From assembly GCF_003344865.1 (NCBI RefSeq), contig NZ_CP031166.1, positions 62,001 through 126,000 of the forward strand: 64,000 nt of DNA, read 5' to 3'. Shown here piece by piece: positions 1-64,000 of this stretch. The notes beneath the pieces were generated by a model. It was not told where the DNA came from. It saw nothing but the letters and a program-made list of their open reading frames with translations, and did not search any database. How positions within the stretch are numbered: position 1 is the first letter of the stretch; each line of letters opens with the position of its first letter. Source of the stretch: Euzebya pacifica. GTDB taxonomy: Bacteria > Actinomycetota > Nitriliruptoria > Euzebyales > Euzebyaceae. The position numbers were made by a program, and so were the translations under genes.

Positions 1-176
1 CCCCGGCAGCCCGTCTGCGAATGCACACCGGCCCCGGCACCCAGACCACCCACAGCGACAACATCGACTGCTTCGCCGGACGCGGACAGGCCATGTGGAA
101 CAACTCCGGTGGCGACACCGCCCGGCTCCACAGCCCCGACGGCACCGTCATCGACACCTTCGCCTACGCCTCCTGA
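1..176 (+). CDS. C-terminal fragment of a lamin-tail-domain (LTD) protein
   Basis: The reading frame is open from the left edge (codons starting at base 3) to a TGA at 174-176. The last residues read GRGQAMWNNSGGDTARLHSP then DGTVIDTFAYAS. The combination of G-R-G-x-A-x-W-N-N, G-D-T-A-x-L and a final V-D-x-(F/Y)-x-Y strand is the usual C-terminal end of bacterial lamin-tail domains, which occur on secreted or surface proteins and extracellular nucleases. The start and any other domain lie outside the window, so the full function cannot be given. The next gene begins 22 bp downstream with its own Shine-Dalgarno. Confidence 0.75.
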   Translation, partial: PAARLRMHTGPGTQTTHSDNIDCFAGRGQAMWNNSGGDTARLHSPDGTVIDTFAYAS

Positions 177-198
177 CCGCCAGCCCCGAGGAGCAACC

Positions 199-711
199 AT
201 GATCCCCGCCACCATCGACTTGCCGGCCGACATCGCCGAACGGGTGCTGGTCAACGGCCTGCCGGCCGACGACGCCGCATGGCTGTCCTCGCGCCACCTT
301 CCCGACCCCACCACTGGTCTGCGCCGCCACGGCATCTCCTCTGACGCCCTCGCTTGGCACGCAGCAGCAGGACGGCCCATCAGCGACCGGGAGGCACCGT
401 CGGACCCCTCTGACCTCGCCGCCTGCTACTTGACCTGGGCGGCCGCTCCCGACCACCGCCGCCCCGCCATGCACGACACCCTGCACCGCTGGGCGGCCCA
501 CGTCGGTGGCCGCTACGACCTGACCGAACTCGTGGACCGCCTCGCCCACCTCGGCCCGCTCCCCGGCGTCACCGCAGACGGCCAGACGGCCGCCGATGAC
601 GCCCTGCCCACCGGCCGGCAGTGGGTCAACCCGATCCTCCGGTCCGGCGACCCCACTTGCGCCGCATGCCGGAACGCCGGCGACTGGTGCGCCGACCACC
701 TTCCCTACTGA
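199..711 (+). CDS. Hypothetical protein, 170 aa
   Basis: I do not recognise this protein. ATG 199 is chosen because GAGGAG lies just upstream; an earlier in-frame ATG at 109 would overlap the LTD gene and would code for a Pro/Ser/Thr-rich shadow. The product is soluble, with an acidic middle and a C-terminal cysteine cluster (CAACRNAGDWCADHLPY, C-x2-C-x6-C-x2-H), which could bind a metal. It sits 24 bp before the ADP-ribosylglycohydrolase gene and may be co-transcribed with it. Confidence 0.7.
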   Translation: MIPATIDLPADIAERVLVNGLPADDAAWLSSRHLPDPTTGLRRHGISSDALAWHAAAGRPISDREAPSDPSDLAACYLTWAAAPDHRRPAMHDTLHRWAAHVGGRYDLTELVDRLAHLGPLPGVTADGQTAADDALPTGRQWVNPILRSGDPTCAACRNAGDWCADHLPY

Positions 712-735
712 CCTCGACCTCCGACAGGACACCCC

Positions 736-1668
736 ATGACCACCACAACCAGCACCGACGCCCTCGACCGCGCCACCGGGGCCCTCCTCGGCGTCCACGC
801 CGGCGACTCCCTGGGTGCCACCACCGAGTTCGCCTCCCCCAACCCCGACCCCGACACGTGGGTCCGCGACATCGTTGGCGGCGGCGCGTTCAACTGGGCA
901 CCCGGAGACCCCACCGATGACACCGACTTGACCGCCGCGGTCGTCCGTGCCTACACCGACCTGATCGCTGACGGCACCGACCAGACCCTCGATGCGGTTC
1001 TCGACGCCTGCGCCCGCCACTTCCTGTCCTGGTACCGGTCGGGCCCCAAGGACATCGGTGGGACCACTTCCGGGTCCCTCGCCCGACTGCGGCGCACCAA
1101 CGACCCGCGCGGCTCCGGGAACGCTGCTCCCGACGCCCAGGCCAACGGGTCGCTCATGCGGTGCATCCCGACGGCGGTGTACCGCAAGGACGACCCCGAC
1201 CGGCTCGCCGAAGAGACCCTCGCGATCTCCGCGATCACCCACGCGTCAACGGTCGCCACCCAGAGCTGCCTGCTGTACAACCGGGTCGTCGCCGCCCTGA
1301 TCAACGGCACCGACGTCCGGACCGCCATCACCGACGCAGCCGCCGAGCTCGACGGCACCGAGGTCGGCCGGGTCGCCACCAGCCGCCTGGACGCCTCCGT
1401 CGACGACCCGATGCCGTGGCGCCGCGGCGGCTGGGTGCTCACCGCCCTCGACATCGCGCTGTGGGCCGCGCTGCAGGTCGACAGGACCACTGAGGACCTG
1501 CTGGTCGACATCATCAACCAGGGCGGCGATGCCGACACCAACGGTGCGATCGCCGGTGGGTTGCTCGGTGCCCGCGACGGCGTGTCCGGTCTGCCCGACC
1601 GGTGGGTCGCCACCCTCCGTCTCGCCGACGAGTTCCGCCAGGCCGCCACCGCCTTCGTCGCCGGCTGA
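736..1668 (+). CDS. ADP-ribosylglycohydrolase family protein (DraG/ARH type)
   Basis: Family members remove ADP-ribose from proteins or small molecules using two magnesium ions held by Asp/Thr residues. The 310-aa product has the expected elements: N-terminal GALLGVHAGDSLGATTEF, the first metal motif GDPTDDTDLTAA, central NGSLMRCIP and HASTVATQS, and the second metal motif NQGGDADTNGAIAGGLLGA near the C-terminus. Length and motif order fit a complete, probably active enzyme. Start ATG 736 follows CGACAGGACACCCC. The phosphatase at 30172-31134 (minus) has an N-terminus that looks related, so ADP-ribose or phosphate-ester chemistry recurs on this replicon. Substrate unknown. Confidence 0.9.
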   Translation: MTTTTSTDALDRATGALLGVHAGDSLGATTEFASPNPDPDTWVRDIVGGGAFNWAPGDPTDDTDLTAAVVRAYTDLIADGTDQTLDAVLDACARHFLSWYRSGPKDIGGTTSGSLARLRRTNDPRGSGNAAPDAQANGSLMRCIPTAVYRKDDPDRLAEETLAISAITHASTVATQSCLLYNRVVAALINGTDVRTAITDAAAELDGTEVGRVATSRLDASVDDPMPWRRGGWVLTALDIALWAALQVDRTTEDLLVDIINQGGDADTNGAIAGGLLGARDGVSGLPDRWVATLRLADEFRQAATAFVAG

Positions 1669-1801
1669 GGCAGCCGGTGGCGTGAGTCCCGGTGCGGCAC
1701 AGCCGCCCGCGGCGCCGCAGACAACCCGCTGAGCACCTTGGCGATCGCCGCCCGGTCCGTCTCGGCCACCACAACAGCGGCCGCCATCAGCCCGTGGATG
1801 G

Positions 1802-2146
1802 TCACCACACCACGGGAGCAGGTTGGACGGTCCAGCCGGCCGACAGCAGGGACAACGACCCGCCCGCCGGGGCGATGATCCGCCCGTCGGGCCACATCGG
1901 CCACCCGATGGCCGACGCGGCGAAACGGCCCTCCCACAGTCCCACCGCCAAGTCGTTGAACACCGCTGCTGCCGAGTCCGCGCATCCGGACGACACCATC
2001 AAGCCGGCAGCGGCCACACCGACCCGGTCGGGATCGGGTCGGGCATCAGCGGCAGCCCGCCGCAACCGGCTCACCGCCGTCCGCCACCGCTTCTGCTGAT
2101 GCGGCGTGGAGGATCGCGGCGTGAGGACCAGCACGCCCCCGATCAC
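1802..2146 (-). CDS. Hypothetical protein, 114 aa, downstream of dnaN
   Basis: GTG start at 2146, three bases after the dnaN stop, so it probably forms an operon with dnaN. Unrecognised: a basic N-terminal third (QQKRWRTAVSRLRRAAADAR) and a hydrophobic, Trp-rich C-terminal part. Its TGA overlaps a GTG (GTGA at 1805-1802) that opens a further minus-strand frame beginning VTIHGLMAAAVVVAETDRAA. That frame looks coding for only about 45 codons before it runs antisense into the ADP-ribosylglycohydrolase gene. It may be the 5' end of a truncated gene. Confidence 0.5.
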   Translation of the reverse strand: MIGGVLVLTPRSSTPHQQKRWRTAVSRLRRAAADARPDPDRVGVAAAGLMVSSGCADSAAAVFNDLAVGLWEGRFAASAIGWPMWPDGRIIAPAGGSLSLLSAGWTVQPAPVVW

Positions 2147-2149
2147 CGG

Positions 2150-3295
2150 TCAGCCGACACGCATCGGCATGAGGATCATCCGCAGGTCCGACCCGCCGAC
2201 CGCGTCGGTCCCGTCGGTGTCCAGGGCCGGGTCTGCAGGGGTCACCAGCGCCGGCTTCAACTCGTCGCGCAGCCCGAACCGGACCCGGTCGGCGGGCACC
2301 GTGGCCAGCACCGACATCAGGAAGGTCGGGTTGAACGAGATCGCCACCGCCCCACCCGTGACCTCCGCGTCGACATGGTCGACACCGTCACCCGCCTCCG
2401 GCGAATCGGCGTGGATCTCCAACGGTTCGCCGGGCCGCACCGACAAGGTGGCCGGGACCAACCCCTTGGTCGCGGCGTCCAGCACCCCGAACCGCTCCAC
2501 GACCGTCCGCATCGCCGCCACGTCAGCAACCATCGCCGTGCCCTCACCATCGGGGATCAACACGCCCACGTCGGGGTACTTGCCCTCCAGAAGGGCACCG
2601 GCGACCTCGACCTCACCGGCCGAGACCCGGTAAGCGGTGTCGGAGAGCTCCATGACGACTTCATCGGCGGCCTGCACCGCACGGGCAGCCAGTTGGGCGG
2701 CCTTGGACGGCAGCACGACCGTGCGGTCCGGCGTCGACGTCGTCACCGGCAGCGACTCGATAGCCATCCGGTAGGAATCGGTTGCTGCGGCGGTGATCCT
2801 CCCGCCGGCCAGCGACAGCCGCACCCCGGTCAGGATCGGCCGTGACGAGTCGGTCGACGCAAACGGGGCGACCCGGCCCAGCACCGCCGCGAACGCCGGC
2901 CCTGCGACGTTGAGGACCGCCGGGGTGGGGCCGGTGTCGTAGCCCATGGGGAAGTCCTGCGGGTCCATGCGCCGCAACCGGAACTTCGACCCGGCCGCCG
3001 AGACGCTGAACTGGTCACCGTTCAACACCAGATCGGTCTGGCCCTCCTGCGGCATCTTGGCGAGCAGGTTGGCGAACAGCTTCGCCGGTACCAACGCCTT
3101 GCCCGGGGTGGCCACCGAACCAGCGACGCTCCTGCGAGCGGTGGTGTTGTGGTCCTGGCAGGTCAGCACCAGTTTGTCGCCGGTCGCGTCGATCAGGATC
3201 CCCGACAGGGCCGGGACGGCCGGGTTGGAAGGGGCGAACGTCGCCGTCCACGCCACGGCGTCGGCGAACTCGGGGGCATCGACGGAGATCTTCAT
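2150..3295 (-). CDS. dnaN: DNA polymerase III beta subunit (sliding clamp)
   Basis: The clamp is a ring-shaped homodimer that tethers DNA polymerase to DNA. The 381-aa product (E. coli 366) starts MKISVDAPEFADAVAWTATF and shows the three-domain clamp pattern: FANLLAKMPQEG and FRLRRMDPQDFPMGYD in domain 1, VAPFASTDSSRPILTGVRLS and TDSYRMAIESLPV in domain 2, and SFNPTFLMSVLATV plus the C-terminal MILMPMRVG in domain 3, equivalent to the ..MPMRL end of chromosomal clamps. Start 3295 is chosen by alignment to that N-terminus; a longer frame upstream is not clamp-like. No dnaA, recF or gyr genes lie nearby, so this is probably an accessory clamp carried by the element. Confidence 0.92.
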   Translation of the reverse strand: MKISVDAPEFADAVAWTATFAPSNPAVPALSGILIDATGDKLVLTCQDHNTTARRSVAGSVATPGKALVPAKLFANLLAKMPQEGQTDLVLNGDQFSVSAAGSKFRLRRMDPQDFPMGYDTGPTPAVLNVAGPAFAAVLGRVAPFASTDSSRPILTGVRLSLAGGRITAAATDSYRMAIESLPVTTSTPDRTVVLPSKAAQLAARAVQAADEVVMELSDTAYRVSAGEVEVAGALLEGKYPDVGVLIPDGEGTAMVADVAAMRTVVERFGVLDAATKGLVPATLSVRPGEPLEIHADSPEAGDGVDHVDAEVTGGAVAISFNPTFLMSVLATVPADRVRFGLRDELKPALVTPADPALDTDGTDAVGGSDLRMILMPMRVG

Positions 3296-3494
3296 GATGG
3301 TGGACCATCCAGGGTCGGGAGGTGTGCGCGCATGATGGTGGCCACCGACGCCGACGCAGCGGCGGTTCGGGCCCGCCCGGGGCGGCTCCATCTCGTCGCG
3401 ACGCAACATCCAAGGGCTCCACGACAGGCAGTCGCCGGCTGCTGGCGTCCCCGGGAGCGCCCGCGCGTCCGACCCCGGTCGGATACTCCAGGGG

Positions 3495-3701
3495 ATGGGT
3501 GAACGGAACGGACGAGCAGACCGTGTCGTCGCTGCCGCACACGAACTCGTGGCGGCCCTCGACGCATGGGCCGAACCCGACCGGTCGCTGGTGGTCCACG
3601 GGGTCGCACGGGCCGCCAGATCCGGCGCCCATGACCTCCTCCACGCCATCAGCGGGCAGCGATGCGGCCAGGGCTGCCGCCACAGCGAGGAGCGACAGTG
3701 A
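3495..3701 (+). CDS. Small hypothetical protein, 68 aa
   Basis: Diverges from dnaN with about 200 bp between the starts. Unrecognised; mainly helical and Ala-rich (DRVVAAAHELVAALDAW) with a C-terminal CGQGCRHSEE segment. Its TGA overlaps the GTG start of the next gene (GTGA at 3698-3701), a sign of translational coupling. Start ATG 3495 follows CCAGGGG. Confidence 0.6.
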   Translation: MGERNGRADRVVAAAHELVAALDAWAEPDRSLVVHGVARAARSGAHDLLHAISGQRCGQGCRHSEERQ

Positions 3702-4549
3702 GCGACGTCCCGCGCGACCCCGTCGACGACCTCACCGACCTGGTCGATGAGATCGAGGCGTTCCGCGCCGAGGCCGGCAAGGTCATCGACGACGCCGTCG
3801 ACGAGCACGGCGACGCGAGGCTGCCGGTCCCGTCCTCGAGCAGCAGTCCCGAACAGCTCGTCCGCGACCTGGCCGTCTCACGCGGCCAGCTCGAACGGAC
3901 CCGCCAGCAACTCGCCGCACGCCAGACCGAACTCGCCGCCCGTCTCGACGCCCAGATGAAGGCGCTGCAGGCCAAGATCCGAGCCGACCTCGAACCCCTC
4001 GAACGCCAGCTGGAACTGGCCAAGGAAGGCATCCACCTCATCTCGCTGTACCTCGGCGAGAACGAAGAGGTCATCGCCCTCACCGACGGCGAACCCGCCC
4101 CCGCCGACACCCCCGTCACGATCCGCCAGCAGGTCCTCTACATGGACGAGGAATGCGCCGTCGCCGCCGAACAGGGCGGCATCGAACCCGTCGACGTCGA
4201 CGTGTTCGACAACTGGTTGACCGCCGACCCCGCCCACCTGAACCAAGTCCTGCCCGAACCCCGCGGCATCGTCGCGCTCACCCCCCGCCGGCACTCCAAG
4301 GACTACGACAACCCGTGGCAGGGACGCGCGATGGCCGACGCCAACCAGGCCACCTACTGGCTCATCCGCAACGGCGAGAAGGTCTACCGGATGGTGACCG
4401 ACCTGTTCGTCGGCGCCAGACTCGTCGCCGCATCCGACGAGTTCACCCGCTTCTTCGACCGCACCCGGTTCGGCCGCCGCATCGAACCCGGAGCCGCGAC
4501 TGGCTCGACGCCGAACGCAACGCCGACGCCAAGCAACGCCACTTCATGA
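3698..4549 (+). CDS. Hypothetical coiled-coil protein, probably the N-terminal part of a frameshifted gene
   Basis: GTG start overlaps the previous stop. The 283-aa frame has an acidic N-terminus, a long coiled coil (about residues 50-110, rich in RQQLAARQTELAARLDAQMK-type heptads) and a globular part with YMDEECAVAAEQGGIEPVDV, FDNWLTADPAHLNQVLPEP, TYWLIRNGEKVYRM and DEFTRFFDRTRFG. The last 15 or so codons (GSTPNATPTPSNATS) lose the G/C third-position bias. In the same bases the frame of the next gene reads DWLDAERNADAKQRHF with strong bias. I infer that the two ORFs were, or are, one long gene joined by a -1 shift near 4490. No function is known to me. Confidence 0.75.
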   Translation: MSDVPRDPVDDLTDLVDEIEAFRAEAGKVIDDAVDEHGDARLPVPSSSSSPEQLVRDLAVSRGQLERTRQQLAARQTELAARLDAQMKALQAKIRADLEPLERQLELAKEGIHLISLYLGENEEVIALTDGEPAPADTPVTIRQQVLYMDEECAVAAEQGGIEPVDVDVFDNWLTADPAHLNQVLPEPRGIVALTPRRHSKDYDNPWQGRAMADANQATYWLIRNGEKVYRMVTDLFVGARLVAASDEFTRFFDRTRFGRRIEPGAATGSTPNATPTPSNATS

Positions 4550-6477
4550 AGATCGCATCGGTGATCGAGGGGCTGCTGCACCGCACCCCGTTCCTCCACC
4601 CCCTCCCCGCCGCCGGCATGTCGGTGCTCACCCCCGACTCCTACGACAACGGCCACCTCGCCGTCATCACCGACGCCGAACGAACCCTCGGGGACGGCCG
4701 CCCATCGTTCCGGGAATGGCGGACCGAACTCAACAAGCGGCTGCGTCCCGGCATGCGGATCGTCGGGTCCTTCCACGGATCATGGTGGCGCAGCCTCTAT
4801 GACAACGCCCACGGCCACGAGCGCATCCACCCGCCACGCGCCCAGAACCCACCCGCCGGCCAGATCCTGCTGATCGAGGACCGCGACCCGCGCACCGCCG
4901 ACCTGATCATTCGGTACGAACGCACCCAGGAGGTCTGGTCCGACCGCGACTGGGAGTACCGCACCCCCAAGACCCGCGCGTCGGCACGCATCCGGCCCGA
5001 GGACCCCTGCATCCTCGCCGTCGACGGCGTCGACCCCGACGACATCCGCTACTACCTGGCCGACCGCAGCAACCGTGCCGCCTACACCTCGATGTTCCCG
5101 CTGCTCACCGCCGTGCTCCGCGCCCGCGAGGCCGAACGGGCCGCAGAGGAACCATTCCGTCAACTCCTGGCCGGCCGGATTGCCGACACCCACGGGATCG
5201 ACGTCGCCGATGCCGCAGCCGGACTGCCCGAACTCATCGACCGGTGGAAGCTTGCCAACACCTACGCGCGCCCCCTCGTGGGCGACCCCGATGGGGAAGC
5301 CAAGGCGCTGCGGATGATCGTGGCCGACTACGTCCCCCACACCGCTGACCGTGACCGGCGTGCCACCGAAGCCGGATTCGAGCAGGCCACCGTCGCAATC
5401 GTCCGGTCCGACCATCCCGACGTGCTCTACATCGGCCGCAAACGCAACGGCCGATGGGTCGCCTACCTGCCCGCAGACGACGGCGTCCACGTCCACCGAC
5501 TCGACGGCTCACCCAAGGCCACCAAGTGGACCAGGACCGACTGGCTGCTGCCCGGTCACCACCACCGCAAATGGGCGGCGCTGCACACCACCGAACAGTG
5601 GGAGGAGTGGCCGCACGGCGAAACGGCAGCCCGCAACCTCACCGGCCCCGAGATCACCGACACCATCGAACGGATCAAGGAGATCATCGACCGGGACTTC
5701 GGCGCACCGATCCTCGCCATCGGCTACCGGCCCCGCCGCGACAGCGGCTACCGGCCCGGCTTCGAGGTCCACCTCGACGACCCCACCGAAACCGAACCAG
5801 ACCCCACCGTGCGGCACAGCCGCTACGGCATCACGACCCCCGAACAGTGGTTCCCCTGGTCGCGGGCCAACGGGCAGGTCGTGCTCGACGGCCCCTACGG
5901 GCAGCAAGCGACCCGATGGGACCCACCGCACTCTCACGACCCCAACCGCAACGATCCGCTGTGGCCCTTCCGGCCACCGGCCGGCGGCGGGCGGATCGTC
6001 TGGTCCGCCCCCGACCGCATCGCCGCACTCCGCGGACGGCAGGAGCGCCTGACGGCCATCGGACGGGGACGCGCCGCCCTGTGGGGCCGGGCCGACCGGA
6101 TGGCCGACGCCGTCACCAGCGAACGAGCCGCCGCCATCGAGGCCGACGCCAAGGCCGCGTTCGTCCGCGAGTACGCCGACATCGACCTCTGGCCAGCCCA
6201 CGCCAAGACCCTCAACCTCACCGTTGACAACGGCGAACGTCACTGGGTGCGGCTGCTCATCGGCAGCCACCTCGCCCGAGGGCTCGACCCGACAGGCCGC
6301 ACCATCGCCGAACTGCACGGCCATGCGGCGGCCAACGACTGGACGGTCCCCGAAACCCACGGGCACGTCCTGCCGTGGAGCGCCAAGACCTGGGCGGACG
6401 TCACCGACATCCCCGACGGCTGGGCCGACCTCACCATCCCCACCGACGACACCGCCGACGGGCAGCAGGTCGGATGA
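4546..6477 (+). CDS. Large hypothetical protein, probably the C-terminal part of a frameshifted gene
   Basis: ATG 4546 overlaps the upstream stop (ATGA). The 643-aa product begins MKIASVIEGLLHRTPFLHPL and is rich in Trp, Arg and Asp, with WWRSLYDNAHGHERI, RYERTQEVWSDRDWEYRTPK and YRPRRDSGYRPGFEVHLDD as recognisable segments. No Walker, nuclease or membrane motif was found. Coding character extends about 15 codons upstream of the ATG in this frame, into the end of the preceding ORF, supporting a single ancestral protein of more than 900 aa. Its end overlaps the next ORF by ATGA. Confidence 0.75.
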   Translation: MKIASVIEGLLHRTPFLHPLPAAGMSVLTPDSYDNGHLAVITDAERTLGDGRPSFREWRTELNKRLRPGMRIVGSFHGSWWRSLYDNAHGHERIHPPRAQNPPAGQILLIEDRDPRTADLIIRYERTQEVWSDRDWEYRTPKTRASARIRPEDPCILAVDGVDPDDIRYYLADRSNRAAYTSMFPLLTAVLRAREAERAAEEPFRQLLAGRIADTHGIDVADAAAGLPELIDRWKLANTYARPLVGDPDGEAKALRMIVADYVPHTADRDRRATEAGFEQATVAIVRSDHPDVLYIGRKRNGRWVAYLPADDGVHVHRLDGSPKATKWTRTDWLLPGHHHRKWAALHTTEQWEEWPHGETAARNLTGPEITDTIERIKEIIDRDFGAPILAIGYRPRRDSGYRPGFEVHLDDPTETEPDPTVRHSRYGITTPEQWFPWSRANGQVVLDGPYGQQATRWDPPHSHDPNRNDPLWPFRPPAGGGRIVWSAPDRIAALRGRQERLTAIGRGRAALWGRADRMADAVTSERAAAIEADAKAAFVREYADIDLWPAHAKTLNLTVDNGERHWVRLLIGSHLARGLDPTGRTIAELHGHAAANDWTVPETHGHVLPWSAKTWADVTDIPDGWADLTIPTDDTADGQQVG

Positions 6478-6713
6478 CCCGCATCGGCGCCCGAATCACG
6501 CCACGCAACGGCCACCTCGACATCACCTCCGTTGACCCCCAGCTGCCCCTCGACACGCTCACGCAGGACCGAATCCCCGCCGACGAACCCGGCGGCCCGC
6601 AGGTGTGTGGTGCCAGACCTGCGGTCACGAGTTCGCCCACCCCCAACCGTCAGCAGCATGACCAGGCCGCATCGGGACGGCCCCGGGCGGTCAGGGATCC
6701 CCGCTGCCGGTGA
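6474..6713 (+). pseudogene. Small ORF with a probable frameshift before a Cys/His motif
   Basis: ATG 6474 overlaps the preceding stop. The frame looks coding for about 44 codons (MTRIGARITPRNGHLDITSV, then PADEPGGPQV) and then becomes Pro/Arg-rich until 6713. A different frame over 6606-6661 reads VWCQTCGHEFAHPQPSAA followed by TGA, with a C-x2-C-x2-H zinc-type motif. The switch occurs at a GTGTGTGG run (6603-6610); with one GT fewer the protein would read PQVWCQTCGHEF and stop at 6661. Either a dinucleotide slippage mutation or a sequencing error is likely. Confidence 0.5.
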
Positions 6714-6747
6714 CCATAACGGCAGCGTCATCGTCGACAGGAACGTC

Positions 6748-7383
6748 ATGCCCACCACCAAGACCCTCCGCAACGGCGACATCGTCCGCAGCACCACCCC
6801 GCGCCCTGGTGGCCGTCACCGCCGCGGCGTGGTCACCTGCGACCCGCTGCGGCCCGGCGACCGTGTCCCGTGGGGTTCGGCGATCGCGTCCGTCGGCGAC
6901 GTCGTCATCCGCCACGACAGGGCCTCCCACACCACCACCAACATGCACGACTCCTGGGAGACGATCCCCGTCGACGAGACCACCCCGTGGGAACGGGCCC
7001 TGTCGGCCGCGCAGACGTGGACCTATGACGGCACCGACGACGAGACCACCACACCCGTGTACGCGTGGATCGAGGCGCTCGCCGCACCGGCGGACCGTCG
7101 TCGCTGGACCGTCGACAGCGCCTACCCGGACGGCATCGAACCGCTGATCGAAGCGTTGGCCGGCACCATCGGACCCGACGCCGCCGACCGGGTCGCGGCG
7201 ACCGCCGACTACCAGCCGTCGTTGGCTGACCTTGGGGACCACCAGCCCGACAACGACCTGCGCGTGTTCGTCCGACTCGAGGCGATCGTCCCACCGGAGG
7301 TCCGCGATACCTGGGAGATGGACTACCCGGCCAGCGTCTGGGAGCTGGTTGTCGCCGTCGCCGACTGGATCGGGCAGCGCTGA
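6748..7383 (+). CDS. Hypothetical protein, 211 aa
   Basis: Unrecognised. ATG 6748 is preferred (ACAGGAACGTC upstream); the frame stays open further upstream but with poor coding character. The N-terminal quarter is basic with short beta segments (LRNGDIVRSTTPRPGGRHRR, then GSAIASVGDVVIRHD). The rest is acidic and probably helical, ending DYPASVWELVVAVADWIGQR. It lies 50 bp upstream of the Dam-type methylase gene and may be co-expressed with it. Confidence 0.7.
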   Translation: MPTTKTLRNGDIVRSTTPRPGGRHRRGVVTCDPLRPGDRVPWGSAIASVGDVVIRHDRASHTTTNMHDSWETIPVDETTPWERALSAAQTWTYDGTDDETTTPVYAWIEALAAPADRRRWTVDSAYPDGIEPLIEALAGTIGPDAADRVAATADYQPSLADLGDHQPDNDLRVFVRLEAIVPPEVRDTWEMDYPASVWELVVAVADWIGQR

Positions 7384-7432
7384 TCCGGCTCGCCGGAATG
7401 TCGGTGGTCGACCCCACCATCCCGAGGACCCC

Positions 7433-8332
7433 ATGACCGCCGCCCCAATCCCGATGAAGCCGCCGTTCGCCTACTTCGGCGGCAAGTCCCGTCTTGCCGA
7501 CCGGATCGTGGCGTTGCTGCCGCCCCACCGTGTCTACCTCGAGCCCTACCTGGGGTCCGGGGCGGTGCTGTTCGCCAAGGGCCCCGCCCCCGTGGAGATC
7601 GTCAACGACCTCGACGACGCGATCGTCACGTTCTTCCGGGTGCTGCGCGACCGTCCCGACGAGCTCGAAACGGCGTGTGCACTCAGCCCCTATTCGCGGA
7701 CCGAATACGCCGGCTCCGACCCATTCGCCGATGGAATCGACGACCTCGAGATCGCTCGCAGGTTCTGGGTGCGGGTGTCGCAGGGCTTTGCCAAGTCCAC
7801 CGCAGCCGGCAGCGGGTGGTCCACCACCGCGACCAAGTCGGTCGCCGACACCGTGCACAACCGTCTCGGCAGGTTCGCGCCGGCCGCCCGCCGGCTCGCC
7901 GGGGTGCAGATCGAGAACTGCGACGCCGCAGAGCTGGTGTGCCGGTCCGGGAAGACCGCAGACACCCTCATCTACGTCGACCCGCCCTACCTCGCCGACA
8001 CCCGCACCTGGCGGGCAACCCCGGAAGGTGGCCACGGCTACCGGCTCGACCACAACACCGAAAGAGACCACCGCCGCCTCGCCGACGCCCTCCACCAAAC
8101 CGACGCCACCGTCATCCTCTCCGGCTACGACAACCCCCTGTACGACGAGCTCTACGACGACTGGTGGCGCACCCGCTTCGACGTCCACGAGAACACCAGC
8201 AACGCTGCCCGCGCCAGCAGGGGCCGACGCACCGAGACGCTCTGGTCCAACCGCGACCTCACCCGCCAACCCCAACTCGACCTCGGCGAACCCGCATGGC
8301 CCCAACCGACGACCGGCTGCTCGAGGAGTTGA
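7433..8332 (+). CDS. DNA adenine methylase, D12 class (Dam family)
   Basis: Transfers a methyl group from S-adenosylmethionine to adenine N6 in DNA. The 299-aa protein has the AdoMet motif PFAYFGGKSRLADRI near residue 10, LEPYLGSGAVLF, and the catalytic motif VDPPYLAD near residue 183 (DPPY). SGYDNPLYDELY and TETLWSNRDL near the C-terminus are also usual for the class. Length is close to E. coli Dam (278). Start ATG 7433 follows GAGGACCCC. No partner restriction enzyme is adjacent, so it is probably an orphan methylase used for anti-restriction or regulation. Recognition site not predictable here. Confidence 0.92.
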   Translation: MTAAPIPMKPPFAYFGGKSRLADRIVALLPPHRVYLEPYLGSGAVLFAKGPAPVEIVNDLDDAIVTFFRVLRDRPDELETACALSPYSRTEYAGSDPFADGIDDLEIARRFWVRVSQGFAKSTAAGSGWSTTATKSVADTVHNRLGRFAPAARRLAGVQIENCDAAELVCRSGKTADTLIYVDPPYLADTRTWRATPEGGHGYRLDHNTERDHRRLADALHQTDATVILSGYDNPLYDELYDDWWRTRFDVHENTSNAARASRGRRTETLWSNRDLTRQPQLDLGEPAWPQPTTGCSRS

Positions 8333-8366
8333 CGCCACCAAGACGTAGTGCTAAGGTGTGTAGCAC
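8329..8366 (+). promoter_or_regulatory. Promoter with 19-bp GTGCTA-N7-TAGCAC operator
   Basis: TTGACG (8329-8334), 17-bp spacer, TAAGGT (8352-8357). The palindrome GTGCTAAGGTGTGTAGCAC (8348-8366) covers the -10 box, so a bound protein would block RNA polymerase. One of nine such sites in the window. About 180 nt of untranslated leader separate it from ATG 8546. Confidence 0.75.
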
Positions 8367-8545
8367 ACGGCGACTGTCGCGCCGCGCCACCGACACCCCA
8401 CGCGCCCCGGAGCACGGACGGGTGGTGGCGAAAGCCAGCAGGCCGGCCACCCACACGAACGCACACGGACCTCCCTCGTCGGGCGGGCCGCGCGGTCAAC
8501 GGGTCCGGGGACCCCGACGACGCGCAGCCCGACAGGAGACGAACG

Positions 8546-9574
8546 ATGTCCGACAGCACCCGCACGACCGTGGCCACCTACCGCCTTCCCGGCCACGACC
8601 GCATCCACACCGTCCTCGCCGAACGGATCGACCGCGGCAACGGCACCGTCCACCACGAGGTGCGCGACGCTGACACTGGTGACGGCACATGGGCATCCAA
8701 CCCGCCCGTGTACGCCGACGCCGTCAAGCTCGTCGAGTTCCTCACGTCCGGCGGGAAGCCGTCGAAGGCCGCCAAGCAGGCGATCAAGGACGCCGCCCGC
8801 AGCGTGCAGGCCGTCACCGGCCTGCCCTACGCCACAGCCAGGCAGGTCGTCACCGAGGCCCGCCACGACCTGATCCCCCACGGCGACCGGCCCGTCGCCG
8901 ACTGCCACCCGGTGCTGGCTCAGAACGACGACGGGGCCACATGGGCCGAATGGGTCGACCTGCTCATCGACGCCCACCTCGCCATGGACGGCACCGACCT
9001 GGACCAGATGGCAGGCGGCGTCATCGTGCTGCTCGCACAGACCGGCCTCCCCGTCCGACTCGGTGCCCGAGTCGAGGTCGTACTCGACGGGGAACCGTGG
9101 GAACTCGACGAGATGTTCCCCGGCGAGCTCGTCGCAGCCGGTGGGCACCGCGCCGACCTTCCCGAGTGGGGGATCAACCCCAACCCGGCCAAGGTCGTGG
9201 CTGCCATCACCGACCGGTTCGGGTTCGACCGCCGCACCGCCGAGGTCCGTCCGTTCCGTCCGGTGGACCTCCGCCAGCCCGCCGTCTTTCGAGGGGACCA
9301 CCGCGAGGGCAACGACCCCGGTCTTGCGAACTGGCACACCGGCCTGCTCGGCACCGACGAACGCCACACCGACACCGGGGAGGTCCTGCGGGTCTACGAC
9401 CTCCGTGACGGCGACTACGGCCAAACGATCCGCGACGGCCTCCGTGCCCGGTACGGCGACGCGGCGTTCGCGTGGGAGCGGACCGTGACCGGTGTGCTGG
9501 TCGATGGCGGTCCGGCCGACAGCCGGGAGGAGGCCCGAGCCGCCGCCGACGCGGCCGTGCGGACCGCGCACTGA
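8546..9574 (+). CDS. Hypothetical protein, 342 aa
   Basis: Unrecognised. Start ATG 8546 has a clear AGGAG 8 nt upstream and lies behind the operator-type promoter at 8329-8366. The protein is soluble and acidic; segments include KPSKAAKQAIKDAARSVQAV, LPYATARQVVTEARHDLIP and VYDLRDGDYGQTIRDGLRAR. It converges with the minus-strand HEPN-like gene, 22 bp apart. Because it belongs to the GTGCTA operator regulon it is likely a core gene of the element. Confidence 0.75.
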   Translation: MSDSTRTTVATYRLPGHDRIHTVLAERIDRGNGTVHHEVRDADTGDGTWASNPPVYADAVKLVEFLTSGGKPSKAAKQAIKDAARSVQAVTGLPYATARQVVTEARHDLIPHGDRPVADCHPVLAQNDDGATWAEWVDLLIDAHLAMDGTDLDQMAGGVIVLLAQTGLPVRLGARVEVVLDGEPWELDEMFPGELVAAGGHRADLPEWGINPNPAKVVAAITDRFGFDRRTAEVRPFRPVDLRQPAVFRGDHREGNDPGLANWHTGLLGTDERHTDTGEVLRVYDLRDGDYGQTIRDGLRARYGDAAFAWERTVTGVLVDGGPADSREEARAAADAAVRTAH

Positions 9575-9596
9575 CCGGGACCGGTTCGGCGCGAGT

Positions 9597-10952
9597 TCAG
9601 CCGGTCTCCGCGCGGAGTCGCGCGACCACTTCCTCATCGATCCAGACGAGCGGGGTCCAAGGTCCGCCTGACAACGGATCGGTTCCCCTTGATCCGAGCG
9701 TTGCGACGGTGTTGGCCACGGAACGCATGACCACGTTGCGGTACTTCGACCAGCCCTTGTGACGGTCGCCGGTGACCACGTCACGGGGGCCGATACCCCC
9801 CAGTCGCTGGTGCAGCTTCGTGGTCCACCAAGTGAGGGCTTCCCCGCCCACCGGACCAGCCGCGTCGAGGGCATCGGTCAACCGGTTGGCATTGGACGGG
9901 GTCGGGCTGCCGAACAGGTCGGCGGCGCACCCGACCACCCGTGCCACGCCGTCGGGTTCCCCGAACCACGTCCGCAGGCCGACCGAGGCCTGCTCCGCCG
10001 CGTTGAAGGCGCACCAGGCCGCATGGGACCGCGTGGCCAGTCCGGACCGATCCAGTTCGGCGATCAATGACAGCAGCATCGGGCCAAGCACGTCGGTCAC
10101 GCGGATCGCGGCGGCCCGGCCCTGTCCGGCGAGGATCGCCGAATGGGTGCGGGTGACCGCGAAGTCGCGGGCGTCCCCGGCACTGGCGAAGGGTTGCAGC
10201 AAACCGTTGGCGGCGACCTGCCACATCCACGCCCGGAGGTCGACCGCGAGCCCATGACGGGCCACCTGGGATTCGTCCACCCGGACAACCGCACCACGTT
10301 CCAAGGCGTCCTTGAGGTGCTTGACGCCCGCGTTGCGGCCCTTCCCGATCCACCGGTCCAAGTCCGTGACGGACCACGAGTCGGCCTCGAGTCCGTCGAT
10401 GACCGCCCGTGCGATCGTGAGATCGGCGTCCACCCGTGACGCCAGCCCTTCCAATGCTGCCAAGGCTTCCGGAGGGGGGTCGTCGGCCGTCTCCAGGGTT
10501 TCTTCCACGGCCCGACCGATGCGGTCGGCGGCGTCGGGCCCCGTGAACCGGGACTTGCTGTCGATCTCCTCCTCCACGTCGGCGCCAGCGAGTCCGCACA
10601 GGCCGATGACGCACTCCTTCGCCGCGGCCACGTCCTCGGCGGTCAATGGGGCCCAGTGCGCCCACCGGTTGCGGATGTCCAGGAGGCGGGTGACGGAGTC
10701 GCGGTAGGAGCCCTCGGGGTCGCTGCCAACGGCGAACCAGTCCCAGTGCCGGCGCAAGGCCTGCATCAGCACGTACGGGTCGTAAGGGTCGTAGTCCGGG
10801 CCGCCCGAGGGTCTCAGCAGGCGGTTCCACCAGCGGGTCCCTGCCTGGTCCGACATGACCCTGACGACCCACGGCTGGACATGGTCACCGAACACCCGGA
10901 GGCAGACGCTGATCCTGAGGTGGGCGAGCAAGTCGTCATTGGTGGGGTCCAT
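9597..10952 (-). CDS. Swt1/HEPN-like domain protein, 451 aa
   Basis: The N-terminal 110 residues contain DPYVLMQALRRHWDWF and then VTRLLDIRNRWAHWAPLTAEDV. The R-N-R-W-A-H core (R-x4-6-H type) with a following helical pair resembles the HEPN domain of Swt1-like proteins, which can be RNA-cleaving or scaffold domains in defence systems. The remaining 340 residues are helical and unrecognised, ending VWIDEEVVARLRAETG. Start ATG 10952 has no strong Shine-Dalgarno. It stands alone on the minus strand. The HEPN call rests on one motif and its setting. Confidence 0.6.
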   Translation of the reverse strand: MDPTNDDLLAHLRISVCLRVFGDHVQPWVVRVMSDQAGTRWWNRLLRPSGGPDYDPYDPYVLMQALRRHWDWFAVGSDPEGSYRDSVTRLLDIRNRWAHWAPLTAEDVAAAKECVIGLCGLAGADVEEEIDSKSRFTGPDAADRIGRAVEETLETADDPPPEALAALEGLASRVDADLTIARAVIDGLEADSWSVTDLDRWIGKGRNAGVKHLKDALERGAVVRVDESQVARHGLAVDLRAWMWQVAANGLLQPFASAGDARDFAVTRTHSAILAGQGRAAAIRVTDVLGPMLLSLIAELDRSGLATRSHAAWCAFNAAEQASVGLRTWFGEPDGVARVVGCAADLFGSPTPSNANRLTDALDAAGPVGGEALTWWTTKLHQRLGGIGPRDVVTGDRHKGWSKYRNVVMRSVANTVATLGSRGTDPLSGGPWTPLVWIDEEVVARLRAETG

Positions 10953-11182
10953 GTCGTTGAGGATGGCACGCGCCGCAGACTCCCCGGCGTACCGCTTGGC
11001 GTGCGACCAACGAGCAGCCAGGCCGGATGTTGGGCGGACGATCGTCCGCCGCCAGGAACCCGCCGGGTCCGCGACACCCGACGGCCGAAAGCACGGCTTG
11101 ACCTGCGGAAACGACGGTCCTGGTGGGGGTGCCGGTCCCGTGCTGTCGAGCTGCGCTCAGGGCGGTGATCATCCAGGGACAC
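10953..11182. other. Intergenic region between the HEPN-like gene and whiB
   Basis: No coding frame on either strand keeps the third-position bias over this stretch. It holds the upstream region of the minus-strand HEPN-like gene and, at its right edge, the start of the whiB promoter. I see no repeat or hairpin of note. Confidence 0.5.
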
Positions 11183-11217
11183 TTGGCGATATAGTGAAGC
11201 GCTACGTAACGTAGCAA
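11183..11217 (+). promoter_or_regulatory. whiB promoter region with GCGCTA-N7-TAGCAA operator
   Basis: TTGGCG (11183-11188) and TAACGT (11207-11212) are 18 bp apart. The imperfect 19-bp palindrome GCGCTACGTAACGTAGCAA (11199-11217) sits over the -10. A second possible -10, TATAGT (11190-11195), lacks a good -35. Same operator family as at 8348, 17014 and others. Confidence 0.6.
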
Positions 11218-11258
11218 TCAGTAGAACATTGTCCGCCTCACCGGGAGCAGCACCCGAG

Positions 11259-11885
11259 ATGACCACCGCAACCATCCCCTCGGCGATCGCCACGATCGAA
11301 CCGATCGTCGTCGACCCCAACGGGCACTGGACCCAGCTGTCCGCATGCAACGGCCACAGCGACCTGATGTACCCCGACGACATCGCCTACGACGCCGACC
11401 TCAACCCCATCTACGTCCTTGACGACAACGGCGACATGCAGCCCATCGCCGTCGACTGGGCCCCCGCGCTGGCCATCTGCGACGGCTGCCCCGTCCGCAA
11501 CGAGTGCCTCGACCAAGCCATGCAGACCGGCGACGTCTTCTGGGGCGTCCTGGGCGGCATGACGCCCGAGGCCCGCCGCAAGTACCGGGCCTCCATGCGC
11601 GAGCACGTCATCCCGCACGGCACCGTCACCGGCTACACCAACTACGACTGCCGCTGCGACCCCTGCATGGACGCCTACCGGGCCGCCACCGCCGACCGCG
11701 AGAACCCGATCGTCGCCGCCGAGATCCTCGACATCGTCGCCAACGCCCGCGCCAACACCCCGCAAGAACTGGCCGCCGAGACCGCCGACGACGAACTCGC
11801 CCGACTCATCGCCGAGCAGTCCGCCGATGACGGCACCGAGCCCGAAACCATCCCCCTGGACGAACTCGACCCCCAGACCATCTGA
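11259..11885 (+). CDS. WhiB-family iron-sulfur transcriptional regulator
   Basis: WhiB-like proteins hold a 4Fe-4S cluster and modulate sigma-A-dependent transcription in actinobacteria and their phages. This 208-aa protein has the four cluster cysteines (C30, then C74-x2-C77-x5-C83 in AICDGCPVRNECLDQAM) and the turn WGVLGG (95-100) followed by MTPEARRKYR. A tail HGTVTGYTNYDCRCDPCMDA (about 120-139) adds three cysteines, an arrangement common in mobile-element WhiB proteins. A TTG at 11229 is a possible alternative start; ATG 11259 is preferred. Its own promoter carries the recurrent operator, making it a candidate member or controller of that regulon. A strong terminator follows. Confidence 0.93.
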   Translation: MTTATIPSAIATIEPIVVDPNGHWTQLSACNGHSDLMYPDDIAYDADLNPIYVLDDNGDMQPIAVDWAPALAICDGCPVRNECLDQAMQTGDVFWGVLGGMTPEARRKYRASMREHVIPHGTVTGYTNYDCRCDPCMDAYRAATADRENPIVAAEILDIVANARANTPQELAAETADDELARLIAEQSADDGTEPETIPLDELDPQTI

Positions 11886-11896
11886 CCCCCACGACC

Positions 11897-11935
11897 TTCG
11901 GCCCGCCCCGGGATGCTGCACCGGGGCGGGCCGAA
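11897..11935 (+). terminator. Strong hairpin terminator after whiB
   Basis: Perfect 15-bp inverted repeat (TTCGGCCCGCCCCGG / CCGGGGCGGGCCGAA) around a 9-nt loop, beginning 11 bp after the whiB stop. There is no T-run, as is usual for high-GC actinobacterial terminators. Confidence 0.8.
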
Positions 11936-11967
11936 CCCATCCCGCCGCCGACCATCACCACCCGAAG

Positions 11968-12276
11968 ATGCACCGCCTCGCCGACCTCACCCGACCCCTC
12001 GTCTCGCGTGACGTGCTCGACATGCTGCCACGGCTGCGGCCGAACCCATCCCGCCGTTCCGGCACCGGCGACACCGCAGCCGACATCGAGCGCGCCGGCC
12101 GACGGATCGGACCGTTCGAGGCCACCAGAGCCGACATGTACCGAGTCCTGGAAGCCGCAGGCGGTCGGGGATGGCCGGGCACGGCCGTCCTCGACGACGT
12201 CGCCGACCGGCTCATCGCCGAGGGCCTCTGGACCGAGGTCCGTGAGACCGCGGACCCGCTGCGCAGCGCCTCGTGA
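11968..12276 (+). CDS. Small hypothetical protein, 102 aa
   Basis: ATG 11968 lies 32 bp after the whiB terminator. Unrecognised; contains DVLDMLPRLRPNP and GWPGTAVLDDVADRLIAEGLW, which resemble a short helical, possibly winged-helix-like fold. Its stop overlaps the GTG of the CPBP protease gene (GTGA at 12273-12276), so the two are probably coupled. Confidence 0.6.
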   Translation: MHRLADLTRPLVSRDVLDMLPRLRPNPSRRSGTGDTAADIERAGRRIGPFEATRADMYRVLEAAGGRGWPGTAVLDDVADRLIAEGLWTEVRETADPLRSAS

Positions 12277-12959
12277 CCGACCCGGCCCCGCGCCAACTCG
12301 CGTTGCCGTCATGGTCCGCCGGCGACGTGGCAGTCGCGACCATGGCATGCGTGATCGCCCTGTCGTTCGTCCTCGGTGCCGACCTCGGACCCCAAGCGGG
12401 CCTGCTCGCCGTCAGCGGCACCGCCGGCCTCGGGGCCCTCACCGGCGCCGCCCGTCACGGCCGCCACGGGCTCCGCGGTCTCATCGGCCGCGTCCCCGAC
12501 CTCGCCGACCTCGGCGCGTCGGTCCGGCTCGGGGTCATCGCCTGGATGGCACTCACTTTCGTCCTGGGCGGTGCCGCGATCGGCATCGAGCAACTCCTGG
12601 ACATCGAGATCCTCAACACCAACCAGGACGACATCGCCCGGCTTGCCGGCGGCACCGGGCCCGGCCCGGCCGCGGTTGCCGTCTCGATCATGCTCGCCGC
12701 CCCCATCTGCGAAGAGCTGCTGTTCAGGGGCGTGCTGCTCGGATGGGCGGCCAACCGGTGGGGCCGGACCGTCGGCACCGTCGTGTCCGCCGCCGTGTTC
12801 GGCGCCGTCCACGCCCAGCCCTACACGGGGCTCGTCACCGCGCTGCTCGGGGCTGCCCTTGCCCGCATGACGTTGGACCGCGGCGGGGTGCTGCCGGCCG
12901 TCGTGGCGCACGCCACGTTCAACACCATCGGGTTCGCCTTCATCCGCCTCACGCCCTGA
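12273..12959 (+). CDS. CPBP-family intramembrane metalloprotease (CAAX/Abi type)
   Basis: A 228-aa polytopic membrane protein with at least five hydrophobic segments. The family's active site is present: CEELLFRGVLLGW (EExxxR motif, about residues 146-152), FGAVH (second metal-binding His) and AHATFN (third). Family members cleave prenylated or other membrane peptides; in bacteria many serve bacteriocin immunity or signalling. GTG start overlaps the upstream stop. Complete by length and motifs; the substrate cannot be inferred. Confidence 0.9.
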   Translation: MTDPAPRQLALPSWSAGDVAVATMACVIALSFVLGADLGPQAGLLAVSGTAGLGALTGAARHGRHGLRGLIGRVPDLADLGASVRLGVIAWMALTFVLGGAAIGIEQLLDIEILNTNQDDIARLAGGTGPGPAAVAVSIMLAAPICEELLFRGVLLGWAANRWGRTVGTVVSAAVFGAVHAQPYTGLVTALLGAALARMTLDRGGVLPAVVAHATFNTIGFAFIRLTP

Positions 12960-12976
12960 CACACCACAAGCCTTAC

Positions 12977-13006
12977 TTGCTAGAACTGCTAGCACTGCGG
13001 TATGGT
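12977..13006 (+). promoter_or_regulatory. Leaderless promoter with TTGCTA-N7-TAGCAC operator
   Basis: TTGCTA (12977-12982) as -35, 18-bp spacer, TATGGT (13001-13006) as -10. The ATG at 13013 lies where transcription should start, implying a leaderless mRNA. The operator palindrome occupies 12977-12995, between and over the -35, unlike the -10-overlapping sites elsewhere. Confidence 0.7.
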
Positions 13007-13012
13007 TGGGGT

Positions 13013-13432
13013 ATGAGCAGCACCAGGGCGGACGCCCACGACCGGTACAGCGCAGCCGCCCGCATCGTCCTCAACGGCTACAGGCAGATGGCCGCCGCCG
13101 CCGAGACCATCCTCGCAGAAGACCTCGCCGACCTCCTCGACGGGGAGGAGGCCCGCGCCTCCGGGATCACCGGCATCACCGAGGTGACCATCCGCATCGA
13201 ATGGTCCGGCAGCGAATCAACCGACGAGACCGTCACCGCGGTCCGCAACAGCCACGGCGCCGACGTCGCCAACGCCGTGCTCGCCCAACAGGACGGCGCA
13301 ACCATCGCCGAATGGCTCACCGAGCAGATCCTCGACCTGCCCGGCCGCACCTACCTCGTCGACGCACTCCGCGAAGCCGACGAACTGCCCACCGACATCG
13401 TCATCACCGTCCCCCAGAACGCGACCGCCTGA
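13013..13432 (+). CDS. Hypothetical protein, 139 aa
   Basis: First gene of an operon of small proteins. No Shine-Dalgarno is present; the -10 box ends 6 nt before the ATG, so leaderless translation is expected. Unrecognised; the N-terminal half is helical (ARIVLNGYRQMAAAAETILA), followed by beta strands (VTIRIEWSGSES) and helices. Its stop overlaps the next start (TGATG). Confidence 0.7.
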   Translation: MSSTRADAHDRYSAAARIVLNGYRQMAAAAETILAEDLADLLDGEEARASGITGITEVTIRIEWSGSESTDETVTAVRNSHGADVANAVLAQQDGATIAEWLTEQILDLPGRTYLVDALREADELPTDIVITVPQNATA

Positions 13433-13719
13433 TGAAGATCCTGTACGTCACCGACCGCAACCGCGAACTCGCCGCCATCCACGTCTGCGACGAGGAAACC
13501 GGTGCCGACCGGCTCACCATCGTCCACGGGATGTCCGACGGCGACGCCATCGCCACCGGGATCACCGCCCCGACCTTCCGCGACGGCCGCGACGCCCGAT
13601 GGGTCGTCTCCGACCGCGACGTCACCGTCGTCGACCTGCTCGACGAGACCGGCGCGATCGAACCCGAGGTCGCGCTCCGCCACATCCTCGACAGCACCCC
13701 CGACCCCGACATCCGCTGA
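13432..13719 (+). CDS. Small hypothetical protein, 95 aa
   Basis: ATG 13432 overlaps the preceding TGA by one base, indicating coupling. Unrecognised; starts MKILYVTDRNRELAAIHVCD and is predicted alpha/beta. No motif could be assigned. Part of the operon starting at 13013. Confidence 0.65.
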   Translation: MKILYVTDRNRELAAIHVCDEETGADRLTIVHGMSDGDAIATGITAPTFRDGRDARWVVSDRDVTVVDLLDETGAIEPEVALRHILDSTPDPDIR

Positions 13720-13737
13720 CCACGCAAGGACCCACTC

Positions 13738-14007
13738 ATGACCACCGCCCCCACCCTCGACCGTCCCGCACCGGGGACCACCGAACCGACCATCACCTTC
13801 TCCGGTGAGGCGTCGGACGACCAGCTCCTCCGCGTCATCGCCCCCATGGCCGAAGCCGGCTACATCGTCGCCCTCAACGGCCAGGACGTCGAACTCGGCC
13901 AGGACGACGGGGCGATCACCGCCACCCCCATCAACACCGACACCGGCGTCCGCGGAACCACCCGCCGGATCGCGATGGCCGACGTCAACACCCTGTACGT
14001 CTACTGA
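13738..14007 (+). CDS. Small hypothetical protein, 89 aa
   Basis: Starts 18 bp after the preceding stop, behind AAGGACCCACTC. Unrecognised; a Pro/Thr-rich first 20 residues and a compact acidic body (DDQLLRVIAPMAEAGYIVAL). Short spacing to its neighbours suggests one transcript from 13013 to about 14219. Confidence 0.65.
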   Translation: MTTAPTLDRPAPGTTEPTITFSGEASDDQLLRVIAPMAEAGYIVALNGQDVELGQDDGAITATPINTDTGVRGTTRRIAMADVNTLYVY

Positions 14008-14009
14008 CC

Positions 14010-14219
14010 ATGGCCACCCTCACCGTCACCGTTCCCGCCTACGTCCTCGTCGAGATCGACGTGCTGTTCGCCGACGACGAGTCCTTCACCGATGCCGTCG
14101 AAGCCGCCGTCGACGAGGCCGGCCTGCCCCGCACCGTCATGGTCGAACCAGGCGACTGGTACGTCCACCCCGGCTCCAACGACACCACCGACGGGCTGCC
14201 CGACCACCGCATCGCCTGA
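14010..14219 (+). CDS. Small hypothetical protein, 69 aa
   Basis: Begins 2 bp after the previous stop. Unrecognised; MATLTVTVPAYVLVEIDVLF is beta-rich, followed by an acidic helix and an aromatic tail (GDWYVHPGS). Probably the same operon. Confidence 0.6.
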   Translation: MATLTVTVPAYVLVEIDVLFADDESFTDAVEAAVDEAGLPRTVMVEPGDWYVHPGSNDTTDGLPDHRIA

Positions 14220-14250
14220 GTGCCGCCCCGCACGACGGGGACACCCAACC

Positions 14251-14397
14251 ATGAGCGACCTCGACACGGCAACGTGTCCGCACCAGCCGTCACCACCCGA
14301 CGGGAGCCCGCCGATGCCTGACCGCCAAGGTCGCCCTCGCAGCCGCCGGCGCAACCGGACGTCCCGTCACCGTCCTCCGCTGACCGGCCCCGCATGA
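14251..14397 (+). CDS. Small ORF, possibly frameshifted
   Basis: ATG 14251 to TGA 14397, overlapping the next start by ATGA. The first 13 codons look coding; the rest is Arg/Pro-rich. A second frame over about 14318-14384 reads CLTAKVALAAAGATGRPVTV, with nearly all codons ending in G or C, but has no start of its own. A one-base shift would join MSDLDTATCPHQP to that helix. Uncertain whether any protein is made. Confidence 0.35.
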   Translation: MSDLDTATCPHQPSPPDGSPPMPDRQGRPRSRRRNRTSRHRPPLTGPA

Positions 14398-15125
14398 GCG
14401 CCCCCGCGGCCGGCAGCGGCGACCCGGTGATCGGCTACGCCCAGGAAGGGATCGAGGCGGGCCTGCGGTTGGCGCTGCGCGGCACCGTCGCACTGGTCGT
14501 CCTCTTCACCGTCGTAGCGGCCGTCGGATCCGGCCCATGGGCCGCCCCGTTGGTGCTGCTCGCAGCCGCATGGGCACTGACGGCGGGAATCGCCGCCCAC
14601 GCGTCCTCGCGCCCGTCGACGTTCCTCACCGGCCCTGCAGCAGCACTGGCCGGCGTGGGGGCCGCCGGACTGGTGGCTTGGACGGCAGGGCTCCCGCACC
14701 CGTCCTTCGTCGGGCTGTCCGCCGGTGTCGTGGCGGCCAACGCGTTCGCTGCGACGTTCCACCCCGCGTTACGCAGCCGGGTCGATCCGCCGCGGACCGG
14801 GCCGGGCCGCCCCCCGGCTCTCGCGATGCGGCGGCTGCCCGCCGGCAGCCTGACGCACCTTGCCGTGACGCCGGCGGGGGACCGGTGGGCCCACCGGATG
14901 GTCGGGCTGGCGGCCTCACCGTTCACGCCCGGACACCCCGCGCTGTGCGGTGACCCCCACGCCACCGCACGGGGGGCATGCCGGTCCTGTGTGGAGACCG
15001 TTGTCGAGCTCGCCGGCGGCCAAGTGTTCGCCGGCGGCCGCACCGTCACCTGGAACCCCGAGGACCCCCTCGTCGGCCTCATCGCCGTCACCGCCGCAGC
15101 CGACCCCGACCAGGAGGACCAATGA
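14394..15125 (+). CDS. Membrane protein with cytosolic Cys-containing C-terminal domain, 243 aa
   Basis: Four hydrophobic segments (about residues 29-45, 49-67, 80-97, 103-120; for example GTVALVVLFTVVAAVGSGPW) precede a 120-residue soluble domain. That domain contains HPALCGDPHATARGACRSCV and ends acidic (AADPDQEDQ). I do not recognise the family. ATG 14394 overlaps the stop of the small ORF upstream. A short GTG gene follows at 15132. Confidence 0.7.
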   Translation: MSAPAAGSGDPVIGYAQEGIEAGLRLALRGTVALVVLFTVVAAVGSGPWAAPLVLLAAAWALTAGIAAHASSRPSTFLTGPAAALAGVGAAGLVAWTAGLPHPSFVGLSAGVVAANAFAATFHPALRSRVDPPRTGPGRPPALAMRRLPAGSLTHLAVTPAGDRWAHRMVGLAASPFTPGHPALCGDPHATARGACRSCVETVVELAGGQVFAGGRTVTWNPEDPLVGLIAVTAAADPDQEDQ

Positions 15126-15131
15126 GGACCC

Positions 15132-15497
15132 GTGAACGCCGCCACCGGCAACGACCACCTCGGTGCCCACCCCGGCCACGACCTCGTCGCCCCCGACAGG
15201 ACCGTTTACCGGTGGACTGACCACCCCGACCACCCCTGGGGCGGCCACTGGGCCGACTCCGACGACGTGCCGATGAACAACGCCGCCGTCTTCTGCAAAG
15301 GCAAGCGTCGACCCCCTGTCGCTACGGGCCGCACGGACGAGGACGGCCCGAGTCGAGCCTCTCGCTCCCGGTACTTCCATTGCGACCGTCACGGCGCCGC
15401 TGCCGGCTCGAGCCGTCCTCCCAGCAGCACTGCCGGCATCTCCGTCAGGTTCGCATCGACGAGGCCGAGATCAACGGACGCGTCCTCCCCACCCTGA
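15132..15497 (+). CDS. Hypothetical protein, probably truncated after about 58 codons
   Basis: GTG start, 6 bp after the membrane protein stop. The first part (DRTVYRWTDHPDHPWGGHWA, then DSDDVPMNNAAVFCKGK) has normal codon bias and looks genuine. From about 15305 to the stop at 15497 the frame is Arg/Ser/Pro-rich with lost bias. The breakpoint coincides with the start of a less GC-biased block carrying a helicase remnant and a DUF6602 gene. I infer that the gene's 3' end was replaced when that block arrived. Confidence 0.5.
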   Translation: MNAATGNDHLGAHPGHDLVAPDRTVYRWTDHPDHPWGGHWADSDDVPMNNAAVFCKGKRRPPVATGRTDEDGPSRASRSRYFHCDRHGAAAGSSRPPSSTAGISVRFASTRPRSTDASSPP

Positions 15498-15512
15498 TAT
15501 CCCAGGTGGGCG

Positions 15513-16124
15513 GCGCATCCGATCTACGAGATGGACGAAGGCGGCATCGGCGTCCTCAGCCGCTTGCAGGAAGAGTGGGACGAAGACGTCAACCGCGCGC
15601 TCGAGGTCCTCCTCATGGACCCGGCGACCGGTGCGACGGAACCGCACGCGTGCGACACGTCCTGCTACGAGTGCCTCTGCAGCTTCTACAACCAGTTCCA
15701 CCACGACCACCTCGACCGCACCGTGGCAGGGGAGTGGGTCCCCGCCACCCACGGGAGCATCTTCACGGCGAGGGCGGTGACGAGCGACTGGGTTGCCGTC
15801 CACGCCGGCCCGGACGGTAAGCCAACCTGCGACTCCGCGACCGAGAAGTCGATGGTCGAGGCGATCATGGCGAAGGGCATCCCGGTCCCAATGCACGCTC
15901 GCCACCCCTGACCCGTTGCCGGACTGATCGCTGAAGCCGATCTCTACTACGAGGCATCAGGCGTCAGGGCTCTCCTCGACGGATCCGTGCATAACGAGGG
16001 GTACGTGGCGAGGGCCGACGCCAAGAAGCGCAACCTGCTCCGCGCCAAGGGGTACAAAGTCATCGAAATCCGTCATGACGACCAGGAAGTCGGTGTCGCC
16101 ACTCTCAGCGGCGCACGCGCCTGA
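15513..16124 (+). pseudogene. Remnant of a DUF1998-type (MrfA/Z1-like) helicase C-terminus
   Basis: One frame reads AAHPIYEMDEGGIGVLSRLQ, later HACDTSCYECLCSFYNQFHH, an in-frame TGA at 15909-15911, then AGLIAEADLYYEASGVRALL and LLRAKGYKVIEIR to a TGA at 16122-16124. The paired-Cys segment followed by N-Q-x-H-H is the hallmark of DUF1998 domains at the end of large DEAD/DEAH helicases. The segment after the stop resembles the D-G-x-V-H-N ... R-x-x-G-Y-x-V-I-x-I-R nuclease-like end. The helicase core is missing, and an upstream stretch in another frame (RIDEAEINGRVLPTLISQ, about 15440-15495) may belong to it. A decayed import. Confidence 0.7.
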
Positions 16125-16166
16125 TCCGAGTTGCCGCCGAACCACTCGACGTGAAGGAGAGCAGCC

Positions 16167-16928
16167 ATGCCCGACGACCTGGCGAACCGACTCCTCGCCA
16201 GACAGGACCAGTTGAAGGCAGCACTGGCGGAGGCGAAGGCGGAGGGTCACCCAGGGACTGCTGGGGACGTAGCCGAAGGTCAGGCGTGGCGTCCAGTCCT
16301 CCGCAACTTCCTGCCGTGGCGGTATCAGGTCGGGACCGGGTTCGTTGTTGACAGCGAGGGTGGCAAGAGCGAGCAGCAGGACATCATCCTGTACGACCGG
16401 CAGTACTCACCGGCACTGTTGTCGAGCCCGGACAACGAGCAAGCCCAGTACGTGCCCATCGAGTCGGTCTATGCCGTCCTCGAGGCGAAGCCTCTGCTCA
16501 ACAGGCCCAATGTCCTGATGGCCATGAAGAAAGCCGCATCCGTGAGACGTCTTGTCCGCACTCTCGCACCAGCGATTCACACGGCTCATGGCCAACAACA
16601 GGCCGCTCCGCACGGCCCGATTCTTGCCGGGATCGTTGCATCAGAAAGCGAATGGGCTTGGGGGAACCTGCACGACACCTTGGCTACTGCACTCCACGAC
16701 GGTGTAGCGGAGTACGGCGAGGAGGGGCGCCTTTCCCTCGGTACGGCCGTTGCGGCCGGAAGTTTCAGGGAGCACCCACCCGGATACCTGCACATCGCCC
16801 AGCAGCCCATTGCGATGATCAGCTTTCTCATGGAGTTGCTCCGCCAACTGGAACCTATCGCCACGGCGGGCCGGATGGACATAGAGGCCTACCACGCAGC
16901 CCTAGGCGCCTGGGGTGATCCCATGTAG
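16167..16928 (+). CDS. DUF6602 domain protein, restriction-endonuclease-like
   Basis: A 253-aa protein with GTGFVVDSEGGKSEQQDIIL then YDRQYSPALL and PIESVYAVLEAKP. The D-x(n)-E-x-K arrangement on adjacent strands is that of DUF6602 and related PD-(D/E)xK-like domains, often found in defence or mobile-element settings. Start ATG 16167 has a good GAAGGAGAGCAGCC Shine-Dalgarno. Codon bias is weaker than in neighbouring genes, suggesting recent transfer together with the helicase remnant just upstream. Whether it cuts DNA is not shown. Confidence 0.75.
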   Translation: MPDDLANRLLARQDQLKAALAEAKAEGHPGTAGDVAEGQAWRPVLRNFLPWRYQVGTGFVVDSEGGKSEQQDIILYDRQYSPALLSSPDNEQAQYVPIESVYAVLEAKPLLNRPNVLMAMKKAASVRRLVRTLAPAIHTAHGQQQAAPHGPILAGIVASESEWAWGNLHDTLATALHDGVAEYGEEGRLSLGTAVAAGSFREHPPGYLHIAQQPIAMISFLMELLRQLEPIATAGRMDIEAYHAALGAWGDPM

Positions 16929-16995
16929 CCATCGCGGGGACCCGCTTCGGGACATACGCAGGTTCGGTGAGACCTGACAGCCCGCTCACGACCCC

Positions 16996-17032
16996 TTGAC
17001 ACCCACCGATAGAGTGCTAGGATAAATAGCAC
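16996..17032 (+). promoter_or_regulatory. Promoter with perfect GTGCTA-N7-TAGCAC operator
   Basis: TTGACA (16996-17001), 16-bp spacer, TAGGAT (17018-17023). The operator GTGCTAGGATAAATAGCAC (17014-17032) is flanked by A and T, extending symmetry to 21 bp. It overlaps the -10 and drives the operon beginning at 17059. Confidence 0.8.
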
Positions 17033-17058
17033 TTAGGTCCTTGGGAAGGGAGATCATG

Positions 17059-17439
17059 ATGAGGGCGACAGTTCCACCCCACACCGGCTGCGACGTGGTC
17101 ACCCACGGCTGCATCGACGCTGCCGACCGCGACGCCCCCGTTCGCACTCGCTGCTTCGCCTGCGGCCTGACCGCCTGCCGGGGCTGCACCGTCATCACCG
17201 CGTACTTCCCGCGGTACGGCACCCGACGGGTCTGTTTCCACTGCCTCGTCACCCACGACCTGTGGACCGACGAGCAGGTCGACTCCTTCATCGCCTCCCG
17301 CGCCTTCGGGCAGGAGGCAGTCGGCGCGCCGCCCGGTGGGTTCCGCTGCAACCGGCCGCTCCGCCGCCGTGACGGCAACTGCGCCCAGCAGGTCCACGCG
17401 CCCGGCATCCCCTGCGCGACCCACGGGACGTCCCGATGA
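17059..17439 (+). CDS. Zinc-finger-like protein with a C-terminal CAAGH-type motif, 126 aa
   Basis: First gene behind the operator promoter. Two consecutive ATGs (17056, 17059) follow AAGGGAG; 17059 has the better spacing. Cysteine pairs CFACGLTACRGC and VCFHC around a beta hairpin suggest a treble-clef or zinc-ribbon fold. The last 30 residues (CNRPLRRRDGNCAQQ, then HAPGIPCATHG) repeat the spacing of the Cys module found at the N-terminus of the CAAGH proteins elsewhere in the window. Stop overlaps the next ATG. Confidence 0.7.
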   Translation: MRATVPPHTGCDVVTHGCIDAADRDAPVRTRCFACGLTACRGCTVITAYFPRYGTRRVCFHCLVTHDLWTDEQVDSFIASRAFGQEAVGAPPGGFRCNRPLRRRDGNCAQQVHAPGIPCATHGTSR

Positions 17440-17627
17440 CGACCAGCGCCCGCGCGGAGGTCGCGGCGGGGTTCCGTGCAGTCGAGATCGTCCCGGCCGG
17501 CGCCGGACGGCTGCGCGTCGCCTGCGCCTGCGGGCACCACGGCCCGTCGCTGGACGCCGTCTACGCCCGCGCGCTCGTCGCCTCGGTCCGGCGCCACGAG
17601 GCCCGCTGCACCGGGAGGACCCGATGA
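17436..17627 (+). CDS. Small hypothetical protein, 63 aa
   Basis: ATG overlaps the previous stop (ATGA), and its own stop overlaps the next ATG. Unrecognised; contains RVACACGHHG, a possible metal-binding C-x-C-x2-H-H. Expressed as part of the operon from 17059. Confidence 0.6.
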   Translation: MTTSARAEVAAGFRAVEIVPAGAGRLRVACACGHHGPSLDAVYARALVASVRRHEARCTGRTR

Positions 17628-17983
17628 CCGCCGACACCACCGTCCATCGCGACTTCGACCCGGCCGTGACCCTCGCCCAGATCGGCGCGGGCACCGTCGC
17701 CGCCGTCTCCGGCGGCCGCCGCACCGTCCGCCTGTCCGTCGAGCACGACCCCGACGGCACCTCCCATCCCGTCCCCGTCCTCGAGTTGCCGTGCGGCTCC
17801 GGCTACCGGGTGGAGGTCCAACTCGCCGCCGACGACACCTACACCGTGCGGCGCGTCCACCAGTCCGGCGACCGCTGGACCGTCAAGGGTGTCGCGACCG
17901 GCATCCATTTCCCCGAGCTCGCCGAGCAGGTGTACCGCGCCGGGATGTTCCGTGACGACTGGCCCGCAGGAGGCATCGGGTGA
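17624..17983 (+). CDS. Hypothetical protein, 119 aa
   Basis: ATG overlaps the stop of the 63-aa ORF. Unrecognised; beta-rich body (GYRVEVQLAADDTYTVRRVH) and C-terminal helix. Its stop overlaps the GTG of the next gene (GTGA), continuing the chain of coupled genes. Confidence 0.65.
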   Translation: MTADTTVHRDFDPAVTLAQIGAGTVAAVSGGRRTVRLSVEHDPDGTSHPVPVLELPCGSGYRVEVQLAADDTYTVRRVHQSGDRWTVKGVATGIHFPELAEQVYRAGMFRDDWPAGGIG

Positions 17984-18297
17984 CCGTCATGTTCCACCTC
18001 ACCCCCGCCGTCAACGTCCCGTCGGTCCTCACCGAGGGTCTGCGAGCCGCCGCCGGACCGCGGACCGGCCGGATCGCCGACACCGCCGGCGTGTACCTGT
18101 TCACCGACACCGACGCCGTCGACACAGCGCTGGCGGGCTGGTTCGGCGACGAGTTCGGCGACGACGTGGAACTGGCCGCCTTCGCCGTGGACACCACCGG
18201 CCTGGACCTCGACGCCGACGCGCCGTTCGAGCGTCGCAGCTGCCTGCCGATCGGACCCGAACGGCTCACCCTCCTCCACCGACCGGACTGGACGTGA
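17980..18297 (+). CDS. Small ADP-ribosyltransferase-fold-like protein, 105 aa
   Basis: The sequence HLTPAVNVPSVLTEGLRAAA followed by GVYLFTDTDAVDTALAGWF resembles the N-terminal part of ADP-ribosyltransferase-like folds (H-x-T/Y ... N-x-x-S-I/V-L-x-x-G-L, then G-V-Y-L-F), as in KptA/DarT-type and related small domains. No obvious catalytic Glu motif follows, and the protein is short, so activity is uncertain. GTG start overlaps the upstream stop. Inference only; structure prediction would settle it. Confidence 0.5.
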   Translation: MTVMFHLTPAVNVPSVLTEGLRAAAGPRTGRIADTAGVYLFTDTDAVDTALAGWFGDEFGDDVELAAFAVDTTGLDLDADAPFERRSCLPIGPERLTLLHRPDWT

Positions 18298-18299
18298 CG

Positions 18300-18773
18300 A
18301 TGTCGAGGACCACCGGCACTGCGGTGCTCTGCACCAGGGAACTGATCCGCGCCACCGTCCCCGGCAAGCCCGACACCGTGGTGTGGCACGCCATCGACGG
18401 CCCGGCCCCGGCGGAGGGCGACAGCCACCCGTTGCTGTGTGGCGGCGGCGACGTCATCGGCCTGCCGACCACGCCGGGGGAGACGCGGGTGCCGACGTGC
18501 TCCGACTGCCTTGCCATCCTCGCCGGCGACAAGCCCAAGCCGCCCCACCACCACGAGGTCGTCGTGCGGATGCGCCGCTACGTGCGTGGACGCACCCGCA
18601 TTGCGCCCAAGCGGACCCTGTACGGCTACGAGCTGTCCTGCGACTGCGGATGGTCCGCCACCATCAACACAGACAGCGCCCCAAAGGCCGCGGCACGACG
18701 TGTTGCCAAGGCCCACCTCGCCGACCGTCACGACCGGACTGGCCGGGACGCCGACGCCCAGATCGACGGCTAG
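18300..18773 (+). CDS. Hypothetical Cys-rich protein, 157 aa
   Basis: ATG 18300, 2 bp after the previous stop. Contains three cysteine segments, HPLLCGGGDV, PTCSDCLAIL and YELSCDCGWSATI, and a His-rich linker PPHHHEVVV. Two pairs could form a zinc ribbon. C-terminal helix KAAARRVAKAHLADRH. No family recognised. Last clearly linked gene of the 17059 operon. Confidence 0.65.
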   Translation: MSRTTGTAVLCTRELIRATVPGKPDTVVWHAIDGPAPAEGDSHPLLCGGGDVIGLPTTPGETRVPTCSDCLAILAGDKPKPPHHHEVVVRMRRYVRGRTRIAPKRTLYGYELSCDCGWSATINTDSAPKAAARRVAKAHLADRHDRTGRDADAQIDG

Positions 18774-18815
18774 AACGGCCTGTGCCAACCCGCCCCCCTC
18801 CACCCAAGGCCGATC

Positions 18816-19064
18816 ATGACCACGACCGCCCCCCAACGCGCCGACGTCGAGCAGCGGTTCAACGTCGCCCTCGACGGCGTCACCGACGTCCTGCTCGACG
18901 CACTGGACGACGCCGCCTACGACGAGGCCACCGTCCACCTCGATGGCATCAGGGCCGTTCTGTGCCGCGCCCTGGGCGGCCACGACATGGTCCTCGACCA
19001 GTGCGGACGGCCCGAGCACGCCGCCTGCATCACCTGTGGTGAACCGGCCGTCACCGCGTCATGA
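18816..19064 (+). CDS. Small hypothetical protein, 82 aa
   Basis: ATG 18816, 42 bp after the previous gene. Helical (DVEQRFNVALDGVTDVLLDA) with a C-terminal HAACITCGEPAV cysteine pair. Its stop overlaps the next start (ATGA at 19061). Unrecognised. Confidence 0.6.
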   Translation: MTTTAPQRADVEQRFNVALDGVTDVLLDALDDAAYDEATVHLDGIRAVLCRALGGHDMVLDQCGRPEHAACITCGEPAVTAS

Positions 19065-19489
19065 GCGGCGGCCCGTTCGGCACCGGCGACCGGGCCGTGT
19101 TCCTCGACGGCATCGACCCCGGCTTCAACACCGACCTGGTCGACCCTGACGCCTGCGCCACCGAAGCGGCACGCCTCGGCCACGACCGTCCCGAGGACCT
19201 CATGGTCGCCCACTACGCCGGGCAGCGGTGGATGCGCGGCGAGGAGACGGCGGCACTCAACATGCTGCACCGCCACGGGTTCGACGTGACCGCCTGCTAT
19301 CGGGTGATCGCCGCCGGCCTCGGCCCGCAGCAGGCGCTCGGAGCGCTCATGGCCAAGTGGCAGCCGACCGGTGCCCTCGCTGGCGAGGTCGGCCGGAGCA
19401 CCTTGACCCAACCGCACACAAGTGCTAGTAGTAGTAGCGAACTATGGTGGGTCGGTTGGGGATACCGGCCAGGGAAGGGACGAACATGA
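19061..19489 (+). CDS. Hypothetical protein, 142 aa, whose 3' end runs through the next promoter
   Basis: ATG overlaps the previous stop. The first 113 or so residues (DRAVFLDGIDPGFNTDLVDP, EETAALNMLHRHGFDVTACY) look normal. The last 29 (TLTQPHTSASSSSELWW, then a short tail) are encoded by the promoter and operator at 19403-19440 and lack codon bias. Its TGA overlaps the ATG of the following gene. Either the gene lost its original stop or the promoter evolved inside it. Confidence 0.6.
   Translation: MSGGPFGTGDRAVFLDGIDPGFNTDLVDPDACATEAARLGHDRPEDLMVAHYAGQRWMRGEETAALNMLHRHGFDVTACYRVIAAGLGPQQALGALMAKWQPTGALAGEVGRSTLTQPHTSASSSSELWWVGWGYRPGKGRT
19403..19440 (+). promoter_or_regulatory. Promoter with GTGCTA-N7-TAGCGA operator inside an upstream ORF
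   Basis: TTGACC (19403-19408), 17-bp spacer, TAGTAG (19426-19431). Operator GTGCTAGTAGTAGTAGCGA at 19422-19440 overlaps the -10. It drives the gene at 19486. Confidence 0.7.
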
Positions 19490-19755
19490 ACCGCAACGCC
19501 ACGGCAGCCCCCGTCGAGATCCACCGCGACGACGAGGAAGGCCAGATGTCGAACTGGCAGAACGGCACCCTGCAGGGCTGCGGCCCCGCCACCGCCGTCA
19601 CCATCCAGACCCACGTCGACGGCGTCGACGGCACCCCCGATGCCGTCGCCGCAGAACTCAACCGACTCCTCACCGCCGCGTCAGCCGCCACCGGCGGGCA
19701 GGTCACGTTCACCGTTGTCGTCGGCCCAACGATCGACGCACTGACGGCCCCGTAG
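19486..19755 (+). CDS. Hypothetical protein, 89 aa
   Basis: ATG 19486 with AGGGAAGGGA upstream. Unrecognised; acidic, with GPATAVTIQTHVDGVDGTPD and DAVAAELNRLLTAASAATGG, an alpha/beta sequence resembling a small ferredoxin-like fold. First gene behind the 19403 promoter; the gene at 19838 follows after 82 bp. Confidence 0.65.
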   Translation: MNRNATAAPVEIHRDDEEGQMSNWQNGTLQGCGPATAVTIQTHVDGVDGTPDAVAAELNRLLTAASAATGGQVTFTVVVGPTIDALTAP

Positions 19756-19837
19756 AACCCGGCCGCGCCCACCCGAAGCTCCACGGCGGCGCAGCATCGC
19801 CACCGGGTGGGACTCGTCCACAACGGAAGGACCTGTC

Positions 19838-20578
19838 ATGAGCACTGCAACCGCCACCCCCGCACCCACCCGCGTTCGCAAGGGCATGACCTTCCGGTCC
19901 GTCCACGGCGACAGCAACGCCCTGTGGGAGGTCATCGGCAGCGCCGGCCGGGGCGTGTGGCACTGCGTCATCGTCAACGAACCCATGGAGATCAACGGCA
20001 AGGTCTACGACGGCGACTACGCCGGCGTCACCGACGTGTTCACCTCCGACCGGATCCTCACCGCCGTCCGCAGCGACCTGCTGTTCGCCGACCTCGCCCG
20101 CCGCGACAAGGAGGAGGCCGACGCCTTCCCGGCCGGCACCGCCGTCCACGGCGAGGCCGGCCGCAACCGGTGGATCCGAGGCACCGTCGTCGATACCCCC
20201 GACGGCAAGAAGATCCGCTGCGAGGCCCTCGTCGGCGACTGGCAACCCCACGAACTGCCGCGACGCCACGCCGACGGCTCCGTCGGGCAGGGCGGCTTCC
20301 ACGCCAAGGCCGTCGCCACCGGCGACCTGCGGCCCCTCGCGCCACGGACCATCTACGAGTCCGGCAGCGACCGGTACGCCGACTGGCCAGCCCCCACCGC
20401 AATGGACCCCGTCGACCTGACCGTCCCACCGATGACCGCCGAGGAAGAGGTCCGCGCCGCCAAGGTCCGCCGCTGCATCGCCATCGGCACCGCCGTCAGG
20501 GACGCGCAGTCCGCCGACTTCGACGTCGACGCCGCCCTCGCGAAGGTCGCCGCCATCGTCGCGGGGACCGACGCGTGA
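19838..20578 (+). CDS. Hypothetical protein, 246 aa
   Basis: ATG 19838 behind GGAAGGACCTGTC. Starts with a Thr/Ala/Pro tail and then a beta-rich domain (GMTFRSVHGDSNALWEVIGS, RGVWHCVIVNE, INGKVYDGDYAG) that could be a small barrel, followed by charged helices. No family recognised. Stop overlaps the GTG of the next gene (GTGA at 20575). Confidence 0.7.
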   Translation: MSTATATPAPTRVRKGMTFRSVHGDSNALWEVIGSAGRGVWHCVIVNEPMEINGKVYDGDYAGVTDVFTSDRILTAVRSDLLFADLARRDKEEADAFPAGTAVHGEAGRNRWIRGTVVDTPDGKKIRCEALVGDWQPHELPRRHADGSVGQGGFHAKAVATGDLRPLAPRTIYESGSDRYADWPAPTAMDPVDLTVPPMTAEEEVRAAKVRRCIAIGTAVRDAQSADFDVDAALAKVAAIVAGTDA

Positions 20579-21006
20579 ACCACGCGATCATCCAGACCCG
20601 CCGGGCCGCAGCCCGCCACGGCGTCCGCGTCGTGCAGGGCCGACCGGGCGGCCCCGAACTCGACGTCCTCCTGGTCCTCGCCGGCGACGGCGACCCGCCA
20701 CGCGACCTGCACGCCGAACGGCAGGACGGCGAAGCCGCCCTCATCGGTGTGCTCGTGCAGAAGTGGGCCACGCGGCAGATACCCGGCCACCGTCTCGCCA
20801 TGGACATGGCCATGGGCCGCCGGGTCACCGGCACCACCGAGAAGGTCAAGGAGTGGGAGTGCTGGGGTCCGCGCGGCACCCACCGCGTCGCCCTGCTCGC
20901 CCGCAACCACGACACCAACCCCGACCGTGCGCTCGACACCCTCATGCGTCAGCCGGGACCACGTCACGCCCTCGCCGACGAGGCAGCGGCACGCGCAACC
21001 GACTGA
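20575..21006 (+). CDS. Hypothetical protein, 143 aa
   Basis: GTG start overlaps the upstream stop. Unrecognised; NHAIIQTRRAAARHGVRVVQ, a central acidic stretch and WATRQIPGHRLAMDMAMGRR. The C-terminal third is helical. Followed by a 136-bp gap before the EAL gene. Confidence 0.65.
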   Translation: MNHAIIQTRRAAARHGVRVVQGRPGGPELDVLLVLAGDGDPPRDLHAERQDGEAALIGVLVQKWATRQIPGHRLAMDMAMGRRVTGTTEKVKEWECWGPRGTHRVALLARNHDTNPDRALDTLMRQPGPRHALADEAAARATD

Positions 21007-21142
21007 CCGGCACAGGGCCCGCTGTCCAAAGCGGACTGCGGCCGGGCAACCGCTTCGAGGCGCAACCGTGCCGGGGTGGCGTTGGGATCCCGGCGGTCGA
21101 CCATCAGGGCCTGACCTTCGTCCGGACCTCGGGAGATCCCAC

Positions 21143-21922
21143 TTGAGCGCCTCCAACAGCGACCTGGCAGTGATCAGGGATTGCCTCGGCGACCCCGCCG
21201 GGAAGCTGCGCCCCCACTACCAGCCGACGATCGACCGGACCGGCCGCATCGTGGCAGTCGAAGCGCTCGCCCGCTGGCGCCCCGGCAACCCCGACCGGCC
21301 CCGGTCAGGCCAGCACATCATCGACGTCATCGAGCAGGGCGGCCCCGGAATGGCCCTGACCAACGCGATGGTCGCCGAGTCCTTCGCCGCACTGCACCGC
21401 TGGCACACGGCCGGCCACCCCGACCTCTCGCTGAGCCTGAACGTGTTCGTCGGCGACCTCGGCCACATCGCCGACACCGTCACCGCCGCCGCAGCCGCCC
21501 TGGGCCTGCCGGCCAGGAGGCTCACAGTGGAGATCAAGGGCGACGCCAGCCAGCAACGCGTCGCCGACACCGTCCGCCGCCTCCACCACGACGGCATCGG
21601 GGCCGTCATCGACCACTTCGGTGCCGACCGTGCCGACCTCGGCTGGCTCGCCATCGTCCCGTTCGACGGCATCAAGCTCGACCAGTGGCTGATCTCCGGA
21701 ATCCACCGCAACCCCCGCAACCGGGCGGTCGTCCGCCACCTCATCGGCCTCGCCGACGAACTCGGGATGCACGTCACCGCCTGCGGGCTCGAGCACCCCG
21801 CCGAAGTCGCCTGCGTCACCGACCTTGGCGTCCACCGCTACCAGGGCTTCGGGATCGCTGGCGCATCCACCGACGGGATCATCAGCGACCTGCTCGCTGA
21901 CGGAATGCCAAGGGTCGGATGA
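21143..21922 (+). CDS. Degenerate EAL-domain protein (cyclic-di-GMP phosphodiesterase family)
   Basis: EAL enzymes hydrolyse cyclic di-GMP. The 259-aa product is a stand-alone EAL domain: YQPTID, VAVEALARW (E-A-L near residue 40), SLNVFVGDL (Asn ligand), LTVEIKGD (first Glu kept), VIDHFGADRADLGWL (D-D replaced by D-H), FDGIKLDQWL (Lys kept), ACGLEHPAE and RYQGFGIA (Gln kept). Loss of the second Asp and the altered DDFGxG loop suggest reduced or no catalysis, perhaps a c-di-GMP receptor. The likely start is TTG 21143, with GGGAG about 7 nt upstream; no ATG or GTG is suitably placed. Confidence 0.8.
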   Translation: MSASNSDLAVIRDCLGDPAGKLRPHYQPTIDRTGRIVAVEALARWRPGNPDRPRSGQHIIDVIEQGGPGMALTNAMVAESFAALHRWHTAGHPDLSLSLNVFVGDLGHIADTVTAAAAALGLPARRLTVEIKGDASQQRVADTVRRLHHDGIGAVIDHFGADRADLGWLAIVPFDGIKLDQWLISGIHRNPRNRAVVRHLIGLADELGMHVTACGLEHPAEVACVTDLGVHRYQGFGIAGASTDGIISDLLADGMPRVG

Positions 21923-22230
21923 CCGTCCCGACGGTCCGCAACCTGCGCGACGGCCCCGTCCCGCCCGGTGCCGTGCGGGTGGACCGCCGCACCGACTGGG
22001 GCAACCCGTTCCCGATGGCGCGGGAGGCCGACCGCGACGACGTGCGCGCCCGCTTCCATGACTGGTTCCACACCCACTCCGACGCCGCCCCGCTCCGCGC
22101 CCGCATCGGCGAGCTCGCCGGCAAGGACCTCCACTGCTGGTGCGCCCCACGCAGGTGCCATGCCGACACGCTCCTGGCCGCCGCCAACGGCGGGGTGCCG
22201 GTCCCGGCGATCCAGGACCGGCTCCTCTGA
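21919..22230 (+). CDS. DUF4326 domain protein, 103 aa
   Basis: VRVDRRTDWGNPFPMAREAD, then LAGKDLHCWCAPRRCHADTL, is the characteristic D-R-x-(T/S)-x-W-G-N-P-F ... G-K-x-L-x-C-W-C-x-P-x-x-C-H-A/G-D pattern of DUF4326, a small domain common in phages and plasmids. The C-x-C and C-H residues may bind metal; biochemical role unknown. ATG overlaps the EAL stop. Complete. Confidence 0.9.
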   Translation: MTVPTVRNLRDGPVPPGAVRVDRRTDWGNPFPMAREADRDDVRARFHDWFHTHSDAAPLRARIGELAGKDLHCWCAPRRCHADTLLAAANGGVPVPAIQDRLL

Positions 22231-22239
22231 GTCCCGGCG

Positions 22240-22515
22240 TCAGGGGGCCAGGAGCTGGCGGATCCGCTCGCGCCTGGCGGCCTCCTCCGCCTCGGTCGCG
22301 GCCCGGCGCACCTCCCACCGGCGGTGCAACGCCGCCACGACGTGATGGACCAAACCGCCCACGAGGATGGCGGGGACGGCCGCCGCTGCGGCTGATGCGG
22401 GGGTGGGGACGGCAGGGAAGCCGAGCGCCAGGAACGTCAGCGTTGCGGCGTAGACGACGGCTGCCACGACGGGGCCGGTGGGGGAGGACGGGAACGAGAG
22501 GTTGAAGGGGTTCAT
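22240..22515 (-). CDS. Small two-helix membrane protein, 91 aa
   Basis: Starts MNPFNLSFPSSPTG at 22515, then two hydrophobic segments (VVAAVVYAATLTFLALGFPA and AAAAAVPAILVGGLVHHVVA) and a charged tail with repeated Arg/Glu (WEVRRAATEAEEAARRERIR). No family recognised; holin-like in size, but without lysis context. It converges with the DUF4326 gene. Confidence 0.65.
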   Translation of the reverse strand: MNPFNLSFPSSPTGPVVAAVVYAATLTFLALGFPAVPTPASAAAAAVPAILVGGLVHHVVAALHRRWEVRRAATEAEEAARRERIRQLLAP

Positions 22516-22780
22516 GGTGGATGGTCTCCATCTGGTGGGTTCGGGACGACGGATGACGTCCTCGAACCCGGACCGTTCCGGCGACCGCCAACCCGGCAAG
22601 GGTCCGGACCGCCGGGTGAGGAGAACCGTGTCCTCGGCCGCCGACACCTGCGGCCGCATCGCGGTCGCGTCGCCCCCTCGTGGCCCTGCACGGGAGCTTG
22701 CTCGCCACCGCAACCGCCGCCGGGCGGCTGAGCGGCGGGCCTTCACGTGCCCGCTGGCACGCAGCCCGAACCATCCGCAA
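22516..22780. other. Intergenic region upstream of the small membrane gene
   Basis: About 265 bp between the minus-strand membrane gene and the plus-strand promoter at 22781. No convincing ORF is seen on either strand. It probably carries the promoter and leader of the minus-strand gene. Confidence 0.4.
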
Positions 22781-22813
22781 TTGCTTGCAGTGTTAGCACA
22801 ACGGCGGTAGGGT
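22781..22813 (+). promoter_or_regulatory. Promoter with TTGCTT-N7-TAGCAC operator
   Basis: TTGCAG (22785-22790), 17-bp spacer, TAGGGT (22808-22813). The palindrome TTGCTTGCAGTGTTAGCAC (22781-22799) covers the -35. It precedes a leader shared with the gene at 24546. Confidence 0.65.
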
Positions 22814-22819
22814 GTGTGT

Positions 22820-23009
22820 GGGAGCGGGTGGCCGCTTCCGGGTCCCGAGCCCTCACGCCCCCGGCGGCGCACCAGGGCGATGAGGGAGCGAATGCCGCCA
22901 GGGGCGGAGGACGACCACCGGACCACAACCCATCGGATGACACCTTTGGCACGTAGGGACGGAACCGGCCGGGCGACACGTCCCGCGCACCGTGCCGGAA
23001 GGAACACCG
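22820..23009 (+). promoter_or_regulatory. Conserved 190-nt 5' leader (copy 1)
   Basis: This untranslated region shares ordered, nearly identical blocks with the leader at 24362-24545: GGGAGCGGGTGGCCGCTTCC at its start, CCCCCGGCGG, ACGACCACCGGACCA, CATCGG, GACACCTTTGGCACG, AGGGACGGAACCGGCCGGG, and ACCGTGCCGGAAGGAAC just before the ATG. The sequences between blocks differ. Ordered blocks with variable joints suggest conserved RNA structure or a bound regulator; the last block contains the ribosome-binding site, so translation could be controlled. Confidence 0.65.
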
Positions 23010-24275
23010 ATGTCAGACCTCGCATCCCTCCACGCCCAGAAGGCCCTGCTCGAACGGCGCATCCACGCCGCAGCGGCCAGCGACCTCCTCGCCGACCTGA
23101 TCGAGGCCTTCGAGGCCTTCGACGTCCACCCCGCCACCGTCACGGTGACCTTCGACACCGAGGACGACGGCTCCGAGGTCCCGCTCGGCTGGGTGGAGAT
23201 CACCGCCGATGACGACGACGCCGACATCGGCTTCGCCACCGAAGAGGTCCAGGGCCTGTTCAACGCATGGCAATCCTTCCTCGCGTTCGGGGACAGCGCC
23301 ATAGCCCTGTACGGCCGGGACGTCCTGTTCGGCAAGTCCTTCGACCTCCACCAGATCGAACGGCAGCCGTTGGCCGACCTGTCCGACGTCCGCCCGGCCT
23401 CGGAACCGTTGTCCAGCGATCCGAACAGCACGGGCCCCATCGCCGCCGTTTCCGATGTCGCACTTCGCCCCGCCGGGCCAACTCCCAGCCGGCACGGCCA
23501 GTTGGCGCTTCACCCCACCGATGCCAACGGCCTCCCCGCCCATGAGGTCCGCCCGCAGGCGCCCCGCACCGTCTGGGTCGCCGTCAACGGCGGCACCGTG
23601 TCGTGGGCGCCGACGCGGGAGGAGGCCGGGCCGGGGGCGGCATGCACCACGCTCGCCGAACCGCGCGACCCGGCACGGCAGGTGGCCGGCGCCGACCGCT
23701 ACACCGGCAGCGATGACCCGTCTGCCGAGTTCCCAACGCCGGTGTCGTGCCCCGCGTGCGGCCTCATCTGCGCCACATCCGCTCGTCTGCTCGGCCACGA
23801 CTGCGACCCCTATCCGATGCCCGACGGCAGCAACGTCGCCCCGTTCGGACACATGTCCGAGGGGGCCCGCCGGGTGGCGGTGAAGGCCATCAAGGCGCTG
23901 CTGCCCGACCTGACCCACCAGCAGGCCGTCAACGCCGCAGACGGCGACCTGGGCGCGATCGACCCCACCGACCGGTCGGCTGTGACCGCGATCACCGAGG
24001 CGTGCACGTCCGGTCGGGTGACCTGCCGGTCGGTGGTCCACCTCATCGGCCGTCAAGGTGCCGACGCCCGGATCGAGGGCCGCGGCGACCGGATCCTTGT
24101 CCACGGCCGCGCCGGCGCGGTAGAGGCCGTCGAGGGGGCTTGGCAGACGGCCATGATCAGCCGGACGCTGCGCACGGCGGCGGCGGTCCCGACCGGTCTG
24201 CCCCCCTACGGCGGCGACCCGTTGCGCGCCGCGAAGCGACTCGCGCGGATCGCCCGCGACGGCCAGCCCGGCTGA
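23010..24275 (+). CDS. Hypothetical protein, 421 aa, paralogue of the 24546 product at its C-terminus
   Basis: ATG 23010 behind GGAAGGAACACCG. The N-terminal part is helical then acidic (EEVQGLFNAWQSFLAFGDSA). A middle segment has FPTPVSCPACGLICATSARL (a C-x2-C-x3-C knuckle) and LGHDC. The C-terminal 130 residues (ARRVAVKAIKALLPDLTHQQ, AVNAADGDLGAIDPTDRSAV) align with those of the next gene (KKAIKAIKTAFPALNHQAAV). Both genes have the same operator and leader. Function unknown; the shared C-terminal domain is probably the functional core. Confidence 0.75.
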   Translation: MSDLASLHAQKALLERRIHAAAASDLLADLIEAFEAFDVHPATVTVTFDTEDDGSEVPLGWVEITADDDDADIGFATEEVQGLFNAWQSFLAFGDSAIALYGRDVLFGKSFDLHQIERQPLADLSDVRPASEPLSSDPNSTGPIAAVSDVALRPAGPTPSRHGQLALHPTDANGLPAHEVRPQAPRTVWVAVNGGTVSWAPTREEAGPGAACTTLAEPRDPARQVAGADRYTGSDDPSAEFPTPVSCPACGLICATSARLLGHDCDPYPMPDGSNVAPFGHMSEGARRVAVKAIKALLPDLTHQQAVNAADGDLGAIDPTDRSAVTAITEACTSGRVTCRSVVHLIGRQGADARIEGRGDRILVHGRAGAVEAVEGAWQTAMISRTLRTAAAVPTGLPPYGGDPLRAAKRLARIARDGQPG

Positions 24276-24320
24276 CTCCGGACAGCCGGGTCAACCGATG
24301 ACAGGCCCGAACCCAATAAT

Positions 24321-24353
24321 GTGCTAGACATGATAGCGATACGGTGATAGGCT
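24321..24353 (+). promoter_or_regulatory. Promoter with GTGCTA-N7-TAGCGA operator
   Basis: TAGACA (24325-24330), 17-bp spacer, TAGGCT (24348-24353). Operator GTGCTAGACATGATAGCGA (24321-24339) covers the -35, as at 22781. It precedes leader copy 2. Confidence 0.7.
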
Positions 24354-24361
24354 CTGGGTCG

Positions 24362-24545
24362 GGGAGCGGGTGGCCGCTTCCCGGGTCGGAGCCAGATCAC
24401 CCCCCGGCGGTGCGAGGCAACGAGGGCCCGAACACCGCCGATCGGCGGAAACGACCACCGGACCAACGGACCATCGGTAGACACCTTTGGCACGCAGGGA
24501 CGGAACCGGCCGGGGCAGTCCCAGACCGTGCCGGAAGGAACTCCG
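24362..24545 (+). promoter_or_regulatory. Conserved 184-nt 5' leader (copy 2)
   Basis: Second copy of the leader described at 22820. Block order and spacing are kept while the joints differ by small insertions and deletions; it includes a local hairpin (CACCGCCGATCGGCGG near 24433) not obvious in copy 1. It ends with CCGGAAGGAACTCCG before ATG 24546. Confidence 0.65.
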
Positions 24546-26207
24546 ATGAGCACCGTGACCACCCAGCAGTGGGCCCTCACCATCAGCCACGCCCACGGCA
24601 TCGACGCCTTCGTGTTCGACACCCAGGACGAGGGCCTCGACCACCTCCACGCCTACGTCACCGAATGGTGGGCCGAGGAACTCAACAGCCCGATCCCCAC
24701 CGATCGCGCCGAAGCGATCGAGCGGTACTTCTTGGTCGTTGACGGCGAGGACTACGCCCTCGCGCCGGTCATCCCCACCCCCAAGGCCCGCCCCGACACC
24801 AGCAGCGACGCCGGGAAGGCCCGCCGCGACTTGCGTGCCGCCCAGTCCCGCGCCATCGACACCGCATTGGCTGACTGGACCGCCGTGTTCGCCGGCGACA
24901 TGAGAGCCGCGTTCCCCGACCTGCCCCGCATCGCCGCAATCGACGTCGGCTTCCACGACGACATCGACGGCTGGTTCACCGACGTCGCCGCCATCCGGTT
25001 CGCCGACGGCACCGACCACGCCGACGACGGCCTGCTCGACACCGCAGGCGAGATCGCCAAGAACGTCGACTCGTACTGGACGTGGGCCGACGTCGTCCAC
25101 GACGACCCCTTCGCCGAGCACAAGTACGGCATCAGCGGGCAGGCCGTCACCGTGACGATCCCCGACGCCGGCCCCGGACGCCCGACCGACTCCGATGACC
25201 CGGACCGGCCGGCAGGACCGACCGGATGGATGCCGGCGCTCACCGAGGCCTACCGGGAGAACTACCCCAACCAGACCGTCGTTGCCGTCCGCGTCGTCCC
25301 GACCGCCGACGGCCCCCAGATCGTGGAAGCGCGGACCTCCGACGGGATGACCACCACCGGTGCGGTCTGCGACTTCGGGAACGATTCGATCTTCGAGCAC
25401 CCGTCGTTCACCAAGTGGGCCGCCGACACCCTCAACGGGCCGGACGGCACCTGGGCGGCCCTCACCGACCCCGCCGACGAACCGGAGGAGTGCTGCGCGG
25501 AGTGCGGCCAGCCGATGTTCACCGGCGACGACGGGGTCGCCCACCACTTCGGCGGCACCGTCGGCCTTGACGACATCGACCACGACACCGACGCCGATCA
25601 CGTCCCCGTCGCCGACAGCACCTACGTGCCCGTCACGGCCCCTCGGGGCCGGTCGATCGTGCCGGCCGAACCGGGAACGACCTGCGACACCTGCCACGCC
25701 CCCGCGACGGTGTGCGACCTCGACGACGACGACGCCCCCCACGCCTGCGACGACCACCGCCCCGACCGCCCCACCGTCCGCCCCTCGGGGAAGGCGCGGA
25801 AGAAGGCCATCAAGGCCATCAAGACCGCCTTCCCGGCTCTCAACCACCAGGCCGCCGTCAACGTCGTCGACCGTGACGACCTCGCCACGACCGACCCGGC
25901 AAGCCACAGCGACGTCCGTGCCGTCATCGACGGCCACACCGCACCCGCGGTCCCGGCCCGCGCCGCAGCCGCGATGCTGCGCCTCCTCGGACACGACCCC
26001 CGCCACGTCGGCACCAACCGTCCCGCCCGGCTCACCGCGACCCGGCCCGACGGCCGGGTCACCATCGACATCAACGACACCGACTGGTCCATCGCCACCC
26101 TCACCACCGCGACCCGCACCGACACCGTTCCAACCGGGCTGCACGCGAAGGGCAGCAGCCCACTGGACGCCGCACTCACCGTCCTACGGTTGCTGAAGGT
26201 CATGTGA
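24546..26207 (+). CDS. Hypothetical protein, 553 aa, paralogue of the 23010 product at its C-terminus
   Basis: ATG 24546 behind GGAAGGAACTCCG. Acidic N-terminal half (FDDIDGWFTDV-like segments near FHDDIDGWFTDVAAIRFADG), a zinc-like pair set (ECCAECGQPMF and TTCDTCHAPATVCD), then KARKKAIKAIKTAFPALNHQ and DLATTDPASHSDVRAVIDGH, matching the end of the preceding gene. The stop TGA at 26205-26207 is followed in the same frame by 38 more well-biased codons to 26324. Function unknown; likely the same process as its paralogue. Confidence 0.75.
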   Translation: MSTVTTQQWALTISHAHGIDAFVFDTQDEGLDHLHAYVTEWWAEELNSPIPTDRAEAIERYFLVVDGEDYALAPVIPTPKARPDTSSDAGKARRDLRAAQSRAIDTALADWTAVFAGDMRAAFPDLPRIAAIDVGFHDDIDGWFTDVAAIRFADGTDHADDGLLDTAGEIAKNVDSYWTWADVVHDDPFAEHKYGISGQAVTVTIPDAGPGRPTDSDDPDRPAGPTGWMPALTEAYRENYPNQTVVAVRVVPTADGPQIVEARTSDGMTTTGAVCDFGNDSIFEHPSFTKWAADTLNGPDGTWAALTDPADEPEECCAECGQPMFTGDDGVAHHFGGTVGLDDIDHDTDADHVPVADSTYVPVTAPRGRSIVPAEPGTTCDTCHAPATVCDLDDDDAPHACDDHRPDRPTVRPSGKARKKAIKAIKTAFPALNHQAAVNVVDRDDLATTDPASHSDVRAVIDGHTAPAVPARAAAAMLRLLGHDPRHVGTNRPARLTATRPDGRVTIDINDTDWSIATLTTATRTDTVPTGLHAKGSSPLDAALTVLRLLKVM

Positions 26208-26551
26208 GACCGGATCGCGGACAAGTGGGCCGGCGCGCTCGCCGGGCCGCTCGCCGCTGACGACCGAACGATCGGCGAGAACGCCGCCGACATTGCCGCG
26301 CTCAACCCCGGATGGACGCGGTGAGGGTCCACGGGCGACCGTGCGCGTAGGGCCTTCTCACCCCGGTGGGGCTCCCAACCAACAGGTCCTCGGGATCGTC
26401 ATGGCCCCGTAGGTCGTCTGCGTGGCCGCCGCCTGCTCCGGCGCCTCCACGGACGACGTCCACTGCCAGCCGGGCCAGTCACCAGTGCTGCGGCCACCAC
26501 CGTGGCTGACCCGGGCGGTGTGATCCGACCCACCGCCGATCGTTGACTCCA
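26208..26551. other. Intergenic region with an in-frame extension and no clear gene
   Basis: Bases 26208-26324 continue the frame of the upstream gene past its TGA (DRIADKWAGALAGPLAADDR, then TIGENAADIAALNPGWTR) with strong codon bias, so the upstream protein may once have been, or still be, 38 residues longer. The rest has no plus-strand gene. A minus-strand frame from a TTG at 26552 to 26358 (64 codons) is weakly plausible but has no ribosome-binding site. Confidence 0.4.
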
Positions 26552-27769
26552 ATGAGAGGCATCCACACCGACGAATCCGGCATCACCCTTGCCGAGATGA
26601 TGGTCTCGATTGTGATCATCACGATCACCCTGACCGCTTTGGCGGGCGTCATCATCCAGTCGCTCCGCACCGTGTCGACCAACGAGCAGACCGTCGAGGG
26701 CACACACCTGGTCGCCCGATTGCTCGAGGACGTCCGAACGCTGCCCTGGCCATGCATCGGGTTCGACACAACCGACCCGGACTACGCAGCGACCAGCCCA
26801 TCAGGCACAACGGTGGCGATCAGCAGCGAATGTCCCGCCGGGTTCCGTGCGGACCGGCCGCGGATGAACGACGGGGACGTGACCGTGGGCGGGGTCGACT
26901 ACGACGTCGAACAGGAGATCGTGTGGGTCGACGACCCCGCCGTCCCAGGGACCCAGAACCACAAGGAGATCGTCGTCCGTCTCGCCTGGGACGGACCCGC
27001 CGGCACACCCCACACCACCGAGGCACGCACCACCCGAGTCCCGACCCCGGCCGAGGTGCCGGTGGAGGAGCCGCCGGCCGACTGCACACCGGGTGAACTG
27101 CTGGACTTCTCCATCACCCCCACCGTCATCGAGCTGAGCCCCTCCGGGTTCCTCAGGGACGACGTCCACCTGTTCGCCCGCACGTGCGGTGAGGTCATGA
27201 CCGTCCGGGTCGACGCACCCACCCGCGGCACCGTCAGCCTCACCGACGACGACGGCGACGGGACGTTGTGGCGGGCCACGATCGGCGCCGGGACCGCAGC
27301 ACTTGACCCCGGCACCTTTGACTGGACCGGCCGGACCAACGGCATGGGTGCCGACCCTGACGACAGCGCAACGGTGCAGGTCACCGTGTTCTCCCCATCC
27401 GACCCGGTCCAACTGCGCGTCGACGCCATCACCCTGTCAGACCGCATCTGCGCCAGCAGCAACGGATCGTCCAGCAACACCGTCCGCAACCCCGTCGACA
27501 TCACCGTCGACGTCGTCGGCATCGCCCAAGCCTCCGCAGGGTCGGTCACCATCGGCTGGACCTCCGTCAACGCCACCGTCGCCGCAACCCACACCGGCTC
27601 GGGGACCGAATCGTCGACCTGGACCGCACGCCTCCCCGCCGGGACCACCCTGACCAACGACACCACCACCATCGAAGTGCGGGTCGTGCGGACCGAAGAC
27701 AACGAAACCGCCGTCGACACCGCGATCGTCCCGATCGACCGTGTCCGCCACCAGGACGCCTGCCCATGA
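26552..27769 (+). CDS. Type IV pilin-like protein with class III signal, 405 aa
   Basis: The N-terminus ESGITLAEMMVSIVIITITL has a prepilin-peptidase-type site (G followed by I-T-L-x-E at +1 to +5) and one hydrophobic helix. A long extracellular part follows with beta-rich repeats, Cys residues and acidic Ca-site-like stretches (LTDDDGDGTLW). ATG 26552 is preferred over an upstream TTG at 26543; no clear Shine-Dalgarno. Its stop overlaps the next pilin gene (ATGA). With the two following genes it forms a minor-pilin-like cassette that would be processed by a host prepilin peptidase; no assembly ATPase is in the window. Confidence 0.75.
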   Translation: MRGIHTDESGITLAEMMVSIVIITITLTALAGVIIQSLRTVSTNEQTVEGTHLVARLLEDVRTLPWPCIGFDTTDPDYAATSPSGTTVAISSECPAGFRADRPRMNDGDVTVGGVDYDVEQEIVWVDDPAVPGTQNHKEIVVRLAWDGPAGTPHTTEARTTRVPTPAEVPVEEPPADCTPGELLDFSITPTVIELSPSGFLRDDVHLFARTCGEVMTVRVDAPTRGTVSLTDDDGDGTLWRATIGAGTAALDPGTFDWTGRTNGMGADPDDSATVQVTVFSPSDPVQLRVDAITLSDRICASSNGSSSNTVRNPVDITVDVVGIAQASAGSVTIGWTSVNATVAATHTGSGTESSTWTARLPAGTTLTNDTTTIEVRVVRTEDNETAVDTAIVPIDRVRHQDACP

Positions 27770-28338
27770 CCGGAACCCCCCGACGCGACGACGGGTTCAC
27801 CCTCGTGGAACTCCTCGTCGTCATGAGCCTGTCCATGATCATCGGCACGATCGTGGTGAGCAGCGTCATCCGCAGCATGCAGGCATCCGTGGCGGCCACC
27901 GCCCGCATCGAGGCGCTCAACAACCTCGAAGTCGGCATGGAACGGATCAGCCGGCAGATCCGGGCAGCGGACCCGATCATGTCCGCCACCGACGACTCCA
28001 TCACCGTCACCACCTACGACGACACCAGCAGGGCCATCTACGCCTACGCACTCACCCCCGACCGGACCCAGCTCGACGTGACCGTCACCCGGTTCGCCGA
28101 CTTCACCAGCACCACCCCGGTGTCCACCGGCACCACCCCACTGCTGTTCGACCTCGATCCCACGGCCGCCGCCCCGTTCGTCTACACCAACGCGGCCGGC
28201 ACGACCTGGCCCACCGACGGCAGCCAACCCGCCGCCGACATCGTCGCTGTCCGGTTCGGATTCACCCGTCTGCTGCCCCGCGACGGCGGAACGGTGGACC
28301 TGACCTCCTCCGTCTACCTCCGCAACACCCTGGGATAA
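27766..28338 (+). CDS. Type IV prepilin-like protein (PulJ/GspJ-like), 190 aa
   Basis: RRDDGFTLVELLVVMSLSMI is a textbook class III signal (G/FTLVE), followed by a hydrophobic helix and the amphipathic segment EVGMERISRQIRAADPIMSA typical of minor pseudopilins of the J type. ATG overlaps the upstream stop. Co-expression with the flanking pilin-like genes is expected. Confidence 0.85.
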   Translation: MTGTPRRDDGFTLVELLVVMSLSMIIGTIVVSSVIRSMQASVAATARIEALNNLEVGMERISRQIRAADPIMSATDDSITVTTYDDTSRAIYAYALTPDRTQLDVTVTRFADFTSTTPVSTGTTPLLFDLDPTAAAPFVYTNAAGTTWPTDGSQPAADIVAVRFGFTRLLPRDGGTVDLTSSVYLRNTLG

Positions 28339-28343
28339 CCGCC

Positions 28344-29558
28344 ATGCGCCACTTCTCCGACGACCGGGGCAGCCTGCCCCTCGCCATGCTCGCCGTCATC
28401 ATGATCACCGGGTTCGTCGCCGCACTCGTCACCTACGTCATCGGGTCCACCCGGTTCGCCCGCCACGACCGCGCCTACACCGAGGTCGTTCAGGTCTCCG
28501 ACGCCGGCGCCCAGGCAGGTGTGCAGTACCTGCTGCGCGCCGTCCCGGCCGAAGAACTCGCCGACCGCCCAGACGGCTACACCTACACCGGGTCTGGCAG
28601 CCTTGACGGCAACGCCTACACGTGGACCGCCACCAAGAACCCGCGCGGCGACGACCCGTTGATGTGGGAGGTCGAATCAACCTCGACCAACGCCGCAGGA
28701 GCCAACGTCGGGGACGTCACCCGGCAGGTCGCCATCGAGATCCGCGACACCAACCTGTTCTTCGTCGCCGCGTTCTCCGACCGGCAGTTCACCCTCCGGG
28801 GCGGCAACGCCGCAGACTCCTACGACATCATCATCGGCAGTGGCGCCACCGGCAACGGCATCGTCGGCTCCAACGAAACCATCCGGCTCAACGGCAACAC
28901 CTACGTCGACGGCGTCCAGCTCCACAACTTCGACGCGTTGCCCGATTACGCCCGCTGCGACGGCCGCGACATCGCCGGGCAGTGCGCCGACCTCCTCGAC
29001 GGCATCGCGCCATCCGGGACCTTCGGGCCCCGCCTGGCCGTCGGTGTCAACCAGGCCCTGGACACCGGCTTCATCGACGACCAGCTCGCCAACTGCCCCG
29101 ACCCACTCCCCGACTTCGACGCCACCAGCGACACCATGATCGGGACCACCGGGGCAACCGAGGTGCTGTGCTTCGACAACTTCTCCATCGACCGCAACGT
29201 CGACGTGACCGTCCGCGGACCCGTCGAGATCTACGTGTACGGAACCATCAGCATCGGCAACCAGGCCACCCTGAACTGCACGGCCTGCTCCACCGCTTCA
29301 CGGCCCGACGCCGCCGACGTGCAGATCTTCTCCGATGGTGACCCCGTCAACATCGGCAACCACAGCTACGTCGCCGCAGGCATCTACGCCCCGGAATCCG
29401 ACTGCGGCGGCAACCCCTCCAACGCCCAAGCCGACATCTTCGGGTCGCTGATCTGCGGCCAGATCACCAACCAGGGCGGCTGGGCCTTCCACTACGACGA
29501 CCAGCTCTCCGGCATCGGCACCGGCAACTTCACAGTCTCGGCTTGGCGGGAGGAATAG
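28344..29558 (+). CDS. PilX-like surface protein with N-terminal membrane helix, 404 aa
   Basis: Starts 5 bp after the prepilin gene. The N-terminus RGSLPLAMLAVIMITGFVAA has the position and helix of PilX-type proteins but lacks a clear FTLxE. Next comes a helical stem (AQAGVQYLLRAV) and a long beta-helix-like body rich in G, N and V (DIIIGSGATGNGIVGSNETI, EIYVYGTISIGNQATLNC), as in DUF7305-like PilX N-terminal associated proteins. It probably works with the two pilins upstream in an extracellular filament or adhesin. Confidence 0.75.
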   Translation: MRHFSDDRGSLPLAMLAVIMITGFVAALVTYVIGSTRFARHDRAYTEVVQVSDAGAQAGVQYLLRAVPAEELADRPDGYTYTGSGSLDGNAYTWTATKNPRGDDPLMWEVESTSTNAAGANVGDVTRQVAIEIRDTNLFFVAAFSDRQFTLRGGNAADSYDIIIGSGATGNGIVGSNETIRLNGNTYVDGVQLHNFDALPDYARCDGRDIAGQCADLLDGIAPSGTFGPRLAVGVNQALDTGFIDDQLANCPDPLPDFDATSDTMIGTTGATEVLCFDNFSIDRNVDVTVRGPVEIYVYGTISIGNQATLNCTACSTASRPDAADVQIFSDGDPVNIGNHSYVAAGIYAPESDCGGNPSNAQADIFGSLICGQITNQGGWAFHYDDQLSGIGTGNFTVSAWREE

Positions 29559-29685
29559 GCACAGGGCAGCCGATACTGGGCGGCATGCCACCCGCAACCG
29601 ACGGGTCGCGGTTCGCAGGGACCGGATCGACAGGCGGTACGGATGGCCCCCGCCCCCGCGGCCCGGTGAACCGGTCCAAGCCGGA

Positions 29686-30150
29686 TCAGGACCGGCCGAC
29701 CTGCCGTTGCCACCGTTCCGCATCCGCATCAACCGGAACCATCCGCAGCAACGCCACGATCGTCGGGTCCCGGCGCACTCCGACCACCTCCGCGAGCTCG
29801 CTGGCACGGTCCAACAAGGCCTTGGTGCGATCCAACGGCTTCACCGGACGCCACCGGCCCCGGTACACGAAGTAGGACTGCTGGTCGGACGGCCGCACGA
29901 AACACGGGAGCCCGTCGTCGTCATCAGCCGCCTCGTCCTGCGCCTGGACGGCAAGGTCGACCGCCGAGGCACCGAGCTGGAGTTCAGCGGGGGCGTAGGG
30001 GTCCATGTCGGCCCGAACCCGGATCGCCACGACCCGTCCGTTGTGGACAGGCAGGTAGGAGATGCGCGAGTCGTGCGGCGCACACATGGCCGCAACCTGT
30101 TCGGTGTCGTAGGTCGCCCCGTACACCGGCTCGATACCGTTGAGCGTCAT
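29686..30150 (-). CDS. Hypothetical protein, 154 aa
   Basis: ATG 30150, 21 bp after the stop of the phosphatase gene on the same strand, so likely co-transcribed. Unrecognised; alpha/beta with SYFVYRGRWRPVKPLDRTKA and a C-terminal helix. The 127 bp between its stop and the PilX-like gene contain no feature I can name. Confidence 0.65.
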   Translation of the reverse strand: MTLNGIEPVYGATYDTEQVAAMCAPHDSRISYLPVHNGRVVAIRVRADMDPYAPAELQLGASAVDLAVQAQDEAADDDDGLPCFVRPSDQQSYFVYRGRWRPVKPLDRTKALLDRASELAEVVGVRRDPTIVALLRMVPVDADAERWQRQVGRS

Positions 30151-30171
30151 CCGGGGAGCCTATCCAAGGGA

Positions 30172-31134
30172 TCAGGACAGGAGATGGGCGACGGCCCTGC
30201 CGAACCGGTCATCGGTCGCCTCCGGCAACACGGCTCGGACCCGCTGGTACGCCCCGGCCGCCGACAGGCCGTGCCGCCGGGCGAGCAGCAGCGCCGCAAC
30301 CGACGCCGACCTCGATCTGCCACCGTGGCAGTGCAGGAACACCGTCCGCCCCTCGGCGATGAGCACCTCGGCGGTGTCGGCCGCGTCGGACAGCACGAAC
30401 CCGACGTTGGGGTTGGCCGCCGCCGACCGGTCGTCGATCAGCCGGAACTCGGCGACCTCGATCCCGTCGGGGACGTCCTCGGTGCCGATACGGCACAGCG
30501 ACACCACCGCGTCACAGCCGCCGTCCAACGCGACCGGGACACCGGGCAGGTTGCCCACCCACAACCCATCGTCCAACGGGACGGCCAACGGGGGTTCGGT
30601 CCGCAGGGCCTGCGGGATCAGCCTTGCGGCCGCCGGCCAGCCGACACGGTCGGGCCGGCCGCCCGTCGCCGCCAGCACCCCGACACGCACGAGGGCCTGC
30701 CGGTCCCTGGCCAGGAGCTGGCCGGCCCGCCTGGTCGCCACCCACGGCACCGCCGACCCGCCCCACCGCAGTCCCTCGACGACCGCCACCGACAGCCGGT
30801 CCGACCCCGCTGACACCGTTGCCCCCGGCGGCCGCCCGCCAACCGCCGCCGACACCAGCGACGCCCACCCCGACGCCGCCTCCGCCTGACGGCCGCCGAC
30901 CGTCCTCGCCGCCAACGTCGACCCGGACGGCCCCAGCAACCCCAACACCCCGGCGACCAGCGGCGCCGACACCCCATCCGGAACAGCCGCCCGCATCTCA
31001 CGCAACGACCCGCCCGACCCGACCAGATCGGCAAGATCCACCAACGCCACAACATCGGGCACCAAGGACGGATCGGTGCAGGCCGCAGCAGCAGGCGCCA
31101 ACAGAAGACCGGCGGCACGATCAAGATCACCCAT
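30172..31134 (-). CDS. Dual-specificity/tyrosine phosphatase with N-terminal ADP-ribosylglycohydrolase-like region
   Basis: The C-terminal 140 residues form a protein-phosphatase domain: WVGNLPGVPVAL, IEVAEFRLIDDRSAAA (general-acid Asp), and the P-loop FLHCHGGRSRSASVAALLLA (H-C-x5-R-S) near residue 268, all intact. The N-terminal MGDLDRAAGLLLAP resembles the start of ADP-ribosylglycohydrolases (D-R-A-A-G-x-L-L-G), but the metal motifs of that family are missing, so that part is either decayed or a divergent domain. ATG 31134 chosen by this similarity. Divergent from the CAAGH gene at 31203. Confidence 0.8.
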   Translation of the reverse strand: MGDLDRAAGLLLAPAAAACTDPSLVPDVVALVDLADLVGSGGSLREMRAAVPDGVSAPLVAGVLGLLGPSGSTLAARTVGGRQAEAASGWASLVSAAVGGRPPGATVSAGSDRLSVAVVEGLRWGGSAVPWVATRRAGQLLARDRQALVRVGVLAATGGRPDRVGWPAAARLIPQALRTEPPLAVPLDDGLWVGNLPGVPVALDGGCDAVVSLCRIGTEDVPDGIEVAEFRLIDDRSAAANPNVGFVLSDAADTAEVLIAEGRTVFLHCHGGRSRSASVAALLLARRHGLSAAGAYQRVRAVLPEATDDRFGRAVAHLLS

Positions 31135-31202
31135 CCCGTGGACGGTAGGCCACCTCCGCACAGCCGACATCGCCCCGGGGTGCCCCGTGGAATGGCCACG
31201 TC

Positions 31203-32108
31203 ATGCCGACCACCACGACGACCTGCGGGCACCCGACCGCCAACGGACGAGCCTGCACCAACCCGCAAGGCACCGCAGGCCGCTGCGCCGCCGGCCACCC
31301 ATCGGCCCACCGACCCACCCGCCCCGCAACAACGTCCGCCGCCACCGCCGCCACCATCGCCACCAGCGACCCGTTCGCCTGCCACCCCCCGACCACACCC
31401 CAGGACCCACAGGCACCCGCACGGGCCACCGCACACCTCACCCCACTCCTGCAGCCCGACGGCAGCATCGAAGGACCCCCCGCCGCGATCGACCATGCCG
31501 CCACCCAAGCACTGACCGCCATCCACCAAGCACTGCCCACAGCCACCGCCGACACCGCCCCCATCAGCCCAATCGGCACCCCCCGCAGCCACCTGGCCCG
31601 CGCCGCCGCTGCACTGCACCGTGCCGCGACAACCTCCACCCACGCCGCCCTCCACGACGCCCACGCCCACCTCGTGGCCACCAGGATCGCCGTGGTCGCC
31701 CACATCACCGCCGACCAGTACGCCAACACCCCCGCCACCCACCGCCCCGCAACCCCATGGCACGACCCCACCCACGCCCACTCCGCACTCTCTGCCCATC
31801 TCCAACGGCCCGCCCACCCCGAAGAAGTCGACGCACTCGCTCACGCCACCACCGCACAGGCCCACCGGATCCTCACCGCCCGCACCCACCTGGCCCGGAC
31901 CATCGGACGCCATCCCAACCTCACCCTCAGCCAAGCCGTCGCCTACCAAGCCATCGTTGACACGCCCGGCGACCACGGCCACCCCAATCCCCAGACCGCC
32001 CTCCGCCAATGGCGAGACGCCGGCCACACCGCCCGCCGCCACGACGACACCGTTTTGGACCTCCACGACAACGACCTCGCCGCAGCCTTCGCCGCCGGCG
32101 CGTCATAG
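31203..32108 (+). CDS. CAAGH-module protein 1, 301 aa
   Basis: The N-terminal module TCGHPTANGRACTNPQGT followed by AGRCAAGH has the pattern C-x5-7-G-x2-C-x9-11-C-A-A-G-H, most likely one zinc site. A Pro/Thr/Ala linker and the boundary ATSDPFA follow. The C-terminal 230 residues are helical and His-rich, and align along their length with the product at 32913 (TRIAVVAHI versus ARIDVLAHA; LSAHL; a C-terminal VAYQAIVDTPGDHG versus VAVYAELQAHPDSY). Upstream: TGGAAT 9 nt before the ATG and a CCCCGGGG block, the signature of the family. Function unknown. Confidence 0.75.
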   Translation: MPTTTTTCGHPTANGRACTNPQGTAGRCAAGHPSAHRPTRPATTSAATAATIATSDPFACHPPTTPQDPQAPARATAHLTPLLQPDGSIEGPPAAIDHAATQALTAIHQALPTATADTAPISPIGTPRSHLARAAAALHRAATTSTHAALHDAHAHLVATRIAVVAHITADQYANTPATHRPATPWHDPTHAHSALSAHLQRPAHPEEVDALAHATTAQAHRILTARTHLARTIGRHPNLTLSQAVAYQAIVDTPGDHGHPNPQTALRQWRDAGHTARRHDDTVLDLHDNDLAAAFAAGAS

Positions 32109-32136
32109 CGCCAACGAACCCACAACGGAACCCGGC

Positions 32137-32658
32137 CTAGTCGATCGCGGGACAGCCTCCCGAACGCAAACCATCGCTGGACACGTAAACGGTGTCGAGT
32201 CCGTCAACGGACAGGCATGCGAACCCCGGCCCGGTCGTGACGTAGTCCCACGCGGCACCGTGCATCACCCCAGGGAGTTCACCGGCCAAGACCTCAGCCT
32301 TGGTGGGATAGGCTCCGCCATTGGCCGCAGCCATGGCTTCCAGCGTGACCGCCCCGTTGCGAAGCAACGACAGGAGCGCCTCATCGGGCAAGTTCTCACC
32401 GGTCCCTCGATGGTCATCCAGCGCGCCAGTGACAAGGGCAGCGTCGCAGCCCAGCTCACGGATCCGGGTGTCCAGATCAACGGTAAGCATGTCGACGTCG
32501 ATGGACCCGGAAGCAGACAGCTCACCAACCCGTGTGACCAGCCCCGAGCAGGACTGGACATCGGCAAGCTCACCAGCTGCAGAGGGGACTGCGGGCTCGT
32601 TCGTTCCGCACCCGCCCAGCAACACCGCGATCACGACAAACAGCATCCTGGTTCCCAT
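32137..32658 (-). CDS. Putative lipoprotein, 173 aa
   Basis: Starts MGTRMLFVVIAVLLGGCGTN: a short basic n-region, hydrophobic core and lipobox LLGGC, so it should be lipid-anchored outside the membrane. The mature part has two pairs of Cys and ends SDGLRSGGCPAID; no family recognised. Start ATG 32658 chosen for the signal peptide. It converges with CAAGH protein 1. Confidence 0.75.
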   Translation of the reverse strand: MGTRMLFVVIAVLLGGCGTNEPAVPSAAGELADVQSCSGLVTRVGELSASGSIDVDMLTVDLDTRIRELGCDAALVTGALDDHRGTGENLPDEALLSLLRNGAVTLEAMAAANGGAYPTKAEVLAGELPGVMHGAAWDYVTTGPGFACLSVDGLDTVYVSSDGLRSGGCPAID

Positions 32659-32912
32659 GCTGCGGCATGGTCGACCGTGACCCACGGGAACGCAGCCCAT
32701 CCGACCCAGACGTCGCGAGTGTGGACGGTCAACAGGGAGCAACGCCACACCCAGCGGGTGGGGCCAGTCCACCCGCCCGCACGGGTCAGTCCCACCGCAC
32801 ACAGTCAAGCGATGAAAGGCGCACAGGTGGTGCGTGCTTCGATACCTCGGGCGTGGCCAGTGGGCCCAAGGCCACGACCGCCCGGGGCAGGCGAAGCGGG
32901 AATGGGCATCCC

Positions 32913-33875
32913 ATGACGACCACGAGAACCTGCGGACACCAGACCAGGACCGGACCGTGCAACAACCCGGCCGGCAAGGGGCCCCGTTGCGCCGCCGGCC
33001 ACAAGGTCGCCACCACCGCCCAGCACAGCCGCCAGGCCGCCGCCCACCCGACGGTCGGCCTCGCCGACCCGTTCGCAGCCCCGGTCACCGACCCGACCCA
33101 CCCGGCCTACCAGCACGCCGCCCACGCCCGCGACCGGCTGCAGGACGTCATGGACGCCGACGGCTACGCCACCGGGACGGCCGCCGAACTCGACGCCGCC
33201 GCCCAATGGGCACTCCCACGAGTGGACGACGCCATCGCCCACCTCGACGGCCACCTTGCCGCACCCACCCTCACCGCCCTCCGGGAAGCCGACAGCAACA
33301 ACCGGGCGTCCTTCCACATCGCCGCCGCCCACGCCCAGCTCGGACGCCTCCACACGGGAGGGACGACCCCGCGGGTCCGCTCCGCCTTGGCCGCCATTCG
33401 CGACCGACTGCTCGCCGCCCGCATCGACGTGCTCGCCCACGCCGTCGCCGCTCGTGCCACGGGGGAGGACGGCAACGGCTTCGAGCAGCCTTGGAACGAC
33501 GCCCAGGAGCAACACGACGAGCTGTCCGCCCACCTCGGCAGGGCCGCCCTCGACCACGAGGTCGGCTGGTTCCACGACCGCACCTTCGACGCCATCGACG
33601 CCATCAAGGCCCACCACCGCCGCCACGACCCCATCAAGGCCGCCCACCCCGACCTGACCGACACCCAGGTCGCCGTCTACGCCGAACTCCAAGCCCATCC
33701 CGACTCCTACGCCCCCACGTGGACCCCCGAGGGCCCCGGCGACCCCATGCACGTCGAAGAAGTCCTCGCCCGCTGGAACGTCAACGGACACCGGATCCGC
33801 ACCGCCGACGGCACCCTCATCACCGCCACCGCCAACGACGTCCGCACCGCCTGGACGAAGGCCCCCGTGCGGTGA
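32913..33875 (+). CDS. CAAGH-module protein 2, 320 aa
   Basis: MTTTRTCGHQTRTGPCNNPA then GKGPRCAAGHK is the same N-terminal module, with the boundary LADPFAAP at about residue 55. The helical C-terminal part is paralogous to that of protein 1. Upstream signature: CCCGGGGCAG (32881-32890), GGGAAT (32898-32903) and 9 nt to ATG 32913. Its stop overlaps the GTG of CAAGH protein 3 (GTGA at 33872). Confidence 0.75.
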   Translation: MTTTRTCGHQTRTGPCNNPAGKGPRCAAGHKVATTAQHSRQAAAHPTVGLADPFAAPVTDPTHPAYQHAAHARDRLQDVMDADGYATGTAAELDAAAQWALPRVDDAIAHLDGHLAAPTLTALREADSNNRASFHIAAAHAQLGRLHTGGTTPRVRSALAAIRDRLLAARIDVLAHAVAARATGEDGNGFEQPWNDAQEQHDELSAHLGRAALDHEVGWFHDRTFDAIDAIKAHHRRHDPIKAAHPDLTDTQVAVYAELQAHPDSYAPTWTPEGPGDPMHVEEVLARWNVNGHRIRTADGTLITATANDVRTAWTKAPVR

Positions 33876-34471
33876 ACGGCAACTGCGGAGCCACCGCTGG
33901 TGACGGCCGTCCCTGCCGCCACCCACGCGGCACCTCCGGCCGCTGCGCCGCCGGCCACCCCACCACCGCCACCCCGAGAACCGCCACCGCTACGGGGCCG
34001 GCCGTCGCGATCGCCACCGCCGACCCGTTCGCCTCCACCGTCGTCGACCTCGACGCCGGACACGTTCACGGGCCCGGCCGCATCGCCAACCCCGCCTACG
34101 ACCGGGCCCTCGCAGCCGACATCACCGCAGTCTTCGACGTCATCACCGACCTCGGATACGACGTCGACGAAACCTGGGTCGACATCCAACCCGACCCCGC
34201 CTGGGCCTCCAACCAGCAAGACATCGACCCCGCTCGGGTCGACGCGATGGTCGCCGACCCGCCCACCGGCGACGACGCCACCATCGAACTCGTCACCAGG
34301 TGCGGCGACGTCTACATCCACGACGGGAACCACCGGGTCGCCGCCGCGATCAAGGCCGGCCGGACCATCGACGCGGTGGTGATGAACGCTGACGAACTCG
34401 AGGTCTACGACGACGCCGAACACGACGAAGACGGCCACGACGACGAAGACTGGTACGGGCTCGGTGGTTGA
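33872..34471 (+). CDS. CAAGH-module protein 3 with ParB/Srx-like domain, 199 aa
   Basis: GTG start coupled to protein 2. Module: NCGATAGDGRPCRHPRGTSG then RCAAGHP; boundary ATADPFA near residue 55. The C-terminal domain contains DVYIHDGNHRVAAAIKAGRT, the D-G-x-(N/H)-R-x-x-A motif of ParB/sulfiredoxin-fold domains, which in this context bind nucleotides or DNA. An acidic tail (DDAEHDEDGHDDEDW) ends the protein. The fusion shows the module being joined to unrelated domains. Confidence 0.8.
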   Translation: MNGNCGATAGDGRPCRHPRGTSGRCAAGHPTTATPRTATATGPAVAIATADPFASTVVDLDAGHVHGPGRIANPAYDRALAADITAVFDVITDLGYDVDETWVDIQPDPAWASNQQDIDPARVDAMVADPPTGDDATIELVTRCGDVYIHDGNHRVAAAIKAGRTIDAVVMNADELEVYDDAEHDEDGHDDEDWYGLGG

Positions 34472-34544
34472 CCCAGCGGATGCTCCCGGGGTCTGTGCGG
34501 AATGGTCCGGATGCGCCGCCGGGCTGTCGGCGACCACCCGCACC

Positions 34545-36713
34545 ATGGACGATCCGATGACCCCCACCGCCGCACCGCACCAAGGCCGCCGCCCGACCGT
34601 GGCCGGCTGCTTCAGTGGCATCGGTGGGCTCGAACTCGGCTTCCAACGAGCCGGGTTCCGCAGCCTGTGGTGTGCCGAGATCGACGCCAACCCGTCTGCG
34701 GTGTTGGCTGCCCGGTTCCCTGACACGCCGAACCTGGGCGACGTCCGCGAGATCGGCTCGCCGGCCGCCCCGGACGTGCTCGTCGGCGGGTTCCCCTGCT
34801 TCCCCGCCGGGACGTTGGTGGACACCGCCGACGGCTTCCGGCCGATCGAGACGATTCGCGAGGGCGATCGGGTTCGTACCCACATGGGCCGCTACATGCC
34901 GGTCGTGCAGCTCATGAAGCGGGACGCGACCGACACCCTCAACGTCAAGGTCATGGGCGCTCCAGAGTTCACCACGACAGCGGAGCACCCGTTCTACGTC
35001 CGTCGGAAGGGGCAGACGTGGGACCCGTCCATAGGCGTGAAGGGCCACTACCGCCGCGTGTGGTCCGACCCGGAGTGGGTGGAGGCCGGACTGCTCGACA
35101 AGGACTGCTTCGTCGGGTTCCAGCTCGACACCCCCGACCCCGACCAGGAACCGATCGGTCCTGCACTCGGCTACGTGATTGGCCGCTGGCTCGGCGACGG
35201 ATGGGTGCGCGACTCGCGTCGACCCCAGAACCTGACGGGCAGGCGAGGCTCACGTGTCGAGTCGCGCTGGTGGAACGTGTTCGTCTGCTGTGACCCGTCG
35301 GAGGCCGACGTACTGCGGTCCGCGATCACCGCAGCCGGTTTCGCCACCGGCAAGGCCCAGAGGGTGGGGGTGACCGTCAGGTTCCGCATCGGGTCCAAGG
35401 ATCTCTGCAAGCTCCTGTCGGGCTTCGGCCGACACGCCCACGGCAAGCGGATCCCGGGATGGGTGTACCGGCTCCCGATTGAGGACCAGCAGGCGATCTG
35501 GCAGGGCTGGGTCGACGCCGACGGCTACCGGGAGACCAAGAACCGTCCATCCCCGCAGGTGAAGGCGACGACGGTCAGCGAGCAGCTCGCTCACGGGATG
35601 GCCAGGATCGCCCGGAACGTCCACCGGCGGGCCGTGTCGATCCACAAGGTCGAGACCGCCGACACCACCGTCATCGAAGTCCGCACGGTCAACCAGCGCG
35701 ACTGGTACCAGGTCGTGCTGCCGACCCGGAACCGGGAGGCCTTCGTCGAAGGCGACTGGGTCTGGGCACCTGTTCGCACCATCACCGAGGCCGACCCGAC
35801 CGAGGTGTTCAACATCGGTGTGCAGGACGACGAGTCCTACACCGCCTACGGCATCACCGTGCACAACTGTCAGGACCTGAGCCGCGGGAACGCCGAGCGG
35901 CGCGGCATCAAGGAAGGAACGCGCAGTGGCCTCTTCTTCGACTTCGCCCGGATCGCCGACACAACCCGAGCTCGATGGGTTGTTATCGAGAACGTCGAGG
36001 GACTCCTCGACTCCAACGGCGGCAGGGATCTCGCCACCGTCATCGGGGTCCTGGCCGACCTCGGGTACGTGGGGGGATGGCGGCTGGTCGACGCACGCAG
36101 CTTCGGAGTACCCCAGGCCCGACGACGGCTGCTTGTTGTCGGACATCGTGGAGGATCGGACGCCGTCCGACGCGCACTTCTTGAGCCCGAAGCACGCGAG
36201 TGGGGTGCTCGGCCGAGGGTCGCGGCTTGGCGGTCGGCTACCCAAGGAGTTGACCGAGGCACTCGAACGGGCGGCGGCCAGCTCGGGTTCGACCTGAGCG
36301 GTGGCGTGGAACCAGAGCCCGTTCGGGTGTGGCGCAAGGCCGGGCGGGCCCAGACGTCAGAGGACGCCGAGACGTGGGAACCTGGCGGCTACGCCAACAC
36401 CCTGAACCTGTACGACACCGCCGTCGCGAGAACAGTCCATCTGGTGATCGACCCCGCATCCGGGCGGCCGCGCCGGCTCACCGAGGTGGAGGCGGAGAGG
36501 TTGCAAGGGTTCCCGGACGGGTGGACGGATGTGGAGGTCCGCGGCCGGCCGATGTCGTCGACGCGCCGCTACGAGATGTGCGGCAATGCGGTGCCGGTCC
36601 CGATGGCCGCCTGGATCGCCTCGAGGATCCTTGCCGAACTCCCCAGGACCTACGGGCCCCCGATCGGGGACCTGGTCGCCGAACACCGCCAAGCCACCCC
36701 GGTCATCGCCTGA
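34545..36713 (+). CDS. DNA cytosine-5 methyltransferase precursor interrupted by an intein
   Basis: C5-methyltransferase motifs: AGCFSGIGGLELGFQ (I), GGFP-C-QDLS (IV, split), WVVIENVEGLL (VI), GVPQARRRLLVVG (VIII), and CGNAVPVPMAAWIA (X) with RLTEVEAERLQGFPDGW before it. Spliced length is about 365 aa (84 + 281), normal for the family. A 357-aa intein (34797-35867) separates GGFP from the catalytic Cys, which is the +1 residue of the C-extein. The enzyme cannot be active until splicing releases CQDLS next to GGFP. Start ATG 34545 is a choice among several; the frame is open back to a GTG at 34464. No restriction partner is adjacent. Confidence 0.92.
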   Translation: MDDPMTPTAAPHQGRRPTVAGCFSGIGGLELGFQRAGFRSLWCAEIDANPSAVLAARFPDTPNLGDVREIGSPAAPDVLVGGFPCFPAGTLVDTADGFRPIETIREGDRVRTHMGRYMPVVQLMKRDATDTLNVKVMGAPEFTTTAEHPFYVRRKGQTWDPSIGVKGHYRRVWSDPEWVEAGLLDKDCFVGFQLDTPDPDQEPIGPALGYVIGRWLGDGWVRDSRRPQNLTGRRGSRVESRWWNVFVCCDPSEADVLRSAITAAGFATGKAQRVGVTVRFRIGSKDLCKLLSGFGRHAHGKRIPGWVYRLPIEDQQAIWQGWVDADGYRETKNRPSPQVKATTVSEQLAHGMARIARNVHRRAVSIHKVETADTTVIEVRTVNQRDWYQVVLPTRNREAFVEGDWVWAPVRTITEADPTEVFNIGVQDDESYTAYGITVHNCQDLSRGNAERRGIKEGTRSGLFFDFARIADTTRARWVVIENVEGLLDSNGGRDLATVIGVLADLGYVGGWRLVDARSFGVPQARRRLLVVGHRGGSDAVRRALLEPEAREWGARPRVAAWRSATQGVDRGTRTGGGQLGFDLSGGVEPEPVRVWRKAGRAQTSEDAETWEPGGYANTLNLYDTAVARTVHLVIDPASGRPRRLTEVEAERLQGFPDGWTDVEVRGRPMSSTRRYEMCGNAVPVPMAAWIASRILAELPRTYGPPIGDLVAEHRQATPVIA
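34797..35867 (+). other. Intein with LAGLIDADG homing endonuclease, 357 aa
   Basis: Begins CFPAGTLVDTADGFRPIETI (block A, Cys1) and ends VFNIGVQDDESYTAYGITVHN (blocks F and G, ending His-Asn), followed by Cys+1, so all splicing residues are present. Block B is TTTAEHPFYV (T-x2-H). Two LAGLIDADG-like motifs, LGYVIGRWLGDG and IWQGWVDADGY, show a full homing endonuclease. Codon usage is less biased than in the exteins, consistent with horizontal arrival. The insertion point is the most conserved spot of the host gene, as is usual for inteins. The lengths between blocks are normal, so it is probably functional. Confidence 0.93.
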
Positions 36714-37063
36714 TCGGGCGACAGCAGGCCGCGCCGTGGCGGTCATCCCAGCACGCGCACGTACACCTGCCGAGGATCGAGTTCCGACACACCCAGCACC
36801 GGCGCGAGCCTGGGGCCTACGACGTTGCCGTCATAGCACGGGTCCCATTCGCGTACCCGGTCGGGATCACTTCCGACCCGTCAGAGTTGACCACGACGGT
36901 GTCCCCGTCCGCCGCTCCGTTCGGCGCTCCGCCCGGTGAGGTCGATCACGGGGGCGTGGTAGCGCATGGGGTCGACGGCAGCGGCGGACGTCGACGTGGA
37001 TGGGGGCGGGCGGGGTTGTCACATGGCTCCGGAATGGTGGGGGAGTGGATGACCAGTCCGTCC
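36714..37063. other. Intergenic region between the methyltransferase and the 37064 promoter
   Basis: About 350 bp without a convincing gene: codon bias is absent in all frames. A half-operator TAGCAC occurs at 36836 but without its partner half. Nothing else is seen. Confidence 0.5.
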
Positions 37064-37101
37064 TTGTGCCACACGACCACAAGTGCTAGGAGAAATAGCA
37101 C
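37064..37101 (+). promoter_or_regulatory. Promoter with perfect GTGCTA-N7-TAGCAC operator
   Basis: TTGTGC (37064-37069), 17-bp spacer, TAGGAG (37087-37092). Operator GTGCTAGGAGAAATAGCAC at 37083-37101 overlaps the -10. It differs from the operator at 17014 at a single spacer position. Confidence 0.75.
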
Positions 37102-37124
37102 ACAACCAAGCGATGGAGGGACCG

Positions 37125-37763
37125 ATGACCGTGCAGCCCGACCGAGCCCCCTACGAGGCCACCATGTCCGACGGGTCGCCGAACCTGGGCTCCTACGAGT
37201 TCGCCGGCTACGTGGGCGCCGTCACCAAGGCCCGCGCGATCCTCGTCGAGTGCGGCACCGACCCCGCCGACGTGGACCCCAAGATCGTCCGCGCCCTCGC
37301 CGGCGTCATCGCCGACATGGCCGACCGCGTCCAGCACCGCCTCCGCGCCAAGGTCATCACCGCACGCCGTCTCGACATCGCCGCCGACAACGCCGCCCGC
37401 AACGGCCAGGAGTTCGGCGAGGCCGACGCCGCCGCCGTCCGCGCCAAGGTGTGGGAGTCGGCACTGGTGGACCGACAGGGCGGCAGCCACACCCGCGCCC
37501 GGTCCTGCGTCTACACCGCGATGGAGGACTTCCCCTTCCCCGCCGACGCCGACGCGCAGGCCGTCGCCGACTGGACCGAACGGGTCGAGAACCGCGCGTT
37601 CGGACTGCTGGTCATCGCCGTGGACCTCGCCTACGACGACCGGTCCCACGAGACCTTCGAGGACCGCGTCTCCGCCCTCGGTGGACTGCTGGCCCCCACA
37701 CCCGCCGACGCCGACGAGCAGGACGCACCGGCCGCCGAGCAGGCCGCCACCGCCGACGCCTGA
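37125..37763 (+). CDS. Hypothetical protein, 212 aa
   Basis: ATG 37125 with GGAGGG upstream, 30 nt after the predicted transcript start. Unrecognised; helical throughout (TKARAILVECGTDPADVDPK, ALAGVIADMADRVQHRLRAK), acidic Ala-rich tail. A hairpin terminator follows, so it is a single-gene unit of the operator regulon. Could be DNA-associated, but no helix-turn-helix is evident to me. Confidence 0.7.
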   Translation: MTVQPDRAPYEATMSDGSPNLGSYEFAGYVGAVTKARAILVECGTDPADVDPKIVRALAGVIADMADRVQHRLRAKVITARRLDIAADNAARNGQEFGEADAAAVRAKVWESALVDRQGGSHTRARSCVYTAMEDFPFPADADAQAVADWTERVENRAFGLLVIAVDLAYDDRSHETFEDRVSALGGLLAPTPADADEQDAPAAEQAATADA

Positions 37764-37770
37764 CCCGACC

Positions 37771-37808
37771 TGGCCGCCACCGGGCCCCTTCCCTCCGGTG
37801 GCCGGCCA
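37771..37808 (+). terminator. Hairpin terminator
   Basis: TGGCCGCCACCGG pairs with CCGGTGGCCGGCCA around an 11-nt loop (one bulge), starting 8 bp after the stop at 37763. No T-run. Confidence 0.65.
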
Positions 37809-37892
37809 AGACTGTCACACCTCCCGCCCACACTGGCCACGGCCCACACCACCCAACGACGCCCTCCCGCGGCGCAGCCCGGCCCCACCGAC

Positions 37893-38546
37893 ATGAACAC
37901 CCACACGAACACCGCCCCCGTCACCACGGGCGGCGACACCGCAACGACCGCCGACGCCATGCTGGACATGGCCGGGTTCGCCATGGCCTTCGGTGCGATC
38001 CAACGGGCCACGCTGCTGCCCGACGGCACCACCCGCGAGGACGATGCCACCCACACGGTGATGCTCGGCATGATCGCCTGCTCGCTGGCGGCCAGGTTCT
38101 TCCCTGCCCTCGACGTCGGCAACGTAGCCCAGTACGCCTTGGTCCACGACGCGCCAGAGCGGTACGCCGGTGACGTCGACACGCTGACTGCGACGGAGGA
38201 CGAACGGGCCGCCAAGGCCGCCGACGAAGCCGCCGCGACCGACCGGATCGATGAGGAGTTCGGGCAGACGCTGCCGTGGCTGCCCAACACGATCCGGGCC
38301 TACGAATCGATGGCCGACCCCGAGGCACGGTTCGTCAAGGCCGTCGACAAGCTCCTGCCGTTGCTTACCGAGGTTCTCTCTGGCATGGCCGGGACACGCC
38401 GACGGGGGGTGGACGCCGCCGCGCTCGCCACCCACTACGACCGTCAGGTCGACGAGATCGCCCTGTACGCCTCTGACTTCCCGGTCGTGTTCGAGGTCCG
38501 CCGTCTCCTGGTCGCCGAAACCCTCCGCATCCTCGCCGCGGGCTGA
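37893..38546 (+). CDS. HD-domain hydrolase (YfbR/HD_3-like nucleotidase type), 217 aa
   Basis: The metal ligands of the HD superfamily are in order: DDATHTVMLGMIA (His), LVHDAPERYAGD (His-Asp) and ARFVKAVDKLLPLL (Asp). The E after HDAP and the spacing match YfbR-like phosphohydrolases, which remove phosphate from deoxynucleoside monophosphates. ATG 37893 is preceded by a Pro/Ala-coding stretch and no strong Shine-Dalgarno. Phages and plasmids use such enzymes to tune nucleotide pools; that is inference here. Confidence 0.85.
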   Translation: MNTHTNTAPVTTGGDTATTADAMLDMAGFAMAFGAIQRATLLPDGTTREDDATHTVMLGMIACSLAARFFPALDVGNVAQYALVHDAPERYAGDVDTLTATEDERAAKAADEAAATDRIDEEFGQTLPWLPNTIRAYESMADPEARFVKAVDKLLPLLTEVLSGMAGTRRRGVDAAALATHYDRQVDEIALYASDFPVVFEVRRLLVAETLRILAAG

Positions 38547-38726
38547 GCGCCGCCAGCACACCTGCACGGGTCTCGAAGCGACTCGGAAACGCCACGAACT
38601 GGCAGCGGTGGGCTCGTAGCAACCCGTTTTGCAGTGCAGGGAGGGCATCGGGTAGGACCGGGACTGCGGCTTCCCTCAACAGGTGGGTGCCGCAGGCGTC
38701 GTCGATGTACCGATGGGGAGAGTTCT

Positions 38727-40154
38727 GTGGCGTTCATGCCGACCGAGGAGCAGTTGGCGTTCCGTGACGCGGTGGAGTTCACGAAGCCGCCTCCGAAGGG
38801 GATGGCCTACATCTACGTGGTGAAGTCGGAGGGGTGCGGTTGCCCGATCTATGTCGGGGAGACGACGACGAGCCTGCGGGCACGGTTCACTGGGCACGTT
38901 CGCGACAAGGTTCGTCGGATCCGCGAATACCCCCACCAGGACCACCACCGAGACGTGCAGGCCGTTACGATCCACCTCGAAGCGGTCGTTGCTTCGCGCG
39001 GTCGACGCGATGTCGAGGCGGCGGTGATCGCCCGGTACGCAGCCGACGGCTGGCATCTGGTGAACGACTCCCGGTACGACCCGTCGATGGTCGAGGCGAC
39101 CTTGGCAACCATCCGCATCGATGGTTGCGCGGTCGCGACGGAGGACGCCCGTGAGAGGTGGCGGGCACACGTCGCCGAGCAGGAGGCCGCCTCGACAGCC
39201 CTGTCCGGCTACTTGGAAGGGCACGGGGTGTCGTGGGACGGACGGCCGAACGAGGCGGTTGTGTTTGCGGTCTGGGCTTACCAGCGCGTCCACGGTGGGC
39301 TGCCCGACGCGGCTCTCCCGCTTGTGATCCGCCACGGGCACATGGAGTACCGCGGTCGGCCGCTGTCCAAAGTCCTCGAACTGCCCGAGGCCACGCTGCA
39401 AGGCACCCTTGACTACTTCGCCGACCATGAGGCGCGTGGTTGGTCGACCCACATGGGTACATCGGCGGCCATGGCGCTCGGATGGCTCGGGGAGGCCAAC
39501 GGAGGGAACGTCCACCGCTACGACGAGGCCATCGATCGGCTCATGCGGGAGGCCGACAACGGATTCTGGCAGGACATTCAGTCAGGTGATGCGGACCCCG
39601 ACCCGGTCCCTTCACGAAGCACCGCGATGTCGCGGGACTTCCTGCGCGATTACATGGGCGTCGGGTCGGTGACCGGACCGACGTTGAACACCGACGGGTT
39701 CCACCGGCAGTGGTGGGCCTGCGATGGACTGGGGATCGGGATCCGCACCGCGCCGACCCCCAGGGTGACGTGGTGGGGAACGGTCGGGGACGACGGCACC
39801 GAGTACGGGTCGGACTTCCTGCAGAACGTCCATCATCCGCTCGAGGTCTCGGTGCTCCGAGACGACTGGGCCCTGCATTGGGAGAAGGTCGCCGAACTCG
39901 CGACAGAACTGCGCGACGCGGCCGGGACGCGTGACCAGGCACGCTGGACCGCCGCGGTCAGACGGGTCTGCCTCGGCGTCGAAGACGATGTGATGTGGCT
40001 CGGGTGGAGGGGCGGTTTCGCTGTCCTCCTGGCCTGCGTCGAGTTCGGCTGGGGCACGGAGCGGTGGCAGGCTGCTCGCGGTCCTGCGGGGGTGATTGCG
40101 GGCCTGTCGGCCGATCATGGGTTCACGGCCCCTGTGATCCCACGGACCAAATGA
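38727..40154 (+). CDS. GIY-YIG domain protein, 475 aa
   Basis: Residues 27-110 hold a GIY-YIG nuclease-like domain: YIYVVKSEGCGCPIYVGETT, then SLRARFTGHVR (Arg), later RDVEAAVIARYAADGWHLVN (Glu and the terminal N). The Y-I-Y and Y-V-G pair, the Arg and the Glu are all present. The remaining 360 residues are unrecognised. GTG 38727 is chosen for the GGGGAG at 7 nt; ATG 38736 is the alternative. Codon bias is weaker and third positions more varied than in the neighbours, suggesting recent transfer. It may be a homing-type or defence nuclease. Confidence 0.75.
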   Translation: MAFMPTEEQLAFRDAVEFTKPPPKGMAYIYVVKSEGCGCPIYVGETTTSLRARFTGHVRDKVRRIREYPHQDHHRDVQAVTIHLEAVVASRGRRDVEAAVIARYAADGWHLVNDSRYDPSMVEATLATIRIDGCAVATEDARERWRAHVAEQEAASTALSGYLEGHGVSWDGRPNEAVVFAVWAYQRVHGGLPDAALPLVIRHGHMEYRGRPLSKVLELPEATLQGTLDYFADHEARGWSTHMGTSAAMALGWLGEANGGNVHRYDEAIDRLMREADNGFWQDIQSGDADPDPVPSRSTAMSRDFLRDYMGVGSVTGPTLNTDGFHRQWWACDGLGIGIRTAPTPRVTWWGTVGDDGTEYGSDFLQNVHHPLEVSVLRDDWALHWEKVAELATELRDAAGTRDQARWTAAVRRVCLGVEDDVMWLGWRGGFAVLLACVEFGWGTERWQAARGPAGVIAGLSADHGFTAPVIPRTK

Positions 40155-40206
40155 TGGTGGTGCAGGGACGATGATCCGGGGGCGTCCCACGGTCGCTCGG
40201 CACCAC

Positions 40207-40244
40207 TTGCCAGTGCCGGACCGGAGTGCTAAGGTCGGTAGCAA
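40207..40244 (+). promoter_or_regulatory. Promoter with GTGCTA-N7-TAGCAA operator
   Basis: TTGCCA (40207-40212), 17-bp spacer, TAAGGT (40230-40235). Operator GTGCTAAGGTCGGTAGCAA at 40226-40244 overlaps the -10. The mRNA would carry an untranslated leader of about 190 nt (to 40435) with a hairpin GGCGCAGTAGCCCTTAGCGCC near 40248; that leader is not similar to those at 22820 and 24362. Confidence 0.75.
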
Positions 40245-40435
40245 CAAGGCGCAGTAGCCCTTAGCGCCTCGACCCCCGCACACCGCACCGGCCCGACCCC
40301 GGACGGAACAGGGAGTCGGAAGGGACCCAGGTCACCGGCAGCACACCAGCGAGAACCCCCAAGGCCGCGTCACGGCCGTCCTCACCTGATGTGCGAACCC
40401 GTGGTCGGGCAGCGTTCGCAACAAGGAGAGCACCC

Positions 40436-42166
40436 GTGACCACGTCCAACAGCCGCGCCAAGGGCCTCGCCCGCCGCCTCGCCGAACTCGGCAACTGCAC
40501 CTACCAGCAGGCCCTCGGCCATGTCGCCGAGCACGACACCACCTTCGGTGCCGAGCAGACCAACCGGTGGGTCGCCAACCGCGAACTCGCAGCCGTGCTC
40601 CGCACCGAGGAACCCGGCTTCACCGCCAACGACGGGGCAGGCGACGCCCACACCCTGACCGGTCCCATCCGCAGAGACGGCACCTGCGTCTGGACGCTGC
40701 GGGTCAACACCGACCTGCTTCGCTGGACCATCATCGCCACCAACCCCACAACCGGCTCGACCGCCGACATCTGGACCTCGGCGTTCCACGCCCCCGACGG
40801 CGACACCTACGCATTCGCCGACTACCACCGCGACCAGTCCGTCCGCGACCGGGTCGCCGTCACCCTCGCCGGCCTGCTGGTCTCCACCCGCAGCCACCTC
40901 GCCCTCCCCGCAGAAACCCCCGGCACCGACACCATCGCCGGCACCACCCCAGTCACCCCCCACACCTTCGCCGACGACACCATCCCCGACGTCTGCTACG
41001 ACGCCGTTGCCGATCTCGTCGTCGCCCAGTTCCGCCACGACGCCGACGACTGGACCGGCCCGATCCCGACCGCCGACAACCTCCACGACCTCTGCGACGG
41101 CAACATGGCCGTTCACGCCGCCATCGAAGCGGTATTCGGCCCGACCGACGTCAACGGCAACGATCAGGTGTTCACCGACCGGTTCAACACCGCCTACGAC
41201 CGCGTCATGACTCACCCGTCGGTCGACGACGCGGCCGACCCCGGCCGCGTCGAGGCGATCTACCGGGCCATGTGGGGACGCGGCACCGGATCGACCACCC
41301 CCGTTCCGACCCCCTTCGCCGACGAGACGTTCACCGACGTCACCATCGGCCCCGACGGCATCGCCGACGGCAACAGCAGCCGCAACGGCCACACGACCGG
41401 CTTCTCCGCCGACCCGGTCATGGCCATCATCCGGGAGGCCTTCCACCTCACCAACGAAGCCGCCGACGCCCTGTGGTCGTTGCAGGACGGCATGGCCGGC
41501 ATCGACGGCGACGCCGCCGGGTGGGACTGGTCGGCACTGCGCGACTCCTCCGGCACGGCCATCGCCACGATGTTCGACCTTGCCCGCCAGTACGTCACCC
41601 CCCGCGACCTCGCCGACGCATGGGATGTCGACCCCGACGCCATCAAGACCGCGATCCGAACCCGACTGGCCCACCACGACCGCAACCGCACCGAACCGGG
41701 CCGGCCGTTCCTGGTCGACCCCACCACTGGCACGGTCACCCGGATCGGCACCGCCACCCTCGATGTGCCCGACACCCCCGCCGCCGTCGGCCATGACGTC
41801 CTCGACCTGATCGCCGACACCGCACGGGGCGCGGCCGACGGCAGCGGCGCAACCGTCACCGTCACCAACATCGACCACGGCAGCACCGGAGTGGTCGTGG
41901 AACTCGACGGATGGACGCTCCACTGGTGGAAGGCCGACCCCGGGGTGTGGGGCTGGTCATGGTTCAGCGACGACGGCAACGACCTGTCCTTCGGCAACCT
42001 CGCCGACGCCGACGGCACCCGGCTCGCTGCCGATTTCGTGGCCGGGTCGACGGCAGTGATGCTCGCCGAAGCGGTCGGATGGGTCACTGCCGCGTTCGTG
42101 GCCAACCCCACCGCCGGCGGCCCCACTGGCCCTGACCCAATCGGTGTCCACGACCAAGGCGAATAG
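40436..42166 (+). CDS. Hypothetical protein, 576 aa
   Basis: GTG 40436 behind AAGGAGAGCACCC. N-terminal RAKGLARRLAELGNCTYQQA is a helical, basic segment also usual at the start of plasmid-encoded DNA-binding proteins. The rest is acidic, with repeated D-G/D-A-D turns. No family recognised. The last 20 residues (NPTAGGPTGPDPIGVHDQG) lie in a 60-bp sequence repeated at 46322-46381. Operator-regulated single gene. Confidence 0.7.
   Translation: MTTSNSRAKGLARRLAELGNCTYQQALGHVAEHDTTFGAEQTNRWVANRELAAVLRTEEPGFTANDGAGDAHTLTGPIRRDGTCVWTLRVNTDLLRWTIIATNPTTGSTADIWTSAFHAPDGDTYAFADYHRDQSVRDRVAVTLAGLLVSTRSHLALPAETPGTDTIAGTTPVTPHTFADDTIPDVCYDAVADLVVAQFRHDADDWTGPIPTADNLHDLCDGNMAVHAAIEAVFGPTDVNGNDQVFTDRFNTAYDRVMTHPSVDDAADPGRVEAIYRAMWGRGTGSTTPVPTPFADETFTDVTIGPDGIADGNSSRNGHTTGFSADPVMAIIREAFHLTNEAADALWSLQDGMAGIDGDAAGWDWSALRDSSGTAIATMFDLARQYVTPRDLADAWDVDPDAIKTAIRTRLAHHDRNRTEPGRPFLVDPTTGTVTRIGTATLDVPDTPAAVGHDVLDLIADTARGAADGSGATVTVTNIDHGSTGVVVELDGWTLHWWKADPGVWGWSWFSDDGNDLSFGNLADADGTRLAADFVAGSTAVMLAEAVGWVTAAFVANPTAGGPTGPDPIGVHDQGE
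42101..42160 (+). repeat. 60-bp direct repeat, copy 1
   Basis: Coding end of the 576-aa gene. Identical to 46322-46381 at 59 of 60 positions (t42127 versus c in copy 2). The reading frame and the following stop are also kept in copy 2. The pair brackets the segment carrying the large secreted repeat protein. Confidence 0.9.
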
Positions 42167-42181
42167 CCACACCGGCAGCCC

Positions 42182-42210
42182 TTGCTCGCCCACTATCCGG
42201 ATACTAGGCT
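42182..42210 (+). promoter_or_regulatory. Promoter of the large repeat protein
   Basis: TTGCTC (42182-42187), 17-bp spacer, TAGGCT (42205-42210). No operator palindrome. About 100 nt before ATG 42314. Confidence 0.55.
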
Positions 42211-42313
42211 CCGCGTTCTCTTATTGGCCGCGCACGGCGGAGCCAAAGGATCGAAGCGGAGAGTTGGGGTGGGCTCGGGCTGCTCCTGCCTGACCGCAGA
42301 TGGGAAGCCAGAC

Positions 42314-45300
42314 ATGTCCGCAACTAACCGACTGGGTGGCCGGTTCGCGATCGCATTCATCCTGATGGTCCTGCTCGCCACGCTCGCACCCATGAGCGCC
42401 TATGCCCAGGACACCGGGGGCGACACCACCCCTCCGACGATCACCAGCTTCGAACTGATCGACACCACGGGCGACACCGATGTCGGGCCAGTCCAGATCC
42501 GAATGCGGGCGACCGCGACCGACGACCTGTCCGGACCCTCTTCCGTGACTGCCTACTTCCGGTCCGAAGATGGCCGCAACACCGGCGCTTCGCTGTTGCG
42601 CACCCAGACACCGGGGGAGTTCCAAGGGTCGGCCCACTTTCCCCAGTACAGGGAGGGCGGCGTATACACATTGGTGGGGTTGGCGGCTGGTGACCAGGTC
42701 GGCAACGTCACCAACATCAATGGCGCGGCACTCACTCAGCAGTTCGGCACCCACACGTTCACCATCGCGGGCCAGGGCGACACCACCCCTCCGACGATCA
42801 CCAGCTTCGAACTGATCGACACCACGGGCGACACCGATGTCGGGCCAGTCCAGATCCGAATGCGGGCGACCGCGACCGACGACCTGTCCGGACCCTCTTC
42901 CGTGACTGCCTACTTCCGGTCCGAAGATGGCCGCAACACCGGCGCTTCGCTGTTGCGCACCCAGACACCGGGGGAGTTCCAAGGGTCGGCCCACTTTCCC
43001 CAGTACAGGGAGGGCGGCGTATACACATTGGTGGGGTTGGCGGCTGGTGACCAGGTCGGCAACGTCACCAACATCAATGGCGCGGCACTCACTCAGCAGT
43101 TCGGCACCCACACGTTCACCATCGCCGGCCAGGGCGACACCACCCCTCCGACGATCACCGGCTTCGAACTGATCGACGAGGTCGCTGACGCCGGGGCTGG
43201 GCCGGTCCTGATACGGGTCCGGGCGACCGCGACCGACGATCTGTCCGGACCCTCTTCCGTGACTGCCTACTTCCGGTCCGAAGATGGCCGCAACACCGGC
43301 GCTTCGCTGTCGCCCACCCAGACGCCGGGCGAGTTCCAAGGGGGAGTGCACTTCCCCCAATACAGCCCAACGGGCGTCTTCACGCTGGTGGGGTTGGCGG
43401 CTGGTGACCACGCCGGCAACGTCACCAACGTCAATGGTGCGGCACTCACTCAACAGTTCGGCAACCCAACGTTCCGGGTTGGCAATGCGCCTACTGGCAA
43501 CCACGTCCCGGTCGCCACTGTCCAAGGACCGTACACCGTTCCCGAGGGCGAAACGGTCACGGTGTCAGTCTTCGCCACCGACGCTGACGGCGACACGCTC
43601 ACCTACGCATGGGACCTTGACGGCGATGGCGCGCCCGATCACGACACCAACCGCCCGTCAGTCACCTTCGCCAGCGGCGACCGGCCGATCGGCACTCAGG
43701 TGCAGATATACGCCGACGTGTGCGACACCTACGGGGTGTGCGCCCGCGCCCGGTCGAGCGTCACCGTCGTTTCCCCAGTGTCGATCACCACCGCTTCTCC
43801 GCTGCCGTCCGGCTCGATCGGCCAACCCTATGCCACGACGTTGACGGCTGCCGGTGGCACGACGCCTTACACGTGGGCAGTTGCTAGCGGCACCCTGCCC
43901 GCCGGCCTGGCCCTTGATAGTGGTACCGGAGAGATCGTCGGAACCCCCACCGCAGCCGGAACGTTCGGGTTCGTCATCACCGTCACCGACGCCAACGGAG
44001 CGACCGCGTCGGCACCGTTGACCACCGGCAACGCGCCGGCCACCACACAGCCCGGCACTGACATCAACACGCCCGTCATCGTGACGCCCACCAACCCCGA
44101 CGGGACACCCGTTGTGGACAGCGACGGCAACACCGTCCTGTGCGACAGCTACGAGTTGGCCAACGACTCCGATCCACTGCCTGACGGCATCACCCTGGAC
44201 CCGTCCACCGGGCTCCTCAGCGGTTCCGCAACTTCCGGCGGCACCTACCGAGTCATCGTGGAATGCTCCTACAACATCGATGGGCAGATCGGTGCCGCAG
44301 TCGCGGAGTTCACCATCACAATCGCCGCCGACACGACCCCACCGGCGGTCACCTGCACCACCCCGCCACACCCGGAAACCGGTTGGTTCACCGAACCGGT
44401 GACCGTCACCTGCACCGCGACCGACAACTCCGGCAGTGTGTCCCCAGCCACCCAGACGATCATCGTTGACACCGAGGGGCCCGACCAGGCCATCACCTCC
44501 GATCCCGCTTGCGATCCATCCGACAACTGCGTCACTGCGACGGTGACGGTGTCGATCGACCTGTCCAACCCGGACGTCACCACCACCGTCGACCCCGCCC
44601 CGAACGACCATGGCTGGCATCGCACCCCTGTGACGATCGCCGCCACGTGCACCGACGCGATATCCGGAATCGCCACCTGCGACGAACCGGTCACCGTCAT
44701 TGCGGACGGTGCCGAGCAGACCTTCATCCACACTGGTACTGACCTGGCCGGACGAACCAGTCGGGCGGTCACCACCATCAACCTCGACCAGGTCGCCCCG
44801 CAGATCACCCTCACGTCCGTTGAAGACGGTGCCAGCGTCCACGACCGCGACGAGACGGCACCCAGTTGCGAAGCCACCGACTCCCTGTCCGGAACCATCG
44901 GTGACTGCACCGTTACCGTGATCAGGACCCCAACAGGCGGTGCCGACACCGTGACGGTGACCGCGACGGCCCGTGATGCTGCCGGCAACGAAACCACGAT
45001 CAGTCGGACCTACACCGTCATCTACGACTCCGACGCCCCAACGATCACAGCCACGTTCAATGTCACCCCCAACAGCGCGGACTGGTACCGGATCGCCCCG
45101 ACCGTCACCTTCACCTGCGACGACCCCTCGGGTGTCGTGGACTGCCCCGACCCGGTCACGTTCTCATTGGACGGAGCCAACCAGTCGGTCACCGTCACCG
45201 CAGCCGACCCGTGGGGCAACACCGCAACGCTTACCGTGGGTGGGATCAACGTCGACCAGACCGCCCCGACGTTGCAGCTGACCGGCGCACGGGATTCATA

Positions 45301-45727
45301 CACCGTTGCTGACCGGATCACCATCGAATGCAGCGTCGATGACCTCACCTCCGGCGTGGCCACGCTGGACTGTCCAGGCATCGACACACCTGGCACCACA
45401 TACGGGCCAGGTGCCCACACGATCACCGCCACCGCCGTGGACGTGGCAGGCAACACCACGTCGATGTCACACACATTCACCGTGACCGCGGACGTCGACA
45501 GCATCATGGCGCTGGTCGATAGCTACCTCGACGCGAGCAACCGACCGGGTGCCCAAGGGATATCCAACGCTCTGCGCAGCAAACTGGCATCAGGCGACTA
45601 CGGAGCCTTCATCAACCAAGTGGAGGCCCAGTGCTGCATCGACGCCCCAGGCGGGAACGGCAAACGTTTCACCCGATCGCAGGCCGACGCCCTGATCACC
45701 CTCGCCACCTACCTGCGGGACCGCTGA
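42314..45727 (+). CDS. Large secreted repeat (Ig-like/PKD-like) protein, 1137 aa
   Basis: Signal peptide: basic MSATNRLGGRF, hydrophobic core IAFILMVLLATLAPM, cleavage near SAYAQ. Then three tandem units of about 119 residues (TPPTITSFELIDTTGDTDVG, AYFRSEDGRNTGASL, QQFGTHTFTIAG), the first two almost identical. A PKD-like domain follows (VSVFATDADGDTLTYAWDLD), then a putative Ig domain (GSIGQPYATTLTAAGGTTPY, LPAGLALDSGTGEIVGTP) and several HYR-like units with D-x-T-x-P starts and paired Cys. The C-terminal 75 residues are helical (VDSYLDASNRPGAQGISNAL). No sortase or membrane anchor, so it is secreted. ATG 42314 fits the signal peptide; longer frames do not. Confidence 0.8.
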   Translation: MSATNRLGGRFAIAFILMVLLATLAPMSAYAQDTGGDTTPPTITSFELIDTTGDTDVGPVQIRMRATATDDLSGPSSVTAYFRSEDGRNTGASLLRTQTPGEFQGSAHFPQYREGGVYTLVGLAAGDQVGNVTNINGAALTQQFGTHTFTIAGQGDTTPPTITSFELIDTTGDTDVGPVQIRMRATATDDLSGPSSVTAYFRSEDGRNTGASLLRTQTPGEFQGSAHFPQYREGGVYTLVGLAAGDQVGNVTNINGAALTQQFGTHTFTIAGQGDTTPPTITGFELIDEVADAGAGPVLIRVRATATDDLSGPSSVTAYFRSEDGRNTGASLSPTQTPGEFQGGVHFPQYSPTGVFTLVGLAAGDHAGNVTNVNGAALTQQFGNPTFRVGNAPTGNHVPVATVQGPYTVPEGETVTVSVFATDADGDTLTYAWDLDGDGAPDHDTNRPSVTFASGDRPIGTQVQIYADVCDTYGVCARARSSVTVVSPVSITTASPLPSGSIGQPYATTLTAAGGTTPYTWAVASGTLPAGLALDSGTGEIVGTPTAAGTFGFVITVTDANGATASAPLTTGNAPATTQPGTDINTPVIVTPTNPDGTPVVDSDGNTVLCDSYELANDSDPLPDGITLDPSTGLLSGSATSGGTYRVIVECSYNIDGQIGAAVAEFTITIAADTTPPAVTCTTPPHPETGWFTEPVTVTCTATDNSGSVSPATQTIIVDTEGPDQAITSDPACDPSDNCVTATVTVSIDLSNPDVTTTVDPAPNDHGWHRTPVTIAATCTDAISGIATCDEPVTVIADGAEQTFIHTGTDLAGRTSRAVTTINLDQVAPQITLTSVEDGASVHDRDETAPSCEATDSLSGTIGDCTVTVIRTPTGGADTVTVTATARDAAGNETTISRTYTVIYDSDAPTITATFNVTPNSADWYRIAPTVTFTCDDPSGVVDCPDPVTFSLDGANQSVTVTAADPWGNTATLTVGGINVDQTAPTLQLTGARDSYTVADRITIECSVDDLTSGVATLDCPGIDTPGTTYGPGAHTITATAVDVAGNTTSMSHTFTVTADVDSIMALVDSYLDASNRPGAQGISNALRSKLASGDYGAFINQVEAQCCIDAPGGNGKRFTRSQADALITLATYLRDR
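42422..43135 (+). repeat. Two tandem 357-bp units (plus a diverged third to about 43480)
   Basis: Units 42422-42778 and 42779-43135 are essentially identical; a third unit from 43136 is diverged in its first and last thirds. Near-identity between neighbours at the DNA level shows recent duplication or gene conversion, so copy number may vary between strains, and assembly errors are possible. Confidence 0.9.
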
Positions 45728-45752
45728 TCCACCTGACCCCGCACGTGGCCCC

Positions 45753-46299
45753 CTAGCCGGAGCCGGCCAGCCCAACCGCGACGTCGGCCACCCCCACCAA
45801 CGACGCCCGATGGTCGAGGAACGGCAACCGGTCGGGCCGGCCGACCAACCCGACCAGGATCGCCGCCGTATCCCTCGACAGTTCCTTGGAAGCCAACCAG
45901 CGCGCCACCGACGGTACCGGCCCCGGAGCGGCGGATCGGTGGCGCACAACCAGACGATCGGGATCCGTCCGACCACACCGTCGGGCAGCCACATCGACGC
46001 GGTGAACCCGACCGGGTCAAACCCGTCGGGGAACCCGACACGGACGGGCCGAACCACATTGACCGACGCCAGCAGCACCTCGCAGGCCTCCGCCAGCATC
46101 CCGTCCCGGACCACCGGGTCGAGCAGCGCCATGCCAGGCCGGAGCGCCTTGGCAACAACGGCGTCGGCACCACCCGTGGCCGGGGGGTGCCGACGGGACC
46201 CGAGCCCCGACCCCGCAGGGGCAACCCGCCAAGATCGGTATGGCGGCCAAACAGCCTCCGGAGCTCATCGCCCCAACCCGTAGGGAATCGGACTGGCAT
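45753..46299 (-). pseudogene. Minus-strand gene broken over three frames
   Basis: Reading the minus strand from ATG 46299: MPVRFPTGWGDELRRLFGRH in one frame, then MALLDPVVRDGMLAEACEVL and FDPVGFTASMWLPDGVVGRI in a second, then PVPSVARWLASKELSRDTAA and ILVGLVGRPDRLPFLDHRAS in a third, ending about 45753. Each piece has normal codon bias and a plausible protein sequence, but two frameshifts separate them. No family recognised. It sits inside the segment bracketed by the 60-bp repeats. Confidence 0.6.
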
Positions 46300-46321
46300 C
46301 CCTTCAAGACCGTCGAAGCGA

Positions 46322-46381
46322 GCCAACCCCACCGCCGGCGGCCCCACCGGCCCTGACCCAATCGGTGTCCACGACCAAGGC
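46322..46381 (+). repeat. 60-bp direct repeat, copy 2
   Basis: Matches 42101-42160 at 59 of 60 bases and keeps the codons for NPTAGGPTGPDPIGVHDQG and a stop (TAA) shortly after. No complete gene precedes it, so it is the orphan tail of a gene or the mark of a duplication. Confidence 0.9.
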
Positions 46382-46396
46382 AAGTAACCCCGACAC

Positions 46397-46435
46397 GGCC
46401 GGACCGGACAGCATCAGGAGCTGTCCGGTCCGGCC
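46397..46435. terminator. Perfect hairpin terminator
   Basis: Sixteen-base inverted repeat (GGCCGGACCGGACAGC / GCTGTCCGGTCCGGCC) with a 7-nt loop, 10 bp after the stop of repeat copy 2. Symmetric, so it could act in both directions. Confidence 0.75.
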
Positions 46436-46543
46436 CGACGCACACCCGAGCCCACCCGGGGCGTGTCGCCATTCGCCGGCCCGTCGCCCACCTCCGATAC
46501 CTTCTCGCGGCCGAATCGAACCATCAGGGGCGCAGGGGACAAC

Positions 46544-47212
46544 GTGGGACACAAGACAACCGCAATCGTGCTGGCCGCCTTGGCCCTCACCGGCTGTGCG
46601 ACGGAGCCCGAACCCGTTGAGGATCCCTTCCAGGTCGTGTTCGACCAACTCGCCACGGTCGAGCTCGGCTGCCGTGGCCTGCCAGACGAGGGACAACGCC
46701 GGTTCGGTGACGTCCTTGCGCTGTCGTCCTCCTGCACCACCGTCGTGGACGACACAGACGTTGAACTCACCGTGGTCATCGACGACTTCGACACCCTCCA
46801 GAGTGCTGCGAACAGCCTTACCACCAGCACCTTCGTGATCACACCGGGCGCACTGGTCGTGGTCGACGCCAACCCTGCCCGACTGGCCGAACTCGTGGGA
46901 GGACTCATCGCCGGGGAGCTCGACGGCCAACTGGTCGCCCACGACGACAGCGACCGATTCTGCGAACTCGCCGAAGAAATGGCCGACTTGGTCGATGACG
47001 CCCTGCGGGTTGCACACGACACCGACTCCACCACGGCCGACATCTTGGCCCTCGAATACCAAGTGGGACAACTCGCCACCGAACTCGAAGAAGAAGCCCC
47101 CGAGGCCATAGCGGACATCTACGACTCGCCACTGGAATCCGACCAAGCGGCCATCCGCGACTACATCCACGACCAATGCGGCGTGGACGTCAACTTCGTC
47201 GAACCTGGCTGA
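46544..47212 (+). CDS. Putative lipoprotein, 222 aa
   Basis: GTG 46544 behind AGGGG. N-terminus GHKTTAIVLAALALTGCATE has a lipobox (L-T-G-C), so the protein is predicted to be lipid-anchored. The mature part is acidic, with paired cysteines and a long C-terminal helix (DILALEYQVGQLATELEEEA). No family recognised. Confidence 0.75.
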   Translation: MGHKTTAIVLAALALTGCATEPEPVEDPFQVVFDQLATVELGCRGLPDEGQRRFGDVLALSSSCTTVVDDTDVELTVVIDDFDTLQSAANSLTTSTFVITPGALVVVDANPARLAELVGGLIAGELDGQLVAHDDSDRFCELAEEMADLVDDALRVAHDTDSTTADILALEYQVGQLATELEEEAPEAIADIYDSPLESDQAAIRDYIHDQCGVDVNFVEPG

Positions 47213-47367
47213 GTCGCGCCGGACGGCGAACCAACCCAACACCCGCGGGGCCCTCCGTTCGCGTGAGGAAACGCACTGGAACTCGGAATGGCCCACCGTG
47301 ACGGCCAGACACGACACCTTGGCCCGAACCTCCACTCCGCCTCCCACCACCCGTAGGGACACGCCCC

Positions 47368-47718
47368 ATGGCCAACGACCTCTCCTGGGCCAGGCTTGCC
47401 CGCCTGGCTGCCAACCCCCCATACCTCGCCGCTGACCTCACCCACCGCGACCTCGACGCGGTCATGGTGTGGCTGACCGACGTCACCGTTGCGGCACGCC
47501 GCGTCCCGGCCCGCATCCACACCACCGCTGCGTCCACGCTGTGGCTGCGCTGCGCCGTCCTCACCGACCGGCTCGGCCACGCCGACGACGACGAGATCGA
47601 GCGGCGAGTCAACGAGGTCGTCAGCCGCTACGAACACATCCGTGCCGAACTGGCCGCACGTCTCGCCGAACGGATCCCTGTCGCGGCAACCAGCCGGCAG
47701 CACCAGATCGCCGCCTGA
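47368..47718 (+). CDS. Hypothetical protein, 116 aa
   Basis: ATG 47368, 155 bp after the lipoprotein gene. All-helical, basic in the middle (VAARRVPARIHTTAASTLWL) and with a charged amphipathic helix EIERRVNEVVSRYEHIRAEL. Unrecognised. It ends 41 bp before ftsH and may share its transcript. Confidence 0.65.
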   Translation: MANDLSWARLARLAANPPYLAADLTHRDLDAVMVWLTDVTVAARRVPARIHTTAASTLWLRCAVLTDRLGHADDDEIERRVNEVVSRYEHIRAELAARLAERIPVAATSRQHQIAA

Positions 47719-47759
47719 CCAACCGGCCCCACCAGCAGCACGGACGACCATCACCGGTC

Positions 47760-49565
47760 ATGAAGCGTCTCCGCGAACGGCTCCGCACACCCAGACAGCC
47801 AGAAGCACGGGCAGGCCACCTCGCCGTCGGCTTCGCCCTCTTCGTCAGCGTCGTCTTCGCCGTGCAGACATTCGCGTCCGACCCGACCGCAGACCACGTC
47901 CCGATCGCCGAGGTGCTCGCGGCCGCCGAGGACGCCGGGGCCGACCTGGTCGTCTACGACGAGAACGCCGGCACCATCACCGTCACATCCGACGGGCAGG
48001 AAACCACCGCGGGGGTGCCGGTCCGGAACGCCGACCCGATCCTCCAACACCTCCTCGACGCCAAAGCACCCCTCGAGATCCGCGCCGCCCAACCCCCCTC
48101 CTACCTGGGCAGCCTCATCCTCGCCGTCGCCCCCATGCTCCTCCTCGGAGCCGCCCTCCTCCTCTACCTGAGGAACCGGCAAGGCGGAGGCCCAGTCAAC
48201 GACGCCGAACGCCCCGACGTCCGACTCGACGACGTCATCGGCATCGACGAAGCCAAAGCCGAAGCAACCGAAATCGTCGGCTACCTCGCCGACCCCTCCG
48301 CCTACGACCGCGTCGGCGCCAGACCACCCGTCGGCGTGCTCCTCACCGGCCCACCCGGCGTCGGCAAGACCATGCTTGCCAAGGCCATCGCCGGCGACGC
48401 CGGCGTCCCCTTCTTCAAGATCTCCGGCAGCGACTTCGTGGAGATGTTCGCCGGCCTCGGCTCCCGCCGCGTCCGCAGCCTGTTCACCGCCGCCCGCAAA
48501 GCCGCCCAAAGCGCGGGCGGCGCAATCGTGTTCATCGACGAGCTCGACGCCGTCGGCCGCCGCCGTTCCGAACACGCAGGCTCCGGCGGGCACCGCGAAG
48601 CCGAGCAGACCCTCAACGCCCTCCTCGTCGAGCTCGACGGGTTCACCGGACGCGACGGCGTCATCATCCTCGCCGCCACCAACCGGCCCGACGTCCTCGA
48701 CCCCGCACTCACCCGACCCGGCCGGTTCGACCGCACCATCACCCTCGGGCTGCCCGACCTCCACGCACGAACCCGCCTGCTCGACCACCTCCTCGACCAG
48801 GCCCCCGTCCCCACCCAGGTCGACACCGCCGGCCATGCACGCCGCATGACCGGATCCTCCGGGGCCGCCCTCACCAACCTCATCAACCAAGCCAAGATCG
48901 AGGCCGCAAGGACCGGCTACGGCATCATCACCGACCGGCACGTCGACGCCGCCTGGGACCGCCTCCAGATCGGCACCCCCCGCCCCGACGCCGTCATCGA
49001 CCCCTCCGACCGCCAAACCACCGTCATCCACGAAGCCGGCCATGCCGTCGCCGGACTCCTCCTCCCAGACGCCCCCGCCCCCACCCGCGTCTCAGCCCTC
49101 CCGCACGGCTCCGGCGTCGGCGGCGTCACCATCACCGACGGCACCGACCGACAGATGCTCACCCACGACCAGGCCCTCGCCCGCCTCACCGTCCTCATGG
49201 CCGGACGCGCCGCCGAACAACTCGTCCTCGGACCCGGCGCGACCAGCAACGGCGCCGCAGGCGACATCGCCTCCGCCACCGACCTGGCCCGCGCCATGAT
49301 CACCCAATGGGGATGGGGAACCTTCGGCACTGTCCACCTCGACGGCCTCGGCCCCGACGGAACCCTCGCCGCCGACGTCGCCGACGGCGTCGCCACCATG
49401 CTCGATGCCGCCCTGCAACGCGCCAAGGACCTTCTGGCCCACAACCGGCCGTTCCTCGACGAGGTTGCCGACACCCTCGACCAGTTCGACACCCTCACCG
49501 GCCAAGACCTCACCGCACTCCGCAACGCCACCGACGGGACCGACGTCGTCCCCGCCGTCCCCTGA
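47760..49565 (+). CDS. ftsH: FtsH-type ATP-dependent zinc metalloprotease
   Basis: FtsH is a membrane-bound hexameric AAA+ protease that extracts and degrades membrane and regulatory proteins. This 601-aa copy has two membrane helices (about 18-38 and 116-138) around a short extracytoplasmic domain, Walker A GPPGVGKT (about 197-204), pore loop FVEMFAG, Walker B IVFIDELDAVGRR, arginine fingers RPGRFDR, and the zinc site HEAGH (about 424-428) with the third ligand in SATDLARAM. It is shorter than many chromosomal FtsH proteins (about 640-760 aa), mainly at the C-terminus. ATG 47760 chosen. An accessory copy could turn over host regulators or membrane proteins. Confidence 0.9.
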   Translation: MKRLRERLRTPRQPEARAGHLAVGFALFVSVVFAVQTFASDPTADHVPIAEVLAAAEDAGADLVVYDENAGTITVTSDGQETTAGVPVRNADPILQHLLDAKAPLEIRAAQPPSYLGSLILAVAPMLLLGAALLLYLRNRQGGGPVNDAERPDVRLDDVIGIDEAKAEATEIVGYLADPSAYDRVGARPPVGVLLTGPPGVGKTMLAKAIAGDAGVPFFKISGSDFVEMFAGLGSRRVRSLFTAARKAAQSAGGAIVFIDELDAVGRRRSEHAGSGGHREAEQTLNALLVELDGFTGRDGVIILAATNRPDVLDPALTRPGRFDRTITLGLPDLHARTRLLDHLLDQAPVPTQVDTAGHARRMTGSSGAALTNLINQAKIEAARTGYGIITDRHVDAAWDRLQIGTPRPDAVIDPSDRQTTVIHEAGHAVAGLLLPDAPAPTRVSALPHGSGVGGVTITDGTDRQMLTHDQALARLTVLMAGRAAEQLVLGPGATSNGAAGDIASATDLARAMITQWGWGTFGTVHLDGLGPDGTLAADVADGVATMLDAALQRAKDLLAHNRPFLDEVADTLDQFDTLTGQDLTALRNATDGTDVVPAVP

Positions 49566-49607
49566 CCCCGCCCGGGGCGGCCCGCCCCGCAGCGGAATGA
49601 CAGCGGC

Positions 49608-50018
49608 ATGACCGCCACGCCACCCTGCGGGGCCCCCACACGACGTGGGGGAGCCTGCCGCCACCCGGCCACCGCCGGCCGGTGCGCCGCCGGCCACCGC
49701 ACCAGCACGCCTGCCAACCAGTCCAGCGCCACCAGCGCCAGCACCAACAGCGGCGGGGCCACGGCCGACCCGATGGCGACACCCGATGGCCGCCCGCCCG
49801 ACCTGCAACCCGCCGGGACGCTGTACATCAACCAGGGCGGCAGGGTCACCTGCACCACCCACGGGGGCGGCTACCTCCAAGCGGCCGCCGGCCAGCAGCG
49901 CTACGTCGACGGCGACCACATCACCACTCCGTTGGATGATTGGGAGGTCTTCTCCCCGGAGGTTGTCGCCGAGGACGGCCTCGAATGCGAAACGTGCGCA
50001 CGAGGAGGCCACCGGTGA
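49608..50018 (+). CDS. CAAGH-module protein 4, 136 aa
   Basis: PPCGAPTRRGGACRHPATAG then RCAAGH is the N-terminal module; a Ser/Thr/Asn linker and the boundary ATADPMATP follow. The short C-terminal part (AGTLYINQGGRVTCTTHGGG, and LECETCARGGH at the end) is beta-rich with two further Cys pairs. Upstream signature: CCCGGGGCGG (49571-49580), CGGAAT (49593-49598), 9 nt to the ATG. Its stop overlaps the next GTG (GTGA at 50015). Confidence 0.75.
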   Translation: MTATPPCGAPTRRGGACRHPATAGRCAAGHRTSTPANQSSATSASTNSGGATADPMATPDGRPPDLQPAGTLYINQGGRVTCTTHGGGYLQAAAGQQRYVDGDHITTPLDDWEVFSPEVVAEDGLECETCARGGHR

Positions 50019-51004
50019 GCCGCAACGAAGCCGAAACGGGCGAATGGGTGCTGCCCTCCGCTGAGGTCGCACGCGTCAAGAAGGCCCTCCGCGCCGCCCA
50101 CAACGGTGTCGCTGAGGCCGCCTACAGGGAAGCGAAGGCCTTCTGGAAGCAGCACGGCACCCAGAGCGCGACCAAGTACGCCGAGGCCGCCGACCGGTTC
50201 GTCGCCCAGATCAGCCCCCGTCCGCCGTCGCTGTACGGCCGCCCCGACCCGCGGGCCGCCCACCAGCGGGCCGTTGCCGACGCCGTCCGCGAGGTGCTGG
50301 ACCGGATCGCCTGGCACGCGCGGGGCGGCGGACAGGCCCTCCACGGCGCCACATGGGACGACATGGACGGGGTCGGCTGGGGTCGCAAGACCAACCGTGA
50401 CACCACCTTCGGTGACGCCGAGGCGTCGGTGCGGATCAACGAGAAGACCCGGACGTTGCGCTGGACGGTCGAGGAGAACAACCACGCCGTCGAACACGCC
50501 CACGACGGCCTGCTCGGCAAGACGCTCTTCGGTCACCTCGCCAAGGTGAAGTGGACCCGCGGCACAGGCGGGATCGTCCGCTACCTCAGCGAGTACGACA
50601 CCGACGGGTTCGGGCTGTCCAACGGTTCGCGGCTGTCGCAGTGGCACGGCCCTCGCGGCGCCGAGGTCTGGAAGCAGGAGACCGGCCACTACCCCTACGA
50701 CTCGCCGCAGGGCAAGGCCGAAGCCGCCAAGGCGCAGGAGAAGGAACGGAAGAAGGCCGCAGCCGCCCGCAAGCGAGCGGCGGCGAAGCGGCAGAAGCAG
50801 GCCCAGCAGGCCGCCCAGAAGCAGGCAGCCGGGTCGTCTTACTGCGGGGCGGTCAAGAAGGACGCGAGCGGTCTGTGCGGCCGCAAGCTCGCCAGCGGGA
50901 AGTGCCCCGATCACGGCACTATCGGCGCGCAGATGGCGATCGGGGTGACGACCGTCGGGTCGGTCGTGCCGGCTGCCGCAGTGACCGCCGACCCGATGGG
51001 CTGA
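50015..51004 (+). CDS. Hypothetical protein with a C-terminal CAAGH-like module, 329 aa
   Basis: GTG start coupled to CAAGH protein 4. The N-terminal 220 residues are unrecognised (NNHAVEHAHDGLLGKTLFGH resembles a fold with catalytic His, but this is not firm). A Lys/Ala/Gln-rich coiled coil (about 230-270) leads to SYCGAVKKDASGLCGRKLAS, then GKCPDHG, an Ala/Val linker and VTADPMG at the very end. Here the module is C-terminal, the reverse of its relatives. Its stop codon lies inside the first CRISPR repeat, and a homologous tail occurs beyond the far array at 60723-60779. Confidence 0.7.
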   Translation: MSRNEAETGEWVLPSAEVARVKKALRAAHNGVAEAAYREAKAFWKQHGTQSATKYAEAADRFVAQISPRPPSLYGRPDPRAAHQRAVADAVREVLDRIAWHARGGGQALHGATWDDMDGVGWGRKTNRDTTFGDAEASVRINEKTRTLRWTVEENNHAVEHAHDGLLGKTLFGHLAKVKWTRGTGGIVRYLSEYDTDGFGLSNGSRLSQWHGPRGAEVWKQETGHYPYDSPQGKAEAAKAQEKERKKAAAARKRAAAKRQKQAQQAAQKQAAGSSYCGAVKKDASGLCGRKLASGKCPDHGTIGAQMAIGVTTVGSVVPAAAVTADPMG

Positions 51005-51147
51005 CCCCCGCCTGCGCGGGGAGAAGGCCGAGCAGGACCGGCTGACGATCGCTGGCCAGGGATCACCCCCGCCTGCGCGGGAGAAGTGGTCGCCGGCCTC
51101 ATGCGCCGGAGGCCGCAGGGGATCACCCCCGCCTGCGCTGGGAGAAG
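50998..51147 (-). CRISPR. Left CRISPR array, 3 degenerate repeats, 2 spacers
   Basis: Repeats at 50998-51026, 51059-51086 and 51119-51147 with two 32-nt spacers (51027-51058, 51087-51118). In crRNA sense (minus strand) they match the right-array repeat, but the distal one differs at three bases where it overlaps the ATGGGCTGA end of the upstream gene, the middle one lacks a base, and the leader-proximal one has a substitution in the stem. The leader lies to the right (51148-51184), so the array reads leftward, away from cas3. It looks like an old, inactive or slowly decaying array. Confidence 0.9.
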
Positions 51148-51184
51148 ACTTCCTGACCTGCGGGTTCGCTGAGTGGTTTTCAAG
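51148..51184 (-). promoter_or_regulatory. Leader end of the left CRISPR array
   Basis: On the minus strand this ends CCGCAGGTCAGGAAGT directly before the first repeat, and contains CTTGAAA further up. The same two blocks precede the right array (59878-59900), there 14 bp closer together. This probably marks the adaptation-anchoring site used by Cas1-Cas2. Confidence 0.7.
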
Positions 51185-51213
51185 GTACGGGGGTTCCCCG
51201 GTTCCACTGGGGT

Positions 51214-53922
51214 GTGACAGTAGTGGGTCCCGGGGCGGGTGTGTCGCAGGCATCGTCCAAGGTTCGGGGCGTGACCAGTGCAGGATCGCCCCCTCTGGTA
51301 TGGGGCAAGTGGCCGAGGAGTGGCCCGCCGTACCCGTTGATGGCGCATCTGGTCGACACGGCGGCGGTCGCCTCGGCCCTGGTGGACAGGTGGGTGCCGT
51401 CGCGGTTGTTGGACGATCCGACTCGTGAGGCGGTGGTGGCCGCTGCCGGACTGCATGACTTGGGCAAGGCCGGGCCGGTGTTCCAAGGCCAGTTGATGGC
51501 CCGGCGACGCGACAGTCGGTTCGCGGATCATCTCGCCGGTCTGTCCACAGCTGGCCTGGGGTGTCCCGGCCCGGTGCTGTCCGGGGTGAGGCTGGCGGCG
51601 GGGGAGGAGCAGGCCCTGTTGCGCCGCCACGAGGTGCTGTCGGCGGCCATCCTTGCGGGTCGGGTCGAAGATGCCGGGGCGGAAGGTCTTGCGGCGTTGG
51701 TCGCCGGTCACCACGGGTGTTGGCGACTGCCGTTCGATGACTACGGTGCTGTGCCGGTGGCGTTGGAGGCCGTCCGGTCCGATCCGGGCTGGTCGGCGTG
51801 GCATCGCGATGCGATCGCGGTCATCGAGGGTCTGGTTGGTGGCGCGGGGACGTCGGCGGTTGATCCGGTGGTGGTGCCGGTGGCCGCAGGGGTGGTGGTC
51901 GTCGCTGACTGGCTCGCATCCCATCTGGCGGATGTGGACCCTTCCGGGGTTGAGGGTGCGGATGGGGATTGGGAGGTCTGGTTCGAGCGGCGGGTCGGTG
52001 ACGCCCACAGGTTGGTTGAGGACCTCCTCGGGGTGCCGGTCCGGCCTGCGGGGTCGGTGGAGGACATCTTGGGTGTGCCGTCGTTGCGGCCGGTCCAACA
52101 AGCCGTGTCCGCGTCGACGGCACGGGGCTTGCGGCTCGTGATGGCACCGACCGGTGAGGGCAAGACCGAGGCGGCGTTCGGCCGTTGGCTGGCCCATCAC
52201 GCCGGGGCGGGCAGCGGACTGCTGTTCGCACTCCCGACGATGGCCACGACCGACGCCATGCTCGAACGGGTGCGTCCCCTGTTCGCCGACACCGACGCGA
52301 GGGGCGCGTTGGCGCACGGCCGGTCGATCCTCAACGGCTTCAACCGGCCAGCCGGCCCACTCCACGGGTCCGTTCACAACGGGCCTGGCGGGTTGTCGCC
52401 GTCGTGGTGGTTCAACGGGCGGGGACGTCAGGTCCTGGCGCCCGTGACCGTCTGCACCGTCGATCAGGTGCTGCTGTCGGTGCTGGCGCACCGGCACAAC
52501 TTCGTCCGACTCCTCGGGGTGTTCTCGAAGATGGTCGTGGTCGATGAGGTCCACACCTTCGACCCGTACATGTCCGGACTGTTGGAGCGTTTCCTGCGCT
52601 GGGCAGGACGGTTCGGTGTCGACGTTGTCCTGATGTCGGCAACCCTGCCCGCGGAACGCCAGCGGACCTATGTCGAGGCCTATGCGGACGGTCCGGCAGG
52701 GTTGCCCGCAGCCGTCTATCCGTCGGTCGTGACGTGCACGGGCGGGGTTGTGGACGTGAGCCCGGTGGCCATGTCCAGGCCCGCCCGCACCGTGGTGATC
52801 GACCGGATGTCATTCGGCGGGCCGGATGACATCGCCCGGTACGTCGCCGGCGTCGTCGCCGCCCATCCCGACGCCAAGGTCGGGGTGATCCTCAACACGG
52901 TCGGCCGGGTGCAGCAGGTCGCTACGGCGCTGCACGCGCTCCTCGGGTGCTCCGGCACCCATGCGGATGGGCGCTGCGGGACCCTGTGGACCGCCCACTC
53001 GAGGTTCCCCGCCGCGGTGAGGTCACGCCAGACCGCAGCCATGCTCGGCGAGTTCGGGCCGGACTCGACCACCGGCGCGGCGGTACTTGTGGCGACACAG
53101 GTCGTGGAGATGAGCCTGGACATCGACTTGGATCTGCTCATCACCGACCTGTGCCCCGCCCCTTCACTGGTGCAACGCATCGGCCGGCTGCACCGCCACA
53201 CCCACGACCCGGCCGTCCGACGGCGGCCCGGAGGGATGCGCCACCCCCGCGTGGTTCTGGTGACCCCCGACCCGTGGCCGGACGGGCCGGCCGGATGGCT
53301 GCCCTACCCGGCCCCCGTCATCGGGGCCACTTGGGAACACGGGCTGGGCGGCGGGGCGGTGAACGAACTGGTGGTGCCCAATGACGTCCAGGCGTTCGTG
53401 GACCGGTCCCACCTGCCGGTCACCGCCCTGTACGGACCTGAAGGAGAAGGCCTCGCCGACGAGCTTGTCACCCACCTGCTCGGCGAGTCCGCCAAGGCCC
53501 AGCGGGCCGGTCGGGCCGCCATCCCCACCCCCGAGGCAATGACGTCACGCACCGCTGCCGCGCTCGAGAAGTTCGCCAACGCCGAGGTGGACGGGTTGCG
53601 GCTGTCCACCAGATGGGACGACACCCCCACGGCGCTGGTCCTTCTGCACAACCCCGACGGACCGCCAGGGGCATCGACTAACGGCGTGTGGGGCGGGCCC
53701 ATCCCGTCGGCCCCCGGCTACGACGAGCAGGCGGAACTGCTCGGCTGCACCGTCACCATCAGTGGCCGGCAGGCCTTCGATGTCACACCCCGTGATGACA
53801 TTGGGCGGCCGTCGCCGGGCCGTTGGGACGGGACGTTGCTGCACGACGTCGTCCCCCTCCCCCTCCCCTCGCCGGATTGGGACCCCGACCCGCTGACCGG
53901 ACTGACCCGCAGGGACCAATGA
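51214..53922 (+). CDS. cas3: CRISPR-associated helicase-nuclease Cas3 (type I-E)
   Basis: Nicks and degrades DNA bound by Cascade. The 902-aa protein has an N-terminal HD nuclease (MAHLVDTAAVA, AAGLHDLGKAGPVFQ with His-Asp, later ALVAGHHGCW), then a superfamily 2 helicase: MAPTGEGKTEAA (Walker A), MVVVDEVHTFDPYM (DEVH box), VLMSATLP, and LVQRIGRLHRHTHD (motif VI). GTG 51214 gives the longest start; GTG 51268 is possible. Complete, all catalytic residues visible. First gene of a compact operon. Confidence 0.95.
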   Translation: MTVVGPGAGVSQASSKVRGVTSAGSPPLVWGKWPRSGPPYPLMAHLVDTAAVASALVDRWVPSRLLDDPTREAVVAAAGLHDLGKAGPVFQGQLMARRRDSRFADHLAGLSTAGLGCPGPVLSGVRLAAGEEQALLRRHEVLSAAILAGRVEDAGAEGLAALVAGHHGCWRLPFDDYGAVPVALEAVRSDPGWSAWHRDAIAVIEGLVGGAGTSAVDPVVVPVAAGVVVVADWLASHLADVDPSGVEGADGDWEVWFERRVGDAHRLVEDLLGVPVRPAGSVEDILGVPSLRPVQQAVSASTARGLRLVMAPTGEGKTEAAFGRWLAHHAGAGSGLLFALPTMATTDAMLERVRPLFADTDARGALAHGRSILNGFNRPAGPLHGSVHNGPGGLSPSWWFNGRGRQVLAPVTVCTVDQVLLSVLAHRHNFVRLLGVFSKMVVVDEVHTFDPYMSGLLERFLRWAGRFGVDVVLMSATLPAERQRTYVEAYADGPAGLPAAVYPSVVTCTGGVVDVSPVAMSRPARTVVIDRMSFGGPDDIARYVAGVVAAHPDAKVGVILNTVGRVQQVATALHALLGCSGTHADGRCGTLWTAHSRFPAAVRSRQTAAMLGEFGPDSTTGAAVLVATQVVEMSLDIDLDLLITDLCPAPSLVQRIGRLHRHTHDPAVRRRPGGMRHPRVVLVTPDPWPDGPAGWLPYPAPVIGATWEHGLGGGAVNELVVPNDVQAFVDRSHLPVTALYGPEGEGLADELVTHLLGESAKAQRAGRAAIPTPEAMTSRTAAALEKFANAEVDGLRLSTRWDDTPTALVLLHNPDGPPGASTNGVWGGPIPSAPGYDEQAELLGCTVTISGRQAFDVTPRDDIGRPSPGRWDGTLLHDVVPLPLPSPDWDPDPLTGLTRRDQ

Positions 53923-55529
53923 GCACCACAACGACCACGAAACTGCATGACCGCATCGTCGGGCTGCTGCCGGCCACTCCCACCTACAACCTGACCGTCG
54001 AACGGTGGATCCCGGTGATCGGTCCGGACGGACCAGACACCGTCGGCCTCGCCGGCCTGCTCGACCGGGCACACCGTCTCGACCTCGATGATGCCGGGCA
54101 CGGGCCGCTGTGGCGCCACTCGATGGAACGACTGCTGATCGGCATCGGCCACCTGATCGCCCAGGCCGCCCCCGGCCACGACTGGGCCGCCGTCGCCAAT
54201 AGCGGACTCCCGCTGCCCGCCGACGGTGCCACCTCCGTGCTGGCCCGTCTGGCCGACCGGCTGTGGCTGCATCACCCGACCAGTCCGTTCCTGCAGCGAC
54301 TCGACGTGCTGTCCCACATGGACGACAAACCGGACAAGCCGATCGTCGAGGTCACCGATCCGTTCTGGGCGCTGCTGCCCGACGTGCCGTCGAAGTCGAA
54401 CTCGGCCTGGTTCAACCGTGCCGACCCCGACGCCAAGACCGGCCCGGCTGATGCGGCGAACGCCCTTCTGGTCCGTCACACCTGGGCCGTTCCCGGCAAC
54501 GAAACCAAGAACGGTGTGGGGAAGGCCCGGTCGGAGGGCGGCAGCGCAGGACAGGGAGCCAACGACCTGACCCACCTCACGATCGGCGGGCCCACCGTTG
54601 CCGCCACGATCGCCCGGAACCTCATCGGCGACTGGGTCGACCGGGGCCAACGTCTCTGGTTCGAGAACCCGGCCGGCGCAGTCGGTGTTCTCGCCGCCGA
54701 CGATCCCGACCCGCTGTGGCTGTACACCGCAACCACCGCATCGACCGTCCTCATCCCGATGTTCGGCGGCTACCGGGTCGTCCGGTCGCCGATGCCGGAA
54801 CCACCCGAGGTCGCCAAGCAACTCGGTACGACGCTGAAGGCCAACAACCCCCACACCGTCCGGTTCACCTCAGTGGACGGCAAGACCACACCGACCCTGC
54901 GGCTGCCCGTGCCGTCGTGCGGCAGCGACCTGCTCCGCCGGTACCACAGCCGACTCGCGGGCGGACGGCCCCTGACGCCGTCGGTGCTCGACCTGCGGGG
55001 ACTGCACGTCCGACCGGCCCGGCGGCCCATGGTCCGGGCACTCATCGTCATCGGTGCTGGCCAGGCAGCAGGCGCACGTGTGGGGGACGTTGCCGTCGCC
55101 GCATCCGAACTGGCCGACCTGACCCTGCCTGCGCCGGCCGCAGTCCGATTCGCAGAACTCGCCCGCATCATCTTCGGACCGTCACCATCGGTCCGGAGCC
55201 GGACGGCGACCGCGATCAGCACCGTCCGCGGCGCAGATGGCGAAGACGACCGCAAGCAGATCCGCGCATCGGTCGAACACGACCTCACCGTCGCCGCAGA
55301 CGCAGTCGTGTTCCGCCTGCTCTCCGCATGCCGACGCAACGCAGACGGGGACCTCCCCGACCGGATCCCGGTCCCCGACAGCCGCCTGCTGATCGACACC
55401 GCACTCGGCTGCTTCGACCGACACGTCGCACCCCTCACCCACCGGCCGGCCACGGCAGCCACCGCCGTCGTGCAACGACGCCGACTCGTCCGACATCTGA
55501 CCCGCCTGCTCTCCGAGGAGACCCCATGA
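53919..55529 (+). CDS. cse1: Cascade large subunit Cse1 (CasA/Cas8e)
   Basis: Recognises the PAM and recruits Cas3. The 536-aa product starts with a family-typical YNLTVERWIPVIGPDG and GLAGLLDRAHRLDLDDAGHG, and has the L1-type stretch ANALLVRHTWAVPGNETKNG and the C-terminal four-helix bundle (ALGCFDRHVAPL). ATG overlaps the cas3 stop (ATGA). Length and position fit Cse1 of actinobacterial I-E systems. Confidence 0.93.
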   Translation: MSTTTTTKLHDRIVGLLPATPTYNLTVERWIPVIGPDGPDTVGLAGLLDRAHRLDLDDAGHGPLWRHSMERLLIGIGHLIAQAAPGHDWAAVANSGLPLPADGATSVLARLADRLWLHHPTSPFLQRLDVLSHMDDKPDKPIVEVTDPFWALLPDVPSKSNSAWFNRADPDAKTGPADAANALLVRHTWAVPGNETKNGVGKARSEGGSAGQGANDLTHLTIGGPTVAATIARNLIGDWVDRGQRLWFENPAGAVGVLAADDPDPLWLYTATTASTVLIPMFGGYRVVRSPMPEPPEVAKQLGTTLKANNPHTVRFTSVDGKTTPTLRLPVPSCGSDLLRRYHSRLAGGRPLTPSVLDLRGLHVRPARRPMVRALIVIGAGQAAGARVGDVAVAASELADLTLPAPAAVRFAELARIIFGPSPSVRSRTATAISTVRGADGEDDRKQIRASVEHDLTVAADAVVFRLLSACRRNADGDLPDRIPVPDSRLLIDTALGCFDRHVAPLTHRPATAATAVVQRRRLVRHLTRLLSEETP

Positions 55530-56119
55530 CCGACACCGCCAGACCTCCCCGGACGGTCGATGCCTTGATCGCCCTGCGGGCGGACACCGGTGCGCGCACC
55601 GCGATGCGTCGCGGACTGTCCCAGGCCACCGAGCACTACGCCTACCCCTACCTCGCCCACCGATGGCAGGGGCGACCGTGGGCACGGACCCCCACCCTGC
55701 GGATCGCCGGACTGATCGCTGTCACCAGCCTGGCCGACGAACCCGCCGGCGACCGGATCGGCACGACACTCCGCCGCGTCGCGCTCGCCGACCGGCCCGC
55801 ACCCGGCGACGCCACCGACCGGGCGTTGGACCGCATCGGCAAACGGCTGCTGTGGGCCCAGACCGGCGACCTCGCCAAGTTCCACCAGGTCCTCACCGGC
55901 CTCCTGCCCAACGCCCCGCTCGGACGCATCGACTGGCAGGAACTGCACGACACCTACCTCCGATGGGGCCACCCCCACCCCGACGCCCGACGCCGCATCC
56001 GACTGCGGGTCATCGAGGACTTCTACAGCCCCGTCCCCAGAGCCGAACGCGAACCAGACCCGGGCCCCGCCGACGAGAACGCAGACGCCCCGAAGCCCAC
56101 CCAGCCCACCCTGATCTGA
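55526..56119 (+). CDS. cse2: Cascade small subunit Cse2 (CasB)
   Basis: A 197-aa helical protein between cse1 and cas7, with RTAMRRGLSQATEHYAYPYL and LRWGHPHPDARRRIRLRVIE as in Cse2, which stabilises crRNA and the R-loop as a dimer. ATG overlaps the cse1 stop. The acidic Pro-rich C-terminal tail is longer than usual. Confidence 0.9.
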   Translation: MTDTARPPRTVDALIALRADTGARTAMRRGLSQATEHYAYPYLAHRWQGRPWARTPTLRIAGLIAVTSLADEPAGDRIGTTLRRVALADRPAPGDATDRALDRIGKRLLWAQTGDLAKFHQVLTGLLPNAPLGRIDWQELHDTYLRWGHPHPDARRRIRLRVIEDFYSPVPRAEREPDPGPADENADAPKPTQPTLI

Positions 56120-56133
56120 CAAGGAACCCGCAC

Positions 56134-57255
56134 ATGATCCGCTACGCCAACTTCCACATCCTCCACCCACTCGCGTTCTCCAACCCCAACCGCGACGACA
56201 CCGGCGCACCCAAGACCACCACCTACGGCGGCACCGTCCGCGGCCGCATGTCCTCACAATCCCAGAAGCGCGCCGCACGCACCGCCTTCGAGGGCCAGAC
56301 CACCGCTGACCGCACCCACCGGTCCAAGTACGCCGCCGACCGACTCCTCGACACCACCACCACCCTCCTGGCCGCCAACGGCACCACCCTCACCCCCGAC
56401 CAGACCGAAAAGCTCCACAAGTCGGTCCGCACCGAGATCGGCAAGCTCACCGGCAAGGCAGACGACGCCAAAGCCACTCTCGTCTGGCTCGCCGAGGCCG
56501 AGCTCAACGGCCTCGCCGCCAAGCTCGCCGTCAAGGCCGGCGCGGAGATGACCAAGGACGACATCGACGCCGCCCTGTCCACCACCACCGACTCACTGAC
56601 CATCGCTGCATTCGGCCGTATGTTCGCCAGCCGGGCCGACCTCGCCATCGAAGCCGCAGCACAGGTCGGCCACGCCTTCACCACGCACGCCCAGGCCAAC
56701 GACCTCGACTATCTCACCGCCTTCGACGACCTCCAGGCCTCCTATGACACCCCCGACGACGACGGCAACGTCAAGGGCGCCGGAGCCGGACACCTCGACG
56801 TCAACGAGTTCCACTCCGGGGTGTTCTACCGGTACTTCAACCTCAACCGTGACGACCTCACCGACAACTGGCGGCCCCTCACCAACCAGGGCGCGCCCGG
56901 CACCACCGAACGGCTCGAGGCGTTCCTGCGGGAGATGACCATCCAACTCCCCACCGGCCGGGACGCCACCGCCGCCCACCAGACCCCACCCGCCTACGTC
57001 ATGGTGACCTTCACCGAACGCGCCGCCACCCTCGCCCCCGCCTTTGAGACCCCCGTGGCAGGCGGCGCCAACGACGGCTACCTGCCCGGCTCCATCGCCG
57101 CCCTCACCGGCTACGCCGACGCCATCGCCCGCATCTACGGGCCCGACCACCGAATCGTAGTCAACCTCACCGACCCCGACGCCCAGACGACCCTCGCCGA
57201 CCTCACCGGCGCCGTCGCCAACTGGGTTGTCAGCGGCACCCTCTCCACCCCGTGA
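56134..57255 (+). CDS. cas7: Cascade backbone subunit Cas7 (Cse4/CasC)
   Basis: Six copies form the crRNA-binding backbone. The 373-aa protein has the family start IRYANFHILHPLAFSNPNRD, the diagnostic GGTVRGRMSSQSQKRAARTA, VNEFHSGVFYRYFNLNRDDL in the middle and NDGYLPGSIAALTGYADAI near the end. ATG 56134 has AAGGAACCC upstream. Complete. Confidence 0.95.
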   Translation: MIRYANFHILHPLAFSNPNRDDTGAPKTTTYGGTVRGRMSSQSQKRAARTAFEGQTTADRTHRSKYAADRLLDTTTTLLAANGTTLTPDQTEKLHKSVRTEIGKLTGKADDAKATLVWLAEAELNGLAAKLAVKAGAEMTKDDIDAALSTTTDSLTIAAFGRMFASRADLAIEAAAQVGHAFTTHAQANDLDYLTAFDDLQASYDTPDDDGNVKGAGAGHLDVNEFHSGVFYRYFNLNRDDLTDNWRPLTNQGAPGTTERLEAFLREMTIQLPTGRDATAAHQTPPAYVMVTFTERAATLAPAFETPVAGGANDGYLPGSIAALTGYADAIARIYGPDHRIVVNLTDPDAQTTLADLTGAVANWVVSGTLSTP

Positions 57256-58007
57256 CCACCATCCTGCTGCGCCTCGCCGCACCCCTCATGGCATTCGGCA
57301 CCACCAGCCGATTCGACAACCGCGCCACCGACGCCGACCCGTCCCTCTCCGCAGTCCACGGACTGCTCACCGCAGCCGCCGGCATCACACGCGACCAGCC
57401 GAGACCCGACTGGATCACCCACGCGCTACCGGCCATCCGCGTCGACCGTGACGGCCACACCCTCCCCGACTACCAGACCGTCAACCAGCCGCCGCTACGC
57501 CGCTACCGCGAACTGTCGGACCACGACCTCCGCAAGGTCTACACAGTCGCTATGCCCGATGGCAGTCGGAAGCCGAACTCAACAAAGACCAAGCAACCGG
57601 CCACGGTGCAGTCCCGCCGGGGCTATCTGACCGACGCCACCTTCCTCATCACCCTGCCCGACCCCACCGGCAACCTCAACGAAGCCCTCGCCCGGCCAAG
57701 GTTCCACCTGTACGCCGGCCGCAAGGGCTGCCCGGTCACCGAACCATTCCTGCTCGGCACCACCACCGACGACCCGGTCGCCGCACTCACCACCACACCC
57801 ACCCCGCGCACGGGACCCGACGACACCGGCGAACGCCGAGCCGTCCTCTTCGCCAACCCCGCGGACAACAGCCGTCACGAGGACCGCAACGACCTTCCAT
57901 CCGGCGGTCGCCGCCACCGCACCGCACGCCGATGGCACACCACCGTCACCGCACCCCTCACCGACAACTGGTTCACCACCATCACCCACATCAAGGCGGC
58001 CGCATGA
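57252..58007 (+). CDS. cas5: Cascade subunit Cas5 (CasD)
   Basis: Binds the 5' handle of the crRNA. The 251-aa product begins TILLRLAAPLMAFGTTSRFD (the usual LxLxAPLQxWG-type start), then ATDADPSLSAVHGLLTAAAG and FHLYAGRKGCPVTEPFLLG, all hallmarks of Cas5e. GTG overlaps the cas7 stop (GTGA). Confidence 0.94.
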   Translation: MTTILLRLAAPLMAFGTTSRFDNRATDADPSLSAVHGLLTAAAGITRDQPRPDWITHALPAIRVDRDGHTLPDYQTVNQPPLRRYRELSDHDLRKVYTVAMPDGSRKPNSTKTKQPATVQSRRGYLTDATFLITLPDPTGNLNEALARPRFHLYAGRKGCPVTEPFLLGTTTDDPVAALTTTPTPRTGPDDTGERRAVLFANPADNSRHEDRNDLPSGGRRHRTARRWHTTVTAPLTDNWFTTITHIKAAA

Positions 58008-58621
58008 CCCACCTCACCACCACCCCCATGACCCACCCCGCCTTCGCCCAGGCCCGATGGCACGACGCCCGCTGGACCCACAAGGCCGTCATGGGCCTGT
58101 TCCCCACCCCACTGCCCGACAACGGCACCGGACCGCGCGCCACCAGCCGGATCCTGTACCGCACCGAACCTGACGTCGCCGGCGGCCGGATCCTCATCCA
58201 ATCCGACATCCCACCCGTGGTCGACGGTGTCCGCACCCGACCCATGGACGACGTCTTCGTCCGCTACCGGCCCGGCGGAACTGTGGCGCTGCTCCTGCAC
58301 GCCAACACCGTCCGCACCATCAACCGCACCCGCGACGACGGCAACGTCCGGACCCACCGGGCCCGCGTCCCCGACACACTCCTCAACGGTTGGCTCAAAG
58401 ACCGCCTCGAAGGCGCCGCGACCCTCCACGGTCACATCGACACCTCACCACTCGAACGGGCCCTCGGCCCCCGCCGACGAGGCCGACAGCAGATCATCAC
58501 CATCTACCGGGCAACCGCCACCATCACAAACCCCACCCGACTCATCGACCTCTGCACCGCCGGCATCGGCCGCAACAAGGCCTACGGCTGCGGTCTCCTC
58601 ACCGCACTCCCCACCAACTGA
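58004..58621 (+). CDS. cas6e: crRNA-processing endonuclease Cas6e (CasE)
   Basis: Cuts pre-crRNA within repeats. The 205-aa protein has DARWTHKAVMGLFPTPLPDN near the N-terminus (HKAVMGLFP is family-typical; the His is the likely catalytic residue) and the C-terminal Gly-rich loop GIGRNKAYGCGLLTA that packs on the repeat hairpin. ATG overlaps the cas5 stop; the stop overlaps cas1 (TGATG). Confidence 0.94.
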   Translation: MTHLTTTPMTHPAFAQARWHDARWTHKAVMGLFPTPLPDNGTGPRATSRILYRTEPDVAGGRILIQSDIPPVVDGVRTRPMDDVFVRYRPGGTVALLLHANTVRTINRTRDDGNVRTHRARVPDTLLNGWLKDRLEGAATLHGHIDTSPLERALGPRRRGRQQIITIYRATATITNPTRLIDLCTAGIGRNKAYGCGLLTALPTN

Positions 58622-59601
58622 TGGGCTATTCGCCAGAAGCCCAGACACTCCGCCAACCCAGGATCGTCGACCTGCCACGTTCAGGCGACCGGATCAGCCA
58701 CCTTCATCTGGACCGGGCCAAGGTCTTCCAAGACGAAACCGGTGTCGCCGCCACCCTCGACACCGGCGACACCGTCCGCATACCCGCAGGAAGCCTCGCC
58801 GTCCTCATGCTCGGACAGGGCTGTTCCATCACCACCCCCGCCCAGGCGACCCTCCACCGCGCCGGTTGCAACATCATGCTCTCAGGGGCCGACGGCACCA
58901 CCGCCATCACCACTGCAAGGCCCCTAACCGGCCGCGCGAAATGGGCGGAAGCCCAAGCGCGCATGTGGACCGCACCGAACGGCCGCGCCGACGCGGCCCG
59001 GATCCTGTACTCCCACCAGTTCCCCGACCTCGACTGGCCTGCCACAGCCACCATCCAACGGATGCGCGGCCTCGAAGGCCACCAGGTCAAACTCCTCTAC
59101 AAGCAGCACGCCGCACGCACCAAGCATCGCAACTGGCGACGCGACACCAATGGTGAGGACCAACCAAACCGTCTGCTCAACCTCGCCAACGCCATCCTCT
59201 ACGCCTCCGCGACCGCAGCCGTCACCGCACTCGGTCTCAACCCTGCCCTGGGCATCATCCACCAAGGGGCCGTCGGCGCACTCCTGTTCGACCTCGCCGA
59301 CATCCACAAGGCCACCGCATCCATCCCGCTGGCATTCGACTGCTCCCGCGATGACGACCCCGCCTTCCACCTCCGCCGACGAATGCGCGCCTACCTCCAC
59401 CGAAACCGGGTCCTCGCACAGCACCTGCGGGTACTCGATGAGATCCTCACACCACACCTGGACGCCACCGACGATGTCCTCCTCGACGAACACGGAGTTG
59501 TGGCCGGACACACAAACCACGCCCCGGACGCCGACCCCATAGATACCCGCCCACCCCCACCCGACATGGAGCAACTCCGCCAGGCAGTCGAGGACTACTG
59601 A
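58621..59601 (+). CDS. cas1: CRISPR integrase Cas1 (type I-E)
   Basis: Inserts new spacers together with Cas2. The 326-aa protein has the metal-binding residues in order: Glu in MRGLEGHQVKLLYKQH, His in GIIHQGAVGALLFDLADIHK and Asp in the same stretch. The N-terminal beta domain (IPAGSLAVLMLGQGCSITTP) and the Pro-rich tail are typical of I-E Cas1. Complete and apparently active. Confidence 0.95.
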   Translation: MGYSPEAQTLRQPRIVDLPRSGDRISHLHLDRAKVFQDETGVAATLDTGDTVRIPAGSLAVLMLGQGCSITTPAQATLHRAGCNIMLSGADGTTAITTARPLTGRAKWAEAQARMWTAPNGRADAARILYSHQFPDLDWPATATIQRMRGLEGHQVKLLYKQHAARTKHRNWRRDTNGEDQPNRLLNLANAILYASATAAVTALGLNPALGIIHQGAVGALLFDLADIHKATASIPLAFDCSRDDDPAFHLRRRMRAYLHRNRVLAQHLRVLDEILTPHLDATDDVLLDEHGVVAGHTNHAPDADPIDTRPPPPDMEQLRQAVEDY

Positions 59602-59882
59602 TGCAGGCCGTCCTGCACGCAACCGCCATACCCGACCACCTCCGCGGGTACGTCTCCCGACTGCTCCAAGAAGTCCACACCGGCCTGTACATCGGCATCG
59701 TCACTCCCAAGGTTGCCGACGGCCTATGGGACGCCGTCACCACCTACGCCAAGGAAGGAACTGCGACTCTCATCACCACAACCAACGCCAACGAGTTCGG
59801 CTTCGACGTCCGACTCCACAACAGCAGCACGCACCGCATGACCGACTTCGACGGACTCCAACTTCCGACAGAGCGCTCTTGA
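59601..59882 (+). CDS. cas2: CRISPR adaptation protein Cas2 (type I-E)
   Basis: A 93-aa protein starting QAVLHATAIPDHLRGYVSRL with GLYIGIVTPKVADGLWDAVT, as in Cas2e, which bridges two Cas1 dimers. ATG overlaps the cas1 stop by one base. The gene ends inside the region that becomes the leader of the right array, only 18 bp from the first repeat. Confidence 0.93.
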   Translation: MQAVLHATAIPDHLRGYVSRLLQEVHTGLYIGIVTPKVADGLWDAVTTYAKEGTATLITTTNANEFGFDVRLHNSSTHRMTDFDGLQLPTERS

Positions 59883-59900
59883 AACCGCAGGTCAGGAAGT
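59878..59900 (+). promoter_or_regulatory. Leader end of the right CRISPR array
   Basis: CTTGAAA then CCGCAGGTCAGGAAGT directly before repeat 1, overlapping the end of cas2. Both blocks also flank the left array in the opposite orientation. The leader promoter must therefore lie inside cas2. Confidence 0.7.
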
Positions 59901-60722
59901 CTTCTCCCCGCGCAGGCGGGGGTGATCCTGCGGGCATGAGGCCGGTTGTTGGGTTGGACTTCTTCTCCCCGCGCAGGCGGGGGTGATCCCAGTGCCTCCT
60001 CAACGAGGGAGGTCAGCTGGTCCTTCTCCCCGCGCAGGCGGGGGTGATCCCTTCCTGGCCGTCACCCAAACGGTCGCATCCGTCTTCTCCCCGCGCAGGC
60101 GGGGGTGATCCCGGCCGCCAGCCGGCGCTGACCGGATGCCGTTTCTTCTCCCCGCGCAGGCGGGGGTGATCCCCCGTCTGGCCTGCCCCGTTCCCGAGGT
60201 CCGCCCTTCTCCCCGCGCAGGCGGGGGTGATCCCTTGCCGGTCCACCCGGATTTCGCCGGCGGCCACTTCTCCCCGCGCAGGCGGGGGTGATCCTGGCCA
60301 GTTCTTCGCCGGCGCCATCTGGGGTGGCTTCTCCCCGCGCAGGCGGGGGTGATCCCTTAGTCCCGTTTTTTGGGTGGGGGCTGTTGGGCTTCTCCCCGCG
60401 CAGGCGGGGGTGATCCCTCAACCCACTCCGGCAGGTAGTCGCCGCGAGGTTTCTCCCCGCGCAGGCGGGGGTGATCCCGGGAGGTCGACCCGGCCCTCGG
60501 GGCATGGCCGCTTCTCCCCGCGCAGGCGGGGGTGATCCCTGGATCCTGCGCGGATCGCCGGGCACTCCCTTCTTCTCCCCGCGCAGGCGGGGGTGATCCC
60601 CTCGGCGACGCCGGCCTTGTGGAGACCCATCTCTTCTCCCCGCGCAGGCGGGGGTGATCCCCTGCCCGCGTGCGCCTCTCAGGGGAAGTGGCGCTTCTCC
60701 CCGCGCAGGCGGGGGTGATCCC
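59901..60722 (+). CRISPR. Right CRISPR array, 14 repeats of 29 nt, 13 spacers of 32 nt
   Basis: Repeats start at 59901 and recur every 61 bp to 60694. The repeat is CTTCTCCCCGCGCAGG followed by CGGGGGTGATCCC, with an inner CCCCGCGCAGGCGGGG hairpin of the I-E type. Variants: repeats 1 and 7 end in T; repeat 10 begins with T. The last repeat is intact and is followed by a gene remnant. Regular spacing and little repeat decay indicate an active array. Spacer 10 (60479-60510) is related to the neighbouring gene at 60816. Confidence 0.97.
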
Positions 60723-60779
60723 ACGGCCGCAGGTGCCGTCGTGCCGCCCTCCGCAGTCACCACCGACCCGATGGGCTGA
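60723..60779 (+). pseudogene. Tail remnant homologous to the end of the 50015-51004 gene
   Basis: Directly after the last repeat, 18 codons and a stop read TAAGAVVPPSAVTTDPMG, matching VGSVVPAAAVTADPMG at the end of the gene at the other edge of the island. DNA identity is high only over the last 20 or so bases. The body of the gene is missing, so the CRISPR-Cas island has replaced it or recombined between paralogues. Confidence 0.7.
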
Positions 60780-60815
60780 CCGACCCCGGGCGGGTCGTGC
60801 CGGAATGGCTTGGGC

Positions 60816-61991
60816 ATGAGCATCACCACTTGCGGGCAGCCAACGAGGGGCGGGGGCCGGTGTGCCCATCCGGTCACTCCCGGCACGTCATGCGCGGCCG
60901 GGCATGCTCCTCCGAGGGCCGGGTCGACCTCCCGTCACGCAACCGCCTCCGGGACCGTTGCGGCGTCCGCGGACCCCTTCGCGGACCCGTCGGCCGTTCC
61001 GCCCGCCGTGGCGACCAAGTGGGGCAATCACGGCTTCTCCGTCGATGACGTCGCCGTGTGGGCGGCGACGGGGGCGACGCCGTTCCAGGCTGCGGAGTAC
61101 CGGGCGGCGGGTTTCGGGCCGGAGGAGACCGCTGCGTGGATGGCGGTGCCCGACGGGTTGGCGACGTTCCCGCCGACCGGTCCGATGGCCCGCCGGTGGA
61201 TGGAGTCGCCGATCTATCACGACGGCATTACTCCGGCTGACGCCCACGCATGGCGTGGTGCCGGCATCGAGAGCCCCGACCGGGCCGCGGAGGCGTTCGG
61301 ATGGGCTGACCGTCTCGGATACGCCGACAACGCCGACGGCGACAAGTGGGAGCCCGAGGACGGGCCGTACCCGGCGGAGGTGCAGGCGTCGGTCTGGGCG
61401 CGTGCCCGGTTCGCTCCTGCGGAAGCGCAGCAGTGGCAGCAGGCTGGCTTCACGTTCGATGACGGGCGGGGGCCGTCGGTCGCGCGGGTGTGGGCCGGCC
61501 ACATCGACGATGCGGAAGGTGCTGCGGCGTGGCGTCGTGTCGTGGGGAACAACCCCGGTTCTGCTGCGGCGCTCGTGCGGCTCGGGGTGACCCCCGACAC
61601 CTACGTCACTGGTGACGAGACGTTCGTCTCCGGTCCGGAGGCCATCGGCGTCTTCAAGGCACGGGCGTTCTGGCGCGACATCGGGGTCACCGACGGCCGG
61701 GAGGCCCAGGGCTGGTTCGCTGTCGGGTTCGACCCGTGGACCGCCGGGGAGTGGAAGGCCGCCGACCCCACGATCGACCCGGCCACGGCCGCGTCATGGA
61801 AGCACCACGGGTTCTCCCCGTCCGTGACGGCGGCGTGGCTGGCTGCGTTCCCGTTCCGTTGCAACCCGACCCAGGCGCTGAGGATGTCGGAAGCCGGTTG
61901 GTCCCCGGACACCGTCAAGGACGAGCTGGCGGGCATGCCGGCCGAGGAGGCCGTGCGGTTCGCCGATCACGCCCCTGTGCGGGCCCGGTAG
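60816..61991 (+). CDS. CAAGH-module protein 5 with Trp/Gly-Phe repeats, 391 aa
   Basis: Module: TTCGQPTRGGGRCAHPVTPG then TSCAAGHAPPRAGSTSR; linker; boundary ASADPFADP near residue 55. The rest is built of repeats of about 20-30 residues with A-x-x-W-x-x-A-G-F or H-G-F-S-P cores (AVWAATGATPFQAAEYRAAG, WQQAGFTFDDG, WKHHGFSPSVTAAWLAAF), probably a helical solenoid. Upstream signature: CCCCGGGCGGG (60784-60794), CGGAAT (60801-60806), 9 nt to the ATG. Part of its linker (60914-60933) matches CRISPR spacer 10. Confidence 0.75.
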   Translation: MSITTCGQPTRGGGRCAHPVTPGTSCAAGHAPPRAGSTSRHATASGTVAASADPFADPSAVPPAVATKWGNHGFSVDDVAVWAATGATPFQAAEYRAAGFGPEETAAWMAVPDGLATFPPTGPMARRWMESPIYHDGITPADAHAWRGAGIESPDRAAEAFGWADRLGYADNADGDKWEPEDGPYPAEVQASVWARARFAPAEAQQWQQAGFTFDDGRGPSVARVWAGHIDDAEGAAAWRRVVGNNPGSAAALVRLGVTPDTYVTGDETFVSGPEAIGVFKARAFWRDIGVTDGREAQGWFAVGFDPWTAGEWKAADPTIDPATAASWKHHGFSPSVTAAWLAAFPFRCNPTQALRMSEAGWSPDTVKDELAGMPAEEAVRFADHAPVRAR

Positions 61992-62033
61992 CCCGGGGCA
62001 GAGCCGGGCAGGGATGGACGGAATGGCGGTGGC

Positions 62034-62144
62034 ATGAGCAGAGCCGTTTCCGCTCGACGGTGCTCCGGCAGGGCCGGAATCGGAGCGGCGTGCAACGGCA
62101 CACGGCTGCCGCTCACCCGACTCCTTGAAGGACTGCTGCTGTGA
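62034..62144 (+). CDS. Short upstream ORF, 36 codons, coupled to the Nudix gene
   Basis: ATG 62034 carries the family's upstream signature (CCCGGGGCAG at 61992-62001, CGGAAT at 62019-62024, 9 nt gap), while the CAAGH-Nudix gene it precedes starts at GTG 62141, overlapping this ORF's TGA (GTGA). The peptide ends LTRLLEGLLL. It probably acts as a leader ORF that delivers ribosomes to the GTG start; the peptide itself may have no role. Confidence 0.45.
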   Translation: MSRAVSARRCSGRAGIGAACNGTRLPLTRLLEGLLL

Positions 62145-63160
62145 CTGCAACCTGCCAGGCCCCGACCGTTGGCGGGCACCGCTGCACCCAGAAGGTCGGG
62201 CCTGCCGGCCGGTGCGCAGCCGGCCACCCGTCGGGACGCTCCGGTGTCACTGGTGCTGCGGCTGCCCCAGCGGCCGGGCCGGGTGTCGCGGCGGCCGACC
62301 CGTTCGGTGACCGCACCGGCACGGGTTCGGCGTACCCGGCCGATGAGGTTCCGGTGTTGGCCGGCTACGACCTTGGGCGGTGGCCTTCCCGCGACACCGT
62401 CGACATCGTGCTGGTCGACCCTGCCGGCCGGGTGCTGATGATCGAGCGGGGCAAGCCGCCCTACGCCGGACATGGGGCGCTGCCGGGCGGGTTCGTCGAC
62501 CACGGGGAGGAACCGCAGGACGCCGCGGTCCGTGAACTGGCGGAGGAGACCGGGTTGGACGTGTCCGCTGATGACGTCGTGTTCGTGATGAACAGCTCCG
62601 ACATCAGCCGGGACCCTCGAGGTCCGATCCGCACCACCGTGTACGCGGCCCGTGTGCCCGCCGAGGTGCTCGACCGGGCTGTCGGAGCTGATGACGCCCG
62701 CGACGCCCGGCCCGTGCACGCCCACGACTTGGCCGGCATGAAGCTTGCGTTCGACCATCGCAACCTGCTCGCCCATGCCCTCGGGATGGAGCAGATGCGT
62801 GACCGGGTGAACTGGCGTGACGCCGAGCGTCTGCTGGCCGGAGTGGCTTCGGATGCCGCCAGGAACTGGTCGTTCTCCGACGAGGTCCGTGCCGCCCGCG
62901 CCGGCAGGATCGCGTCTGAACTGGCCGGCCATGGGATCGACACCTCTGTCATTGGTGGCCAGGTGGTGTGCCGACGGCAGCGGCATCCCGGATGGCCGGT
63001 GCACGAGATGCGGTGGGACACGGTGATGACCGGCCCCGCCGGCCGGCCGATCGTGTTCTGCGTCGACGGCCGGAAGGTCAGGGAGGAGCCCGCACCGGGC
63101 CCCGATGGTGTTGCGGCCCAGCTCGCTGACCTGTTCGACCGGCACGACCCGCGCCGATGA
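62141..63160 (+). CDS. CAAGH-module protein 6 fused to a Nudix hydrolase, 339 aa
   Basis: Module: ATCQAPTVGGHRCTQKVGPA then GRCAAGHPS; Ala-rich linker; boundary AAADPFGD near residue 53. The middle domain is a Nudix fold: GRWPSRDTVDIVLVDPAGRV, GALPGGFVDHGEEPQDAAVR then ELAEETGL (complete G-x5-E-x7-R-E-U-x-E-E-x-G-U box, about 116-138), HDLAGMKLAFDHRNLL as in ADP-ribose or NAD-type Nudix proteins. A further 110 residues are unrecognised. GTG start overlaps the leader ORF; the stop overlaps the next ATG. Substrate unknown; nucleotide-sugar is a fair guess. Confidence 0.85.
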   Translation: MTATCQAPTVGGHRCTQKVGPAGRCAAGHPSGRSGVTGAAAAPAAGPGVAAADPFGDRTGTGSAYPADEVPVLAGYDLGRWPSRDTVDIVLVDPAGRVLMIERGKPPYAGHGALPGGFVDHGEEPQDAAVRELAEETGLDVSADDVVFVMNSSDISRDPRGPIRTTVYAARVPAEVLDRAVGADDARDARPVHAHDLAGMKLAFDHRNLLAHALGMEQMRDRVNWRDAERLLAGVASDAARNWSFSDEVRAARAGRIASELAGHGIDTSVIGGQVVCRRQRHPGWPVHEMRWDTVMTGPAGRPIVFCVDGRKVREEPAPGPDGVAAQLADLFDRHDPRR

Positions 63161-64000
63161 CCCGGTGCGGACGGACAACCGGGGCGGGGCGGCCGTGCCG
63201 CAACCCTGCCAGGACCAGCGACTGCGGACGCCACCGCCCGGCACCCATCGCCACTGGTGTGGCGGCAGCGCACACCAGTAGCGTTTGCGATCCCATGGCC
63301 CCACCCCCGACCGCCGCCCTCCCTTCGGCCGCACCAGGAGGGGCCGTGGTGCATCGTGAGGTCGATGCCGGCGACGTCGCCTACCGGGCGGTTGCGGCGT
63401 TCGTGGACGGTGCGGAGGTCGGCCGGTTGACCTGGCAGGAGGCCCCGGACTACAGCCACTACCCCGAGACCGGATGGCCCGACGACGCCGAGGAGACGGC
63501 AACGATCGCGATGGTGAAGGTCGATGAGGATCATCGGCGTCGCGGTGTCGCCACCGGGATGCTGGCGGCGGCACGGGCCGCCGTGGATGAGGACGGCTAC
63601 TCCATTCATCACTCCGGCGATCTGTGGCCCGACGGGGCCGCGTGGGCAGCAGCGGTCGACGGGCAGTCGGCATCGGAGGTCGTGGTCGATCTGGTCGGCC
63701 GGTTCGGCCGTCTCGAACCGGGGCTGGTGGCCCGGTGGGCCGACCCGGTGGGCGCGTCCGCCCAGTGCACCGACGCGGCCGAACGGTTTCGCGACTGGGC
63801 ATGGGACAACGACGTGGACGCGACCATCCGCGTCCACCACGACCCGACCGGTGAGGTGCGAAGGCCGAAGGGGTGGGCCGGCCGGGTCGGCCACGTCACC
63901 GTGTCGGTGGATGGCGCCACGGTCGACTTCACCGCAGCCCAGTTCTGGCCCGACGCGCCCTGCCCGCTTGTCGAACCCGACGACGTCTATGCGGCCCGTT
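63157..64000 (+). CDS. CAAGH-like protein with GNAT-type domain, truncated by the window
   Basis: ATG overlaps the Nudix stop and the frame is open to the right edge (281 codons). The N-terminus MTRCGRTTGAGRPCRNPART then SDCGRHRPAP is a variant of the module lacking CAAGH but keeping the cysteine spacing; the boundary is CDPMAPP near residue 45. A GNAT acetyltransferase-like core follows: IAMVKVDEDHRRRGVATGML, with the R-x-x-G-x-A/G acetyl-CoA loop. The last 90 residues are unrecognised. Third protein in a coupled operon. Confidence 0.7.
   Translation, partial: MTRCGRTTGAGRPCRNPARTSDCGRHRPAPIATGVAAAHTSSVCDPMAPPPTAALPSAAPGGAVVHREVDAGDVAYRAVAAFVDGAEVGRLTWQEAPDYSHYPETGWPDDAEETATIAMVKVDEDHRRRGVATGMLAAARAAVDEDGYSIHHSGDLWPDGAAWAAAVDGQSASEVVVDLVGRFGRLEPGLVARWADPVGASAQCTDAAERFRDWAWDNDVDATIRVHHDPTGEVRRPKGWAGRVGHVTVSVDGATVDFTAAQFWPDAPCPLVEPDDVYAAR

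Follow-up and report, generated by a model that had tools for sequence, protein, structure and literature searches.

Introduction

Promoters for replication, maintenance and transfer on the IncP-1 plasmids (RK2/RP4) are controlled plasmid-wide by KorA and KorB through repeated palindromic operators (PMC11790492, PMC3199767), and KorB is described as serving both partition and repression (PMC11790492, PMC5577506). Zygotic induction has been studied for RP4 (PMC7314908). Regulators of the YtrA subfamily of GntR proteins mostly control just one operon, with ABC transporters (PMC4494728). Few plasmids, chiefly small proteobacterial ones, have a global repressor network that is known in detail. Among phages, mycobacteriophage L5 has one element-encoded repressor that silences many of its own promoters; its stoperator sites are asymmetric and are found outside promoters too.

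Here we consider a window of 64,000 nucleotides, positions 62001-126000 of C2, the 571,580-bp second replicon of Euzebya pacifica, whose 6.37-Mb genome consists of two contigs, the other being the chromosome C1 (5,799,875 bases). A preliminary description of the window had reported nine promoters sharing the palindrome GTGCTA-N7-TAGCAC and had read them as a plasmid-wide repressor regulon like that of KorA/KorB. The extension to the whole genome strongly supports a replicon-wide regulon, for which repression is the probable mode, and leaves the likeness to KorA/KorB standing as an analogy only.

Results

Genes on C2 (n = 595) were called with a codon-usage script written for this analysis, and promoter calls likewise came from simple scripts; putative operons are co-directional genes with gaps of at most 120 bp. 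Sites were counted as exact patterns and with a symmetric matrix built from intergenic C2 sites (threshold 13 bits or more). Because this matrix was trained and scanned on one sequence, C2, the exact-pattern counts serve as the independent evidence. The genome collection searched contained only three genus-mates and one further member of the family.

All nine coordinates first reported for the window were correct, and they are the full set, as the matrix matches there of at least 13 bits are exactly these nine: three perfect sites, two with one mismatch and four with two. For the three perfect sites the expectation was 0.00 in 100 dinucleotide shuffles. The sites and the WhiB-family gene are as follows.

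8348..8366, + strand: operator GTGCTAAGGTGTGTAGCAC, no mismatches; −10 TAAGGT inside, TTGACG 19 bp upstream; precedes gene 8546-9574
11199..11217, strand not assigned: operator GCGCTACGTAACGTAGCAA, two mismatches; in the divergent region between 9597-10952 (−) and whiB 11259-11885 (+)
11259..11885, + strand: WhiB-family gene (Pfam Whib, E=1.8e-9), downstream of the 11199 operator
12977..12995, + strand: operator TTGCTAGAACTGCTAGCAC, one mismatch; TTGCTA as −35, TATGGT 18 bp downstream; gene 13013-13432 behind it is near-leaderless
17014..17032, + strand: operator GTGCTAGGATAAATAGCAC, no mismatches; TTGACA-16-TAGGAT with the −10 inside; precedes gene 17056-17439, then a long run of small genes
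19422..19440, + strand: operator GTGCTAGTAGTAGTAGCGA, two mismatches; overlaps the −10; precedes 19486-19755 and, as a correction to the preliminary description, runs into the 3′ end of 19061-19489, the called gene before it
22781..22799, + strand: operator TTGCTTGCAGTGTTAGCAC, two mismatches; on the −35 side; precedes 23010-24275
24321..24339, + strand: operator GTGCTAGACATGATAGCGA, two mismatches; TAGACA inside as −35, TAGGCT 17 bp downstream; precedes 24546-26207
37083..37101, + strand: operator GTGCTAGGAGAAATAGCAC, no mismatches; over the −10; precedes 37125-37763
40226..40244, + strand: operator GTGCTAAGGTCGGTAGCAA, one mismatch; TTGCCA upstream, TAAGGT inside; precedes 40436-42166

The palindrome family is real, is not due to chance, is replicon-specific and is about six times larger than the window showed. 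Across C2, GTGCTA-N7-TAGCAC is present in 9, 23 and 15 copies at zero, one and two mismatches, as against 0, 0-1 and 1-12 copies in six first-order Markov shuffles. The 32 sites with at most one mismatch lie almost all at promoters, and a scan of the 5.8-Mb chromosome at the same stringency returned none; many near-identical operators at the promoters of an element, with none on the chromosome of its host, are what generally marks a replicon-wide regulon. Spacers of 3-6 or 8-11 bp gave at most one match at this level, versus 32 for 7 bp, and an unbiased search of C2 for gapped palindromes ranked TGCTA-N7 first by a wide margin. With the matrix, 56 sites were found on C2, compared with about 0.2 per order-2 shuffle, all with a 7-bp spacer and with the consensus WWGTGCTAnnAWTnnTAGCACWW, in which G3, C4 and T5 are almost invariant. 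Fully 53 of the 56 are intergenic on a replicon whose non-coding share is 14% (p about 5e-42). Divergent gaps hold 22 of them and tandem gaps 31, and none of the 56 falls in a convergent gap, though 17% of the intergenic DNA is of that kind.

Mismatches between the half-sites are one-sided and uncompensated (e.g. G/T at position 1, eight times in each direction), which points to independent half-site contacts and thus to a site for a protein dimer rather than an RNA stem; an RNA hairpin is ruled out on the same ground. A mobile repeat is also ruled out, as the flanks differ and the common part measures just 19-23 bp.

The placement of the sites within promoters largely follows what had been described for the window. 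The three sites assigned there to the −35 (12977, 22781 and 24321) are confirmed, and of the six assigned to the −10, those at 8348, 17014, 19422, 37083 and 40226 do overlap a −10, with the TTG-type −35 some 16-18 bp ahead of it; 11199 is ambiguous. Replicon-wide, with each site read in the direction of the gene behind it, 34 sites have a TTGACA-like −35 (at least four matches) starting 17-21 bp upstream together with a −10-like hexamer inside, against a background of 0.6%. This hexamer occupies site positions 5-10, giving a −35/−10 spacing of roughly 16-18 bp, and the central AWT of the consensus thus partly doubles as the end of the −10. About 10 further sites contain or overlap a −35 (TTGCTA or TAGACA), with TANNNT 17-19 bp further on.

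The putative operons behind the sites take in about 185 of the 595 called genes, most of them without a recognised family. Those with an assignment include the following.

DnaG primase, DnaB helicase and NAD-dependent ligase
SbcD/SbcC and a C5-methylase
nicotinate phosphoribosyltransferase (NAD salvage)
a helicase, in an operon with apparent DNA methylase and RusA genes (these members identified from their sequence)
a MoxR-like ATPase with a DUF2201 VWA protein
C2:160130-167610: Eco57I-type methylase and SNF2/PLD helicase pair, possibly a phage-defence module; site at C2:159997
an operon of a VirB4-like transfer ATPase
an EAL protein
WhiB, behind the site at window position 11199, as first described

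The absence of sites from cas genes and pilins holds across C2, where neither the cas operon nor the pilus cluster (about 376-430 kb) has any. For the CAAGH genes the same had been claimed and is true within the window, but not of the whole replicon, on which one such gene, at C2:494887, is preceded by a site at a distance of 138 bp. Proteins with the N-terminal CGxxT...CAAGH cysteine/histidine motif are scattered over C2, and at least one (C2:494887-496089) lies behind an operator.

As to its general gene content, C2 has genes for a large part of a replisome (Pol III alpha, DnaG, DnaB, ligase and SSBs), for a class II ribonucleotide reductase and NAD salvage, for a sigma factor and ParA, and for type IV pili and conjugation. 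In the DnaB-like helicase of 1105 aa (C2:545635-548952) the helicase matches are split and there is an insert that begins with Cys, the pattern to be expected of an intein. A different palindrome, GGTGTG-N9-CACACC, is repeated seven times in about 310 bp (C2:556897-557204) downstream of the ParA gene (C2:554788) and a small gene, an arrangement that resembles the iteron array of a centromere or origin; a few single copies are dispersed over C2, one of them at window 63256-63276.

A scan of 66 genomes of the same class yielded only one other genome with a single exact match. This match is followed after 4 bp by a gene for a YtrA-type GntR protein, and relatives of that gene in other Actinobacteria have GTGCTA-N7-TAGCAC or GTTCTA-N7-TAGAAC in the corresponding position. 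Loci with the YtrA palindrome upstream of the GntR gene are L039, L244, L248, L262, L242, L243, L253 and L260. Judged from these sequences, the specificity of this palindrome, GT[G/T]CTA-N7-TAG[C/A]AC, seems to switch between GTGCTA and GTTCTA. Such near-identical palindromes with a 7-bp spacer, directly before YtrA genes, suggest that the geometry works as an autoregulatory operator. The two groups of sites share the 19-bp layout but differ in what they conserve: the YtrA sites keep the outer GT in 26 of 28 and 28 of 28 half-sites and vary at positions 3-4, whereas positions 3-4 on C2 are GC in 112 of 112 half-sites and the outer G is kept in only 63 of 112. An HMM scan of C2 for YtrA gave nothing credible, and on C2 PF00392 picked up only g493, whose 26.0-26.8 bits fall short of the cut-off (27). 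Given the different conserved bases and a C2 devoid of a YtrA protein, we take the C2 regulator to be another protein, whose target is similar.

Related megaplasmids that share the transfer ATPase occur in Arthrobacter, Pseudarthrobacter and Curtobacterium. They have no TGCTA-N7-TAGCA, no 13-bit matrix match in the sequence examined and no comparable palindrome regulon save AT repeats and a weak ACAGA-N1 family; nor did any sister replicon with these sites come to light. An IMG/VR scan returned, among the matches listed, apparently chance matches. Two multi-match contigs, L079 and L092, were rejected as relatives, their sites being about 21 mimics in coding tandem repeats of phage-like DNA with 39% GC, and such repeats call for caution in collection-wide motif scans.

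The C2 sites are not those of the established systems. On C2 there are no OB (TTTAGCSGCTAAA) or OA (GTTTAGCTAAAC) operators and no accepted KorA-family match (g354 reaches 18.2 bits; cut-off 26.7), and KorA/KorB operators were discarded as their identity. The same applies to HrcA/CIRCE, which has the hexamers TAGCAC and GTGCTA but with the order of the half-sites reversed (TTAGCACTC-N9-GAGTGCTAA): neither CIRCE nor TAGCAC-Nx-GTGCTA is present on C2. The half-site had been called unlike the actinobacterial LexA box, and so it is. The host lexA promoter carries the classic box CGAACGTATGTTCG and no such palindrome, which rules out a LexA/SOS regulon; a single CGAAC-N4-GTTCG is present on all of C2, and no S24 repressor was found there.

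The preliminary description had advised looking for a helix-turn-helix gene that is itself controlled through such a site, and the search produced only weak candidates, none of them in the window. The only helix-turn-helix genes found on C2 with a site directly upstream are g556 and g62; g287 and g542 lie further down operons.

C2:518814-519554: g556, C-terminal helix-turn-helix; 16-bit site 5 bp before the start, between g556 and the transfer operon
C2:53530: g62, several helix-turn-helix repeats; site upstream
other weak candidates: g270, g322 (XRE), g493 (weak GntR-like) and g549 (ParB_N)

A homologue search with g556 found none. The single ParB_N protein of C2, g549 (C2:509426-510679), has a promoter outside the 56 matrix matches. 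We grant any one of these six at best a small chance of being the regulator. Two of the leads followed fared poorly: neither g322 nor its homologues have the site, and g309 is a relative of 'mobile mystery protein A'. Searches for relatives of the regulon gene g169 (DUF7715) and for plasmid relatives of g270 found none, PDB sequence searches on the regulator question gave nothing useful, and no relevant literature on the palindrome motif was found.

Discussion

We propose that the palindromes are operators, embedded in promoters, of one dimeric repressor that is probably encoded by C2, dedicated to it and functionally Kor-like, and give this reading a probability of roughly three in four. Repression is inferred most naturally from the overlap of the sites with core promoter elements. 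Two identical half-sites with an invariant GC within TGCTA, their centres about 12 bp apart, would face successive major grooves and so could be contacted by a dimer. At most promoters (TTGAC-N16/18-TANNAT) the left half of the operator and the spacer contain the −10 hexamer, and at others the operator covers the −35; either way, a bound repressor would be expected to exclude RNA polymerase by steric hindrance. One regulator would in this manner keep some 50 promoters in check, and with them as much as a third of the C2 genes, the predicted targets being replication, recombination, NAD-salvage, DNA-modification and transfer genes, with relief perhaps brought about by a signal or by entry into a new cell. 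The operator layout would permit zygotic induction of the kind studied for RP4.

Replicon-wide control via repeated palindromic operators is what C2 would have in common with KorA/KorB. The differences lie in the unrelated operator, the actinobacterial host, the 56 operators and a regulator seen only as weak candidates; RK2 has about a dozen operators, and C2 is about ten times larger than RK2. As with L5, a single element-encoded repressor silencing many of the element's own promoters would be expected for C2, although its sites are palindromic and promoter-embedded, unlike stoperators, and the proteins scanned included no recognisable phage structural ones.

Other readings of the sites deserve consideration. 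The position of the operator varies between −10 and −35, so mixed effects are conceivable, and an activator or dual regulator that switches promoters on, e.g. a MerR-like factor between −35 and −10, could be at work; we think this unlikely, as the dyad lies mostly on or downstream of the −10, which fits blocking, and the normal 16-18 bp spacing would not need untwisting. That a chromosome-encoded regulator, a host GntR or LexA, has captured the C2 promoters is, in our judgement, quite improbable. The host has 12 GntR proteins above the Pfam cut-off, and a YtrA-like GntR at C1:358609 together with the YtrA palindromes of other Actinobacteria speaks for this origin; yet the chromosome lacks the site with at most one mismatch, even at the C1:358609 gene, the YtrA sites conserve other bases, and the host lexA has its own CGAAC-N4-GTTCG.

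There is very little likelihood that the palindromes are primarily partition or architectural sites of a spreading ParB/KorB-like or nucleoid-associated protein, with secondary effects on transcription. C2 does encode the ParB_N protein g549, and KorB both partitions and represses (PMC11790492, PMC5577506). Against this, the sites lie at promoters and avoid convergent gaps, OB is missing, and the ParA gene has the iteron-like GGTGTG-N9-CACACC array of its own. ParB-type sites, to our knowledge, also lack a 7-bp spacer. Least credible of all, to the point of being highly implausible, is that the element is no operator but a promoter signal for the plasmid's sigma-70-family factor g424 (C2:369520-370230): such a factor is encoded and the sites do overlap the −10 and −35, but promoters read by sigma factors are not palindromic, conservation is equal in the two half-sites, the right one of which lies downstream of the −10, and ordinary TTGACA/TANNAT hexamers are also present.

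The promoter-embedded repressor operators that we favour would be new as a regulon and ordinary in principle, a repressor with its operator; the scale and the lack of a recognisable regulator are what is unusual. A more far-reaching picture, which we put forward tentatively and consider rather doubtful, is that of a conjugative megaplasmid whose replisome, recombination, NAD-salvage, DNA-modification and transfer genes, along with more than 100 unknown genes, are subject to a single phage-like master repressor that belongs to a DNA-binding family not yet described, acts at promoter-embedded operators and is released, for example, by zygotic induction.

If our reading is true, there is now a map of 56 operators and about 185 genes under common control on a 571-kb actinobacterial replicon, in a class with little genetics. 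The short operator could be used as bait. Many uncharacterised genes would gain a shared regulatory label, and the timing with which the genes of a megaplasmid are switched on would become testable.
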